Assembly: GCF_019059575.1 (NCBI RefSeq)
Contig: NW_024881710.1
Span: 369,001-433,000, forward strand
Reading direction: 5' to 3'
Source of the DNA: Amphibalanus amphitrite
Lineage: Eukaryota > Arthropoda > Thecostraca > Balanomorpha > Balanidae
DNA length: 64,000 nucleotides
Shown: piece after piece, positions 1 through 64,000 of the stretch
Layout of the letters: each line of letters starts with the position of its first letter
Position numbering within the stretch: position 1 is the stretch's first letter
The notes under the pieces: model-generated
The model's input: the letters and a program-made list of their open reading frames with translations, nothing else
What the model was told of the DNA's origin: nothing
The model's database searches: none
Position numbers and translations under genes: made by a program

Positions 1-535
1 CGCGACGGATGACAGGGTCCGGGACCATTCTCCAGGGCAACTGGTGGATCCAGGGGGGGGGGGGGCATTTGGGTCGCAACGCCCGAGATCGACGAGAATT
101 TGCGTTTTTTTTCGAGAATTAAAGGAAAACCAAACAACTTTTATTAAGAAACGTTTGTTTTAAACAGCGGAGCAGTGCATAAGAAATCGAAATCCGATAA
201 GGTTTTGAAAGTTCGGGAAACTTTTTTGGGGGTATGCCCCTCGCAATGTCAAAGGATCCGCTGGATCCACCAGTGTCCGGATCTGCCCGGACACTGGATC
301 CGCCAGTATCCGGAGCGCGAGTTAAAACTACATATGTGCATATCTAGTAGTAGCAGGTGGTGATCGCTGGGAGTACGCTATAGTATAGCTGGGGATGCCG
401 GGACGCTAATTGACTAATGTCAGGTAATAACTCTAATTACGTTCAGGCGGGTGGCAGAGTGAATTGTAGGGGAGGAGGTGCCGCAGGTCTGCTGCCCCCG
501 GGCAGAGAACCGGGTGCCGATTAGGGGTTCCGGAC
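1..535. other. Non-coding left edge with GGATCC-type repeat fragments
   Basis: No supportable gene. A GGATCC motif followed by a G-tract lies at about 46-65, and a second cluster of GGATCCG/CGGATCC motifs in both orientations lies at about 255-315. The same GGATCCGCC-plus-G-tract style returns near 17842, 24895, 26980 and 51340, so this is probably a fragment of a short interspersed repeat. The 62-residue open frame across it has no recognisable domain. Confidence 0.4.
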
Positions 536-539
536 AAAA

Positions 540-1165
540 AGTCAAATGATAAAAGGTAAAAGGATGATTAGTCAACAGACATTACGTCAAAAGCAAGAAG
601 TCAAAAATCTTAAAAGTCAACAGGTAAAAGGTCAACAAAGAGGAAAGTCAAAAGGCAAAAAGTCAAAAAGGATAAAACGTCAAAAGATAAAAAGTTAAAT
701 TGCCAAAAAGTCAATGAATAAAAAGTCAACTAGCATAGAAGTCAAAAGACAAAAAGTCAAATGGACATAAGGTCAAAAGACGAAAAGTAAAAACGGCAAA
801 AAGTCAAATTGCCAAAAAGTAAAAAGGACAAAAGTCGAAAGACAAAAAGTGAACAGGACATTAAGTCAAAATCCAAAAAACCAAAAGGACAGAAAGTCAA
901 AAGGACAAAAAGTCAAAAAACAACAAGTCAACCGGGCATGAAGTCAAAATAAAAAGTCAAAAGGTCAAAAAGTCAAAAAGACATACAGTCAAAGTCCAAA
1001 AAGTCAAAAAGACAAAAAATCAAAGGGCCAAAAGTCAAAAGGACAAAAAGTGAAGAGGACAAAGGTCAAAAGACGAAAAGTCAACAGGACATAAAGTCAA
1101 ATTACGAAAAATCCAAAGGAAAAAAGCCAAAATCCAAAAACTTAAAAGGACAAGTCAAAGAGCCA
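540..1165. repeat. Minisatellite, about 16-bp unit (AAAAAGTCAAAAGGAC type)
   Basis: Degenerate tandem array of short purine-rich units built on GTCAAAAGGACAAAAA. Spacing between GTCAA cores is mostly 8 to 17 bases and units are imperfect, so the array is old or evolves freely. A second array with the inverse core (TTGACTTTT) lies at 3240-3775, giving a pair in inverted relation around a 2-kb segment that holds TTAA element TT1. Confidence 0.85.
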
Positions 1166-1804
1166 AAGTCAATGACACCTGGATCATCAGTCATTAGGTA
1201 CATACATGACATAACATTTACAAACAGCTGTACACAATTAAGCAGGATGCTGCACAATATAACCTGCATCTTGCCTGCATCATTGGACATTGAAGCGAGA
1301 CTGCCTCCATTGCGCGACTGATGGGGATTCCCATGGCCCGCAACCGCGACTCAGCTGGTCACGCGGGCATGCTTGGCTGAAATCTGACACACATCCGTTG
1401 ACACTTACGTGCTAGGTGGGAGCTCGCTCGCATCGTAAGGTTGTCATGAGGCAGCGTTACATGATCCTTCGTGACAACTGGCTGTCCCAGGCGCAGTTTA
1501 CTGGAATTATTTCAACAAATATAGTAACCCGGAATGTTATCGATACGAAAGGTTCGCTTGTTCAAATTTCCTATATTGTGTAGGGAGACGTTTCTCACCA
1601 ATTGATTCCGTCACGGGTTCTATTAGCGATTTCACACTTTTATTATATGTAGTTCAAGCGTATTGTATGGTACAGTTGGTACAATAGTAAAGCGCGTCGT
1701 TTCTTTTAGATAGGTGGAAGTTGGAACGAGAGGCAATTGTGTGATTGTCGGATTGTCCTGCCTTGAAAGGAACGCTCATATCAGCATCAACAGACAACAA
1801 CCTG
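1166..1804. other. Spacer, no gene seen
   Basis: Unique-looking DNA between the first minisatellite and TT1. Open frames on both strands are short, lack known motifs and run partly into TT1. I see no RNA gene or promoter that I can support. Confidence 0.4.
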
Positions 1805-2709
1805 TTAACCCTCGCCGGCACAGGCCATTTTGCGTCCTTCGACGGCAGAAAGGGGGGGGGGGGTTGGTACGACCCCCCTCGCATTTGGCCCCTGATCGAG
1901 CTAGAGCTTCGCGGAAAAAAAGGAGCGTGTTGCCCGTCACGAGAGGAAGCCGATGGTACCCAATTTTAAGGTCCTAGGTCATCGAGTGACCCTCCAGGTC
2001 AGGTCAATGACCCGAAAACCGGGAAAATCGGGACCTGTTAGAAAGTCGTAAAGTGTGGCTGTTATGTGGTTTTCCGGGGTGCTGATCACGAATATCGTAT
2101 TAGTTTTGATCAGAGATGATGTTTTGAAGCATTTAGACCAGGTCGGGTCAGGTCAGGTCAGGTCCACCGGTAGGGGTTGTGACGGGTATTCGTAATACAT
2201 GTCAACCGCCTCTGACAGCTTCGTAACATGTTACGAAGGCACCAAAACTACTTCGTAATTGTTCAAATGGTTGCTAAATTCGAATTCAGCTCCACAAACT
2301 AGCCTAGAAACATGTAAAACCCGAAAAAGTGAACCGAGGTCACCCGAGGTCACCAAAGGTCAATGACCTGACCTGACCTTCAACTGACCTTGACACCCAC
2401 CCTAATGTATGGGAGCAACATCAAATCACATGTTTGAACGTTTGAAACCACGAAAAGCTTGCAAACGTGCGGCTAATGCGATTCGACATACGCCGAATCG
2501 CGATTCCGGCCAAACATGGTCTCGGAAAAGAGGTCACAGGTCAAAGGTAATTTGGGTCAGGGTCATGAAATTAAAAGGGTAGGTGTAAAATTGATCAATG
2601 CGAGGGTACTGAAAGTTTCGTCGCGATCGGCCGCTTTTTACGCGAGTTATTCGCGAAAAACCTTAGGGGGGGTTGCGTCAACCCCCCTCCCTGTGCCGGC
2701 GAGGGTTAA
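1805..2709. mobile_element. TTAA element TT1 (CCCTCGCC subfamily, complete)
   Basis: A 905-bp non-autonomous element bounded by TTAA at both ends. The termini match over about 20 bases: the left end reads TTAACCCTCGCCGGCACAGG and the right end is its reverse complement. A G-tract (1851-1863) and C-tract follow the left end, with the mirror arrangement at 2666-2693. The interior has AGGTCA-type repeats (for example 2148-2163, with TGACCT on the other side near 2365-2390). No transposase. TTAA target and CCC/GGG termini suggest piggyBac-type mobilisation (inference). Confidence 0.85.
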
Positions 2710-3239
2710 TATTCACGGACTGCATACAATTAAGGTGACCAATTTTCATCGAAATGTATAGGTCAATTAAGTTATCGAGATGCGATTGCTAAAAACACAA
2801 TTTTTTTAGGACCTCGGAGCTGTGACGTCCAAACAGAGGTGACAAGGATAGCGCATTGTGGTCACCAGTTACTGTCCCTCTCCTTCATCTTCGCCTCCGC
2901 CCTACGTCTCCTTATCGGAACTGCCCCCCCCCCCCGCCACCAGCAGGCACAGTACGCCAACTTTATAGATAAGTTCACATTCCCAATATACTTTTTAAAG
3001 CAAAGTAAAAATAGGTAGCAGCGTTCTTATCGGTAGTGTCGGGGCACGTTCGGGGACGCGCCGAGACGCGCTATGCGGTGCAGCCGGCGCCCAGCGGGCG
3101 GCGGCCGGGGATCAGGTGGCCCGGCGCGGGTCAGTCGCCGACCGGAGACGCGGGCTGCGGCGTACTTGTACCGACTTAGTTAACGACTGCTGTTGAAGAC
3201 TACTGTTTGCTGTTGACTACATTTTGCGCATCACCTTTT
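2710..3239. other. Spacer with C-tract and GC-rich block
   Basis: No gene recognised. A C-tract lies at about 2924-2936, and a CpG-rich stretch at about 3040-3175 could be a small CpG island or a GC-rich repeat. No reading frame across it looks protein-like. Confidence 0.35.
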
Positions 3240-3775
3240 CGCGCACCTATTAACTATTTGCTTGTTGACTTTTTGTGTGTTGACTTTTAGCGTGTTGACT
3301 TTTAAGCATGTTGACTTTTAGCGTGTTGACTTTTAGCATGTTGACATTTCGCGTTTTGACTTTTAGCGTGTTGACTTTTAGGCGTGTTGACTTTTAGCGT
3401 GTTGACTTTTAGGCGTGTTGACTTTTAGCGTCTTGACTTTTTGCGTGTTGACTTTTTGCGCGTTGACATTTTGCGTGTTGACTTTATGCGTGTTGACTTT
3501 TAGCGTGTTGACTTTTAGCGCGTTGACTTTTTGACATGTCGGCTTTTTGTCTCTTTGACATTATGTCTTTTGACTTCTTGCGTGTTGACTTTTAGCTTGT
3601 TGACTTCTGGCGTGTTGACTTTTTGGCAGGTTGACTTTTTGTTCATTTGACATTTTGTCCTTTGACTTCTTGCGATGTTGACTTTCTGTCTGTTGACTTA
3701 ATGTCCTTTGACTTTTTATCCGTTTACTTTTAACGTTTTGACTTTTCATCCGGGAATCGCCGATTAGTTCCCAAA
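3240..3775. repeat. Minisatellite, 15-16-bp unit (GTTGACTTTTAGCGT)
   Basis: Long tandem array of units reading GTTGACTTTTAGCGT or GTTGACTTTTTGCGT, becoming irregular after about 3540. The minus-strand open frame at 3561-3782, rich in SQ and KSQ, is only the repeat read as protein. The core AAAAGTCAA is shared, in opposite orientation, with the array at 540-1165. Confidence 0.9.
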
Positions 3776-4069
3776 CTGACAAGTCATTCGCAAAGCGCCA
3801 ACAACATATGGTCTCCAGTTAGAGACTACCCTTGCATCCGATCCGACGGTAGCTACTGGGGTGGCGGCGTGGAGGCGGGCGGACAGCAGCCGGGCCGGGA
3901 CCGTCTCCCCTTGGGGCATTCCACGTCAAATCAAACACCGAAATCCGTCATCCCCTTCGATTTTTCTGAAAATTTGTAGGCAGACTGGGCATGGTTCAAA
4001 ACTGAGTTACGTGTAATATTTTCGAAATTTGATAACGTATCGCCGAGATATAGGTCATCGAATATAGCC
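3776..4069. other. Spacer, no gene seen
   Basis: About 290 bases between the minisatellite and the fold-back element, with a small GC-rich patch near 3855-3920. Nothing recognisable. Confidence 0.35.
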
Positions 4070-5560
4070 AAAAATGCCACACATCATTTTTTTAAATGCT
4101 TATAACTCTGGTTCCTTTTCTGGTATCAAAATGATATTAACAGGGTCTTGTAGGCAATTGATAAGGCTTTGATTTTTAATTATAAAATTAAATTGAAGTG
4201 ACCTTGAATTGCATTTGACCTTGAATTAAAACAGAAAAATTTAAATAGCAAAAAACACGCCACCTTCGATTTGAGTAATTTTTACATATTATGTCCGTCA
4301 CAATGTTCCTAACCATCTGTGAAAAAATTGGAGTGGGCCATTCATAACTTTCGCGGCAAACGCCGTTTTCATGCATCAACATCACGCAACCGCGCGTGAC
4401 CTTGAAAGACAGAGTCAAGACATGCTTGCTTGTGTACACTTTCTGAAATGAATGATTGCTGATTAGTGATATCCCAAACTCTGCGAGAATGGAAATGCAT
4501 AGTCATCGTAGTCAAGCATTCACGTTCCATTGTAAAAGTGTCTCAGGCAAACGGTATTTTGCGGTGAATTTTGAGCCGTGTGGAAATGCATCATGAAATA
4601 AATTCAACGAAAACATTATCACGCAACGATATCTTCACGTCTTTTGATCTTCACTATACGAAAGAACATACATTTTTGAGTATGTATGGGGAATTTCTAG
4701 TTAATCCGATAATAAATATGGCAGTTAGAGTCCTGCTAAGAGTAACATGTCGCCGGCTGAGGCGGGATCGGCCGACGCGGGAAACGCAGCAGTCACAGTT
4801 TTGTGTTTACACGTTCATATTTCAATTGTTTACCAACCTATTTTCAGAATTCTTTCACCATAAGATTGCCTGTACATTTCTTAGTCTTCTCACAAAATTT
4901 GACGCGAATCGAACGTAATCAGCGGTAAGGAGCGCGATGTAAAGACGGAACCGTTCCGTTCCGTCCCGGCACAGTCTACAATTCAGGCGGCGCGTAGCGG
5001 TCGGCGCCGGCTGCCGAGTCGCCGCGTCGCCGCGGCGACAGGATGTTCACTTTACACCGCTATTACTAGAACCGTTGTGAACCGATTTTCTTATTGCTTG
5101 CACGATGAGATGTGCAATTCAATTCTGGACAGGTAGCCATAAGTAATTTCGCATCAATATTATGAGATATTGGCGAAAAACAGGAGGGGTGGGGCGAAAT
5201 TCACTCTTCCCCCTCCACTGCGCGTGCTAACATACGTTTGCATATGTGCCATTTTCTTCAAAAGTTATGAATGGCCCACTCTAATTTTTTCACAGGTTGT
5301 TAAGAATATGGTAGGCAATAAAATATATGAAAATGAGCCAAATCGAAGGTGGCGTGTTTTTTGCTATTTCAATTTTTGTGCTTAAGAACAGAGTTAAGCA
5401 AATTTCAAGGTCATATATTTAAGTCGATGCAATTCTAAACAAATGCTTAAGAAATTACCTAAACAGTAAGGTTTATTTCATTCAAATCAAACAAGTACAA
5501 CCAAAGTTATGGTCGTTCAAAAATATAAAGATGCAACATTTTGTAAAAATTTGATGCCCT
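4070..5560. mobile_element. Fold-back element with about 300-bp inverted arms
   Basis: The segment at 4236-4363 reappears in inverse orientation at 5256-5381, including an identical run containing AAAGTTATGAATGGCCCACT and another containing CGAAGGTGGCGTG. Weaker inverted similarity extends outward to about 4070 and 5560. The loop of about 0.9 kb holds short open frames without known domains and GC-rich patches near 4750 and 4985-5040. This is a long-inverted-repeat MITE or fold-back transposon; the exact ends and target duplication were not resolved. Confidence 0.7.
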
Positions 5561-6400
5561 ATATTTAGAAGACCTGTGGTCAGAATGTGCAAAAAACATC
5601 AATGTAATGTCCGGGGCGACACAGGAACTCGCTCACAAATTTATAATGAAATCGCTGATGGTAAGGTGCAAAACAGCCGATTTTTGTTCGATTTGACGTG
5701 GAATTCCAATTGGAATTCCCTTTCCAACCGGACCCAAACCGGCCGCATACCAGTGGGCCAGACACCGCCGCCGGCATCACCCGCGCGGACGGTGAGGGAC
5801 TGAAAGCGAGGAGTGAGGAGTGCCCGCGCACGGGCGCGTTCAGGGACCCTGTCTGCAGCGGACGGCGAGGGACCGAGGAACTGGCTGTGCCGGAGTACGA
5901 GCGCCGGTCCATTTTGCCTTTGATGATCGCATGGACTGCTGCATCTAGCATGTGCTTAGGATAGGATATCCTCTTTATGAAGTATTCAGCTGCAGACCTC
6001 GTGAAATTTAAATCTACATAATGTCGAGATCAACAAGCTCAAAGAGGTTTCGCTAATCAACTTGAACAAATCGATCTGCAATAGCCATTTTCGTAGGATA
6101 TTTGACTGATTTTTCCGTTCATGCCTTTTATCTTATCTTTATGACCAATCGTTGTGTTGTTAGCCTGTTAATAGCTTGTTAATGTTATTAAAAACACGTG
6201 TTCTGTTCCGCTGTGAACGTTTAACTGCTATTCGATTTCACCTGTACATAAATGGAGGTGCATCTGTTACCGGTAGAATGCATAAATAAATGCCAAATTA
6301 AGTCGCTGCGGGTGAGACAAAGGTTACGCTCACAGGTGTGTAACGTAGGCTGGGTGTGAACTTGAAGCGCATGTATGAAGCACTGCAGGTGGGTTCACAG
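5561..6400. other. Gene-free spacer, GC-rich patch at 5690-5900
   Basis: GC- and CpG-rich from about 5690 to 5900, starting with a short GAATTCC / GGAATTC palindrome, then AT-rich. Open frames on both strands overlap each other and have compositions typical of GC-rich non-coding DNA. No domain recognised. Confidence 0.35.
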
Positions 6401-6690
6401 GTTCAACAGGTGACGACAGCGCGGCGCCGGGCGGCGGTCGAAGCGCGGACCGGCAGCTGCTCTCTGTTTGAGGGGGAGGGGAGGGGGAGAGGTAGGGCCG
6501 GGGCTTTGACCGCCGCTGGTCCGCCCGGCCCGACGCCCGGCCCGCACCCCTCCGCTGTGACGTCATCGGACCAGCCGTGTGACGGGTTCGCCATCTTAGG
6601 CCCGGTCCGGTCTGGTCCGGTCCGTCCGTCCGTCCGACCGACCGAACCCAGTGTGGGCACAAACACAGACCGTGCTGACATCTAGGAGAC
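6401..6690. other. CpG-rich block
   Basis: Strongly CpG-rich, with short repeats of GGTCCG and CCGT at 6600-6650 and a TGACGTCA site at about 6557-6564. Open frames on both strands (up to 170 codons) are explained by low stop-codon frequency in GC-rich DNA. Possibly a CpG-island promoter, but no adjacent gene is recognised. Confidence 0.3.
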
Positions 6691-7059
6691 GAATCTGATA
6701 ACACCTTTTGGACAACGCCTTTTAGTCTACTTAAATGTTTGGATGATAACTTGGCAAAGCAAATGCGCATAAAAGGTATACGAGGCGGAGGGTTGAAAAA
6801 GTCGGTAAAATTAGTGGGGTGAGTGCTTACAACAGTCTGCATTGACCCTGCGTTTCGGTGTGAGATACCTACCTAAATGTGCTTGCTTGTGTCTAAAAAA
6901 TCTTGGACTCGGTCTTTATCCTACGCCTATCACCAAGGCTGATACGATCTGTCGACGGCAATGATAATGGTAATACAGTGCCATTAAATGACAGCACCTA
7001 CCTAGCGCAATAATTAAATCTCGTATGCTCTCACTTCCCAGCGGCGATCATTTGCCTGG
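6691..7059. other. Spacer, no gene seen
   Basis: AT-richer DNA with no protein-like frame, repeat or RNA structure that I can support. Confidence 0.3.
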
Positions 7060-7064
7060 AGTGG

Positions 7065-7172
7065 TAGGCTGTGCCGCATGACACAGGCTGAGTGACGCAG
7101 TTCACACTGTGACCCCCATGCTCGCCATATATGCACTAGTGTTGCGTGATAAGCGGCACAGCCTAGCACTGC
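7065..7172. repeat. Short hairpin MITE-like repeat
   Basis: GTAGGCTGTGCCGC at 7067 is mirrored by GCGGCACAGCCTAGCAC near 7154-7170, giving about 14-bp inverted ends around a roughly 105-bp unit. It could be a tiny MITE. No target duplication was confirmed. Confidence 0.5.
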
Positions 7173-7295
7173 AGTCAACTGATAGGTTGTGAGAAGTGGA
7201 AAATCCTTCTGTAGTCAAATTATTTGATCAATAATAGCACGTCGAAAAAGTCACTAATGGACTTAGGGAAACTAGCTAATCGAGCGATATGCAAT

Positions 7296-8331
7296 AGCCG
7301 TTTTCACAACGGTTATCTCATGGCACACATTTGGTACATTTGGTGCAATTTGGTCAACTTATGTTAACCCGCGTCTCGCGCCCTGTTGGGGTCTGCCGAG
7401 CAACGTTGGGGGGGGGGGGATTTTGGCCCCTCTAAGATCCCGAAAACCACGCAACATAGCAACAAGCAGCACAGCAAACGGTATTAGATAGCCCCAACGG
7501 GAGACTACCTTGCGACCCAAATTCATTGAACTCGGTCAAACCGATGACGTCAAAAGTTAGGTCAAATGTCGAATTTTCACCCTTTACAGCCATTGCCAGA
7601 AATACGTTGTAAAATCGAGTAAAATGCATGTCATTAGGTCAAATTAGGTCAAATTTTAAACTTGATATTTTTACGTAAACTGGGTATCGATTCGATGCAG
7701 CTCGTCATGGAAAGTCTAATGGTGGTCTTTGTTTTGCGCTAAGTGACATATAATTGCTAAAAATTGAGTTAAAAAATTTGACATCAATTTTGAAGTTTTT
7801 TTTCGCTATTACTTGACCAGAAAAGGAGGCATCGATCTAGGTTTGTTATGTAGATAGAATAGCACAGGGACTATCATTTATGTTCCCTTTTTTCGAAATT
7901 TGAAAAAAACTTTTATGTTTTTTTTTTGCGTTTTCCTAAAGAAATCAATTTGTTTTATTTTGGGGGGTTAAAATCACAAAATGTTGAACATCCGAGATAA
8001 CAGTTTTGTAGCACCGTCTTTTCTCTACACGACCTCATAAAGAACTTTGAAATTGCTTGTTAACTTAAGGTTTTGTGAGCGTTTCAAGATTTCATGTTTT
8101 TTGCTCATTTTTGCTCGAACATGACCTCAGATTGACCTCAATAACTCCTGACCTTAGGTGACCTAAGACTTGAAATTTTGTACAAAGGTGTCAAATTGGT
8201 GCCTGGGAAGGTACTGAAAATTTGGCGGCCGCACGCCGCCGTTTTCCTGCTACTCAGGAAAACCACAAGGGGGACAATATGATCAAGGAGGGCAACCACA
8301 AGGAGGGCAACAATCTGTCGTGAAAACGGCT
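7296..8331. mobile_element. MITE with AGCCGTTTTCACGAC ends, interrupted by TT2
   Basis: The left end AGCCGTTTTCACAACGG (7296) is mirrored by GTCGTGAAAACGGCT (8317-8331). The left arm, containing ACATTTGGTGCAATTTGGTCAA-like sequence, also occurs in the intact copy at 19512-19739 in inverse orientation. TTAA element TT2 begins inside it at 7364, so the MITE is the older insertion. Confidence 0.65.
7364..8290. mobile_element. TTAA element TT2 (right end eroded)
   Basis: Begins TTAACCCGCG and has the doubled left terminus (CTGTTGGGGTCTG, then CAACGTTGGGG) followed by a G-tract. The interior resembles TT6 and TT8: a TGACGTCA at about 7544 and a block resembling the GATTCGATGCAGCTCGTCA sequence at about 7690. 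The right end at about 8225-8290 keeps the CAGGAAAACCACA-type sub-terminal region but lacks a clean GGGTTAA, so this copy has lost or mutated one end. Confidence 0.6.
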
Positions 8332-8439
8332 AATATTTTATCTTTTATATTTTATAATATAATATTTTATCTAATATTTTAACTAATATATATAGCTAAT
8401 ATTTTATCTTCAAGAAACTCCTTTTAGCAGTTTCTTGAC

Positions 8440-9334
8440 CTGAGCGGTTTTGACGTGACTTTGACCTGAGGTCAGCACCTTAATTTGACCTCTTTCAAAC
8501 AAAATTATATACCGGTGAGGTGAACCCTGAGTTCAAATACCCCGAGACAGAGGCCCGGTTTTCGGTCACTGTATTTCGAAAATGGTCGCAGAGCCGTCAT
8601 TTTGGCACCATCTTGTTTTTCCTGCTCATTCGCGTCGAATGCTATGCTGATATTTTGAAAAGTTCAACTTGGGTGCTGGCCGAAGGTCAAGATCAGGACA
8701 AACTCGTTAAGGTCACGAAGTTGGTCAATTGAAATCATACAGCAAAGGTATTAGTCGATGTGACAGCTCATTTTGAGCTAGTGCCTTTCCAATCGCTAAC
8801 TCAGCTTTTCCGGGGGCTATTACCTAACGAAAAATTCGAATTTCAAGTGACCTAAGTGACGTCATAAATGACGTAATGTCTTTATGATGTTACGCAAGGT
8901 ACACAATGCAAAACTTAACCATCAGACCTTGCAGGAAATGCATGAAATTATAATTATATGTGCTTGAGAAAGTCATCATTCCCGGCTGCATGAAAATAAA
9001 TTTCAATGCTTCCTCAATGGCTTATGGTGGCGAGGTCACGTTACCGACCTGAACTATGAGGCGAGTTTCAGGTACGGGCAAAAACTTTGACAAATATAGT
9101 TGTAACAACATGAGAGGCGTTTCGCAATGGCGATATTTCTTAAACTTGCATAGGTTCATCAATAACGCCACAGTTCGGTAAAGATCCTGGTGTGAAAGTG
9201 CGTTTGGTGTCAAAAGATAAATCAAAGATAAGTTAAACATCTTTCAGCGCTCTATTGCCAATTACTTTCCGAGCAATGGCGAGAAAACCGCCAGAGGCGA
9301 ATAGCGCTCGCTCCCTCGGCCGCAGAGGGTTAAA
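8440..9334. mobile_element. TTAA element TT3 (CCCTCGCC subfamily, left end lost)
   Basis: The right end reads GCCGCAGAGGGTTAA (TTAA at 9331-9334). The interior aligns by eye with TT5, for example GCGTCGAATG at about 8632, GGTCACGAAGTTGGTC at about 8711 and paired TGACGTCA-like sites at about 8856-8880. The left terminus is not recognisable. Confidence 0.55.
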
Positions 9335-9411
9335 CCATACGCCTTTATGAGGTCATTGTCTCTTTAAGTCTCAACGTAGTTCGCGTAGGGTCCTTAACAT
9401 CTTTAGGAAAC

Positions 9412-10482
9412 GTAACCCTCGCCGGCCGGGGGGAGGGGTGGGTGCCGCCCCCCCCCCCCTCCATAGTTTTTTTTTCGCGATAGCTCCGAACACGCTGGCG
9501 ACAGAGAGCTGAAACTTCTCATACATCACTTTTGATTCAAGCCAGCTCTTTTGAATTCAATCGCATTTTCAGGTCAGGTCAGGTCACTGACCTATGACGT
9601 CATAAGTAAGCCTCTGCGCGGTCTTCAGTTGTCGCAACTTCGCAACGCCCTCAGTGCCAGAGGAGCTTTCACAGGGAGATCAAATTTACAGGATCTAGTC
9701 CACAGGATCCATCAGAGGTCTCACAACTTGTATATCTCGGATTTTTTTTCTATAAGTCACATGACGTCAGGCTGGTCACGTGACCTCACCATCATAAGTC
9801 AATGGGAAAAATGAAAACGACTATTTTTGCGCCGAGAACGATCTCAAACTATCTCAACCACACGGATTCGTGATTTCATGCACTCCTTGCAAATTTTGTT
9901 GCTTCACTTTTGCATTGTTGACCTTGTGTGACGTCATTTATGACGTCACTAGGGAAATAAGAGTTTTTCGTCAATAACTCCTGACCGAATTGAGCTAGCG
10001 AGTCGAGAAAGCCACCAATGGACTCGGAAAGTCCTGCCGAATCGTATGATATGCAATATGATCTCCTTCGACCAAGTTCGTGACCTGGGGCTCTGACCTG
10101 ACCGCGACCCGAGGTCAACACCTCAAGTTGACCTCACCCAAACAAAAAGTATGCCATTCGACGTGCCTGAGCAAGACGAACACGATGATGTCAAAATCGC
10201 GGCTCGGCGACCATCTTTTGCGAAGTTATTAACCAAAATCAAACCCTTACATTGGGCGACTCGACCTGACCTCAGAAGTTACCGGTTGACCTGACCTGAG
10301 ACCTTAAAATCGGGTACCAATCGCTGCGTCTGGTAACGGCGCAAAGTGCACACCCTCGTTTTTCCGTGACACTCTAGCTGCATCAGGGGCGAAACGGCGA
10401 GGGGGTCGTCCCCGTCTCCCCCCCCCCTTCGGCCGGCGCGTAGGTATGTACCTAGAAAACCAAAAGGTCCGGCGAAGGATAA
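9412..10482. mobile_element. TTAA element TT4 (CCCTCGCC subfamily)
   Basis: Left end GTAACCCTCGCCGGCCGGGG is followed by G- and C-tracts. The right end is the doubled type: an inner copy GGCCGGCGCG at 10431-10440, a spacer, and an outer copy GGTCCGGCGAAGGATAA ending at 10482. Both outer TTAA sites have one mutation (GTAA, ATAA), suggesting an old insertion. The interior holds TGACGTCA at 9761 and 9930-9950 and AGGTCA/TGACCT runs. Confidence 0.7.
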
Positions 10483-11018
10483 GGAAATGCGATGAGATAT
10501 TGAACATATCTGAACGAACATTGCTCGAGATGTCAGTTATAGCAATTTTTTGTTTGCCTTCTACGATGAAATTAAATTCTGTATGGTAACCTTTTGGGGG
10601 GAAAATGTTTTCAATATTTTCATCATCAAAAGCCAATGCGTTGGGAAGACCTTTGCTGCAAAATAAATTACGGGAAAATACGGCTACATTAACAACATTG
10701 CCCTTTAGGTATAAGGCCTTCCTATGCTGAAATATTCAAAATGAACAGTAAAAATAAATTATATAGCCAAAATCCTTGGTTAATTGTGATTGCTGGATAT
10801 TCAATTAAAGTGACCATCCCACCTTAACATTAGTTTTGATTTGAGATAGCCAAAATGGGGTCCCTGGCTTAAACTTACTGGTTTGAGCACTAATAACAGC
10901 GAGAAATGCCCTAAATCAAAAACATCTAATTCCAAAGTTGCAGCACTTTGGATTCAGAGGGGCTAATGCATTTGAATGCCCTCTCTGAATGTGTGACGTC
11001 AGCGTAGATCTAACGATT
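10483..11018. other. AT-rich spacer, no gene seen
   Basis: AT-rich DNA between TT4 and TT5. No repeat, RNA or coding pattern recognised. Confidence 0.35.
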
Positions 11019-12058
11019 TTAACCCTCGCCGGACCTATTGGTTTTCTACATACGCGCCGGCCGAGGGGGGGGGGGCGGGTACGACCCCCCCCCCTCGCCG
11101 TTTCGCCCCTGGTGGAGCTAGCGCGTCGCGGAAAAAAACGAGCATGTGCGCCGTTACGAGACGCAGAGATTGGTACCCGATTTTAAGGTCCTAGGTCAAC
11201 CGGTGACCTCTGAGGTCAGGTCAAGTGCCCCAGGGTACGGTTCAGTTTTTGGTGAATAACTTCGCAAAAAACGGCCGCAGAGCCGCGATTTTGGCAGCAT
11301 CGTGTTCGCCTTGATCAGGCGCGTCGAATGATATACTTTTTGTCCGGGTCAGGTCAACTTGGGGTGTTGACCTCAGGTCAAGGTCAGGTCAGCACCCCCA
11401 GGTCACGAAGTTGGTCGAAAGAGGTCATGTCGCATATCATTCGATTCGGCAGGTCTTCCTGAGTCCATTGGTGGCTTTCCCGACTCGCTAGCTGAATTTG
11501 ATCGGGAGTTATTGACGAAAAACTAATATGACCTTGATGACGTCATAAATGACGTCACGGAAGGTCAACATTGCAAAAGTGACGCATCTAACCTTGCAAG
11601 GAGTGCATCAAATCACGATTCTGTGTGCTTGAGATAGTTGGAGATCGTTCCCGGCGCCAGAATAGCAGTTTGAATTTTTCCCCATTGACTTATAATGGTG
11701 AGGTCACGAAAATGACCTGACCTCATATGACCTTTAGGAAAAATCCGAGATATACAAGTTGTGAGACTCATAATGGATACTAGATCCTGCAAGTTTCATT
11801 TCCCTGTGACATCTCCTCTGGCAGTGAGGGCGTTGCGAAGTTGCGACATCTGAAGACCGTGCAGAGGTTCACTTATGACGTCATAGGTCAGTGACCTGAC
11901 CTGACCCAAAAATGCGGTTGGTGTCAAAAGATGCGGCTTGGATCAAAGGTCAGGTATGCCAAGTTTCAGCTCTCTATCGCCAGCGTGTTCGGAGCTATCG
12001 CGAAAAAACCCTATGGGGGGAGGCACCCGCCCCCCCCCCCTCGGCCGGCGAGGGTTAA
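11019..12058. mobile_element. TTAA element TT5 (CCCTCGCC subfamily, complete)
   Basis: A 1040-bp element with TTAA at 11019-11022 and 12055-12058. The left end is doubled: outer TTAACCCTCGCCGG, a spacer, then inner CGCGCCGGCCGAGGGG. The right end has a single module, GGCCGGCGAGGGTTAA. G/C-tract hairpins follow both. The centre is an imperfect palindrome around a GCGTCGAATGATAT / ATATCATTCGATTCGG pair with AGGTCA repeats on each side. TGACGTCA occurs near 11538, 11552 and 11875. No coding capacity. Confidence 0.85.
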
Positions 12059-12786
12059 ACCTTTTATTAAAACGTTTGGTAATATGCGGTGGTATATGCT
12101 GCTTTGCGCGCAACAAGTGCCGCACGTCTGGCTGCCAAACTGCTGGTTCCAAATAAAGTCACTAGGAACAGGATCTCAAAAAGTAAACAAAAGCAAAAGT
12201 CTAATATCTTGAAAGCCGATGAACATTTTTCGATGAAATTTGGTAGACATTCGCTTTCGCTCTTCCTGAACCGAGCGGCATCACTTTAACGCCAATTAAT
12301 CAACTTTTTCGAGGGTGGGAGGGTCCCTTTAATATGATTGTAATGAACATTTAATTAAATAACTGCTCATATATTTTTAGTCTTCACGGCCGTCATAAAC
12401 TTGGCTAGACCAACATCTCCAAAGTTTTCGACGGATGAAATTGAAAATGTCACGACATGAATCGCCGGGCAAGACTAGACGAAATTTCATCAAAATATGC
12501 GGGTTAAAGTGTTATTTAGCGATATTTTTTTTGTCGATATATGTCCGATGTCGTAAAACACTCCAACTATCAACAAATATTCGTCAGGAGGGTTCAAAGC
12601 GACCTCCTGGACCACGAAGGGTTAATGTTTTGCTCTATATGGTTGCCGTGTTCAGAGAGGCTTAGAATTGATTTGCCAATATGTTAAGTATCACCGTTTT
12701 ATGGTAACTATTTCATCAATTGGATCTTATTTGTTTTCACTAATACTGTGTTATGTGGGTAGTCACGTCTATCAGTTTTGCTGGCG
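12059..12786. other. Spacer with a lone GAAGGGTTAA end
   Basis: AT-rich, no gene. ACCACGAAGGGTTAA (TTAA at 12622-12625) resembles the right terminus of a TTAA element, but I could not pair it with a left end, so it is only a possible remnant. Confidence 0.35.
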
Positions 12787-12819
12787 TGGGTAAAAGCAGT
12801 AGCGGCGGAACACCCTCAA

Positions 12820-13979
12820 TTAAAACCCGCGCCCTGATGGGGGGACCATTTTGGCCCCCCCCCCTGTGGTTTTTCTTAAATAGCGAGAAAACGGCGGCGC
12901 GCAGCGCCGCCAAATTTTGGGTACCTTACCGGGCATCAATTTGACACATTCACACAAAATTTCAAGTTACAGGTCACCTCAGGTCAGGAGTTATTGAGGT
13001 CAAACTGAGGCCATGTTCGAGTAAAAATGAGCAAAAAACATGACATCTTGAAACGCTCACCAATTCTACAGTTAACAAGCAATTTTAAAGTTCTTTATGT
13101 GGTTGTGTAGCAAAAAGACGGCGCTACAAAACTGCTATCTCGGATTTTCGAAATTTTGGGATTTTAACCCCCAAAAATAAAAAATTGATTTTTTAAGAAA
13201 AACTAAAAAAAAAAATCCAAAAATTATTCGAATTTCGAAAAAACCGGAATATATGTGATAGTCCCTGCGGTCTTCAATATAGGTACATACCAAATTTTAG
13301 ATCGAAACCTCTTTTTTGGCCAAGTTATAGCGAAAAAACTGATAAAAATTGATGACGTCAAATTTTTGAACTGAGTTTTTAGCAATTCTAGACCTCGTAG
13401 CGCAAAACGGAGACCACCATTGAACTCCCCGTGACGAGCTGCATCGAATCGATACCCATTTTATGCAAAAATATCAACTTTGAAATTTGACCTAATTTGA
13501 CCTGACCTTGACCTGACCAAAACGTGACCTAAGCTGGCCCTAAAGTCTGCCTGACCCACATAATCGCATTTGTCATGTAAAATGGACCATAAACATGTAT
13601 CACACGACACTTTCATATTGTGACCCCCCCAGTGACCTGACCTGGTATCAGTGACCTCAAATAGCAAAATATGTGTTTGAAGAACATGTCCCCATCGATG
13701 ATTGTCAATGAAATGCTTTTCACTCGATTTTACAACGCATTTCTTGAAATGCCTGTAAACGGTGAAAATTCTACCTTTGTCCTGACCTGTGACGTCATCG
13801 GTTTGACCAAGTTCAATGAAATTGGGTCACAAGGTATTTCCCCGTTGGGGCTATCCAACGCCGTTTACCGCTTGTCGCTATGTTGCGTGGTTCTCGAGAT
13901 CCTAGGGGGAGGGCCAAAATGGCCCCCCCCCACCCATCAGACCGCGTTGCTAGGCAGACCCCATCAGGGCGCGGGTTAA
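12820..13979. mobile_element. TTAA element TT6 (CCCGCGCC subfamily, complete)
   Basis: 1160 bp, inserted at a TTAA of the GCGGCGGAAC MITE. The left end has a single module (CCCGCGCCCTGATGGGG). The right end has the doubled form: an inner copy near 13932-13945, spacer TTGCTAGGCAGA, and an outer CCCCATCAGGGCGCGGGTTAA-type end. The interior shares long stretches with TT17 in the same orientation and TT8 in inverse orientation, including TGACGTCA at 13790-13797 and a TGACCT run at 13493-13520. No open frame resembles a transposase. Confidence 0.9.
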
Positions 13980-14041
13980 GGGGGTGGGGGCACCGCCGAC
14001 TTTTGGTCCCATTCTTTCCACATTAGCCCATAGGGCTAATA

Positions 14042-15231
14042 TTAACCCGCGCCCCACTGGGGGGGGGGGGGCTACTCATAGCCCCCTCCCGTTTTCTGCA
14101 ATAACTTCTAAACCGCTTGACGTATCGCCTCCAAACTTACAGTACCTTCGGCTGCATCAATTTGACACCTTGTGTCCAAATTTGAACTTCGTATCTATCA
14201 TAGGTCGGTCGGAAATGACGTCAGAGTGACGTCATGTTCGGCCCATTTCGACGCAAAACATTGAACCACGGGAATCGCTCCCAAGAGCTCAGTTTTTGAG
14301 CTAGATCCAATTTCTTTGCATGAGAGAACTCAGAATGGACGGCGCTATCAAACTGCTATCTCGAGTTTTTTTTTTGAAAATTATATATATATTAAAATTC
14401 AAAATTTGTATTTTTTATTTTTTCAAGAACTTTTTGACCTTTCGAAAAAAACGAAATATATATGATAGAACACATGCTTATGACTTACTCTAGCAGGGTT
14501 TAGCCAGATTCCTTCAAAAATGGCTAAGTTATACGTGTTACCTATAGCAAAAATTACACAATTTTAATTTTTTCAAATCAATTTTTTCTGTACGAATTTA
14601 ACATTGGACACCAATATAAATAGCACCATCGTGTTCCTGAGCTCAAACTACATCCGATAGACATGTTTTTGTTGAAAATTTCAACTTTAAAATTTGATCT
14701 TTTTTGACCTGAAAGTGACCTGACCTCAGCTATATTTAGATGAAAATGGCCTCAAACGACACATGCGACACCGAATTCGAAATCTATGGCCTAAATGGAC
14801 CATAAAACATGTGTCACGTGACCGACTTATGAAAGATTTCCGTGACCTATAATGACCTAGCTGAGTGCTGACCCTGACCTGAAAATCAAAGTACAAGTTT
14901 CGTACCCTCAGGGCATCTAAAGCATCTGTTCACGAGTGTGTAGACCAAAACTCAGATGATCTGACTTGTAAGACGGCAGCCAGAGCCCAAAAAGTGCGCA
15001 AGCCAAATATCGATAATTTTTACTTTGCCCTGACCTGTGACGTCATCGGTGACCTCGAGGTCAATGAAAGTAGAGTTCGCTCGACAGTTTTTTCCGGGTC
15101 TATCAGATGCCGTTTGAATTTTGACGATCGGCCCAGTAGTTTCGGAGTTAGGAGGGGGGGGGGGGCGGGGGCTATGAATAGCCCCTCCAGTGGGGCGTGT
15201 TATACACAGACCCCAGTGGGGCGCGGGTTAA
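14042..15231. mobile_element. TTAA element TT7 (CCCGCGCC subfamily, complete)
   Basis: 1190 bp, inserted in a second TTAA of the same MITE as TT6. Left single end CCCGCGCCCCACTGGGG; right doubled end with CCAGTGGGGCG twice (15188-15197 and 15214-15223) separated by TGTTATACACAGACC. TGACGTCA at 14216-14223, 14227-14234 and about 15038. TGACCT repeats at about 14704-14726. Confidence 0.9.
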
Positions 15232-15297
15232 AATGCTAAAATCAAAGGGGGCACGGTGCCCCGGTGCCCTCCCCGTTCCGCCGCCTATGGGTAAAAG

Positions 15298-15981
15298 TGC
15301 TGTGTAATCAAGCGTTAAGTAATCAGCAGACCTATCCAACTACAACGTAACTACCTACTGTAGGGGGGTGACGTTTACCGTGTCATGTTTGGCGAAGTGC
15401 GAATAGCGATTGTCAACACAGACCGTGTTCGGTTCTGCCTCCTTTCGGCTGAAAAGACAGGTTTTCAGTGATTTCGTTTATTTCCACAAAATAGTCATTC
15501 ACTTGGCCCCTAAAACCAGCAAGCACTCGCCTTCGTATGAGCTAAAAAAAGTCGCCGGTCGGCCGGCGTGGACGCAGCACGCTAATCTCCCCGTGCCGAG
15601 ACCGATCTATCAGCGGCGGCAGTTCGGCGTCATGAGATGCGATACGAATACAAAACTATTGTCAGTGTCGGGCGGATCGCGTTATCGAGCCGCGCCTGTT
15701 TCTGAGATACAGTAACACACCCATTCCTGCCACACACGGAGGTGCCTCAACACCCAAGCTCAGCGCGCACGTGACAATGTCAGTCCAGGCTCCTGTGGGC
15801 ACATGACTCGCGCACGTGATCACGTGGCGTCAGTGCCCACGCGCCGGTGGCCGGACTATCACACGGTGTTGGAGGTGGCACGTCGCTGTCGGTGCCGGTG
15901 TTCGAACACCGGACGTCCCCTCCCCTCCGCCCCTAGGTAGGGCTGCTGTTAACAAAGACGCCCTCAGGGCTGATGCTGCTA
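15298..15981. other. 3' flank of the innexin gene
   Basis: Between the innexin stop codon and the MITE/TTAA block. On the innexin strand an AATAAA-type signal lies at 15477-15482, about 500 bases past the stop, so much of this may be 3' UTR. Forward-strand open frames here have no recognised motif. Confidence 0.4.
15477..15482 (-). promoter_or_regulatory. Possible polyadenylation signal for innexin
   Basis: TTTATT on the plus strand reads AATAAA on the minus strand, 500 bases downstream of the innexin stop. It is the first canonical signal that I noticed. Transcript data would be needed to confirm it. Confidence 0.35.
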
Positions 15982-17058
15982 CTATTGGACGTCTTTGCCC
16001 TCGAAACGACGTGAGAGATCGTTGATGAACTCCTTGTAGATGAGCGGGTCCATGTTCTTTCCCAGCTGATAGAGCAGGAACCAGTCGCCGATCTGGCTCT
16101 TGCGGGCGATCGTTTCAATCTGTTCTGGGGGTGCGAGGCGGGCGCGGGCACGGAACAGGTAGAGCCGCACCTGGGGCGAGACCACCACCGCCAGGCGGTA
16201 CAGAAGCGACAGACCAGTCACCACCGCCACGATGATGAACCAGAACCAGAGGAACACGAAGATCTTCTCGTTGATGATGTTGAGCGACAGGACGCACAGG
16301 CCGTCGAGGCGCTGCACGGTGCCGGAGGCTCCGTACTTGTGGAACGTGCACTTGGTTACCTTGGGGAACACCATGGCCATCGGGTCGGGCCGGTCCTCCT
16401 GGTCCATGTTGGCGTAGTGCACCACGCGCGAGCCGTACGTCGTGAACTCGTAGCCCAGGAACATGTCGGTGAAGTACATCTGGCAGATGACGTTGACGAA
16501 GTTGAGTACTTCGCAGAAAAAGAAACGAATGGCGTAGAAGTTGTGGTTGTGCAGGTTCATCTGGAAGTAGTCGACCAGCAGCTTCTTACGATCCCGCTTG
16601 GCGTCTTCGTCGATGATGGGGCAGTTCATCTCCATGACCAGCATCTTGCACTTGCCGCCCTCCCAGATCTTCCACAGGTAGCGGGGCACGAAGAAGAGAA
16701 TGGCCTGGAAGAAGAGCACGAAGCACACCCACTGGTAGTACTTGTGGTACTTGATCTCGTCGCCTTCCTGCACGGTGTCCACGCCGGGGTGCGGCACGGT
16801 CTCGCCCTGCGCCTTGGTCAGGGCGCGGGGCACCGTGAAGGTCGAATGGATCCAGCAGTAGGTGTCCATGACATTGCCGGGAACGCCATCGACAATGCAG
16901 TCGATCGGGTCACCGATGTACTGGCGTGAGGTGACGAGCAGCGAGCACACGATCAGCAGGATCACGGTCGCCTTGTAGTGCAGACGGAAGATGTTATTAT
17001 CGATGCAGACCGTGTCGATCTTCAACAGGCCCTGCACCGATCCAAAAATATCAAACAT
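15982..17058 (-). CDS. Inx2: Innexin (gap-junction protein, Inx2-like), intronless coding exon
   Basis: A 358-residue innexin, the subunit of invertebrate gap-junction channels and hemichannels in the plasma membrane. Four hydrophobic segments are visible at about residues 29-45, 109-128, 176-197 and 265-287. The diagnostic YYQWV lies at 107-111, where TM2 begins. Each extracellular loop has its two conserved cysteines (C54 and C68; C237 and C255). The N-terminus MFDIFGSVQGLLKID and the motif RQYIGDPIDC match the arthropod Inx2 group; Drosophila Inx2 is 367 residues, so this is full length. The start at 17058 has a good context (GCCAAGATG). The coding region has no intron. A possible 3' splice site (TTTCTGGCTAG) lies about 30 bases upstream, so the 5' UTR may be split. 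Codon use is GC-rich, unlike the AT-rich repeats around it. Confidence 0.95.
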   Translation of the reverse strand: MFDIFGSVQGLLKIDTVCIDNNIFRLHYKATVILLIVCSLLVTSRQYIGDPIDCIVDGVPGNVMDTYCWIHSTFTVPRALTKAQGETVPHPGVDTVQEGDEIKYHKYYQWVCFVLFFQAILFFVPRYLWKIWEGGKCKMLVMEMNCPIIDEDAKRDRKKLLVDYFQMNLHNHNFYAIRFFFCEVLNFVNVICQMYFTDMFLGYEFTTYGSRVVHYANMDQEDRPDPMAMVFPKVTKCTFHKYGASGTVQRLDGLCVLSLNIINEKIFVFLWFWFIIVAVVTGLSLLYRLAVVVSPQVRLYLFRARARLAPPEQIETIARKSQIGDWFLLYQLGKNMDPLIYKEFINDLSRRFEGKDVQ

Positions 17059-17400
17059 CTTGGCGGCTGGGAGCGCGGTTGCCCGCGACTAGCCAGAAAG
17101 TGAGCCCCTTCCAGACACCACGAGCTCCGCGTCCGCCGCGCGCGTGCGCCTCGACCTCACTCCGTCTGAGGAGAGCGACTGAGTGCTGCCCTCGCGGCCG
17201 ACCGGACGAATAGCCTTCAGCCGGGCCCGCTCGCGTGTAGGGCCGTTCCGCGCACCGTGTGCCGCGAACAAAGCGCCGTGGGCTGGTGGTGAGAGCGGGC
17301 GGGCGAGGCCGCACGAGGAGGGGAGGGGAGGGGAGGGAGGGGCAATGAAACACGGTCCGCCAACGGCGAGTCTGGAGAGGGTCAGCGGTGTCGGATTGGC
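17059..17400 (-). promoter_or_regulatory. GC-rich 5' region of the innexin gene
   Basis: CpG-rich segment directly upstream of the innexin start, with a G-rich tract (GGGGAGGGGAGG-like, 17319-17342). It probably holds 5' UTR, a possible UTR intron acceptor near 17090, and core promoter sequence. No TATA box is evident. Open frames on both strands are of GC-rich background type. Confidence 0.4.
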
Positions 17401-17509
17401 TCAACCCACGCTAGGGGAGAGATACACGAGATAGAGAGATAGGGAGATAGCAGAGGCAGGAGATAGAAGAGGGGAAAGATAGTGGAGGTCAAATGTCAAA
17501 GAGGGAGGG

Positions 17510-17511
<2 letters not shown>

Positions 17512-17555
<44 letters not shown>
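17512..17555. repeat. (CT)n microsatellite
   Basis: About 22 uninterrupted CT dinucleotides. On the innexin strand this is (GA)n roughly 450 bases upstream of the start codon; GA tracts bind GAGA-type factors in arthropod promoters, so a role in innexin regulation is possible but unproven. Confidence 0.95.
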
Positions 17556-17558
<3 letters not shown>

Positions 17559-19189
17559 CTCGCACTTGAAGTTCAAAAACCACTGATACGGCCATATCGG
17601 TGTCGGATATGGCTATGCGATTAGAAACATTCCCGACGTGCCGTCACTTAGAAATAACCATTCACTTTTCGGCAACTAATAATTTTCTTGTTTGAACCTT
17701 TCCTGAAACTGAGTTTGAGACAAAAGGACCTGTCCTCCGACAGCAGTAAACAATTAAGAATAAGAGACACGTCTCGTTTTTTTTTTTTTTGGCGAGTACC
17801 TAATCACATGGCCCGGATGTTTCCAATACGTTTTGAACCCACTGGTGGATCCAAATTCAATGGGGCGGGGGGGGGGGACCGGACCAGCCAAGTCTAGAGG
17901 GCCATCATCATCGCTATTTAATTAAAGGGTGGCTAAAATATGATTGTAAGGTCTCCATCCAAAACAAAATCAGTCCCTATCAAATCGCCTCTGGGAACAA
18001 TTCACAACAGACGACAAACATGCAAACAAACGTAAAAGCCAAAGACGTTTAGATCGGTCTTTGACTTCGAAGACCACGTTACGGAGGAGACCATTTGAAG
18101 AGGCTGACACCTCAGCTTCATTTTTCTGATGAGATAACGATGAGCAAATAATGGCAGAATCCCTGGCACATTATACCTCATTGAAACTGGAGTGTTTGCC
18201 GTCAGACTGTATATTTGTAATGAACATCTACAAACATGCGTGCGGCAGACCGCAGTAGGCTGTCAGACAGCATCCCCCACGGGAAAACGAAAGAGCTGGT
18301 ACATACAACACCGGGAACAAGGATCGACATGATGACAGAGGCTGGGACGTTACTCACGACCATCAGCCAGAGCAGTGTAACCAACATGACACGAACATCA
18401 AAAGGGTAGGACCATTTTGGCCACCCCTATCTAATACCTAGCTACTTCGCTAACTACTCAGTCCGAGATCATTCTTAGAAAACGTAGAAACGCCGCCCCT
18501 TACAAACTGTGAGCCTCCAGACGTGTCGTAGACGTCACTCATGGCACGTCCCGAACAAGAACCCTCTGAGCAAAGGTAAGAATCACGTCACAGAGCCACC
18601 ACAGAGCAGTCCATCGTACCCGAATACGAGCACCTCCTCCAGGACACCAAAGGAGCACAACTTGCCCCAGTGGCCGGCGACGACCACAGAGCGACGCTCA
18701 AACGGCACACGGATGAGTGGCAGACAGGACTGCCAACAGAGGAGTTAGGGAAGGGGCGGAGTGACATACAGAAAATGAGACGCGAGACAGCTCCAGTCTC
18801 GTGAAAGTTACAACTATGATAGTCAGGTAAGCTACATCTGGTGACATAACCTAACCCACCAAAGAAAAGTATTTGGTTGTCTGATACCTGTATCAGACAA
18901 CCAAATACATAAAAGGATGTGTGATGTAACAAAACACTTACAAAAGAAGCATGAATGTCCATACAAATACATTTCATGAATATAAATGGGCAAGGATGGC
19001 GTAAAAACACATTAAATGAAAGCAAGCGTATCACCGCGCCTAGCGATTCCTCGGGCCCAGCAATTCCTCAGCCTTAACCACGACACTCCAGTTGGCTCGG
19101 CCAGCTCAGTGCGCCACGCACACTCCATCCACATTGAACGCAGCGCTGGAGCGGCTGTTGAGCTCTCCCCGCCCGGTCGGCGTCTGGGC
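17556..19189. other. Gene-free spacer
   Basis: Between the innexin upstream region and the last exon of the DFF-like gene. It contains a GGATCC-plus-G-tract repeat fragment (17842-17880). The part nearest 19189 is presumably 3' UTR of the DFF-like gene. A short perfect inverted repeat built on TTGGTTGTCTGATAC lies at about 18870-18906. No protein-like frame. Confidence 0.4.
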
Positions 19190-19475
19190 TCAGTTTCCAC
19201 CCTTCTTGCAGTGTTTGAGGAAGCTGAGCGCCTCCTCGACGTCGCGCCGGCCGTCCAGGTAGCGGCAGCTGGCCTCCTGGATGTCGGCCACGAACTGGGC
19301 GTCGTAGCCGGTGGCCTGGTCGGGCGTCAGCGCGCCCAGCAGCTCCAGGTCGGTGCCGCCTAGCAGGGCGATGTAGCCGGGGTCAGCGCGCAGACGGTGC
19401 AGCAGGTGGCTGCGACGCGCCGCCGCCGCGCCGCCACTGCCGCACGCGTCTGGCTCGTCTCCAATCTGCACCGTA
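19190..19475 (-). CDS. DFFA: DFF-like gene, terminal coding exon
   Basis: 94 codons plus stop (TGA at 19190-19192). Acceptor TCTTCCTTCAG immediately precedes base 19475, and the exon's first base completes a tyrosine codon with the TA left by the previous exon. After an alanine/glycine-rich linker, the sequence has amphipathic helices (SHLLHRLRADPGYIALLGG, then DLELLGALTPDQ, then DAQFVADIQEASCRYL, then DVEEALSFLKHCKK), as expected for the DFF-C domain. That domain assignment is by pattern only. Confidence 0.65.
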
Positions 19476-22400
19476 CTGAAGGAAGACACGGAGGTCAGCG
19501 GGGGTCACACAAGCCGTTTTCACGACGGGCTATCTGGTGAATGCACCTAAATTGACCAAATCTGCAGCAAATCCCTTTTACAGCAAATTTCTTCACATCA
19601 TGAATTCATTTCAGTGTTTTAATCGAAACAATGTCTGATAGTTCTGATAACTTTTAAGAAATACAGCGAGCGTAATTTGACCAAATCTGCACCTAATCTG
19701 CACCAAATGTGCACCACATGGCCTTCGTGAAGACGGCTAATGTAGATCCTGGACAGAGTGAATCGCACTGTCCAGTCTCCTTCAGCCCACCCAGTCAACA
19801 TGGATCTTACCGAAGAACTGGCGCTTCAGGAACATGACATTCGCGACCAACGGCGCATACAGCATTTCATAGGTATACGGCATGGTAACAATGATGATCT
19901 GCTAAGCCATCATCAAATTAGCTTCTATCTTCGTGTACTTTTTGTCGAATAATGAAAATGACTAATGATTCCAAGGCTTTTAGTTCACTATCATATGAAA
20001 AAACTAATGTAAAAAAGATTGATGATCTCATTCTTGCCCCCCCCCCCCTCCCCCTCCCCCCAGCAGGAACGATTGCATATGTACTGACTTAGATGCCCCA
20101 CTGCCCCAGTTGCACTAATAAAGAGCCGATGTAATGTCCACGCAAACGACAGCAGCTCGACCCAGCCTCTGTTGTCTGACGACACTCGGCCACGACTGGA
20201 CATCCCATCGGCCGTATAAATATCCATCGCCGCTGCTGCAAGCGGCGAAGTATAACTCCTGACCTTGCTAGGTTGTCAGCTACCGAAGCACCGAGCGAGG
20301 CCTTCAGAACGAATCAGGATCAATGAGTCTTAAAATGGGTAGGCGCTAGACCACACTGCAGGAGTTCAGACAGAGCACGAGTTAGTTCTAAACAGTTGCG
20401 ACTTTAAAAGAAATATACTACTTCCCTCAAATTAGCTTTTTCTGTTACCGGCTTGTGATTTTTAATGCTTCAAATGAACAGAAAAGAAAACAATTAATAT
20501 TTAGGCACGAAAGGAACTTTTAAAATATTTTCATGTACGAAGAACTATTTTCCATCTTTGGTAGAGGCTAAATTATGTTTGCAGCGGAAGCTTATCACGC
20601 GTTGACCAATCATATTGCGTAGTTCTAAACCAACTGCAAGCTGATCGGCTGACGATTGGCCTCTGCCAGAGGTGGCTGCATTCTTTGCATTCTTCCGTAA
20701 GGCAACGCATTCCTCCATGAGGGACTCATTTCGGAACTAAAATAGCCTACTTGTGACATTTTAACCCGCGCCCTGGTGGGGTCTGTTTATAACGCGACCT
20801 GGTGGGGGGGGGGGGGCTATTTTTTGCCCCCCCCCTCGTATCTCCGAAACTACTGGACGGATCCGCAAAATTCAAACGGCGTTCGAAAGGCCTGTCAAAT
20901 TTGTCGAGGAAAACCGAATTTCATTGACCTCGGGGTCACCGATGACGTCACAGGTCAGGTCAAAGATGAAATGTTTCACCGTTCACGGGTCTTCTAGGGA
21001 ATGCGCTATAACACCGAGGAAAACGCATTTTGTCGAGAATCAGCGATAGGGCGTCAGTTGCCTAGTAGATATATTACTATTAGAGGTCACTGACAATACC
21101 AGGTCAGGTCACAGGTCAGGTCACCAAGGGTCACAGGTCAGGTCACATGAGCCCAACTTTACTAAGGTTGTGTGATGCATGTTTTATGGCCAATTTTTCA
21201 TTTCCAACTCAATGGTATTGGTTATAAGACTATCAGGTACGGCTTAGGTCACTTTCTGGTGAAGTTCAGGTCAAGGTCAGGTCAAGGTCAGGCCAAAAAA
21301 GGTCAAATTTTAAAGTTGATAGTTTTGCATAAAATGGGTATTGATTCGATGCAGCTCGTCACGGGGAGTCTAATGGTGGTCTTTGTTTTGCGCTACGGGG
21401 TCTAGAATTGCTAAAATTGAGTTTGAAAATTTGACGTCATCAATTTTGAAGTTTTTTCGCTATAACTTCGCCAAAAAAAAAAGAGGTATCGATCTCAAAT
21501 TTGGTATGTGGATGGAAGGCGGTAAGGACTATCACATATATTCCGGTTTTTGCGAAATTCAAAAAACTTTTTGGATTTTTCGATTATTATATGCAAAAAA
21601 TTTATTTTTTGATTTTTTGGGGTCAAAATCCAAAAATTTCAAAAATCCGAGATAGCAGTTTTGTAGCCCTGTTGATTCTACAGCTTTTATGTTTTTATCA
21701 TTTTTCTGTATTTGCAAAGCTATAGGCCTGACAGCTCTTCCCGCGAAACCCTTTTTTGGGTCGAAAACGGCAGAACATGACGTCACTCTGACGTCATTTC
21801 CGGCCAACCTATCATAGCCTCTGGAAAAATTTTTGGTCACAATGTGTAAAATTGATGTCCGGGAGGGTACTGAAAGTTTGGTGACGATCGGCGCAGCGGT
21901 TCTGGAGATATATCAAAAAGTCTGGAGGGGGGGCAAAAAATAGCCCCCCCCCCACCAGGGCGCGGGTTAACCGGATGAATTTAGACCAAAGCATAGACAA
22001 AACTTGAAAGAATAATCGTCGATTCATCAATGCTTGAAGGCTATGCCCAGACTGAGAAATGGGTCAGAATCCGCCATTTCGTGTCGCGGTTGCCATTTTG
22101 CCCGGTACACGGTGCAGGCGCCTGCACGGCACAGTGGCGGCGATGCACCCGATATGGTCGCCCACCAGAGCCGCCGTATCGGCAGAACGCCCCCGATTAT
22201 GTATACTCGTGGTCCTGTCACGGACAGCGGCAGGCCGTTCCTCGACAGGCGACCTCGCTGCTACCGAGAACCACCAGCCCAACACCCGCTCGCTCAGCTC
22301 GCGTGACTGGCAACCGGCGCCGGCCGTGACAACCCTGACTGCCACATAAGCCCTGCCAACCTTCCGCTAGCGAGCTGAGACAGCCCTCGGAGCTCTGAGA

Positions 22401-25400
22401 CGGTCCCAAGACAGTCCTGTCGGGAGAGAAGACTCTGACATAGCCCTGCCGACAGAGGAAGTGCACTGTGCCATCGTTCTGTCTGCTGAAGAACCCATGC
22501 CAGCTGATTCATGCAAGCTCATTGTCGCCACTTTCCTTAGCATTCTCTTTACAAACACGGAATCCACAAACAAATGTGGACCCCCTAGAAACTCCTACGC
22601 CACTGAATCGTCGTCCAGTTCCTTACAAACGTGATACTTGATCCAGCAATTTAACATCCGTGCTAACTTTCTTCTGCACTTCAATGCAGATGACCTAATA
22701 GGCCTAACCGCCCATCTGCACTAGACTCGTTCCAATTTAGTGCAGATGGGACACTGGGTCAGGTCGCCAATAGCCAGTGATGGCTGAGAATGGGCAGCGA
22801 TCATTAACTCATTCCCGCGTAATTGGAGACTGAAAGAACCCGGAAGGTCGATGTCTGGCAGGGAAGAATGGTGCAAAGGTCATTTTGATACTCAAAGAAG
22901 GCATGCGGGGTATCCTGTTTCATTAATCAAAACGTAACAAGACGCCCAACAAGCGCCCTGTGTGCCTGCATAGAGATACGATAGGACAGGACAGGACAGG
23001 ACAGGACAGGACAGGACCGGACAGGACAGGACCGGACAGGACTGATGACAGGACATGACAGGACAGGACAGGATAGGATAGGACAGGACAGGACAGGACA
23101 AGACAGGATAGAACAGGACAGGACAGGACTGAGGACAGAACAAGATATGACAGGACAGAATAGGATAGGATAGGACAGGACAGGACAGACATGCCAGGAC
23201 TGAGGACAGGACCGAACAGTGCTGACCGCTGAGATACAGGAGTGGTTTGAATATATCACACAGCGCTGACCGTTATTCCCAACAGAGACAGCAGATCAAG
23301 CGAGGTGGTCCAACGGGTCATCTGCAGCTCGTCAGATCATCAGAATCAGCCGAAATGTTTACCGACGACCAGCAGAGATAAACATTAGCGTCTAGAGCCA
23401 GCCGGCCGTCGCAAGCCGCCGAGGTCAGACCAGTGACGGATATGGGGCAGCGATACCAGGTCCGTCCACAAGGGACGGCGACGCCAGGCCAGTCAACGAA
23501 GGACGAGAGGAGGGGCTCAACCAACACGTGGGCATCGCGCGAATCTGTCCACAAGAGACGGGGAAACATGTTACATGGGGGTGGGAGATGCTAGGGTTGC
23601 CCACATCGAACGGGGCTGAGCATGGGAGAGGAGACGCCAGTCTTGTTCTGTTCAGGCATCGTCAGAAGAAAAGTGTTTCGGTACAGGGTGTAAACTGTAA
23701 TATATCTAATGAGGACGTGGGACGAAAAAGGGAGACTGCATCTCCGCATGCTAAGCGATGTTGTGCGTTGGGAAGGTATGTCTCCCTTCCTGTCGTTAAC
23801 AGTAAACTCTGGGCGGATCTGCCGACAGTTTTTCGGCCTCCTCAGACGAGACCTTCACGGCGCTTCCTGTCTGTCAATGCGCTGTCAGCTCGCTGCACAG
23901 TGCCTCTCGTTTGAGTCGCTGGAGCCGTCTCGCTGAACCAGACTTCCAAGCTGGCTACTCGAATTGAGCACCTTTTCCCGGTCGTTTTATGATTAAAAGG
24001 AGAACAGCTAAAGTTATTGAGCCGGCTTGGTATTTGTTACTCCCGTGCTGTTCAACACTCACTATTCGAACGTTTTCGAGTCGGTCCAGCGGTGTCCGGG
24101 AGGGATCAGCATCAGGACCGTGTGCGGCTCGAGCGTGCTGAAGTACTCCTCGTCATCGACGGCCGTGCCGTCCACCTCCAGCACGAGTCGCACGGGTGCC
24201 GTCTCGGGGATCCCGAGCCGGGCCTTTCCTGCAACAAAGCAAACAGAAGACATTGGTGACCCGTCCCACAACCGCAACAACACGAACAGAGCACAGACAC
24301 AGAATTACAGTGCGAGGCAGAACAGTTCAGCGGCGCCCCAGTGAGCCACTCTAGGCGTCCACAGAGCGACCTCACGACCCCGGCCGGATCACTGGCTGGG
24401 ATCGACGTACCAACCGGACAACGACAATAAACACTGGGTCAAACTAATAATCACACATGCACTGAGGGACCTAGTAATCTGTTACAGCGATCGAGACATC
24501 GAGGGTGCGAGTAATGAAGGCGCGAAGTGCGATCCAAGGTTACTCGGCATTGATTGTTTAGCTTCACATTCGTAATGTCCTGCACAGTGGCGGCGGATTC
24601 GATTTTGGCGTGGGGGGGCAAGATCCCAGTCGAGATGATGTCATAGGCGGATCCAGAAAGGCGTTTTCGACGCTGTAAGGGAGTTACCCCCCCCCAAAAA
24701 AAGTGTCCAAAATCCAAAAACTCCTCGGATTTCGATTCCTTGCGGACTTACTGCTGAACAGCATAAAGCAAAAAAAATCATGATAAAAGTGTTATTATTA
24801 GGAAACATAAGGTACGTTTTGTCTATTTCGGGCGATGCAGGGGCCAGGGGGAGGGGGAGTAAATATTTGCTTTAAATGCCCGCTCCCTGGATCCGCCAGT
24901 GGACGATGCTTTTCGTATTGCTGTATTAGAAAAAAGCTCCAATGGGAAAAATTGTGCCATAACCCGATCGCATATCAGATGTTGAAGAACGGTGCCAAAC
25001 CTTTTGAAGTAGGCGCGCGCTATTCTTTGCATTGAGGTAACTCGTTACCATTTCCTCTGTTCATTTTACGTTCGATTTCCGTTTAACCTTGCTTTAAAAA
25101 GTATTTCTGAGACAGATATCAACTGAAACTAGCTCACAGCGGGAGGAGACCGCTCAAACATTCAAAGACAGTCGGTCGCATCTAAACATACTTATTGGGA
25201 CAGCGATCCGCCAGAAACCCTCCAAGGCAGTAGTTCGCCAAATAAGCTCACCGAGACGGGCTGTCTCGATGGGTTTATACAGTAAGCCTACAGCAAGGCT
25301 TAACTAAGGCCCAAACGCTCGTCAAGCTGGGAACGGAGGGCGAGGGAGCGCGGCGGCGGGCTGAAGTGAAGGAACGGTGGACTGGAACGGGAATCCAGAA

Positions 25401-27510
25401 GCTCTGGGTGGGGCGTTTCTTTATTAGGGCTTTAGGGTGTGCTGATTGCGGTAAGGCCCAAATTATCACACCAAATTTTGCCACGACATCTACCGGTTCA
25501 GGCACTCGAGAATCAGTGGCCAGTGATATCTGCAAAGACGAAGCATTTCCAACCCAGCTTCAGCCTGGTGTCAGGGCGCCTCAGGTGGCTTTAATTATAC
25601 AGTTGCACATACCAAACGACCTCAGTGCAGCCAGTCTGTGGCCGAAACCATTCGGAACAGACTTCAACGAAAAGTGAGACAAGGTTAGTGCTATCGTTAA
25701 GTGCCATTATAGACTTGGGCCCCGTTGGCTTGACCCACTGGAAGGTGGTAGTTATCGGACGCTGCGGGGCATACTCATTTTTCCAAAATGCCTTAGATTT
25801 TGCTTTCGTGATCATAGGCGGCGGAACGGGGAGGGCACCGGGGCACCGTGCCCCCTTTGATTTTGGCATTTTGACGTAAGCCCTATGGGCGTTGCATGGA
25901 AAGAATGGGACCAAAAGTCGGCAGTGCCCCCCCCCCCCCTCCACCCTTAATTGAAGGTGTTCCGCCGCTATACTATTCGTGTTTGATGCTCTTTATTCTA
26001 CATTATTTCTTTATACCGTCTTTATTCTACATTTATTCTGTATAGTCAGCCTTTAGACAGAGGGGGAGGGGCACTAATGATCAGTGCCCTAACCCTCAAA
26101 AGTTTCCATCATTAATTTTTACTTTTAGTGAAAACTTAAATAAAGCGGATTCTGAACTGTGAACATCCCGTTTTAACACTGGCCCCACACAAGCCTCCGA
26201 ATGCCCAAAGCGGATCTATGATGACTGGCCTTTGGGTGCCATACCATACCGTGCATTGGTCAATGTGGTCAATGCGTACGACCGTGGCTTATTATGAGCG
26301 CTCATCAGTCCTAACTACCCGCAAGCGAATGGCTAGCCCTTCCGTCTCCGCTCGCTTGCGATTTGGCGTTTATGTACATAGGTACAAAATAGCGGCAAAC
26401 GACCACTGAAGGTATGAGTTGCGTCTCTTGCACACTTAAAATATCTCTAAATCGAATCTAAAAAGACAAAAAATGATATGAAGCGGAAATGGTTAGCATT
26501 TACACATATTCAAAAGGCACCGTTGGACAAACTGTAGGAGCGCATAGCTGCAATATCAGGTTATGGAAATTTTCCCCATGTTTAGGGCACAAATTATGGA
26601 GGGGCAAGAATATACGTTTGCCCCTCCTCCAAAAGTTTCTTAGAGGACGATGCCTCCTCTGCCACCCCGTATCTGTCGCCTCTGTAAGAGGTCACTGAAG
26701 GCCTGGGTTGCCGCTGCGTCACGTTGACGCTTATAATGCCTCCAAAACTAGGTTGAAGAGAGGAAAACTTCAATTGAACGCGAACGCTTGCCATTTAAGA
26801 AAGGCAACGCATGAAAGTATATGGGCATCTGGTTACATCTTCAGATGATCGAACAGAATAATCAGGTATATGGTTTCTTGTCTAAGCTTTGTCACAAATT
26901 ATGGGGGGGCAAAAAGATACTTTTGCCCCCCCACGATTTTGCCAGGGGGGGCAGCTGCCCCCCCTGCCCCCCCGAATCCGCCGCCCCTGGTCCTGCATCA
27001 TTATTATTCTCGTAAATTCCGACTGTCAAAAAACCTGGACGCCGCTCTTGCTGTAACTGCTTGGCAGTTGTGTCATTGCCCACTAAAACCAAATCAAACA
27101 CTCTTGTCGGAATAAACTGACTTAAAAGAAAAATCCGTTATACGGTATAGGACGACCAATAAACAAAAACAAAACAAAACAATCAACAACGCGTCGTTTC
27201 ACATGGTATGAGAAAAGCATCACGCTTAGGACACATTGGTCACTGCACATTCCCTCCGCTAGTGATAATTCCCTTCGCGTTGATGTTGCACTTAATTGAA
27301 CATGTAGAAACCATCCATATGACAAACTGCAAGGACGACTGGCGACTGGCGCTTACCTTTGGTGACGAATTCCTTCAGAGAGCCAGCCACCATGCCCAGT
27401 TTGTTGTTGCGGTGAACGTCCCAGAGCTTGAGGGGTTTTCGGGTGCCAGCCGTGTCGGAGGAGATGGACGTGTCGTCACTCATGTCGACAGCGGCCTCGG
27501 ACTGGGCCGC
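19190..27510 (-). CDS. DFFA: DNA fragmentation factor (ICAD/DFF45)-like gene, at least three exons
   Basis: Exons at 27357-27483 (or starting at 27510), 24063-24228 and 19190-19475 join in frame: phase 1 at the first junction (G|GA, glycine) and phase 2 at the second (TA|T, tyrosine), each with GT-AG signals. The product is about 192 residues. Residues about 16-88 form a CIDE-N domain, the ubiquitin-like homotypic interaction domain of CAD/ICAD and CIDE proteins: KPLKLWDVHRNNKLG, then GSLKEF, then VRLVLEVDGTAVDDEEYF and a PHTVLMLIPPG strand. The last exon looks like the helical ICAD C-terminal region. With no nuclease motifs this fits the inhibitor/chaperone that holds the apoptotic nuclease, not CAD itself. 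It is shorter than vertebrate DFF45 (about 330 residues), so a middle exon may be missed in the 4.6-kb second intron. That intron carries TT8 and a MITE. Confidence 0.65.
19512..19739. mobile_element. MITE with AGCCGTYTTCACGA ends (intact copy)
   Basis: Ends AGCCGTTTTCACGACGG (19512) and CCTTCGTGAAGACGGCT (to 19739) are inverted; arms carry TTGACCAAATCTGCA on both sides. It lies in intron 2 of the DFF-like gene. The interrupted relative is at 7296-8331. Confidence 0.7.
19740..20760. other. Intron DNA, no further gene seen
   Basis: Part of intron 2 of the DFF-like gene. A C-tract lies at 20037-20048, followed by CCCCTCCCCC. I looked for a missing middle exon and found no open frame with ICAD-like sequence and splice signals. 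Confidence 0.4.
20761..21970. mobile_element. TTAA element TT8 (CCCGCGCC subfamily, complete)
   Basis: 1210 bp in intron 2 of the DFF-like gene. The left end is doubled (CCCGCGCCCTGGTGGGG, spacer TCTGTTTATAACGCG, then ACCTGGTGGGG and a G-tract); the right end is single (CCACCAGGGCGCGGGTTAA). Hairpins: a G-tract, CTATTTTTTG, then a C-tract at the left, mirrored at 21926-21953. TGACGTCA at 20943-20950, 21779-21786 and 21789-21796. AGGTCA direct repeats at 21268-21291. It is the same core as TT6 in inverse orientation. Confidence 0.9.
21971..22974. other. Intron DNA, GC-rich patch, no exon supported
   Basis: Moderately GC-rich at 22080-22480 with overlapping open frames on both strands, none with a known domain or good splice context. 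TGCAGATGGG and its inverse surround 22708-22750 (a short hairpin). Confidence 0.35.
22980..23215. repeat. (AGGAC)n microsatellite
   Basis: Pentanucleotide repeat of AGGAC (GTCCT on the other strand) with substitutions such as AGGAT and ATGAC. The VLSCPVLSCP-type open frames on the minus strand are read-through of this repeat and not proteins. Confidence 0.95.
24063..24228 (-). CDS. DFFA: DFF-like gene, internal exon (second half of CIDE-N)
   Basis: 166 bases. Acceptor TTTGTTGCAG precedes base 24228, and donor GTGAGT follows base 24063. It encodes the acidic loop and last strands of CIDE-N: VRLVLEVDGTAVDDEEYF, TLEPHTVLMLIPPGHRW. Reading enters in phase 1 and leaves in phase 2, matching both neighbours. 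Confidence 0.85.
24590..24905. repeat. GGATCC / G-tract short repeat fragments
   Basis: ACAGTGGCGGCGGATTCG at 24591 begins a segment with a G-tract (24612-24618) and a C-tract (24689-24697). A second unit at 24835-24905 runs from GGGGCCAGGGGGAGG to TCCCTGGATCCGCCAGTGGA. The CAGTGGCGGAT start is typical of hAT-type non-autonomous repeats in invertebrates; the assignment is tentative. Confidence 0.45.
25830..25971. mobile_element. MITE with GCGGCGGAAC ends (uninterrupted copy)
   Basis: About 142 bp with ends TAGGCGGCGGAAC and GTTCCGCCGCTATA. In inverse orientation it matches the host pieces of 12797-15287 across both TTAA insertion points (here one TTAA at 25947-25950 and one TCAA-type site near 25873). 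It serves as an empty site for TT6 and TT7. Confidence 0.8.
25972..26574. other. Intron DNA, no feature seen
   Basis: No gene, RNA or repeat that I can support. Confidence 0.3.
26575..26995. repeat. Two copies of a G/C-tract hairpin repeat
   Basis: CACAAATTATGGAGGGGCAA (26589) and CACAAATTATGGGGGGGC (26893) start two related units, each with a C-tract arm a few bases later (TTTGCCCCTCC, TTTTGCCCCCCC). The second ends GAATCCGCCGCCCCTGG, resembling the GGATCCGCC family end. Confidence 0.6.
27357..27483 (-). CDS. DFFA: DFF-like gene, first recognised exon (start of CIDE-N)
   Basis: 42 codons from ATG at 27481-27483, ending in phase 1 before donor GTAAGC. It encodes KPLKLWDVHRNNKLGMVAGS and GSLKEFVTK, the first strands and helix of CIDE-N. 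The frame stays open upstream, and CTGTTCTCAG just before base 27510 is a plausible acceptor, so the true exon may start at 27510 with the initiation codon in an earlier exon. I chose the ATG because it is simplest. Confidence 0.8.
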
Positions 27511-28207
27511 CTGAGAACAGACGTAACGGGCGTCACAGTATGTACACTACAGGCCTCGCGGGTTTTAATGGTAGGTTTTGCACCTAGAAAATTTAGTGTA
27601 CTTCAAGCTATATCTTCGTCGTCTTAGCGTTTAAGTGTTGAAGATGCGATCGACTTGTTGGGTAACAAGCCGGCCATGATCGTGTAAAATGGCTTCATCG
27701 CAGATCGATTAGTTTCTGAGATATAACCGGAAACGTAAAAGTGCAAAACCTACCGCTTAATCTCGCGAGAGCCGTACAACTCGCACAGACCCTGTGTTGA
27801 AGTCTGGTAGGTATGGGAGATGCTATAACAGCGTCATGGGTGGTTGATAAGTTACGTGTTCAGGCGAGCGTTTTCGAAATATATGACTGGCTTCCATAAA
27901 TGACTGCTTCCATGGCTTCCTATAAAAAAAATTGGAGGAGACTCTTGAAAGCTTTAGCGTTTTAATTCTACTCGAAACGTACGTCGGCGCGGCGCATAAT
28001 GCTAGAAGAGTAAAAACCGTACATATGTAATGCTTAGCTGACACTTATTACGGCTACTTATGCATTATATTTGGCTATCATTCGTCAGCGTTAGTTTGTG
28101 CGACATGTTTGTAAACAAGCGCCGTGGATGTAAGTATGCATAATGCGTTATTCATAGACTTGTAGTGATGTGCTTCGGGAGGGGCTGGTTGACGTTTGAC
28201 AAGTTAC
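27511..28207. other. Presumed 5' flank of the DFF-like gene
   Basis: No CpG island, TATA box or further CIDE-type exon recognised. Short inverse motifs (CTTCCATAAATGACTGCTTCC, 27891) are unremarkable. Confidence 0.3.
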
Positions 28208-29217
28208 TTAACCCGTGCACCGACGGGGGGGGGGGGCGGATAACCGCCCCCCCCCCCTGAGGTTTTTCGCGGATAGCGGGAAAACCGTCGCGAAATTTGG
28301 TACGACTATTCTCTCATCAATTTTGTACATGGTGTGCAAGTTTGAACCTCCTAACTTTCAAGGTCAGGTCACCAGGTCACTTTGAATGACCCAACCTCAA
28401 GTCACTTTTTTGCAACTTTGTCACCGTGCCAGAGCTACAGTAGATGTCGGAGGCCTTTGAAAGTCGCAGGATGTTATAAGGTCATTAGTAGCTACAATTT
28501 GCATATCTCGGAATTTTGATGTCGGTGACCTAAGGTCAGGTCAATTTCGCGACCTTCCCATTATAAGTCAATGGGGGAAAAATCAACTCCCTGTTTTTAC
28601 CACTAAAACGGGTCGGAATGGCCCCATATACCATACATGACTTCATATACGATCAACCTTTACTACCTTGAGGTCTGTTTTGCTGTTGGGCAGCTGTAAG
28701 GTCATGTGACGTCATCAAAGGTCACCAGCGGTTTTTTTGCCAATAACTCCGTACAGGAACAAGATACAGCCGCGCGGATGGTCTCATTGTGTTCAGCTCG
28801 TCAAGACGCATCGAATGATATACATGATGACCTCGAGGTCACGTGACCTGAGGTCAACCTTTGACCTTGACCTTTCGAGGTCAACATATATATCATTCGA
28901 TGCGGATTGACGAGAGGATCACGATGATGCCCTTAGTTTGTTCCTATCTTGACTAATTCGAAAGTTATTCGAGAAAAACTCTCTCCATATCTAGCGCCGC
29001 CATTTTGACTTTTTCGACCCCTGTGACGTCATCTTTGACCTGACCTGAAAATGACCTTAGTAAAAATTGTAGACCTTGTCCGTGCGTATCCGATGCCGTT
29101 TACCGCTTGTCGCTATCTTGCTTCGTTCTCGAGATCTCAGGGGGGGGGCGGTCATCCGCCCCCCCCCCCCCCCGTCGGTGCGAAGTTGGCGCAGACCCCC
29201 GTCGGTGCGCGGGTTAA
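28208..29217. mobile_element. TTAA element TT9 (complete, strongly palindromic)
   Basis: 1010 bp. Left single end TTAACCCGTGCACCGACGGG; right doubled end with CGTCGGTGCG twice (29174-29183 and 29201-29210). G/C-tract hairpins at both ends. The centre is a near-palindrome: CTCGTCAAGACGCATCGAAT at 28798 against ATTCGATGCGGATTGACGAG near 28895, with AGGTCA and TGACCT runs between. TGACGTCA near 28707 and 29023. Confidence 0.9.
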
Positions 29218-29494
29218 GTGAGTGACTACGTTATTGAGTAAAGCGGGTAACTCGAAGCCACTGTAAATCACTTGGTGAGGCTCAAAAACATTATCACAGT
29301 TGATTTTCAATGATTGCCTTTTTCATAAAACACGGAATATACACCTAGTAGAGATTGCAGTCCCGGAACGTTTTGCCAATCCCGGGATCCCGAAAGTTTT
29401 TGTTTCGGGATCCCGGGATCCCGGGATCCCGGTCTTGTCACTAAAGGTCGTAAGAATGATTTCCTACTGACATATTTTGCGTCTTTTAGCTTAC
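29218..29494. repeat. Spacer with CGGGATC short tandem repeat
   Basis: AGAGATTGCAGTCCCGGAAC (29350) starts a segment with repeated CCCGGGAT/ATCCCGGG at 29380-29435. A related segment in inverse orientation lies at 39120-39225 and ends GGGATTGCAATCTCTA, so AGAGATTGCA looks like the terminus of a short interspersed repeat. Confidence 0.6.
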
Positions 29495-30145
29495 CACAAA
29501 CAAAGAGGCAACCAAAAGCCATCCTTAGACCATGTCATTTGCATTAAAGACGATTGAATTTGCGAAGGAAACGTTTCAATTTGATTAGCATTCATTCCCA
29601 ATTGGTCTGAATAAAACTGTGCGTCGACCAGTGCGTTTACTATCTCGTCATAAAGACGAGTTCCAGCACATCCAGGCCACACTACCTCTTCGTGTACGCT
29701 ACTCGTAGTTAGCGCGACAGTTTTAAGCCATTGCTGGTAGGTCTGTCTATTTTAAAACTCGCGACCAGTGTACGCCAAATTTGGCAGCTCCCTATTTCAC
29801 AATATTTTCAAGACCACGCTTGGTCAATTCACCTCCTTCCGGTTCCGCTTTCATCACTAATGTCTCTCAGACTTTGCTCCAAAGTCGCTTTGAGGGCAGA
29901 GTCACTGACTGGGAGAGCTCCACTCTACCGTCTTCAACGTTTGAATCAGTGAGCTCTGCCGTCACTTGCATGACATCTGTGACATCTTTCTGCGACATGA
30001 GCTCAAAGACTGTCTTGATGATCTCTTTTGTTCCGGCCACGGACGGACAAGTCAGAATCACGTAACGATCCGTGACCCTGATAAAGATGTTGCAGCACTG
30101 ATGCTGCAATTTTTTTTGGCGTTCGGGACCCTTTTTCGTACACAT
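29495..30145 (-). other. Possible exons of an unrecognised gene
   Basis: Two minus-strand frames look more protein-like than the background. Frame 29867-30145 encodes a stretch with FIRVTDRYVILTCPSVAGT, EIIKTVFELMSQKDVTDVM and a stop. Frame 29495-29680 encodes GTRLYDEIVNALVDAQFYSD and QIETFPSQIQSSLMQ and ends at a good donor (GTGGTAAGC). I do not recognise a family, they do not join obviously, and a decayed transposon protein is equally possible. Confidence 0.3.
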
Positions 30146-30225
30146 TTGAGCGGCTTATTCGCTGTGGGTGATACGCGGAAGCTACCAGCACGGTCGATTG
30201 TGGAAGGCCGATCGGGGTGCCAGCT

Positions 30226-30529
30226 AAATACGCCCGGTTATATATAACAAGATATAACCGGTTTTTCCGCGACACTACGAGCGTCTTCTCTGGGGCGGCC
30301 CCGGAGCCGGGCCGGCCTCGGCGAGCAGCGTTCGGCGGCAGGCGGGCGGCCGCCCGCGCCCCGGGCGGCAAGGCCGCTGAGGCGGCGGCCTCCTCTGATT
30401 GGTGGAGCGACTCGTGTCACGTGACGGTGGTGGCGCGGGATTTGAGTGTATATGCGCGGTCACTCTGTTCTAGGCCGCCCGGTCTGACGCAAGTCAGCAG
30501 TGTTCTCGCTCTGAAATGTTTTTGCGTTT
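30226..30529. repeat. 304-bp GC-rich promoter-like block, copy 1
   Basis: It matches 38310-38613 at every position by eye except one (GTGGTGG versus GTGGCGG near 30428). It starts with a hairpin CCGGTTATAT ... ATATAACCGG, then a CpG-rich stretch, an inverted CCAAT box (TGATTGG, about 30397-30403), a CACGTG E-box (30418-30423) and GTATAT about 25 bases further on. Open frames across it on both strands are background. The near-identity across 8 kb implies recent duplication, conversion or mobility. Confidence 0.75.
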
Positions 30530-30900
30530 ACTGCGGTCGTGTTCAGTGGAAACTGGAAGACATCAAGGGGAGTATAAGTTCGGTTTTATATCAATGTTAT
30601 ATTGATTGACGAGGATGTTTTTCCTTTCGGGTTTTTTATGTTTATTTTTACTGGTTTGTTGTTTGTTAGTTGTTTGTTTTTATTTTCGGCATGAGGTTTG
30701 GTTATTTTTGTGCTTATGTTATGCTATCGAGGTAAGAAAGGGGTCGATGAGCAATGGGTCGGCAAATGCCTGGTATTATAGGTTCTTTGAAGGTTGGATA
30801 AAAGAATGAAAAATGGACTGCTGGTAGAAATTTGCTTGGTGGCGTTTTTCAGTTTTTGGGAGATTGGGTGTAGGTTCTTGCTATGTGTAACATAGCTGAA
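30530..30900. other. T/G-rich spacer after the promoter-like block
   Basis: If the block is a promoter reading rightward, this would be transcribed. The frame 30606-30809 has a T-rich, hydrophobic composition and no recognised motif. No confident gene. Confidence 0.25.
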
Positions 30901-30919
30901 TTTTTTTTTTCTTCCCTGG

Positions 30920-31375
30920 AACGGAACGCCGGACTTTGCCATCCTACACTCCGTGTGAGTGAAATCAGCTCATGCTTCTCGGTACGGTGTAGCAGCTCAG
31001 AGTGCACGGCCTGGCCGGCGTGGGGTTTTGGTGGCCACGTGGTGTTGGCCGGTGGTTGGAGTTGGCAGAATTGCCGTTTGGTGGTGCCTGGTGTTGGTTG
31101 AACTGTGGTTCCCATACACGTGAACGGTTACAGGCGTAAGGTGTGCCAGGTGGGCGTACCCCGTGGAGGTACGCCCAGGTGGGCCAGGTGGGCCTGGCCG
31201 GCGTAGGGTTTGGTGGCCACGTGGTGTTGGCCGGTGGTTGTGCAGAGAGTTGGTAGAATTGCCGTTTGGTGGTGCCTGGTGTTGGTTGAACTGTGGTTCC
31301 CATACAGGTGAACGGTTACTGGCGTAAGGTGTGCCAGGTGGGCGTACCCCGTGGAGAATGAGCTGCTGGTGATGT
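30920..31375. repeat. Diverged repeat family, copies 1 and 2 (183-bp tandem step)
   Basis: CCTGGCCGGCGT recurs at 31010 and 31193, and the following roughly 180 bases repeat nearly unchanged, including GGTGGCCACGTGGTGTTGGC and TGGTTGAACTGTGGTTCCCA. Related but more diverged copies lie at 34965-35250 and 35605-35880, all containing GGTTCCCATRCAGG and GGCRTAAGG motifs. Function unknown. Confidence 0.75.
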
Positions 31376-32885
31376 TTGGCTCTGTCCGAGCGTGTCCGAG
31401 CGGGGTTTTCATTAGTGGGTTAGGGATTGTTGATAATAAGGGTACCAACTACCAGGTGAGACTTGAGAGGGTAAATGGAGTTCATGCTAATGATACCCAA
31501 TGCAATGGTATTGGTCTAAAATGGTATTGTTACCTGGTTAGGTTGGAGTGAAAGGTTAAGTGGGTGATATAGGTACGGAGGTGCAGAGGTGATAGTGGAA
31601 ACCACTTGTGTGGTAAGTCTCGGGAGTCGGGACTAGGATATTTTAGATTAGATGGGAAATTATGTTAGGTAGTTTGGTTGCACTGGCGATAATATAGTAA
31701 GTTACAGGATAGTACCCAAAGGAAGTTTTCACCCTCATATTTAAAGACTGCATTAGGTATGCCATTTTCTATAACGATGCAGTTTTATGGTAGCCCCTGA
31801 TTGTTTTGCTCTCACTCTACATTGAGGTGCGAGTTAACTGTTTTCAGTTTTTTTATGGTAGTGGCGTTTGTGAATCGTTTTTTTTTTTTGCCAGAGTAAG
31901 GTGCCTTTTTGTCGTGGTCAATAAATAGAGCATTGCCTAGGCATGCATAAGCGACATCAATCATCATGGTAATGTTGGTATGCAATATGCATATCCTGCC
32001 GATGTGTCATCGCGCGCATTGTCAGATAAATGGCTCCAGTATGTATAACCCCTCTTGATACCCCCCTTTGATACGAGCTTTCGGCTAAAAATGGTTATGT
32101 GACACAATCCGTTTTTTTTCTTCCATGGCTCGGTGGGTGGTTGGCATCCGACTCTGAACGGCGACGGATCGGCACACTCGGCGGGGCCGGCCCGCTGGGC
32201 CAGAGTCTTCTCTGGCCGCTGGAGGATTTCTTCACAGCTCCCACGTCAGCTGAGGGAGTTCCGTGACCCCTCCCAGCTCATCTAGCTCCAGTGGTGCTGC
32301 CCGTGCTGCCTAGCAGGTCTTACGGGACATCGTCAGGTATAGGCCAAGGTGGCCGGGGTTTTGAAAGGTACGTTGTTCCATGTATGCCGGGCCCGGTACA
32401 TATCTGTTAATGGAGGTTCTAGGGGGACCCGATAGGGTAGATAGTGAACGCTTGGGCATGGGCGATATCGGCATTTTTGTGGGGATATTTGGTTCCACCA
32501 ATAGGAACATGAGGGGCAATGCTGTTGGAAAGTGAGATAGTAATAAAATTCTGATAAAATCGTTACGAGGCCTGAAGGTATTTAAAAAATGAAATCTAGT
32601 CAACTCTAAGTTCAACGTGTTTTCAACCTTGGTTTGCTGCTGCTGCTGAGGCTTGTTAAATCGTCTATAACTATATTCAAAGCAGTCTGTTTCTTTGATT
32701 TTTTTTCTACTTGTCGCTATAGGATATGGGATGACCTTTCTCCTGCAAACAGCAAATGAACAATACAGGTCAGGTGCTATCAATAATAGTTAAAAAGGAT
32801 TTAGTCAGTATACGTTGTTAGGACTGGGGTACCCCTCGGTGTCCCAAAATTGTATTTTGGCTGGGGTGTCGGAGGAAAATTCCTG
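31376..32885. other. Gene-poor spacer
   Basis: No recognised gene. The 157-codon minus-strand frame at 32310-32783 contains a CAG-encoded run of five glutamines but no domain, and is probably chance. A GC-rich patch at 32140-32230 is unassigned. Confidence 0.35.
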
Positions 32886-33059
32886 GGGGCCCGGGAACGA
32901 TTTTCAAGTTGAGGGGGGGGGGAGGCGAGCCCAAAATGCCTGACTTGATGCATATGAAACAGTGGCGTAGCTAGGGGTCTAAGGGAACACGCACCCCCCC
33001 CCCCCCCAATCGGGTTCACAGGGACCCTCGGGTCCAGGGGGCCCTGCGGCACCATTTGA
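32886..33059. repeat. GTGGCGTAGCTAGG repeat end with G- and C-tracts
   Basis: AGTGGCGTAGCTAGG at 32963, followed by a C-tract (32995-33007), is a motif seen at the ends of invertebrate hAT-type non-autonomous elements. A G-tract at 32915-32923 lies just before it. Confidence 0.45.
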
Positions 33060-33770
33060 CCTGAGGCTTAACGATGGCCATATTTCGACTCGGGAGGGCC
33101 CCATTCGGCTCGTTAGAGCACCTCATGGGCCCTAAATTGCCACACTAAGATCTCCTTAAAGCCCCACGCCGGCTTCTGAGTCATGGTCCCACAATTATTT
33201 TTCTGAGGGCCCAATAACGGCAACTGTGGGGGCCCTCATCGGCGCTTATGGGGACCCACACCGGTGTCTCTGAGGGTTTCACGCCTCCAACTCTGAGTGC
33301 CTACACCAGTGCCTATTAAAACCCTATATCGGCGGCTCTGAGAGTGAGGACTCGAATCCCTACCCAACACCTGCGCAGTGCGCATCTAGGGACCACCCAC
33401 TAGTGACTTCTGAGGGCCCCACACCGGTGACAGGGGCCTCTTGCCGGTCACTGAGAACCCCCTGCCGGCTTGTAGAGGGTTCGCGTCAGCAGCTCAGGCC
33501 CCACACCAGTCTGTAACTGCTCCACACCAGCGTCTATGAGGGCCCACAGCAACGCCTGTAGGACCCTCACCGGCGCCTCTGAGAGAGTCACACTGGTGCC
33601 TCTGAGCGCCCGCACCGGCACCTGCATGACAGTCCCACACCGGTGCCTCTACGGGCCCCTTACCGGCGGCTCTAAGGGCCCTACGCCGGTGATTCTGAGG
33701 ATGCTACCGATAACCGGAGGCACCATACAGGCCCAAGGTGTCGCTGAGCTTTAATCCCATACCGGCCTTC
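33060..33770. repeat. Degenerate GC-rich minisatellite (CACACCGGTGCCTCTGAGGG)
   Basis: About 25-45-bp units with the core CACCGGTGCCTCTGAGGGCC recur across 700 bases with much divergence. Open frames here reflect the repeat. Confidence 0.7.
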
Positions 33771-34960
33771 CGTGGGTGCCACGTCAGTGCACTCGTTGCC
33801 CCACACCCCTCCCTCACACCCGGGGCGGGTAAACTGTGTTATACCTATAGCAACGATTTTACCACCGTTGTACGTTATGTATTTCTCAAGGTTGGCTCAA
33901 AATGGTCCAGTATATGTATGTAAAAGCTGGCCTGCCAAACTATGGCCAGGGTCAGGCCCAAATCAAAGTGGGATGACAATAGCAGAAATCAAATCGATAC
34001 TGTACCGGCAGAAACCCTTCAGATGGCAAGGAAAGGCCGTGTCCTGATAGGATATATAAAGGAAACAAGAAGGAAAGAAGTCCGGAAAAGGGAGGAAAGG
34101 TCCTTTCTCGCTGCCTCAATGTTGAGGGGGCGACGCCCCCACGGCTCTCAAGTTGGGGGGGGGGGGCAAGCACCCCCGCTGCCCCCCCCTGTTCCCGGGT
34201 CTATGAAAATTTCTCACCAAAAAGGGATAAGAGTGGAAAATTGATGGTCAAATAAGGCCTAACAAGAATGAAAAAGGATGCGCGGCAAAATTTCATAAAA
34301 GGCTGGTATAATGTGGGAAGCTATCCATCCATGCAAATGCTTTTTCTGGGTAAAAATGGGAGTGGAAAATGGGCTATTAAAATTGGAGGCGAGTGAACAG
34401 TGATTTTCATTTGGGTGACGTTTCCCACCTAAATCAACAAATTTTTGGGCACTGGTACCCCTCGCCAGCATCAGGGTTGACGTCACTCACTCAGTACTAA
34501 CTGAGTGTTGAGCTGTCCGGACGGTCGCAGCTCGGTTGTGGCCGCCTTGGCCGTGTTTTTTGGTGATCTAGTGCAACCGTCGCAGAGCAAAGGGAGTATG
34601 AAATTCAGTTTTTTTTTTGTGGGTTCTTTCGCTAAGAAGTATTTTTCAATTATTAATGTGTGTTCTGTATGCAATATTGCTTTTGCAAGGACGTTTATTC
34701 TTTTTTATACTTTGACATGGCTGATAAAGTTCGTATGCAATTTGTTAATAATGGAGGGGTTGGTGGGATGCCTAACTGGTCCGGGTGTATGGTTAGTAAG
34801 AGGTGGAAAGTGGGCTAGTTGCGGAGTTATTTGGAGTGGTTTATGGCTGGGTATGGTTTATTTCCAGTTAAAATATTAATTTGTTTTGGGAGGGGTAGGT
34901 TAAAAAAAACTCATCGGTTACAACTCTTCATTTACAAACTAGGGGTCTTATTGTTTTCTT
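33771..34960. other. Spacer with a G-tract hairpin and unrecognised open frames
   Basis: A G/C-tract hairpin unit lies at 34120-34200 (GAGGGGGCGACGCCCCC, then a G-tract and a C-tract), close to the GGATCC/G-tract family. The plus-strand frame 34505-34879 (124 codons) is hydrophobic and cysteine-rich without a recognised domain. TGACGTCA occurs at about 34478. Confidence 0.3.
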
Positions 34961-34964
34961 CTCT

Positions 34965-35250
34965 TAGATCGCTGGACTTAGCCGTTCCACACTCTGTATG
35001 GGTGAATTCAGCTCATTTTTTCACGGGATAGCGGCTCCAAGTGCAGAACCTGGCCGGGTTACGTGTTGGGTGGCCACTAATGTGGGCCAGTGCGGTTCAC
35101 CAATGGGGTGGTGATGGTGTTGTGAGCGGTGGTTGAATTTGTAGAGTTGTCCGGTTATGCCTGGCTATGGTTGAACCTTGGTTCCCATGCAGGTAAACGG
35201 CTACTGGCATAAGGTTTGCCATGGTGAGCGCACCCCGTGAATGGCGGGCT
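34965..35250. repeat. Diverged repeat family, copy 3
   Basis: CGCTGGACTTAGCCGTTCCA through CACCCCGTGAATGG corresponds to 30920-31170: ACTCYGTRTGRGTG, TCAGCTCAT, GTGGCCACTAATGTGGGCC and TGGTTCCCATGCAGG appear in the same order. Confidence 0.7.
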
Positions 35251-35604
35251 CAGCTATAGTGGCGTGGCGCTGTCGGAGCGATGAGTTTTATTAGTAGTTT
35301 ATGGCGCTTCACTGATCAACGCCAATTGCGCTTAGGTTATTTGGGTAAATGGGGGTTAGGTATAAAAAATGTAGGTATATGAAATAAAAAAAACTAAAAG
35401 AATTATAAAGTAAAAATAAAAACAAACAAACAATATAAAAAACAATTTATTGGTGGCGCTTCACTGGTCAACACCAAATGTTGCCCAGGATATTTAAGTA
35501 ACTGGGGGGGGGGGGGGGGGGGGTTACGTATTGCTCCGGTAGGTAGGTACTTGATCACTTTAGATGGCATTTGTTATACCTTTTTGCTTTTGCTTAGAAC
35601 GCTG
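35251..35604. other. Spacer with A-rich stretch and G-tract
   Basis: An A-rich stretch at 35375-35445 and an 18-base G-tract at 35506-35523. GCGCTTCACTGRTCAACGCC occurs at 35305 and, altered, at 35456, a short direct repeat. No gene. Confidence 0.5.
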
Positions 35605-35880
35605 GACATTGGCATTCTACACTCCGTTTGAGTGGATTCAGCTCATTCTTCCAAGGGGTAGCAGCTCCAAGCGCGCGACCTGGCCGGCTTAGGTGTTGAG
35701 TGGCCACTGAGGTGGGCCGGTGTTAACCGGTGGTGTTGGTGTTGAGGGTTGGGAGTTGAGTTTGTAGAGTTGTCGTTGGTTATGCCTGGCTATGGTTGAA
35801 ACGTGGTTCCCATACAGGACAACTGATACTGGCGTAAGGGTTGGCGTAGTGAGCGTACCCCTTGGGAGGTGAGCTGTTTT
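35605..35880. repeat. Diverged repeat family, copy 4
   Basis: Same order of motifs as copies 1-3: CACTCCGTTTGAGTG, TTCAGCTCAT, GTAGCAGCTCC, CCTGGCCGGCTTAGG, ACGTGGTTCCCATACAGG, GTACCCCTTGG. It is preceded by GAACGCTGGACATTGGC. Confidence 0.7.
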
Positions 35881-36439
35881 TGTGATGTTGGCCTTTTTCC
35901 AAGCGTTATATATTTTTTATTAATTTATTCGGAGGCGCGCTGTCAGGGGTCGCGCGCGGTTGCTGCTCGCGCTGTCGGCGTCACCGGGGGTCATTGAGTG
36001 GTTGGAATTTTAATTTTACCATACGATGTTACGAGTAATTTCTAACATTTTTATGATAGCAACCTGGTTGTGTGTACTCAGGTTGTGTACTTTTGTCACT
36101 CAGGACCTGCCTATGATTGGTTGGTGGGTGAGTTACTGTACCTTCTATGGGTGACATTGAGGCAGCTCGGCGTTTGGAGGCAGTAAGCACCTCCAAAACG
36201 TGTCGAGCTAGGAAGCTACGGCAATTTTTACCCATATGGGCCTGTTTACAGCGTAGGGGCTGTCTGTATGCCGGTCTTTTGGTCCCTGATCAATCCGGAG
36301 CTTAGCGGGAAGGCAAGCTTGTTGCCCGTGGCGGGGGGATGCGGATACTATCAGATTTCAACAGCGGGTATTTTGGTATTCAGGTCGGGTAATTGCCCTA
36401 AACATTTGGAGAATCTTGGGATGCCCAATTCTACAAGTC
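35881..36439. other. Spacer, no gene seen
   Basis: No repeat copy, RNA or coding signal that I can support. Confidence 0.3.
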
Positions 36440-36444
36440 CCGGG

Positions 36445-36925
36445 TGAGGCTCGCTAGTCTGCCCGGGGATATCCCCTTCTACAACGACCCCGAGGCAGCT
36501 CGCTAGTCTGCCCGGGGATATCCTCTCCTACAACGGCCTCGGGGCAGCTCGTTAGTCTGCCCGGGGGTGCCCCTTCTACAACGGCCTCGGGGCAGCTCGC
36601 TAGTCTGCCCGGGGGTGTCCCCTTCTACAAACCCGGGATAGCTCGCTAGTCTGCCCGGGGGTGTCCCCTTCACAACGGCCTCGGGGCAGCTCGCTAGTCT
36701 GCCCGGGGGTGTCCCCTTCTACAAAGGCATCGGGGCAGCTCGCTAGTCTGCCCGGGGGTGTCCCCTCCTACAACAGCCTCGGGTGTAGCTCGCTAGTCGC
36801 AAGTCTGCCCGTGGTAGTCCCCTTCTTCAACGGCCTCTGGGCAGCTTTCTAGTTTGCCGGGGATGTGCTTTTCTACAACGGCCTCGGGGCGGCTTGCTCG
36901 TCTGCTCGTTGGTGGCTGCCGCCAG
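36445..36925. repeat. 49-bp minisatellite, about ten units
   Basis: Unit core CAGCTCGCTAGTCTGCCCGG, then GGGTGTCCCCTTCTACAACG and GCCTCGGGG. Units are well conserved in the middle and decay at the edges. A detached copy lies at 37308-37420 beyond a microsatellite. The MSPSQRPRGSSLVCPGVSPS open frame is the repeat translated. Confidence 0.9.
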
Positions 36926-37199
36926 GACGCCGGTATGCGCAGGCGTCATTCCGGCGGCTTTGAATGTGGATGCCGGCGGGCGCTGAGAGCTCTCCCCTTT
37001 TGCTGGTCGGCTATCTATGACCTGAATACCTATAGTTTCGTGGTCACTGTTTTAACCTTTGCAAAGTTTTAGGTAACATTCATGGTCGTTATCATTGCCA
37101 CGCATATCACAGGGATTAAGGGACACGTAACAGTAGCTGTGGCCTCTGTTGTCAGTTGCCTAACAACCATTGGGTTACCATGTTTTTTTTGGGGGGGGG

Positions 37200-37290
37200 A
37201 CGGCGCTAAAATAATAACAATAATAACAATAATAATAACAATAATAAAAACAATAAAAACAATAATAACAATAATAATTAACATTAGCAA
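37200..37290. repeat. (AATAAC)n-type microsatellite
   Basis: AATAACAATAATAACAATAA with variants over about 85 bases, preceded by T- and G-tracts at 37181-37199. Confidence 0.9.
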
Positions 37291-37307
37291 TAATAAAAGA
37301 AAAAAAA

Positions 37308-37420
37308 CAGCTCGCTAGTCTGCCCGGGGAAGCCGTTTCTCACGGCCCCTGGTGCTGCTCGGGATGCTCCCTTCTTCCACCTTCTACAACGGCCGCGGGG
37401 CGGCTCGCTAGTCTACCCGT
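37308..37420. repeat. Detached units of the 49-bp minisatellite
   Basis: CAGCTCGCTAGTCTGCCCGG and GGCTCGCTAGTCTACCCG flank a diverged unit, showing that the microsatellite at 37200 split the original array. Confidence 0.75.
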
Positions 37421-38061
37421 AGGTGGCTGCCGCTAGGACGCCCGGTATAGCGCGGGCGTCATTACGGCGGCTTGGAGCGCTGATTCCTGGAGCGGGCTGA
37501 GAGCGTTCCCCTTTTTTGCTGGGCGGCTGTCAACGACCTTCGTTGATACTGTTCTAACCCCTTCCAAAGTTTTGGGAAAATGCATGGTCGCGCTGATAGG
37601 TATGTGTATAGTGTTCAAGTAAAGGAAAATACAGCTTTTGTTAACTGCCTCAGAACTCATGGATGGTTGTTTTTCGTCGGGTATATCGAGGGTCTTTAGT
37701 TGGTGGAGGCTATCATCGCAGTAGTGGCTAATGCTAATGGTTGTTACTTGTTAGTCTTGCTGTAAGGGCTTTGGTATAAATGTAATTTTGTTCTTCATTG
37801 GTGACCGCTGTATCATTCACATTCATGTTGGCAGGTTTTAGGGATCGTGGCGTTTCTGGTAAGCTCCGGGCCAGGTTGAGGAAATAATTACTTACTTTCA
37901 ACCAACTACCAAGCACGTATTAGGGTGGGCTCTGCCACTGGTCTCGACACTGGCGGCGACTTAAGGTCTTTTGTTGTTTATTTGAATCCCCATTCGGTCT
38001 GCTGGTCTCGGGAAAGGGGTGTTTTGTTATGGCGCATTGGTGTCTGGGTGGATGTATTGAA
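37421..38061. other. Spacer, no gene seen
   Basis: GCTAGGACGCCCGGTAT (37431) resembles GCCAGGACGCCGGTAT at 36922, so the region after each minisatellite block is also related (segmental duplication). Otherwise nothing. Confidence 0.4.
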
Positions 38062-38314
38062 TGGGTGGTGACACCATTGCGCCGCGCGGGGGGAGGGGTG
38101 GCGGCCCGTTGGCAGGGCAGTCTCGGTTGAGACATGTATACTTGCTAGTATGTCTGTGTCGTGTTCATTGGGCTGAATATACCAATAGCCCCTTTTTGTA
38201 CAGCTACAGTGTTTTTCCTGGACGGACTTGGTTGTGAGGTTTGCACTGAGGTTGGTTACGCATAGCATAGCTAATTGTCTGTTTGCTGGCAGCTCGAAGG
38301 GGAAGCGGAAAATA
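38062..38314. repeat. 253-bp direct repeat, left copy
   Basis: Appears identical to 38781-39033 (offset 719). It begins TGGGTGGTGACACC and ends GAAGCGGAAAATA. The segment between the copies starts with the 304-bp promoter-like block. Confidence 0.85.
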
Positions 38315-38613
38315 CGCCCGGTTATATATAACAAGATATAACCGGTTTTTCCGCGACACTACGAGCGTCTTCTCTGGGGCGGCCCCGGAGCCGGGCCGGC
38401 CTCGGCGAGCAGCGTTCGGCGGCAGGCGGGCGGCCGCCCGCGCCCCGGGCGGCAAGGCCGCTGAGGCGGCGGCCTCCTCTGATTGGTGGAGCGACTCGTG
38501 TCACGTGACGGTGGCGGCGCGGGATTTGAGTGTATATGCGCGGTCACTCTGTTCTAGGCCGCCCGGTCTGACGCAAGTCAGCAGTGTTCTCGCTCTGAAA
38601 TGTTTTTGCGTTT
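38310..38613. repeat. 304-bp GC-rich promoter-like block, copy 2
   Basis: Second copy of 30226-30529, with hairpin at 38320-38347, inverted CCAAT, CACGTG and GTATAT motifs in the same order. Here it sits between the 253-bp direct repeats; its left edge overlaps the repeat's last AAATA. Confidence 0.75.
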
Positions 38614-38780
38614 CCCACCCACCCACCACCATTTAGGGCTTTTTTTTTTACACGCACCACACTCTTAAATAAAGATGGGTTTTTCCACAAAATGTGGTTT
38701 TTTCCCCAGCTAGGTCCCCCGGTTTTTTTTCTAGTTAGGACTTTTTCCGGGGGAGGACACACACGACAGGGTTTCTAGTT

Positions 38781-39033
38781 TGGGTGGTGACACCATTGCG
38801 CCGCGCGGGGGGAGGGGTGGCGGCCCGTTGGCAGGGCAGTCTCGGTTGAGACATGTATACTTGCTAGTATGTCTGTGTCGTGTTCATTGGGCTGAATATA
38901 CCAATAGCCCCTTTTTGTACAGCTACAGTGTTTTTCCTGGACGGACTTGGTTGTGAGGTTTGCACTGAGGTTGGTTACGCATAGCATAGCTAATTGTCTG
39001 TTTGCTGGCAGCTCGAAGGGGAAGCGGAAAATA
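38781..39033. repeat. 253-bp direct repeat, right copy
   Basis: Identical by eye to 38062-38314. The pair could be a tandem duplication of a 719-bp unit or terminal direct repeats of a small element; no primer-binding site, polypurine tract or coding sequence was seen that would support an LTR element. Confidence 0.85.
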
Positions 39034-39119
39034 GTTTCTCTGCTTTATGTCACGCAGCACCATGAACAGTGTAAACAAGACTCGTGCAGTGGCTGCATTC
39101 TTTTTATGGTGAAAAACTG

Positions 39120-39225
39120 ATTTTTTGGGGATCCCGGGATTGGCGGAATTTCGGGATCGGGATCGGAATTAAAATCCCGCCGGGATCCCGGGATCCCGAT
39201 CCCGGGATTGCAATCTCTAATACCT
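39120..39225. repeat. CGGGATC short tandem repeat, second copy
   Basis: GGGATCCCGGGATTGGCGGA to CCCGGGATTGCAATCTCTA. Inverse relative of 29350-29440. Confidence 0.6.
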
Positions 39226-39630
39226 AGTCTACGACAGACTATATGTCGTAGACTATATATTCCGTGATAAAGCGTTGCCCGGCTCATGACTCTGATTTCA
39301 ACATTCAGTAATTGGTGGTATTAAAAATGGCTGGTACCTTAATTGACAGAAACATTTTTAATTTTCGAGTTTTCTGACCACGATCTATTTCTATGTCTAT
39401 GTGCAACTTTCATGCGTTTGTATCTTTTCTGTTTGAATACTATCATAACTACGGTAGGGAAGACGGGAATTAAAGTGATTGACAAGTTATGATGTGACGA
39501 AATGATGTCAGTGATTGTTGCTGGTTCATGCCGTGTCATTTTGTTTTATTTTTCCTTTTACCCGGTTAATTATAACCATTTTATTTAATTATGACGGAAA
39601 TAAGTAATATAAAATATATACCTAGCCAGT
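39226..39630. other. AT-rich spacer, no gene seen
   Basis: CTACGACAGACTATATGTCGTAGACTATA-like short inverted motif at 39229-39258. No gene supported. Confidence 0.3.
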
Positions 39631-39634
39631 AAAT

Positions 39635-40142
39635 CGAAGTTTTCCCCGTACGGGGAAAGGCCTATCTATGGCGGGCTTGGGGCAGACTCAGGGAATCTAG
39701 GGCAGACAGTTCGCCTGGGGAAACGGAGCGTTAGCTGGGGATATGAGACACTTTGTACGGGGAACTTGGCGCGTAATTCGCACGGGGAAACGGTTTAACT
39801 ACCCAAGCGTTCCCCAAAAGCTCACCAAGCTACTCCCGCGCCAACTATGGTTAAAACTTAAAACCCGTTGTTAGGGTCAGTTCCCCGTAGGGGGTAATTG
39901 AACATTTCAGCAATAGGACCGCGTGCGAGCCCCGCACATTCCCCCACCCGGCTATACGGATTTATACGTACTGGAGACTTTCCCCGATGGGGATGGTGCG
40001 TATTTCTCGATAGTTCCCAGACCTTTCCCCGTGCGAGCCCCAGCTGTTCCCCGATTTGGCAATGGCCTTACTGCCTCGTCCCTTTTTTCCCGTACGGGGA
40101 AACAAGCAAAAATCTCGCACGGGGCAAACAAATCGTGCCCCA
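39635..40142. repeat. Region of repeated CCCCGTACGGGG palindromes
   Basis: TTCCCCGTACGGGGAAA at 39640 and TTCCCGTACGGGGAAAC near 40086 bracket about 450 bases studded with partial copies (GTACGGGGAA, CGCACGGGGAAACGG, TTCCCCGTAGGGGG, CCCCGATGGGG, TTCCCCGTGCGAGCCCC). The pattern looks like a short-inverted-repeat element or an array of diverged palindromic binding sites. Confidence 0.6.
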
Positions 40143-40920
40143 ATCACATTGATCATGACTATTTAATGCGTACCTACTATATTTGTTTGATACTCTCGGC
40201 AAATTTTCTTTCACGCTTCTCAGTTATTCATACAAAAAAAAAATAATAATTCAATAACTTGCGATCCACAATTGTCCTATTTTATGTGCTGCATGCAATG
40301 CAAATTTGTAAATACTATGTAACCATCTATGTACCAAGTTTTCATTCGAAGCCTCTGCCATAAATCACAACCAATCATAGCCATAAATCACAGTCTATGA
40401 GTTCAGTTCATTTCAAAATTCATAAATAATCGATTAAGTGTTCAAAAGCGAAAAACGATCCAGTGATCAAACCATAAATTTCCTTTTAAAAGCGATTCAC
40501 GAATCGGTGGGGAGGTTTACACTTTACACTGTAGTTTCAGGACACCTAGGCTACTCCAATGAAAGGCTCTGACAGAATATTGGGGAATAACCGAAGGTTT
40601 GTTGTCAATAGTTAAAACACTATTCTTTAGAATTGTGTTTTTCTATTGAAAAACAAATCTGAGTTCCCTGACAATTTGGCAAAAGCTGCCTGAGATTTAT
40701 GCAGATTATTCGCTCAACAGTCAACATTCAACACATTACATAAGAGAAACTAATTAGTGATGAGGCAGTCGTCAAGCGATCCGCTAAATATAAAAAAGTG
40801 ATTTAGACGAGCAGTTCGTGTTTATAACCAATCAGTTCACGTACTTTGGCACAACATTCCCGCGGATTAATCATAAAACTGAATTTGTGACCTATTGAGG
40901 TGCAGACCGCTGGTAGAGAC
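40143..40920. other. AT-rich spacer, no gene seen
   Basis: AT-rich DNA ending in a TATA-like sequence at 40921-40929. Partial repeats of ATAAATCACARTC near 40360-40392. No gene supported. Confidence 0.35.
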
Positions 40921-40928
40921 TATATAAA

Positions 40929-41522
40929 ATGTGCTATCAGTTGCCTAAAATGGCGAATAGGGAGCTGCAGCTCCTCTCCCGACTGGTGCAGAGCCTGGGA
41001 TCGCGGCGTTTCGCAAGTGATTTGACCTGCGCACTGTGCAGCGCGATGGCCATTCGGCGGCGTCAGGGCGGCGCGATGGCTCGACGGCGCACCATCGCCC
41101 GTGCAGCGTGCAGCGACCAGCCGCTCCGCAGCGGTCTGGACGTCGTCAAGGAGCAGAGCGGGGGTGGCGCGCTGCAGAAACCAAACGTGGTGCGGGGCGT
41201 CCGCAAAAGGCGGCGACCGGGCTGCAGAACCGGCCGGCCGGGCGCCGCGGCCAGTCGCCAGTCCCAGTCACCCGCACGGGGTACCGTTATTCGAACAGCG
41301 AGAGACCGAGCCGCGGCGGCCTCCCCTCCAGCAGCGCAGATGGACTGTTTCTCATCTGAATCTGATAAAGGTCCAGTCCAGACCGTGATCCATAATTCAG
41401 CGGCGTCCCTCCCGTCTCAGCCTAGTTCAAACTGGCCATGCAAGGTCTGCCTGAGATTTAGCTCCAATTTGACCTCCACGATAGATCTGTGTAAGCCTGC
41501 ATGTTCTGTTAGTAGATACTAG
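40929..41522 (+). CDS. Doubtful open frame in a CpG-rich block after a TATA-like site
   Basis: 197 codons starting just after TATATAAAAT (40921-40930), too close for that site to be the TATA box of this very start. The middle (40990-41345) is CpG-rich and the predicted protein is arginine- and alanine-rich without a known domain; alternative frames stay open too. The block may be a CpG-island promoter/first exon, but I would not call this frame a gene without transcript data. Confidence 0.15.
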   Translation: MCYQLPKMANRELQLLSRLVQSLGSRRFASDLTCALCSAMAIRRRQGGAMARRRTIARAACSDQPLRSGLDVVKEQSGGGALQKPNVVRGVRKRRRPGCRTGRPGAAASRQSQSPARGTVIRTARDRAAAASPPAAQMDCFSSESDKGPVQTVIHNSAASLPSQPSSNWPCKVCLRFSSNLTSTIDLCKPACSVSRY

Positions 41523-42399
41523 GCAGGTTTCAATCACAAACACCAAGCTGCAATACCCGCCGTTGTAAAGTGATGAAGGCACACCGAAAAAGCAAGATGC
41601 CATTTTTGTGGAGAAGAAACAAAAACGTGATCATAAGATTACCACTGAACCATCCCTCTTCTCCGTAAGACTTAGCTCACAAAGAAACGTGTCATCCGCA
41701 AACAAAGAACATGGGAACCAGCAGTGCAGCAAAAGCTGAGCGATCAAAGACGATCTTGTGAAGCGGACCAGTGCCGTCTTTCCGTGAGTGCACGGCGCCG
41801 ACCGGCTGAGCCGTGTTCATGGCGGCCTTGAAGCCGGCTAATCCCGGCTGGAAATGACGTCGGAAATGACGTCACGCGACACACAATCGCCCGGCGACAG
41901 TAACAGAGCAGCACGGCTATAGCCCAACAAATATGCCGACCACGTATCTGGCGATCAGCGCTCATACGCTGGAAAGGTATGATTCAGTGCACCTTTATTC
42001 AGCCCGGCAGGTCCTGTATGCAGGTCTAATTGCTGAGTAATTTGCAGTCATTTTGCACTAAATAGCATTGCCATTACTTGGCCAATGTCGAATAAGTATA
42101 GAAAGCCGATACTTCACAATTACATGAAGAAGTTCACAGAAGAAAGGGAGAGAGACTTCAAAAGCGAGATCAAGAGACTAAAAGATAAAAAAGAAAAAGG
42201 TTGGGAATGGGAGAAGGAAAGGAAAAAAGGAGTACCTGCAAAAGAAAAGGAACACAAGAGAGAAAGAAAAAGGAAAAGGCATGGAAAAAGAATGCCGCCT
42301 ATCTGCATAACGCTGCACAATACATACGTAACTTAAATCTTCGGTATTACCTCTTACCTCCGCCTAAACGTTACTAGCAGTTAAACCCTGCATCCTTCG
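41523..42399. other. Spacer with purine-rich tract
   Basis: TGACGTC sites at about 41850 and 41861. A purine-rich tract at 42130-42290 gives a lysine/glutamate-rich frame (42085-42336) that I regard as compositional. No gene recognised. Confidence 0.35.
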
Positions 42400-43407
42400 T
42401 TAACTCGCGCCCCGCTGGGGCGGGGGGGGGGGGGCAAAATCTGCCCCTTCCAGTTTTTCGCCGATAACTTCTAAACACGCAAAGCCGGCGACGCAATACT
42501 TTCAGTACCGTGTCACCCATGTTCCCTGAAAATCTGAGTGAAATCCGTCGGAAAATTTTACGAAAATGACATTTTAGTGACGCCATTTTCGCTTAAAAAA
42601 CTGCAAAACTTCAAACGCCTCTAACATCCTCAGTTTCTAAGGAATTAGGACGCAATAAAAAGCATGCACGTGATTCTACTTTGCCTTTTAAATGGCTAAC
42701 TGGTGTTTTTTTAATTTTGGATTTTGACCCTAAACAAAAATGATTTTTCGGGAAAATACTTGTAAAATCAACATTTCGCGTTTATCGAAGAACCGGAAAA
42801 TATATGTTAGAGAATTAGTAGCTGTGCACCTACATCCCAATTTTTAGAAGAAAAAATCGGTTCAAAAATGTAGGAGACTAACGGACTAAGAAATGTTGGA
42901 GACTGTTAGGAGTTATTCAAATATTCAGATGTCATAAGTCATGAAAAACACAATAAAAAAAAGATTTTTGGAAGTTCTACACCTCGTACGGGAACGAAAA
43001 TGGCACCATTCGATTCGTCATGAAAAACTGCATCAGATAGGAGACACCTTTTGTGTTTTAACAATCAACTTCAAAATTTGACCTCACTTGACATGACCTT
43101 GACCTAACCTCGACCTGAAATTCATTCAAATGTGGTCCGCATTACTAATTTAGTGTGCTCATTAAATTCTATGAATAAAATGACCCATAGAATATGTGTC
43201 GAACATGTCCTATTCTATATTTTATTTTTAGTGACTTAGACCTTTGCACTTTTGTATGCAACGAATCTTGTCTTCGTAGCCTAAATACACGTTTTAGATA
43301 ACCAAACCAATCTCAGTCCATTGTTCGCCAGCTGCTTTCCAAAGCCGTTAATGTAGAGACCTGTTTTTTGTACTCTTGACCTGACATTGACCTGACTTCT
43401 GACCTAC

Positions 43408-44592
43408 TTAACCCGGCCGGGCCCGGGGGGTAATCCCAACCACCGCAGCCCGGGGGGCGTTTTTCGCCCCCCCCCCCTGTCTAACTCCGTAAATAACGGA
43501 GCTACGGAAACAAAAGCGATACCAAACGAAAGGTCCTTACGAGAAGATTAAAAAGCACCCAAAATTTTTGACCTCAGATCAATTTTCAAGGTCAGAGGTC
43601 AAGGTCAAAGGCAAAAACCGGCACATGTGTAGTGATCTCAAAGTAAGCGTTCCAGAGGACGGCAGGATGCATAAACCGGCAAAATTGGGTGTCAAACGAA
43701 AGAAGAGAATCTGAGGATTCCGAAAATGTGCTCAAAATGATAGGTCAAGGTCAAGGTCACGCTCAAAATTGACCTCAAACTTTGCACTTTTTCGTACATC
43801 TTGCGTGCTAGCTTCCAAAATGTTTTGAAATGTTTTGGGGCTATCAGTTCCCTATTTGTGGTTCATCTTACGATACGAGGCTGCTCAAAGGTCAAGGTCA
43901 CAGAAGAGTATCCTTGCTAGAGGCTATTTCAATGATTCAGGTTAGTAATAATAAATAATACAATTTTGCCATCCGGAAGCTCTAAATGAAGGCTTAGAGG
44001 AAAATAGATGCCAGATTCGTGATCAGCGAGTACATATCCATCATAAACGACCTTTCATGTGTCAAGGTCAACCAAAGGTCATCCGAGGTCACATGAGGTC
44101 AACATAAAACTTGACCTTTTCCTAACAAAATATATATCATTCGACGCGGCTTTACCAGGCGAATGCGATGTTACCACTGCCGTAGCTCTAGGACCATTTT
44201 TGTTGAAGTTATTTGCGAAAAACTAAACCCACATTTCGGGGTCGTTGACCTGACCTGCGACCTCAGGTCACCAAACTATTTTTCTATTTTTATCTCAGTA
44301 AAACGCTACACAACCGGGCTCGTAATGTGTCTTCATCTCTAAAGCTCTATTTTAAGCAGCTATTTGAAGTTCGCGTCTGTGACGCCGAAGTTTGGCGTGC
44401 AGGGGTCTAGAAAAATTGACCCTGTGACGTCATCAAGGGGGCTAGGTCCAAATATTTTACTTCAGAAGATGTCAAATTGATGGGAGAAAAGGTACTGAAA
44501 GTTTCGCTTTCCTATCCCTAAGCGTTCAGGAGCTACCGCAAATATTTGCCAGGGGGGGGCGAAAAACGCCCCCCCGGGCCCGCGAGGGTTAA
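43408..44592. mobile_element. TTAA element TT11 (GGGCCCGGG ends)
   Basis: 1185 bp. The left end is doubled (CCCGGCCGGGCCCGGGGGG, spacer, CAGCCCGGGGGGCG with C-tract); right end CCCCCCGGGCCCGCGAGGGTTAA-type, single. Interior includes repeated AGGTCAAGGTCA (for example 43598, 43741, 43894) and an ATATCATTCGACGCGG block at 44132. Shares its right TTAA with TT12. Confidence 0.85.
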
Positions 44593-45514
44593 CCCGCGCG
44601 GGGCTGGGGTCTCCAGCCGAACGCGCGGGGCTGGGGGGGGGGGTAAATTTTACCCCCCCCTGTTATCTCCCGAACTAATGGTCCGATTTGGAAAATTCAA
44701 ACGCCAATCGAAAGTTCTCATCACGAACAACTAAAAACATGTACTTAATTTAAAGTTTGAGGTCAAGGTCAAGGTCAGGTCAAGGGTACAAATTGCAAGT
44801 TTCTACAGTATCGGCGTTGCACCGTAGTTGCCGAAGAATGGAGTCATGGACTGAGACTGATTGCCCAAAACGTGTTCTTAGGCTACCAAGACAATATTCG
44901 TTGCATACAATATCATTCAGACGTCAAGGTCAAGGTCAGGTCAGGTCAGGTCACCAAAAACAAAATATAGAAAAGGGCATGTGCAACACATGTTTTATGG
45001 GTCATTTTACTCATACCGATTCGCGGCCAATAGGCAGAATTTTAGAATTCAATAGGCATACTCAATAAGTGATATGGACCACCTCTGGATGAATTTCAGG
45101 TCGAGGTCAGGTCAAGGTCAGGTCAAGTGTGGTCAAATTTTGAAGTTGGTTGTTAAGGCCTAAAAAGGTGTCCATCTGATGCAGTTTTTCACGGCGAATC
45201 GAATGGTGCTATTTTTTCCGTGCGAGGTCTAGAACTTCCAAAAAAATCATTTTTCAAAATTTTTGTGTGTCGTGACGTCATAAAATTTTGAATAACTCCC
45301 ACATTTTTGAACCGATTCTTCTAAAAATTGGTATGTAGGTGCACGTAGACCACTTCTCTGACTTGTAGGTATTCCGGTTTTTCGATATACCCAAAATTTT
45401 GGATTTTATAATTATTTTCCCAAAAGAGTCAGCTTTTTGAAATAAAATTGGGCCAAAATCCAGCATTTTCAAAAAACCGAGATAGCCATTTGATAGACAA
45501 AGTAGAATTACGTA

Positions 45515-46408
45515 CCAGTAAAACGCCTTTTGGGCGAAGAACGAGCGAGCGAGATAGTGAGCCCTGCACGTGCAGAAGGGCGAGAGGGTACTTCCAACGG
45601 GCTTGTGCAAAGCACCCTTCTAACCGGTCGCTGGCGGTGTACCAAATTTGAACGCAATCGGCCCAGCCGTTCCTGAGATCTGGAAGCGGCATTCTGCACG
45701 TGCGCACGTGCAAACGGGGTCCAAAATGACTTTTGCACGGCACCCTACTAACCGGTCCCCAACCGTGCACCAAATTTGAGCGCAATCGGCCCAGCCGTTC
45801 TCGAGATCTGGAAACGCCCCCTGCACGTGCGCACGTGCAGTAGCACCCTAACCGCAACACATGGGAATGCATTGTCTGGTGGGTGCCTACCTGTATGCCA
45901 AGTTTCAGCGAAATCGCCCCAGTAATTACCGAGTTACTGAAATGGGAACAAATTTGACACCTCTTATTGTTGTATTTTGCACGTGCAGTGGGAGTCACTC
46001 ACATATATGAAGAGTATCCGACCTTTGGTAGAAGGGATGCAGCTACGCTATAAAAATGACCGCAAGACAATCGCTCAAGCCGCTGCTGAGATATGGGCCT
46101 CTCAAAATCATTACTTTTGCAAAACTGCTTGAACACCCTTGACTTTTCACGTGGCACGTGCCACGGCGGTCACTGAGATGTATCAAAAGTAGTCAATTAC
46201 GGGGTAGAAGGGATGGGGCTACCCAGCAAAAAAGACCGCAGGCCATTCGGTCCAGCGGTTGCTGAGATATAAGCCTCTCAAAAGCGTTACAGGCCGGGCC
46301 GGGCCGGGCCGGGCCGGGCCGGGCCGGGCCGGGCCGGGCCGCTCATACTGAGATTTTTCCGTTATATTGAAAAGACTTCGCTTCGCTCGCTGCGCTCGCT
46401 CGCTCGTA
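45515..46408. mobile_element. Tandem-repeat insertion (CACGTG-bearing 130-165-bp units)
   Basis: Present in TT12 but absent from the duplicated copy of the same sequence at 46986-47833, where GAATTACGTA runs straight into TAACCTTTTT. Inside are about five units starting near 45564, 45694, 45821, 45978 and 46143, each with TGCACGTGC palindromes and a GCCCAGCCGTTCCTGAGATC-like stretch in the first ones. It ends in a GGGCC pentamer repeat. The edges GCGAAGAACGAGCGAGCGAG and CTCGCTGCGCTCGCTCGCTC are roughly inverted. Confidence 0.75.
46284..46340. repeat. (GGGCC)n microsatellite
   Basis: Eleven or so perfect GGGCC units, within the tandem-repeat insertion. Confidence 0.95.
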
Positions 46409-46685
46409 ATAACCTTTTTTATTACGTCTTGATTCCTTTAAAAATGATGATGTTAGCGGCGTTTGAAATTTTGCCGTTTTTGAGGCGAAAATGGCGAACA
46501 TGACGTCACTAAAACGTCAATTTCTCAAAAATTTGCGACGGATTTCGCTCAAATTTTCAGGGAACGTGTCAAATTGATGTAAGAAAAGGTACTGAAAGTT
46601 TGGCGGCGCTGCGCGCCGCCGTTTTTGAGATATTGCAAATATTCGCGGGGGGGGGGTAAAATTTACCCCCCCAGCCCCGCGCGGG

Positions 46686-48722
46686 TTAACCCGCGCCGGG
46701 CCGGGGAATGTGCTTTAATACCCTCCCCCCTGCGGTTTTTCGCAGATATCTTAAAAACGGCGGCGCGGAGCGCCGCCGTTTTTGGCACACCTGTTCGTGT
46801 ATCTTTTCCGCACATGTCGTGAAAATTCAGACCCAGGTCGCCTTAGGTCAGGTCACCAGTCACGCCAGGTGACCTAACCTCAGAAAAAATAAGAATGCTC
46901 GTCATAGCTACACCGTTTGATCGATTGCCTTGAAACGTTCAGCGATTGATCAGAGCAACATTATCTATAAAATGTATATCTAGAAGTCTAGAACTTCCAA
47001 AAAAATCATTTTTCAAAATTTTTGTGTGTCGTGACGTCATAAAATTTTGAATAACTCCCACATTTTTGAACCGATTCTTCTAAAAATTGGTATGTAGGTG
47101 CACATAGACCACTTCTCTGACATGTAGGTATTCCGGTTTTTTCGATATACCCAAAATTTTGGATTTTATAATTATTTTCCCAAAAGAGTCAGTTTTTTGA
47201 AGAAAAAAAATTTGGGCCAAAATCCAGCATTTTCAAAAAACCGAGATAGCCATTTGATAGACAAAGTAGAATTACGTATAACCTTTTTTATTACGTCTTG
47301 ATTCCTTTTTAAAATGATGATGTTAGCGGCGTTTGAAATTTTGCCGTTTTTGAGGCGAAAATGGCGAACATGACGTCACTAAAACGTCAATTTCTCAAAA
47401 AATTGCGACGGATTTCGCTCAAATTTTCAGGGAACGTGTCAAATTGATGTAAGAAACGGTACTGAAAGCGCCGCCGTTTTTGAGATATTGCAAATATTCG
47501 CGGGGGGGGGTAAAATTTACCCCCCCCCCCCCCAGCCCCGCGCGGGTTAACCCGCGGCGGGCCGGGGAAGGTGCTTTAATACCCTTCCCCCTGCGGTTTT
47601 TCGCAGATGTCTCAAAAACGGCGGCGCGGAGCGCCGCCGTTTTTGGCACACCTGTTCGTGTATCTTTTCCGCACATGTCGTGAAAATTCAGACCCAGGTC
47701 GCCTTAGGTCAGGTCACCAGTCACGTCAGGTGACCTAACCTCAGAAAAAATAAGAATGCTCGTCATAGCTACACCGTTTGATCGATTGCCTTGAAACGTT
47801 CAGCGATTGATCAGAGCAACATTATCTATAAAATGTATATCTCGGAATTTTGATATCGGTGACCTAAGGTCAGGTCAATTTTGCGGCCTCTCCATTACCT
47901 ATAAGTCAATGGGAGAAAATTGAAAAACGTCTGTTTTGCACGAATGTTATTCTAGACACTCTCAAACATCGAGATGTAGGTAAAATTGACACACTGAACC
48001 GGAAAATGGCAACTGTGACCCCTCGTTATGTCCCCGAGGTCATCTCAGGTCACGAACAGAATCTAACAGTTTTTCGCTAATAACTTCTGATAGAGGCGTG
48101 CTACAGCGCTGAAAACGCCTTAGATTTGTTCGGCTCGACGTTGCGGATCGACTGATATGCAAAATGACCTTTTCCGGTCAGGTCATGACCTTGACCTGAG
48201 GTCAAATTTTCAAGTTGACCGTTCAAGGTCAAATTATAGTTCATTTGACGCGTCTCGACGAGAGGAACACGATGCTGGCAAAAGTAATGTCATTGCTCTT
48301 TCGAGTCAAAAGTTATTGCCGAAAAAACGCTTTTCGTAAAAACGGCTATTTTTGGAGTTTTTGCCCTCTGGAGGCTAAACCGTTGACCTGAGGTCAAATC
48401 TGAGGACATTAATCAGAAATGTCTGTAAAAGGGCTATCGAATGCGCTCTTCTGCGGCGCTGTAGCTCTATCGGTTCCCGAGATAGCCGTTGGCAGTTTCC
48501 AAAATGTTGAAATAGTCAATATTTTACCTTTGGTGACCTCTGGTGACCTGACCTTTGACCTGACCCAAAAAATGACTGAGTGTTTTCGTCCTTATTTTGG
48601 ACGTTCTTTCGATTGCCGCTTACCGCGTGTCGCTACGTGGCCCAGGAGCCGAGTTAGAAGGGGGTATTCAGACACCCCCGGCCCGGCGCGGAATCTCAGA
48701 GCACCGGCCCGGCGCGGGCTAA
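46686..48722. mobile_element. TTAA element TT13, enlarged by the tandem duplication
   Basis: Left single end TTAACCCGCGCCGGGCCGGG (46686, and again at 47547 in the duplicate); right doubled end with CCGGCCCGGCGCGG twice (48677-48691 and 48704-48718) and terminal CTAA, one change from TTAA. Without the duplicated unit it is about 1.18 kb. TT19 at the window end is a close relative (TTGCACACCTGTTC versus GGCACACCTGTTC). Confidence 0.8.
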
Positions 48723-50791
48723 GCAAAAAAAAAAAAAAGTCTCCAAAGGTTCCTCTCGTTGAGAGCTTTCGATTGTCGCTTTCCCTGTCTTTCTACGACC
48801 ATCGGCTCGGAAGTTAGACAAGGGGACAGAATATCCCCCCCCCAACAGGGTGGGCATGGCTGAATGGTGAATAGCCCAGCGGGGAGCGGCTTACTGGGCG
48901 AATAATATTTCATAAAATTTTGACAGGTTGATGGCAGTCGGTAAAAAAAAAGTTTCAGTAAAAATGTACTGAAATGGACATTGACGTCGAGCGATAGGAT
49001 GGTCATGGAAAGACCGGTAAAACGGCAATCGCAAGCTCTGAACAAGTAAGCTCTTTGCACTCCTTTGTTTGCCTGAGTAGGTCACAGGTAAGGTCAAGGT
49101 CAGGTCAATGGTAAAATTTATAAAAGTCTGGGCTTGGAGCCCAGTTAGCAAGAAATGCATTCAGATTGATCACCCAGAATGCGTTGTTAGGCTACAAAGA
49201 CAAGATGCATTACGTAAAACGCGATGAAAAGGTCAAAGTCAAGGTCATGTCATGTCACCAAAGACAAAGTATTGAAAAAGTTAAGTGCGGCACATGTTTT
49301 GTGGGTCATTTTATTCATATAACTCCATGGGCATGCTCAGTTAGTATTATAGAAGAGATAAGATAGATGAATCCTAGGTCGAGGTATGGTCAAGGTTAGG
49401 TCAAGTGAGGTCAAATTTGAAGTTGGTTTGTAAAACCAAAAAAAGTGTACAGCTGATACAGTTTTTCACGCCAAATCGAATGGCGCCGTTTTAATTTTTG
49501 TGTAAGTCTAGAGATTTTAAAAAAACGTATTATTTTGAAGATTTGTATTTGTCATAGCGCCACTTAAGTCTAAGCTTTCAATAACTCGTTTATTGTGGAC
49601 CGATTTCTACGAAAATTGGAATGTGGACTCTTAGTACGTACTTCGCCGACACATGTTCCGTTTTGTATCAAATATAACTTTTGGGATTTTATGACCATTT
49701 ACATTAAAAATCAGTTCTGGTGTTGAAAGAAATTGAATCAAAATAAAAAGAAGATAGTCATTTGAAAAAGGTAGAATCGCACTTGTGCCTCTTGTTACGT
49801 CTTGTTTCCTTAACCCGCGCATGACTGGGGTATTTTCCATAACGCGAATGACTGGGGAGGGGGGGGGGGGGCTCTCCAGAGCCCCCCTCCTATCTCCGAA
49901 ACTACTGGGCTGATCGTCAAAATTCAAACAGTGTCTGATAGCCCTGGAAAAACTGTCGAACGAAACCTATTTTCATTGACCTCGAGGTCACCGATGACGT
50001 CACAGGTCAGGTCAAAGTAAAAATTATCGACATTTTTGCTAGTTCACAATTTGGGCTCTGACCGCCGGCTAACATGTCCGATCAGGCTCATTTTTCGTTT
50101 ACGCACTCCTTGATAGATTCCCTAGATACCCTGAGGGCAACGAACTTTTACTTCGAATTTTTAAGGTCAACGTCAGGTCATCCTAAGTCACAAAAATTGT
50201 ATATCATGTATTGGTCACGTGACGCATGTTTTATGGTTCATTTTACTCGTAGATTTCGAAAATAGTGTCGCCTGTGTCATTTGAGGTCATTGTCAGCTGA
50301 ATTTACCGGAGGTCAGGTCACTTTCAGGTCAGAAAAGGTCAAATTTTGAAAATGAAATTTTTCAAAAAAAAGTGCCTATCAGATGCAGTTTGAGCTCAGG
50401 AACACGATAGTGCCATTTATATTGCTGTGCGACATCAAAAACGTACTGAAAAATGAATTTAAAAAAATATGTAATTACATTAAAATTTTGACAATAATGC
50501 GAATAACTTGGCTACTTTTGAAGATATTGGACTGTAAATTGCTAGTGTAGTTCATCAGAGAGCGTTCTATCACATATATTCCGCGTTTCGCGAAAAATCG
50601 AAAACTTTTTGAAAAAAAAAATCAACTTTTTGTAATTGTAAAAGCATATTTTTCAAAAAAATTTAAATTTGGGAAAATTCAAGATAGCAGTTTGATAGCT
50701 AAGTGTATTTGTAGTCCACTCATGCAAAGAAAATGGATCTACCTTTAAAACTGAGCTCGTGAGAGCGTTTGCCGTAATTCAATATTTTGCA

Positions 50792-51673
50792 TTAACCCTA
50801 TTAGTGGCAGGCTTCTGGCTACCCCTATTAGTGGCAGGGGGGGGGGGCTGTTTACGACCCCCCCTTGATATCTCGAGATCTAACGGGCCGATTTTCAAAA
50901 TTCAAACGGCATTCGATTTCGCTCAACGTGATCTACATTTCTATAAAAATAAAAATTAAAAAATGTCAATAGGGGGGTAGAGGGGGGTAAAAACGGGCAA
51001 ATTGCAGATACATTTTAGACTGTTTATCACGGCCAGGTTTCTGAACCAATCTTAACGCAACTTTTGCCGATCGATAGAGAATGAACCAGGAATTCACATG
51101 GATCCTAAAAATATGCATTTTCAAAAATCATAGGCGGATACAGATCATTGAGATTGGGGGTACACAAAAAGTATAGTAAATAAGGTTTTTGTTGGTACTG
51201 TTTCTAAAAAGGATGGTAATGGTCTTGTTATGTTACAATTTTCTTATGAGAGAACGACTACAATTGTATTGGTCATGCATAGGCGGTGTCAGGGCACCTA
51301 TGTTGGGAGGTAAAACATAACCCCCCTTTTTGGACGCCTGGATCCGCCTATTATAGCAAAAACGTGTCAAAAGAGAATGCACAATAACTGTATATGTTAT
51401 CACATGATACCTTTCATTCACTGTTCGTAAAACTGGTGCAGCGTCGTGATCTTCGCCCAAATGACTCGCTTCACGAATAGGACCCCACAATTCCCAGTGC
51501 TCTGGAGCCGCCCCTGGTAAAGTTATGAACTTGAAATTTTCAGGGAATGTGCCCAATTTAGTTTTAGGAAAAGTCAGAAAATTTCAGCATCGTAGCTTCA
51601 GCGGTTTCGGAGATATTCCCGAAAAACCTGAGGGGTGGATAAAAACAACCCCCCCTGCCACTAATAGGGTTAA
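50792..51673. mobile_element. TTAA element TT16 (CCCTATTAGTGGCAGG ends)
   Basis: 882 bp, nested in TT15. The left end carries CCCTATTAGTGGCAGG twice (outer 50796, inner 50821) before the G-tract; right single end CCTGCCACTAATAGGGTTAA. The terminal sequence differs completely from its neighbours except for the CCC start. The interior lacks most AGGTCA repeats. A GGATCC repeat fragment (51125-51345) may be inserted in it. Confidence 0.85.
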
Positions 51674-52792
51674 CCCGCGCCCCGTAGGGTGTGGGCCGAA
51701 ACGGCCCCCAATGTCCTTTTACGTCGATATCTCCTAAACAGCTAGAGATATCGCCACCAAACTTTCAGGACCCCTCCGGGCATCAATTTTACACATTGTG
51801 ACCAACAATTTTCCAGAGGCTATGATAGGTTGGCCACAAATGACGTCAGAATGGCGTCATGTTCTGCCATTTTCGACCGAAAAAAGACCTTCGCGAGAAG
51901 AACTGTCAGGCCTACAGCTTTGAAGATAGAGAAAAATGATCAGACATAAAAGGTGTAGAATTGACAGGGCTACAAAACTGCTATCTCGGATTTTTGAAAT
52001 TTTTGAGTTTTGACCCCCAAAAATCAAAAATTCAATTTTTTGGATATATTAGCCAAAAAATCCAAAACGTTTTTTGAGTTTCGAAAAAAACGAAATGTAT
52101 GTGATAGTACCTACCGTTTTCTATCTACATACCAAATTTCAGATCGATATCTCCTTTTTTGGCCAAGTTATAGCGAAAAACTGTTCAAAAATGATGACGT
52201 CAAATTTTCAAACTCAATTTTTGGCAATTCTAGACCACGTAAGGTAAAACAAAGACCACCATTGGACTCCCCGTGACGAGCTTCATCGAATCGATACCCA
52301 TTTTATGCAAAAATACCAACTTTGAAATTTGACCTAATTTGACCTGACCTTCACCAAAACGTGACCTAAGCTGGCCCCAAAGGCTGCCTGACCCACATAA
52401 TCGCATTTGTCATTTAAATGGACCATAAAACATGTATCACACGACACTTTCATATTGTGACCCCCAGTGACCTGACCTCTGTGACCTGACCTGGTATCAG
52501 TGAGCTCAGATAGCGAAGTATGTGTTTGACGAACAATGTGCCATCGATGGTTTTCAATAACTTACCAATTTACTCGACTTCACAACACATTTCTTGAAAT
52601 GCCTGTGAACGTTGAAAATCCGACCTTTGACCTGACCTGTGACGTCATCGGTTTGACCAGGTCAATGAAATTTGGTCACAAGGTAGTTCCCCGGTGGGGC
52701 TATCGAACGCCGTTTGAATTTTGAAAATCGGCCGGTAAATTTCCGAAATCTTGTGGTAGGGTCCGCTGGCAGCCCTACGGGGCGCGGGTTAA
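51670..52792. mobile_element. TTAA element TT17 (CCCGCGCC subfamily)
   Basis: 1123 bp, sharing its left TTAA with TT16. Ends CCCGCGCCCCGTAGGG and CCCTACGGGGCGCGGG match; the inner duplicate on the right is only weakly preserved. The interior is nearly collinear with TT6, for example CATCGAATCGATACCCATTT at 52273. TGACGTCA near 51842, 52196 and 52641. Confidence 0.85.
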
Positions 52793-53131
52793 AATCGGGC
52801 GACATGACGTCACTCTGACGTCATTTCCGGCCAAACTATGAGAGATAGAAAGTTATAATTTTAACACAAGGTGTCAAATTGATGCCGCTGAGGGTACCGA
52901 AAGTTTTGTGTTGATCCATCAAACGGTTCAGAAGATACTGCTGAAAAACGGGAGGGGGGGGGGGGGGGGGCTCTATGCGCGGGTTAAAACTGAAGATGTT
53001 GGACGCATTTTGAGTTTTCGAGTTCTTGAAGCGAAATGGCGTGACATGACACGAAGCTAGAACACAAATTTGATGCATGACAGCGACTGAAAGTTTGACG
53101 CAGCTGGCTTGACGCGTTTAGAAGATAAAAT

Positions 53132-54053
53132 ATAACCCTCGCCCATGTAGGGGGGGGGGGGTTGGTGCAACCCCCCCCCCCCCCTGAGGTTTTTCTTAGC
53201 TACGCCGAACCGTTTCAGATAGCCTGCTCAAATTTTCAGTACCCTTTGGGGCATCCTTTGAGCAACTTTTGGTAATTTTTTTTTTGTCAAGGTCATGTCA
53301 GGTCACGGAGTTATGACGTCATAAAGGGAACAACCTCCGGCCAGATTTACGCTAAATTGGAGATTGCTTCACATTGGTATAAATGCCGACTGACCTGACG
53401 CACTGATGGATTGTTTTAGAATCACAACTGGCTGATTTGACATTGGCACAAGGTCCGTTGACATTTTGAAGGTCACTAAAGGTCAAGGTAAGGTCAGTGA
53501 CCTCGGTTGACCTGTAATGACTTCTTGCACTTGTATACCCTTTTCGGGGTATTTTGATGCCCTGAATTCGAATTTGCTATCCATTTCAGGCATCGTCGGT
53601 TGTTTCTTGTAGTTCATTTTGGGTCAGGGTCAGGTCAGTGACGTCACACGCCTGACGTGACCCAATGCACAAATGACCTTGCAGACTTCCGATGCTCCCA
53701 ACGCATCATTTTTAGAGTTATGACATCGAAATACACACCAAACGATAGAGAATTGATCAAGGATCACGATAGTGAAGGTTTCAAGTCGATATCTCTTACC
53801 GTTTTGCCGCAATCGGCGCGGAAATCTGAAAAGTTAGATTTTTCCGAAAATTTGACCTTTGACCGGTCATAAGTAGGTCAAATGTTGACCTAGGACCAAA
53901 AATATACCACCAATCGCGAGATCTCGTTGAAAGCAATCCGTTGGTCTTTTCCGCTAAGCTCTACGACGCTTCGTTTTCAAACGCGAGGGGGATCGCACCA
54001 ACCCCCCCTGCATGGGCGAAGGTGGCAAAACACCGTTTACGGGCGAGGGTTAA
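53132..54053. mobile_element. TTAA element TT18 (CCCTCGCC subfamily)
   Basis: 922 bp, nested in TT14. Left single end ATAACCCTCGCCCATGTAGG; right doubled end with an inner CTGCATGGGCGA (54008-54019) and an outer TTACGGGCGAGGGTTAA, whose outer copy has diverged. The left target site is ATAA instead of TTAA. TGACGTCA near 53314 and 53640; AGGTCA repeats near 53288 and 53480. Confidence 0.8.
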
Positions 54054-54221
54054 TATTCATTTAGCGAAATACGGGAGCGGGGCAGATTCTGCCTCCCTTC
54101 TCTCTCAGCAGGGCGCGGGTTAATAAAATTCCATAACCTGAAATTGGTCTGACGATATAAATCGGAAAGCCAAGCTGAGCATTCCTTCTAGAGATGTCAA
54201 TCGGATACCGACTTTTTGGTA

Positions 54222-55928
54222 CCGTTGTTTCGTGTAACATTGGCCCACTTTTTCGTTTTTTTGTCAATAACTCAATAATCTTTTTGTGAACAAGCTTAAG
54301 TGATTGGGTATAGAGAAATGCATCCTTCAGCTATTCAAAGCATATAAAATTATGTGTGCAGAAAATCTGCACACGCAATTTTTTTTTGAAAATACAAGTG
54401 GACAATGTTGCATGCTATTTTGGCAACTTTGGCCCAACACCATTTTCAATGGGAAATCAATAGTTTTTTGCTTTATTTCTCATTTTAGCTACTTGTATGG
54501 CAACATTGTCCACCTGAGAGAATTTTTAAAAAATAGTAATCATCAAACACATTAACATGTATTATAACGCAAGCAAGTTTGTACTCACCACAATGGCATA
54601 GTGTGGTTTTACATCACATTTGAAATCACAGAATGAAGTTTGAAACAGACCCTGGCCTGAGCAAACAGAAAGACAAAATTAAGACAAAAACGCAGTGCAA
54701 CAAAGCACTATATGACATAGCAAATGCTGAGCTTAACACCGGATCGCACCACACTGTGTTGTGTTGGCCCTACTCGAATCTGTACATTCCTCGGGACCCA
54801 ACAGGCACAGGTTGATTGACTTTTTCTTTCACGTCCTCCCGCATGTAAGTGTGTACATCCTCACGTGCTGGCCATCTGAACTTGCCTCCAGCACAGTTCT
54901 CCATAGCCTTGATCACAATGCCATCATTCGTGATGTCAATCACCTCTCCGTAGTAAGTGTCAGCATCATACATGAACTTCACAAAGTCGCCCTTGACCAC
55001 ATCCTCAGTTCTTGCAGGAGGTGCCTGGCCGTGATAGTCATCATCTGCATCTTGGTCCTGAAAGTCATCATCCAGGTCTACATCTGATTCTGCAACTTCA
55101 GACACTGAGTCATCTTGAACGGATGAGTCACTTTGGTTCGCTTCTTCATCGACTGACTTGTCACCGACACTCTTCCCGGCCTCTACGTCGAGCCGTTTGC
55201 GTTTCTGTCGTGGAGTTGTGCCCTCCGGACCTCGTTTCCTTTCAAGATGCTCCAGGACTGAAGCATCCACAGATGCACCGGCGACTGCGGGTTCCACCGG
55301 ATCGGAGGGAAGATTCTTAAGAACCTCCTGTCGGTCCAGAGGGTGGATTCCACAGGCGCGGAATCCACTTTTGATGTTCGCTGTGACGTTCGGATGGAGG
55401 TCTGTCACCAGCTGCTTCAGCAGGCCAGGGAACTCTTCTTTGGGGATGGTTGTGCCGGATGTAGCTGTTTTTGCCTCAGATTTCGAGGCAAAAACTCAGA
55501 TTTCGAGCTGGGCCAAAGTTACCCGGAATTGTCCTCAAAATGTGTGGCATCATTGTCCACCTCATTATTTTTTACTAAAAAAGCAGTTACAAAGCTGCAT
55601 TTTGGGGTAGCTGGAGCTTACCTCAATCACCACCAGTAGGATCCTGCCAACAGACGCTTGGTGAAACCTGATAGTGTCCTCACTGCATCCTACCCAACCA
55701 TGATTTTTCACGTAATTTGCAGGGGTTGGTTTACCCCCTAAAAAACCATAGATTTTTTGTTAGTATTAACCCAGGACTGCTACCCAGAATAACTAATGGA
55801 TGGCCTAATATAACCATGCTGGTAACTTTTCGGCAACAGACAAGTGAAAAATATTATAGCAGGAAAGATTATTTTTTCAGTCATGGGCCAAAGTTGCCTC
55901 TCAGGGCCAAAGTTGCACGAAACAACGG
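54222..55928 (-). mobile_element. Tigger/pogo-like element, 1.7 kb, internally deleted
   Basis: Terminal inverted repeats CCGTTGTTTCGTGTAACATT and its counterpart (CCGTTGTTTCGTGCAACTTT, read from the right end) differ at two of the first 20 positions. Both ends are flanked by TA, the Tc1/mariner/pogo target, and the empty site at 62503-62513 has a single TA. GGGCCAAAGTT motifs repeat inside both ends. It contains only the last part of a transposase. Confidence 0.9.
54770..55495 (-). pseudogene. Tigger/pogo-type transposase, C-terminal remnant
   Basis: The frame stays open for 241 codons before a stop at 54770, with an in-frame stop just upstream (55496-55498). The part VTDLHPNVTANIKSGFRACG followed by IHPLDRQEVLKNLP is characteristic of the end of the DDE region of Tigger/jerky-type transposases. 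After it comes an acidic, low-complexity linker and a final module with GDFVKFMYDADTYYGEVIDI and FRWPAREDVHTY. The DNA-binding domains and all three catalytic acidic residues are missing, so it cannot be an active transposase. Host domestication of the tail is conceivable, but the flanking inverted repeats make an element remnant more likely. Confidence 0.8.
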
Positions 55929-56174
55929 TATACCGATACCAAACCGATACCAACTTGGTATTCGGTATTTCAATCCTAATGTGTTTGGTATTTTGTTGGT
56001 ATCATGAACCCCGACTAATGTATAAGAGGCTAAGAAATCGGTAAAAAGTTGGTATTTCCCTCATGTTCCCAAATTGGTTTGGTTTCGGTATTTCTCCACG
56101 GTTTTGACTTTTGGTTGGTATTTGGTTTGGTATCGGTATTCCGGTTTTCCGTAACTGACATCACTAATTCCTTC

Positions 56175-56493
56175 CCTCCGCTCCATCTCGGGACCATCGT
56201 ACCCAAATTTTGATCCAGTGCTGGCTATCACATCTGAGTTTCTCTGGCGACTGGTGACGGACCAGGGATCGGCGAGGATATCGATTAGCCGAGAGGGGTG
56301 TGAAGCACTATTTGCGCCAGTACCTGCAAATAGCCACCGCGGACGGACGAGGGGCGAGGGATCGCTGACCGGGCAGGGGAGGGAAAGGGAGGGGGAGGGG
56401 AGGGGGCGGGCCTGCCGGAAATAACCGGCTGCGTCAGCGACGGCACTACCGAGGGAGGGGCGGCAGCGGCGGCGGCGGCGGCACTACCGGGGA

Positions 56494-56524
<31 letters not shown>

Positions 56525-57233
56525 GCTGGCCACGCCGCGCTGTTCGGCCTAACGCTGAATATGCCGCATTACGCAATGAATGAATGACGTCTATTCCATT
56601 GAAGCATGCCGAGAAAATTAAGCAGAATGAATGTAGATTAGGATATTTATGATCACCTGGAACAAGTGCAAACGTGAGGCAGAAATGACCCGGACCGGCC
56701 AGAGCATCATTGATACGCTAATAGCATTGCAACATCACGTAATTCTGACTAATCATATTCTTTGCCAGGTTGCCTCATCCTGTATCCTGTAACTCATGAT
56801 TGAATGAGTTGAACTTCGGGGCATGAGTCAACTACGGGTTGCGGTCAAGCGCGTCAAAATTATTGCTCAATGGCTGGACTTGGACCGATTACGCTGGACT
56901 GGAACATGGCTTATCTTTGGACTGTGGAACTGGATATCGTTATCCGTTAGGTTACATTTTTTCGGGATACCAGAGCTAGGCGTGCGCCTCACATGTGCTT
57001 GCGCAGCACCCGGCACTGTAGATAAAAAAACGACAAATAATCACAATCAAAGTTGACATTTTGCACGTGCTCTCTCACCCCAGCACCTGAATCAAATAGC
57101 CGGCTCCATTAATTACGGATTAGGTTTGCGTCAGTGTGAGAGCTTCAATTTGCCTTTACTTTCGCCCGTTCATAATTGGCTGCAAGGGTAGATAAATGTC
57201 AGGTGCTCGAAAAAAAAGTAACAACTGCAAGCG
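56175..57233. other. Spacer with CpG-rich block and (GGC)n
   Basis: 56330-56545 is CpG-rich, with GGGAGGGG repeats and a GGC trinucleotide run. It may be a CpG-island promoter, but no gene is recognised on either side. Open frames (proline- or glycine/alanine-rich) are compositional. Confidence 0.35.
56459..56524. repeat. (GGC)n trinucleotide repeat
   Basis: Two GGC/GCG runs (about 56461-56480 and 56495-56523) separated by CACTACCGGGGA. Confidence 0.9.
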
Positions 57234-57501
57234 TAAAGGCCTGGCTACACTATGCGTTTTCTGCGTGCGTTTTTGCAGGTTTGCGTGTTTTGCGTAATAT
57301 CGTTCTAGGAAAAAAGTTATAAACAATATAATTTTTACTTTGGTTATACACAAAAGCTAATATAACTTATGTAACTAAAATTTAAGGTGAAAAAACATCA
57401 CAAAAACGTAATATCGTTCTTTTTTCTAGAACGATATCACGCAAAACACGCAAACACGCAAAAAACGCACGAAGAAAACGCATAGTGTAGCCAGGCCTTT
57501 A
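57234..57501. mobile_element. MITE with about 80-bp inverted arms (AAGGCCTGGCTACACTATGC)
   Basis: The left arm begins TAAAGGCCTGGCTACACTAT and the right arm ends with its exact reverse complement; inner arm sequence (GCGTTTTCTGCGTGCGTTTT, TTTGCGTGTTTTGCG, ATATCGTTCTAG) is mirrored with few changes. 268 bp overall. Target duplication is TA or TAA. No coding sequence. Confidence 0.9.
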
Positions 57502-57599
57502 CAGGGCGTTCAGCTTTTGAACATCAACAGTGGAACAAGACTCAGGGCCAGAGCTTTCCTTGCTGTGGTAAGCTGGCCGTCATATGTCCAAATGAGATA

Positions 57600-58640
57600 A
57601 AATGCCACAGCAGCAGGGCGGGGACGCCGCCGGTAGCATCCAGACCGGCGTCCCGCCGCTGCAGACTGCAGGGACCGAGGTCGGTCGCAGAAGCCGCGGC
57701 TGTTGCAGTGGGTCCAGTCGGCGGTCAGACAGAGGGACCACTCGGAGGTCAGACAGAGGGCAACAGCCGGTCCGGCCCGGCCCGGCGGCGGACAGGGTGT
57801 TCTGCAGTCACCACCCCCGGCGACTGGGAACCGGTTCAGCGCCGCGCCGACCGGCCACAAAACCCACTATGGCGGCACGGCTCGAGCCGGCTAATCAGGG
57901 CTCCGCGGCCCGGCGGGCTGGAGGTGGAAGGAGCCGTGACGGTCAGCCGCTCACCAGACGAACGGGTGGAACAGAGAGAACGGTCGGGCCGGCTGGAGAC
58001 ACCACCGGTCCACCGCTCGCCGTCCGTTCGGCCGGCTGACGCAATACCGCGGCGGCGGCACAAACACCCTCGGAGCCGAGCGGCGGCGCTCCCTCCGTGC
58101 CGGCGGGCCGCCGTCCGCCCCTCCCCACCGTCCCGTCCACCCCTCCCCTCCGTCCCGTCATGCCAGCGGCGAAAACATGACCGGCCGGCGGAAAAACAAA
58201 CCGCCCGCTGTTAGCGTTGGTCCCTGGACGACGCCGATCGAGGAAGCCTGAGCCCGCAAACCCGCCTCTCCCTTCTACTGTAGCCTCGATACCGAGCCTC
58301 TTCAAACCAGCAGTGGGGCACGTCCGACCAGACAGGATATTTTCTGACGAGCGTCTGTCGAGCTCATCACGCCTCGTCAGCGGGTTCCGGTATGAGGACT
58401 CAGAACTTACGTCAGAATTCAAAGAGTCACGCAGCATGCCAGTCTACAAGAGCCGACGCCAGCGTTTCCATAGAAACGTGACGCAGCAAGTGATGCGGCA
58501 TTTCCAGCCGAGGCCCTGCCTCGTCATGGATGCGATGCGATTTAGCGTTGTGGGTCGGTCACACGCCGCATTCCATTCCATCCCACGATCACGAAGCGCA
58601 GAGGAGTCTCCACAAGGACACACCAGCGCCATCTGTTAGC
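57600..58640. other. CpG-rich block, no gene recognised
   Basis: Highly CpG-rich from 57600 to about 58200, then ordinary. Several overlapping open frames of 75-168 codons exist on both strands, as expected where stop codons are rare. None contains a domain that I know. A promoter or first exon is possible. Confidence 0.35.
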
Positions 58641-60041
58641 CGAGGCTGGCAGTGGCAGCTATACCGACGGTGACATCTATCGGCCGGCACTCCGGCTAAA
58701 GCAGGGAGTGAGGGAAGACGAGGTGAGCATTGAGCATGAAGGAGAAATTGAGCCACCTGAGGCTCCCATGAGTGAGCTAGAGCCTGATGTCACTTGAGAC
58801 CATCAAGAGCGTCATGAGACTCGCAGCCCAAGTTCTCGACTGCGTACGTATGTTGTGACTTGTGTGGTGGTGAGAAGCCTGGCCAATCCAAGCCAGATAT
58901 TTCCCAGACCCTCCCCGCCACCTGGTGACAGCTTGCACTAGTTTCCTCCTCCCACCCATCTGGTGGCGGAACTTTATACTAGTTTGCCGAAAATCGCTGA
59001 TGGGTAGGTGGTTGCTGTGACACCGCGTACGCCATTTTCACGAGAATTTGCCAGTGACTAAGCAATCAAGCTAAAACTTCTGGGAGCTCAAATGTGAGAG
59101 ATTCGGCAGACAATAATGTTGCTCGAGCACTTTTATTGTAATTCCATAGCTTAATTAACAAAGGTATTGCACACACAGGCAAGCGTTCGACATTCGAATT
59201 GTTCGTAGTCTTGATAATGTCACACAATTGTACGGCATTGCTGATAAGGGCCGAGCTGAACCGATACCCCCTGAAACTAACAGCATCACCATGCAGCGAA
59301 CTCTGCCTAAAACAGCTGACTGCTGCGACTTGCAACTAACAGCTAGAGCGGATAGCCTCCCCAGAACTCGAGCTGCGGTCTGGCCGTATCGAAACACAGC
59401 CACCGCACTGGACCCTGTACAGGACAGACTATCAACAAAACACAGCACTAGGACACAGAACATGCTATCTACTGGACAAACTGCACCAGAACTGAGAACA
59501 GACTACCTGGACAAACTGCACGGCACAGACTGCCCATGGGAAACTACGCACAAGACACAGACTACCCAACCGCCACAGCCTATTGAACATATTACACCAG
59601 GCCACAGACAGCCCACCGGATGCCGGCTTACGCAGTGATGCGTATTCGGCCCAGGATGCCAACATCACTCTTAATAGAAAGCGTTAATAGCGTGTTACTG
59701 TAGCCCCTAACTGGACACACAGCACAGACTAGCAAGCTGACGTCACAATACAAGAGAATACGGTATTCAGACCAGATGGCTATGCTCTACTCGGCAAATA
59801 TCCCCGCTGGCGCCGAGTAAACCAAAACCGTGTAACCTGACGGATCGGAGGCTGGAAGCTTCTCGCCGCCGTCAGCTGACCAGCCTCAGAGTAAACACAA
59901 TTAGACAGCAAAGCCGTCTGCAGGAACAGAGCTGCGCCACTCAGTCAGCCAACTGGGCTGCTAGGGGGGGAGGGGGAGGGGGATGGGACGCCGCCGCTCA
60001 GGCGTCCGACTGGGCTGCTGAAGGGATTGGATCCGCGGTTA
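58641..60041. other. 3' flank of IBA57, no other gene seen
   Basis: Contains a TTTATT (59132-59137; AATAAA on the IBA57 strand) about 900 bases past the IBA57 stop, and a G-rich tract at 59964-59984. The plus-strand frame 59228-59638 is threonine/glutamine-rich with no domain. No repeat copy recognised. Confidence 0.35.
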
Positions 60042-61109
60042 TCAGCCGGTTCTGTTTTGCGGGTCTTTGGCGGCCTCCTGTGGCCACCAGTCCGGCCGAT
60101 GAGTAGTCACCACGCAACCGTCACCTTTCAGCGTCAGCTCGGGCGCCGCCAGGCACTCCGCCACGCGCATCAGGCCGATACCGTCCGGCCCGCTGACAGC
60201 CAGCACTCTGCCCAGCGGCCGTCCCGCGCCGGCGCCGCGCACCGCCGCACCCACAGCCGCGTCTCCGGGCGGCCGCGAGAAGTGCAGCGGCATCACCCGC
60301 TTCCTGATCACTCCCGTGTGGTGTGTGCGTGCCGTCAGCTCCTGACCCACGTAGCAGCCCTTGTGGAAGCTGACGCCGTGCAGGTAGTCGGCGTTGTACT
60401 CGAGCGGCGTGCAGGCGGCGTACGGCACCTCGTCGGCGCCCTCAGCCACGCCCAGGCGGTAGCGCAGCGGCCGCGGGTCCGGACCGGTCCTGGCAGTCGG
60501 CAGCACGTCTCGCGGCAGGGTGAACGCGTCCAGAAGCAGGCGCCAGCCGAGCGCAGCCAGCCGGGGGTCCCGGGACGCCGAGATCAGACCCTGGGCCGGC
60601 TGCAGCGGCAGTCCCAGCGGCCCCGTGGCGTGCGGCGAGGCGCCGTGCTCTGTGCACTGGACGGCGGACAGACCGCTACCGTCGGCATCGGCCGCCTCCT
60701 GTACCACAAACACGGCCGTCTGCTCGGTCACGTCGTCAATCTCGATGGCGCGTCGCACCCGGTATATTTTCAGCATGCTCTGCAGCTTGGAGGTCATCGA
60801 GCGGTCCACCTCGAGGAAGAAGCTGCCGTCATCGTCGTGTTGGTGGATCAGCAGGTCGAACAGCACGCGACCCTTGTTGTTGAGCATCATGGCATAAATG
60901 GCCCGAGCGCCGTCCTCGAAGTGACGCATGTCATTGGTGACGAGTCCCTGGAGGAAAGGCACCGCCTGCGGTCCCCGCACGCGCACCAGACCTCGCCCGG
61001 TCAGCGGGTACATCCAGTGACTGGGGCCGGCGCTCAGCTGACGGACGGACCGGACGGCAGAGCTGACTGGGCGGCCGCCCAGATGTCGCCAACAGCTTCT
61101 GGCCAGCAT
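60042..61109 (-). CDS. IBA57: IBA57, mitochondrial iron-sulfur cluster assembly factor
   Basis: 355 residues, intronless. IBA57 is a folate-binding, GcvT/YgfZ-type protein that works with ISCA1/ISCA2 in mitochondrial [4Fe-4S] cluster assembly. The family signature KGCYVGQE is at residues 250-257 (C252), preceded by PLEYNADYLHGVSFH. The N-terminal GcvT-like fold includes GLVTNDMRHFE, AIYAMMLNNKGRVLFDLLIH and DPRLAALGWRLLLDA. The first 27 residues are basic and hydroxylated with no acidic residue, as in a mitochondrial targeting peptide. Length agrees with animal IBA57 (about 350). The start at 61109 was chosen because it alone gives this leader. Residues 205-216 and 281-297 are alanine/glycine/proline-rich, reflecting GC-rich codons. 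No neighbour shares its pathway. Confidence 0.95.
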   Translation of the reverse strand: MLARSCWRHLGGRPVSSAVRSVRQLSAGPSHWMYPLTGRGLVRVRGPQAVPFLQGLVTNDMRHFEDGARAIYAMMLNNKGRVLFDLLIHQHDDDGSFFLEVDRSMTSKLQSMLKIYRVRRAIEIDDVTEQTAVFVVQEAADADGSGLSAVQCTEHGASPHATGPLGLPLQPAQGLISASRDPRLAALGWRLLLDAFTLPRDVLPTARTGPDPRPLRYRLGVAEGADEVPYAACTPLEYNADYLHGVSFHKGCYVGQELTARTHHTGVIRKRVMPLHFSRPPGDAAVGAAVRGAGAGRPLGRVLAVSGPDGIGLMRVAECLAAPELTLKGDGCVVTTHRPDWWPQEAAKDPQNRTG

Positions 61110-61733
61110 CGCGGCAAGGGGCGACCGGAAAACCTAGGTGGACCAACAAGGCAGCTCAGAAAGGCATCAACAGAGTGCGACGTGCGTTGCTTCATAAACA
61201 AGCTTTTTGTGAGTTTTTTTTTCTCTCTGTATAAACACCATACAGCTTTTACCACACCATACCCGTAATATCAAATGCGAACGAAACTTCTATCCAAATA
61301 TCGAGGGACGTCATATCTATTTGACTTAAAAAGCAAAAAGGGTTTTTAAAAAAATCAATAACGATAAGACGGAAAAATATCTACCCACATGCCTCTGCAC
61401 GATAATTGGTGCAAAAATTTCCCATGGAAACCAGATAGCTATGTTAAAAAAGCCTATGGCCGACAGAGCTCACAGTGCTAAAGTAACTCATCTTTGCAAT
61501 GAAACTTAGTGCTTCTGAAAACCAAATCAAACGCTCCCGTCCGAACAATTTCGGTTCGTTCCTCAAAATTCGACACCGTTTTCCCGATATCCTGGCTCCG
61601 ATGAATTTGGCTTTCCAAAATAAATAGATTTTCACCATAGTTGACAGAAATGGAATATGACAAGAGATGAAAGGAGTAAGGAAAAGGTCACGGCGTCGCA
61701 TCAGACATACACAACAGACAACGTCGAGTACCA
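61110..61733. other. Upstream region of IBA57
   Basis: AT-rich beyond about 61180. No TATA box placed correctly for a TSS near 61130 was recognised. No gene. Confidence 0.3.
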
Positions 61734-61798
61734 GCAGCCGTGGTAGCTATGACTGACAGACAGCCGTGGTAGCTACGACTGACAGACAGCCATGTCAG
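61734..61798. repeat. Short 30-bp tandem repeat, two units and a part
   Basis: CAGCCGTGGTAGCTACGACT followed by GACAGA repeats at a 30-base step, then decays at CAGCCATGTC. Confidence 0.75.
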
Positions 61799-62272
61799 CG
61801 GCGACGGACAGACGGAGAGTAGTCGACGTAACAACCTGCGACCGTTTGTGGACCGTCCCCAGTGAGGAATACGACTGTTTGGACACGAGCCACGCCGGAA
61901 ATCAGCCGCGGAGTTCAAAGAACGGCCAGGAACGTGTCTAGCCTCGTAGCCTGGGGAGAAGACCACTGCAAATGCCGGGCACAGTAAGCCTGAAGCAGCG
62001 TCAGCACACCGCGTATGGAGGTAAAGGCAACCTTTCCCGGGTGACAGCGGCTCGGTGACGATGCTTCCGGACATGTCGGAGAAGAAGATGTACCAGCAAG
62101 CCTAGAAGATGGACCAAAAACCCAGGGATGGACCAGCTAGCTAATGCCGGACCAAAAGCTGAATAAGAAGAACAAAGTTCAATCGAAAAGGCTAAATGAA
62201 ATTGGCCTGAAGTGAGAGCGGGCAACGGCCACCTGCACCAAGCAATGACACAGCAAAAGCCTCAAAAAGGAC
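61799..62272. other. Spacer, no gene seen
   Basis: No supported coding or RNA feature. Confidence 0.3.
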
Positions 62273-62534
62273 TAGTGATGTCAATTACGGAAAATCGGAA
62301 TACCGATACCAAACCAAATACCAACCAAAACCGTGGAGAAATACCGAAACCAAACCAACTTGGGAACATGAGGAAAATACCAACCTTTTACCGATTTCTT
62401 AGCCCCTGAAACATTAGCGAGGGTTCATGATACCAAAAAAATACCAAACACATTAGGATTGAAATACCAAATACCGAGTTGGTATCGGTTTGGTATCGGT
62501 ATACCAAAAAGTTGGTATCCGATTGACATCTCTA
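62273..62534. mobile_element. hAT-like MITE, intact copy (GGTAT/GATACC-rich)
   Basis: 262 bp from TAGTGATGTCAATTACGG to GATTGACATCTCTA. Flanks AAAAGGAC and ATAAGGAT match at six of eight positions, a decayed 8-bp duplication. It is the uninterrupted relative of 54189-56166 in inverse orientation and shows the pre-insertion TA site of the Tigger-like element. Confidence 0.85.
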
Positions 62535-62640
62535 ATAAGGATTAAGGACCCACTTTTTTATGATTATTCATTACTTTGTCTTTTTTTCATTATCTGTCAA
62601 TAAAACTGCCTCGCGGTCCGAAGGAGTTTCACGACCTAGT

Positions 62641-62765
62641 ATCCTTCAGAGGTCTCACAACTTGTATACCTCGAATTTTGCATAAGGTCATAGGTCGGTC
62701 ACGTGACCTCACCATTATAAGTCAATAGGGGGGGGGGGGATATGGAAACTGTGATTTTAGCACCG
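62641..62765. mobile_element. Fragment of a TTAA element (CCCTCGCC subfamily interior)
   Basis: CAGAGGTCTCACAACTTGTA through GGTCACGTGACCTCACCATT and ATAAGTCAAT corresponds to 9713-9802 in TT4. No ends are present. Confidence 0.6.
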
Positions 62766-62781
62766 GTAATGAACCTAAACT

Positions 62782-63180
62782 AGGGCTGCGGAGTCGATGG
62801 ATTTTTAGAGACTCCAACTCCCACTCCGGGAAGAACTGCCGTATCCGACCGACTCCAACTCAGACTCAGACTCCGCAGCCCTGCCAGGGCTGCAGAGTCG
62901 ATGGATTTCCTTTGAGTCAGACTCCGGCTCCGGTTCCCAAAATGGACCAACTCCTACTCCGACTGCGCAGCTCTGTCTCAAACTACCCCAACCACATGGA
63001 TACATGTACTGACGGCACACAAAATCAACTATTAAATGTGTTTTAAATTTGGCTAAGGAACAACTCTGACCATAGATGGAATCGAAGCTTCAAGCAATGA
63101 TATTTCCGTGACTGTAAACAAAATCTTACAGAGTTCGGTAGCTCCGACTCTGACTAGAACTGTCAACTCCGTCTAATGCT
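62782..63180. repeat. GACTCCGACTCC-type degenerate repeat
   Basis: AGGGCTGCGGAGTCGATGGA (62783) and its inverse around 62870-62884 enclose units of GACTCC/GACTCA; a second unit starts AGGGCTGCAGAGTCGATGGA at 62886. More diverged pieces continue to about 63175. Short repeat of unknown class. Confidence 0.7.
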
Positions 63181-63299
63181 GATCTCAAACTTCAACGCCA
63201 TTATCAGAAAACTCTATTCTAATTTCCCAAACCCCGAAATCTCAACATATTGGTATCTGGATCATATGGGGGGGGGGGGGGGTGCATAAACGTCAAGCG

Positions 63300-63381
63300 C
63301 CTGTCACGCTTCGAACCCGGACTGTTATAACCGGGAACGCATGCTCTCACCACACGGATTCCAACGCTCTATGAGCTACAG
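63300..63381 (-). repeat. tRNA-like sequence, possibly SINE head
   Basis: On the minus strand, TGTAGCTCATAGAGCG resembles an A box and CCGGGTTCGAAGCG a B box, with CCTGT and ACAGG at the two ends. The spacing is too long and the stems too poor for a functional tRNA, so a tRNA-derived SINE fragment or pseudo-tRNA is more likely. Confidence 0.35.
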
Positions 63382-63475
63382 GACCGTATTATGTCGAGCG
63401 ATATTCCCAACATTAATATGTACTGGAATTGGAACACTGGAATTGGAACTGAATGTCATAATACCGCACTGCTTA

Positions 63476-64000
63476 TTAACCCGCGCCTGGCCGGGAGCGG
63501 GGGGGGGGGGGGGTTGCACACCTGTTCATGCATCTTTTTCGTATATGTTGTGAAAATTTCAGAACCAGCGCTCTCAAGGTCAGGTCACCAGTCACATCAA
63601 GTGACCTCACCTCCGAAAAAGTTTCAATCTTCGTCATAGCTAGGTACACCGACTGAACGATCGCCTTGAAACTTTCAGCGATTGATAAGAGTAACAGTAT
63701 GTACAAAATGTATATCTCAGAGTTTTGACATCAGTGACCTGAGGTCAGGTCAATTTTGCGACCTCGGCTCTATATTACAAGTCAATGGAGAAAATTGAAA
63801 AGCGACTCTTTTGGATGAATGGTGTTCAAAACCCTCTCGGCTCTCAAACATCTGTTCATGGGGAAAACATGACACACTGAATCAGAAAAATGCACCTGTG
63901 ACCCCTCTGTGTGCCCCTGAGGTCATCTCAGGTCATGAACAGTCACCAGCAGTTTTTTTTGCTATAACTTTTGATAGGGACATGCTAGAGCAATGAAAAC
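63476..64000. mobile_element. TTAA element TT19, cut by the window end
   Basis: Starts TTAACCCGCGCCTGGCCGGG followed by a G-tract (63499-63513). The following sequence is close to the left part of TT13 (CACCTGTTCATGCATCTTTTTC; later AAGTCAATGGAGAAAATTGA). The right end lies outside the window. Confidence 0.8.

Follow-up and report, generated by a model that had tools for sequence, protein, structure and literature searches.

The copy-specific letters that follow TTAACCC in the repeats of this Amphibalanus amphitrite window (the whole stretch of 64,000 nucleotides analysed) correspond to a family-specific box, which many short elements carry three times, across both ends. By their sequence, the copies belong to the piggyBac superfamily and are non-autonomous. 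Their matching boxes are most readily interpreted as putative transposase-recognition sites, and the agreement most likely reflects inheritance, within each family, of an address suited to one transposase. Here it is proposed, as the probable explanation, that young copies inherit boxes that already matched in a founder, and that ends and interiors can be separated by recombination or conversion between families inside the palindromes.

The window contains TTAACCC 34 times where 10.8 would be expected, and none of 100 shuffles reaches the observed count. The A end of an element consists of a single box and a palindrome, and the B end of a tip box, a spacer of ~16 nt, a second box and a palindrome, the palindrome being a hairpin of G run, loop and C run. 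The G run starts at offset 17 in the A end and 44 in the B end, with a median shift of 27 nt in the 30 of 33 elements where it was measurable. TTAA, as in the piggyBac superfamily, is found at both ends of the elements, partly by construction, since most were found by searching TTAACC; among 20 copies of the G1 group (described below) picked by their A edge alone, 16 are fitted by a B end with TTAA, and none was found within the stretch fetched for the other four (L033, L040, L048, L050). The exceptions are ATAA (element 53132), TTAG (right end of TT13) and an extra AA (TT6). The tip is CC[C/T] throughout, as the search asked, with T as fourth letter in the TCGC/TATT classes and G in the GCGC classes, which include the B end of the transposase-bearing element on C33; the piggyBac tip motif is given as CC[C/T]T in PMC2872659. 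The 86 sampled ends hold 36 distinct 7-nt cores in 23 clusters. Elements are mostly 0.6-1.2 kb long, alike within most families, and copies with the same box are usually of like length and 90-98% identical, with deleted exceptions such as L007. A structured RNA was rejected, the window giving no Rfam match at gathering scores. The elements of the window are as follows.

1805..2709, plus strand: G1-group element, box CCGGCACAGG.
11019..12058, plus strand: element 11019, box CCGGCCGAGG at the A end and inner position, with a different outer B box.
12820..13979, minus strand: TT6, A end at the left (TTAAAACCC.., box CCCTGATGG), B end with double box at the right, palindrome loop CCATTTTGG.
14042..15231, minus strand: TT7, box CCCCACTGG at both ends and an inner copy at the right (B) end.
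20761..21970, plus strand: TT8, box CCCTGGTGG, B end with double box at the left.
28208..29217, minus strand: TT9, box CACCGACGG, with a private GTG/GCG difference at one end only.
43408..44592, plus strand: element 43408, box CGGGCCCGGG, tip letters GGC vs TCG between the ends.
44589..46689, plus strand: TT12, box CGGGGCTGG three times, sharing a TTAA with each of two neighbours.
46686..47550, no strand assigned: chimera whose ends are both A ends, that of the TT13 family at the left and that of the TT12 family at the right.
47547..48722, minus strand: the true TT13, A end at the left, B end with double box CGCCGGGCCGG at the right, outer TTAG for TTAA.
50792..51673, plus strand: TT16, box TATTAGTGGCAGG three times.
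51670..52792, minus strand: TT17, box CCCCGTAGG at either end, with deletion of the inner box.
53132..54053, minus strand: element 53132, A box CCCATGTAGG, outer B box unlike it (8/12).

TT8 has a sister copy (L013:2926-4134) of 1209 nt against its own 1210, with an interior 93% identical, and the outer B box of element 11019 also deviates in its sister copy L008. TT12 holds an unrelated insert of ~0.9 kb (about 45515-46408). In the chimera, whose left box is CGGGCCGGGG and whose right box is that of TT12 (CGGGGCTGGGG), nucleotides 1-296 correspond to TT13 (98%), 298-593 to TT12 (96%) and 593-865 to TT12 (91%), and from this arrangement it is best read as a probable tandem duplication.

The first-pass annotation had held that in each of eight copies the other end carries the same variant, and so does the inner duplicate. 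The ends do agree in TT6, TT7, TT8, TT9, TT12, TT16 and TT17 (seven of the eight), in TT9 with a one-letter flank difference; the copy at 46686, which is the chimera, was rejected as a matching-end copy, its ends being from TT13 and TT12 and unlike. The inner duplicate sits at one end only and is found in TT6 (6/7 core letters), in TT7, TT8, TT9, TT12 and TT16 (7/7) and in the true TT13, whose ends are one letter apart, and is lost in TT17 (4/7). Three window elements outside the earlier list (11019, 43408 and 53132) match less, at 8-9/12. The comparison of left-right identity within and between copies, which that annotation had suggested, bears out the match: for all 32 nearest inward-facing pairs of the window and 20 stretches of C1 (264 kb, every pair kept), the 12-nt boxes share 10.28 of 12 letters within pairs and 6.03 between them, and 11 or more letters agree in 21/32 pairs vs 48/992 between, with none of 20,000 shuffles reaching the observed match. 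A curated set of 30 elements gives 11.03 within vs 6.32 between, with high matches in 23/30 vs 41/870 (0 of 20,000 shuffles), and its inner box has at least 6 of 7 letters in 26 elements (0 of 5,000 shuffles). This set includes 26 of the 32 nearest pairs and four elements completed by eye (L020:2126, window 12820, window 53132 and L028:4742, the last on contig C72); L006:5439, L009:4850, L012:9172 and window 7364 were excluded because their ends were assigned to different elements, as were L020:3033, which is nested and does match, and the mismatched chimera at 46686.

The tested open frames of at least 120 aa in the window include no transposase. On C33, the same B and A ends flank an open transposase frame of 645 aa in an element of 4.7 kb (447032-451754). 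This frame matches PF13843 (E 9.4e-60) and, as in the piggyBac superfamily, encodes three catalytic aspartates, on our assumption of which residues these are, and a C-terminal Cys-rich domain. Its alignment to T. ni piggyBac (6x67/6x68) spans residues 116-643 and takes in the C-terminal Cys-rich part (E 1.2e-56). Lacking a transposase, with similar lengths within families, high copy number and ends in common with a transposase element, the short copies have the properties of MITEs; L028:4742-6257 likewise is 92% identical over 202 nt, end included, to the flank of the C1010 transposase.

Eleven transposase loci were examined (C33, C527, C1010, L021-L025 and L028-L030). The C1010 transposase (B end only fetched, frame broken) is 54-76% identical to that of C33 by segment, with B boxes one or two letters from those of C33, and the C527 transposase is 38% identical, with a different box and spacer; box differences among the three thus track transposase divergence, which was counted in favour of the box following the transposase. 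C527 has box-type ends on both sides; its A box AACGCCTAGG, assigned because the stretch holds no other TTAA, agrees only in part with the B boxes ACGACCAGG. L021, L022 and L024 have simple inverted ends (TTAACCCATTAG.., TTAACCCAGATC..) in which no box is doubled, and for L023 and L025 the fetched stretch showed a single simple end each. No ends were assignable at L028, L029 and L030 (C72, C1136 and C1726), the box-type ends near L028 and L030 being those of neighbouring elements. No transposase element with a CGGCAC, ATGTGT or CCGTAT box, which would be a partner for G1, was found among the 11 loci. Ends and interiors are also found in other combinations: a C527-like B module sits on a different interior in L018, and the interior of C527 recurs in element 53132 (83% over 305 nt) under other ends, the terminal 45 nt not being in common.

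According to PMC7351741, T. ni piggyBac has a TTAA target and, as here, one end with a single box and palindrome and another with box, insertion, second box and palindrome. Compared with LE35, RE63 has 17 bp inserted and its box duplicated, the first 16 bp being the binding site of the core and the palindrome that of a dimer of the Cys-rich domain. The barnacle elements have the same asymmetric ends, duplicated box and shifted palindrome as RE63, and a homologous transposase with a Cys-rich C terminus; they differ in the G-run/loop/C-run hairpin and in the many box forms per genome. The three boxes lie at the positions of the T. ni recognition sites, which favours one of the causes offered in the first-pass annotation, selection for matching ends at the birth of each lineage; the boxes would then be bound by the transposase. 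PiggyBat of Myotis lucifugus also has a palindrome after its box (GCGGGA), an arrangement repeated at one end; it differs in that the left end has three repeats, lying 44 bp from one another, and the right end no palindrome (PMC11707139).

The interior of the G1 element is found genome-wide with two further end sets (CATGTGTA and CCCGTATA). One edge of this interior occurs at about 4,500 places (2355 + 2324 matches on the A side, 2223 + 2268 on the B side), and the three end sets are seen among the 100 matches listed per side, which are the first places (C1-C5; C1-C12 for the CGG module) and not a random genome sample. The A, B1 and B2 boxes are concordant in 50/50 paired copies among the matches listed (20, 19 and 11 per family), a 51st pairing (C2:129900/128844) having been set aside as its A end already pairs with 129001. 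Majority interiors differ between the families by 13/758, 20/732 and 30/739 (1.7-4.1%), and end modules at 5-12 of 35-38 positions on the A side and 17-28 of 74-83 on the B side, 14-38% overall; for the B module in its entirety, with its spacer, the figure is 20-38%. This is the pattern of one centre under different terminal repeats known from the chimeras of Galileo and CMITE.

The first-pass annotation had also allowed that end variants might simply be subfamily markers with interiors diverged to the same degree. End type does predict interior type, the interior being closest to the majority of its own end family in 21 of 22 comparable copies, and the likeness of same-box copies in length and sequence fits such markers too. 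Equal divergence is improbable as a general account and was rejected for G1, where the end sets mark families whose interiors are far less diverged than their ends. A 23rd copy, L033, is ~47% from all three majority interiors and uninformative, and was excluded from the distances to the majority and from the breakpoint test below.

The 22 copies have a median distance of 2.5% from their family majority (single interiors 1.7-10%), most having been picked by exact interior-edge match, which favours well-kept copies. The argument that independent mutation would break the matches thus underestimated the youth of the copies. Hairpin gene conversion or end-to-end templating during transposition, which would keep the ends of one copy identical, accounts for a within-copy match far above chance and for loops alike at both ends in families such as TT8, TT12 and L003 (with a longer common stretch in, for example, TT8 and TT12). 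Either process is very improbable here: core mutations are found in 5/50 paired G1 copies and none is in common with another box, and TT9, L007, L014 and L017 have one one-sided change each. The A and B ends of G1 have only a 6-7-nt core in common, in unlike, position-specific surroundings, and their palindrome loops are consistently unlike, an argument that applies to G1 only. In the sets examined there is no sign of homogenisation between the ends of one copy, and conversion between ends, as a reason for the match, is not supported and was rejected.

Of 727 comparable columns, the first 439 hold none of the 13 interior differences between the ATG and CGG families and the last 288 hold all of them (P 6e-6 under uniform placement, which assumes independent majority differences; longest-gap P 1e-4). 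The identical block adjoins the A palindrome and end, and this mosaic breakpoint points to recombination between families. The TT17 interior is also a mosaic, resembling TT6 in the middle and on the B side (columns 160-560) and TT8 on the A side (columns 880-1200). Functional constraint on interiors, for instance through cis sites or dense GGTCA repeats used in transposition or expression, would make the ends only seem fast. In 34.5 kb of elements there are 551 copies of GGTCA, compared with ~58 expected after shuffling, and the coral CMITE interior was proposed to act in transposition (PMC2872659). The ATG-CGG identity is, however, one block by the A end and not a set of GGTCA stretches, and single copies are up to 10% from their family majority, so that constraint is an improbable account.

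Stepwise co-evolution without recombination, in which transposase specificity shifts, the followers change their three boxes under selection and the interior drifts slowly, is a more serious alternative, judged unlikely. The lineage with spacer TCTGCCTAGCAACGCG, the B-end spacer of TT6, found at 17 loci genome-wide, keeps that spacer while both B boxes vary in their core between TGAT and CGTT, one locus (CCCGTT/CCCTGTT) being mixed, and the surroundings of the G1 core are kept across families by position. Against it are the change of the G1 B module, spacer included, beside so similar interiors, the uneven run of identical columns at the A palindrome, the TT17 mosaic and the finding of no hybrid end set in the 50 paired copies; the five of 100 listed B ends classed unlike at outer and inner box proved on rechecking to be ties or boxes with at least one change, none of them an exact hybrid (best candidate C4:2664354).

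In the favoured explanation, the copy-specific letters would be the putative recognition box of a family and, because one transposase must recognise both ends, each family would be founded by an element with matching boxes, which young copies simply inherit. Elements of different families would recombine or convert inside the palindromes, and this may be why one interior is found under several matched sets; the exchange would replace the middle while both ends stay or, equivalently, give an old interior a new matched end set, and the recombinant would then be amplified by the transposase reading its ends. Several points were counted against this explanation. An older CGG family with its own interior was not seen, about 97 of the 100 CGG matches listed (of 1067 + 1097) being, by eye, on the G1 interior and almost none on others, and the TT6/L020 lineage, in which both B boxes have changed core around a constant spacer, more closely resembles stepwise co-evolution than module exchange. 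Further points on that side are the lack of a transposase element with a G1 box among the 11 loci, the imperfect A box of C527, the single fetched end and broken frame of C1010, the five B ends classed unlike at their two boxes (none an exact hybrid) and the independence assumed in the uniform-placement test.

Coral CMITEs and Galileo are precedents for a shared interior under different ends. The former (Wang et al. 2010, PMC2872659) are likewise non-autonomous and piggyBac-type, with tandem copies and interiors more conserved between families than the terminal repeats; they are ~100 bp long with 13-14-nt repeats and ~1,600 copies, unlike the longer barnacle elements with tripled boxes, thousands of places for a single interior edge and a visible mosaic breakpoint. 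In Galileo of Drosophila mojavensis a single centre (98% identical) occurs under the terminal repeats of three subfamilies (77%), which was attributed to an exchange whose two breakpoints fell within the element; Galileo differs in being of the P superfamily, with long terminal repeats and 170 copies studied vs thousands here (PMC3573991). Literature searches found no description of the present system, by which its absence is not proven.

More tentatively, with the balance slightly against so broad a statement, the genome may hold dozens of distinct piggyBac end codes, each tripled and with its own transposase lineage, among which interiors switch through palindrome recombination and thus outlive their transposase. 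If so, a passenger interior would escape the death of its transposase by swapping the whole matched end set at once. One genome here offers a measurable system, with thousands of places for one interior, at least three end codes and transposase-bearing relatives, which allows direct tests of how transposase specificity diverges, of how non-autonomous elements switch their mobilising enzyme and of whether new families arise via recombination or stepwise co-evolution. The diverse natural codes might also supply separate, non-cross-reacting piggyBac systems for the laboratory.

TTAACCC occurs 34 times in the window against 10.8 expected. The elements are non-autonomous and of the piggyBac-superfamily type, with an A end laid out as TTAA-CCC-NCGC-box-G run-loop-C run and a B end as TTAA-CCC-NCGC-box-spacer-box-G run-loop-C run, the box holding the copy-specific letters. 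The G run begins at a median offset of 17 (A end) or 44 (B end), with a median shift of 27 (measurable in 30/33 elements). The 86 ends sampled from this one genome have 36 distinct 7-nt box cores in 23 single-linkage clusters. The genome searched comprises 807.6 Mb in 2644 contigs, the window being C213:369001-433000.

The first-pass annotation described ends that differ between copies and match within each, and this was borne out in the set of all 32 nearest inward-facing pairs from the window and 20 stretches of contig C1, none dropped. Their 12-nt boxes share on average 10.28 letters within a pair and 6.03 across pairs, a sum attained by 0/20,000 shuffles, and at least 11 of 12 sites are alike in 21/32 comparisons within pairs and 48/992 between. 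The curated set of 30 elements gave 11.03 and 6.32 (0/20,000 shuffles), with at least 11 of 12 alike in 23/30 and 41/870. The inner duplicate generally carries the variant of its copy as well: the inner B region of 26/30 curated elements contains at least 6 letters of the 7-nt A-end core (0/5,000 shuffles), but in the copy TT17 the inner box is gone (4 of 7). Among the eight copies named as having matching ends, 46686-47550 has to be removed, because its two A ends belong to two families. TT13 contributes positions 1-296 (98%) and TT12 contributes two segments (96%, 91%), the arrangement expected from a tandem duplication that spans the shared TTAA. Outside the eight, elements 11019, 43408 and 53132 (start positions) have boxes alike at 8-9 of 12 only.
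47547-48722: the true TT13

PF13843, the piggyBac transposase family, has at least 116 matches in the genome. Of 11 transposase loci inspected for ends, five have simple piggyBac ends without doubled boxes (fetched stretches L021, L022 and L024 on both sides, L023 and L025 on one), and assignable ends were not found at three. Box-type ends flank a transposase on contig C33.
C33:447032-451754: transposase-bearing element, two CCCTGGTG boxes at the B end and one at the A end
Its open 645-aa frame, with two further copies in the genome at 100% identity, matches PF13843 and, across residues 116-643 with the Cys-rich end included, T. ni piggyBac (6x67/6x68). Many long open piggyBac frames with identical or near-identical scores form 604-aa and 569-aa groups (e.g., on C8, C39, C45, C500 and C1950), which suggests that several other piggyBac families were recently active.

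The sections of PMC7351741 used here describe the same end asymmetry in T. ni piggyBac, with RE63 having, unlike LE35, a 17-bp insertion together with a box duplication, the transposase core binding the first 16 bp, and a palindrome at bp 17-33 bound by a Cys-rich domain dimer; randomizing the second box approximately halved activity. Because of this shared asymmetry, the inner duplicate is read as corresponding to the second box in the piggyBac right end, and from the T. ni layout the copy-specific letters are predicted to be, and by analogy most likely are, sites read by the transposase. Three transposases link to boxes. That of C1010 is 54-76% identical by segment to that of C33, with a broken frame, and the B end fetched has boxes CCCCAGTGG/CCCTAGTGG and a spacer near that of C33. 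For the C527 transposase (38% identity to C33), the spacer is different and the B boxes are CACGACCAGG/AACGACCAGG; its presumed A end, at the sole TTAA of the stretch, carries the box AACGCCTAGG, which matches the B boxes only partially. These three links do no more than suggest that the box follows its transposase.

The agreement of ends inside one copy had been ascribed, among other causes, to conversion or templating between ends. This was examined in G1, an element group with one interior edge and three end sets (ATG, core CATGTGT; CGG, core CCGGCAC; and CCCGTAT), by pairing A and B ends by coordinate from 100+100 copies among the matches listed. A, outer B and inner B boxes are concordant in 50/50 unique paired copies among these matches (20 CATGTGT, 19 CCGGCAC and 11 CCCGTAT); a 51st pairing, with a neighbour, was left out. 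Core mutations are present in 5/50 paired copies, none repeated at another box. Counting against this, outer and inner box classes are discordant in 5/100 B ends among the matches listed, which on recheck are ties or boxes with at least one change (exact hybrids, 0/5). The A and B palindrome loops of the G1 families are consistently unlike, and the core lies in unlike surroundings at all three places; TT8, TT12 and similar families have the same loop at both ends, which limits the loop argument to G1. Because of the unshared mutations and the unlike loops and surroundings, the evidence overall disfavours conversion or templating between the two ends. The 22 G1 copies measured, most of them picked by exact interior-edge match, lie 1.7-10% (median 2.5%) from the majority sequence of their family; they are young, and the matching of ends appears to be inherited.

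End variants are markers of families, and the CGG module (box, spacer and G run) is almost confined to the G1 interior (approximately 97/100 among the matches listed, by eye; 1067+1097 hits). The converse is false, as one interior occurs with several end sets. The G1 interior edge has 2355+2324 pattern matches on the A side and 2223+2268 on the B side, counted as edge patterns and not whole copies, and lies under three end sets at 100 places per side among the matches listed. In three G1 family comparisons (23 aligned copies), majority interiors differ at 13/758, 20/732 and 30/739 positions, whereas A modules differ at 11/35, 5/35 and 12/38 and B modules at 28/74, 17/83 and 24/76, G runs counted in. 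The CGG-ended copy at L012:4872 has an interior marginally nearer ATG (0.047 vs. 0.049). Ordinary subfamily structure, in which ends and interiors diverge equally, is thus contradicted for G1, since one G1 interior carries three end sets that are far more diverged than it is.

Of 727 comparable columns, the 439 adjoining the A palindrome are identical between the ATG and CGG interiors, and all 13 differences fall in the remaining 288 (P 6e-6 for uniform placement; P 1e-4 for the longest gap anywhere); outside the identical stretch, the A modules are 31% different. TT17 is nearer TT6 (0.79-1.00) than TT8 (0.60-0.78) at alignment columns 160-560, nearer TT8 (0.85-0.94) than TT6 (0.45-0.72) at 880-1200, and like neither in the first 160. 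Element 53132 has a C527 interior (83% over 305 nt) minus the terminal 45 nt, and in the fetched stretch L018 a different interior carries a B module resembling that of C527 (79% over 85 nt). Because of this clustering, mosaic and pair of combinations, the sequences point to recombination or conversion, by which matched ends would join a shared interior through breakpoints in or near the palindromes. The TCTGCCTAGCAACGCG-spacer lineage (57 rows, 17 loci) counts against recombination and looks like stepwise co-evolution of boxes, as its spacer is constant while the core changes jointly in both B boxes: TGAT cores are present at 14/17 loci, one with two inner-box changes, and CGTT cores at 3/17, one of them mixed. 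Both processes may be at work. The best explanation as a whole, which we consider probable, combines boxes predicted to be read by transposase, inherited matching and interiors recombining between end sets.

Similar interiors under less similar ends are also described for the piggyBac-type coral CMITEs, which form tandem arrays and whose interiors are better conserved between families than their ends (PMC2872659, in the part consulted). Like G1, Galileo has one central region (98%) under the terminal repeats of three subfamilies (77%), attributed in the part consulted of PMC3573991 to exchange with two internal breakpoints. The present finding is a very large, clear instance of this pattern; beyond the cited papers, a literature search, mainly of search entries, found no description of it on this scale, nor of a tripled end code this variable in one genome.

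Abutting elements with one common TTAA (GGGTTAACCC) form eight junctions in 264 kb holding 1124 TTAA, as if new copies had inserted into the TTAA of old ones; one of the eight is a duplicate made by the chimera. The insert in TT12 is missing from the adjacent duplicated copy, and the inverted repeat has CGTTTT-rich arms, unlike the TTAA elements.
44589, 46686, 47547, 51670; L001:1399, L001:6077, L010:8049, L012:9172: shared-TTAA junctions
45515-46408: insert of approximately 0.9 kb in TT12; its ends are CGAGCGAGCGAG-like, and it contains CACGTGCGCACGTG palindromes plus a run of GGCCG repeats
L020:2126-5234: TT6-like element, box CCCCGTTGG
L020:3033-5003: G1 element nested in the preceding one, box CCCGTATA
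57233-57502: long nested inverted repeat, arms of 42 and 45 nt, 98% and 91% complementary

GGTCA/AGGTCA is very dense in element interiors (e.g., 12940-13700 and 43560-44130), with 551 GGTCA in 34.5 kb of elements (16 per kb; approximately 58 expected by shuffling) and 3.2 per kb in the remainder of the window. AGGTCA is the nuclear-receptor half-site. Pointing to an invertebrate animal as the source, an innexin open frame lies in the window at 15982-17058.
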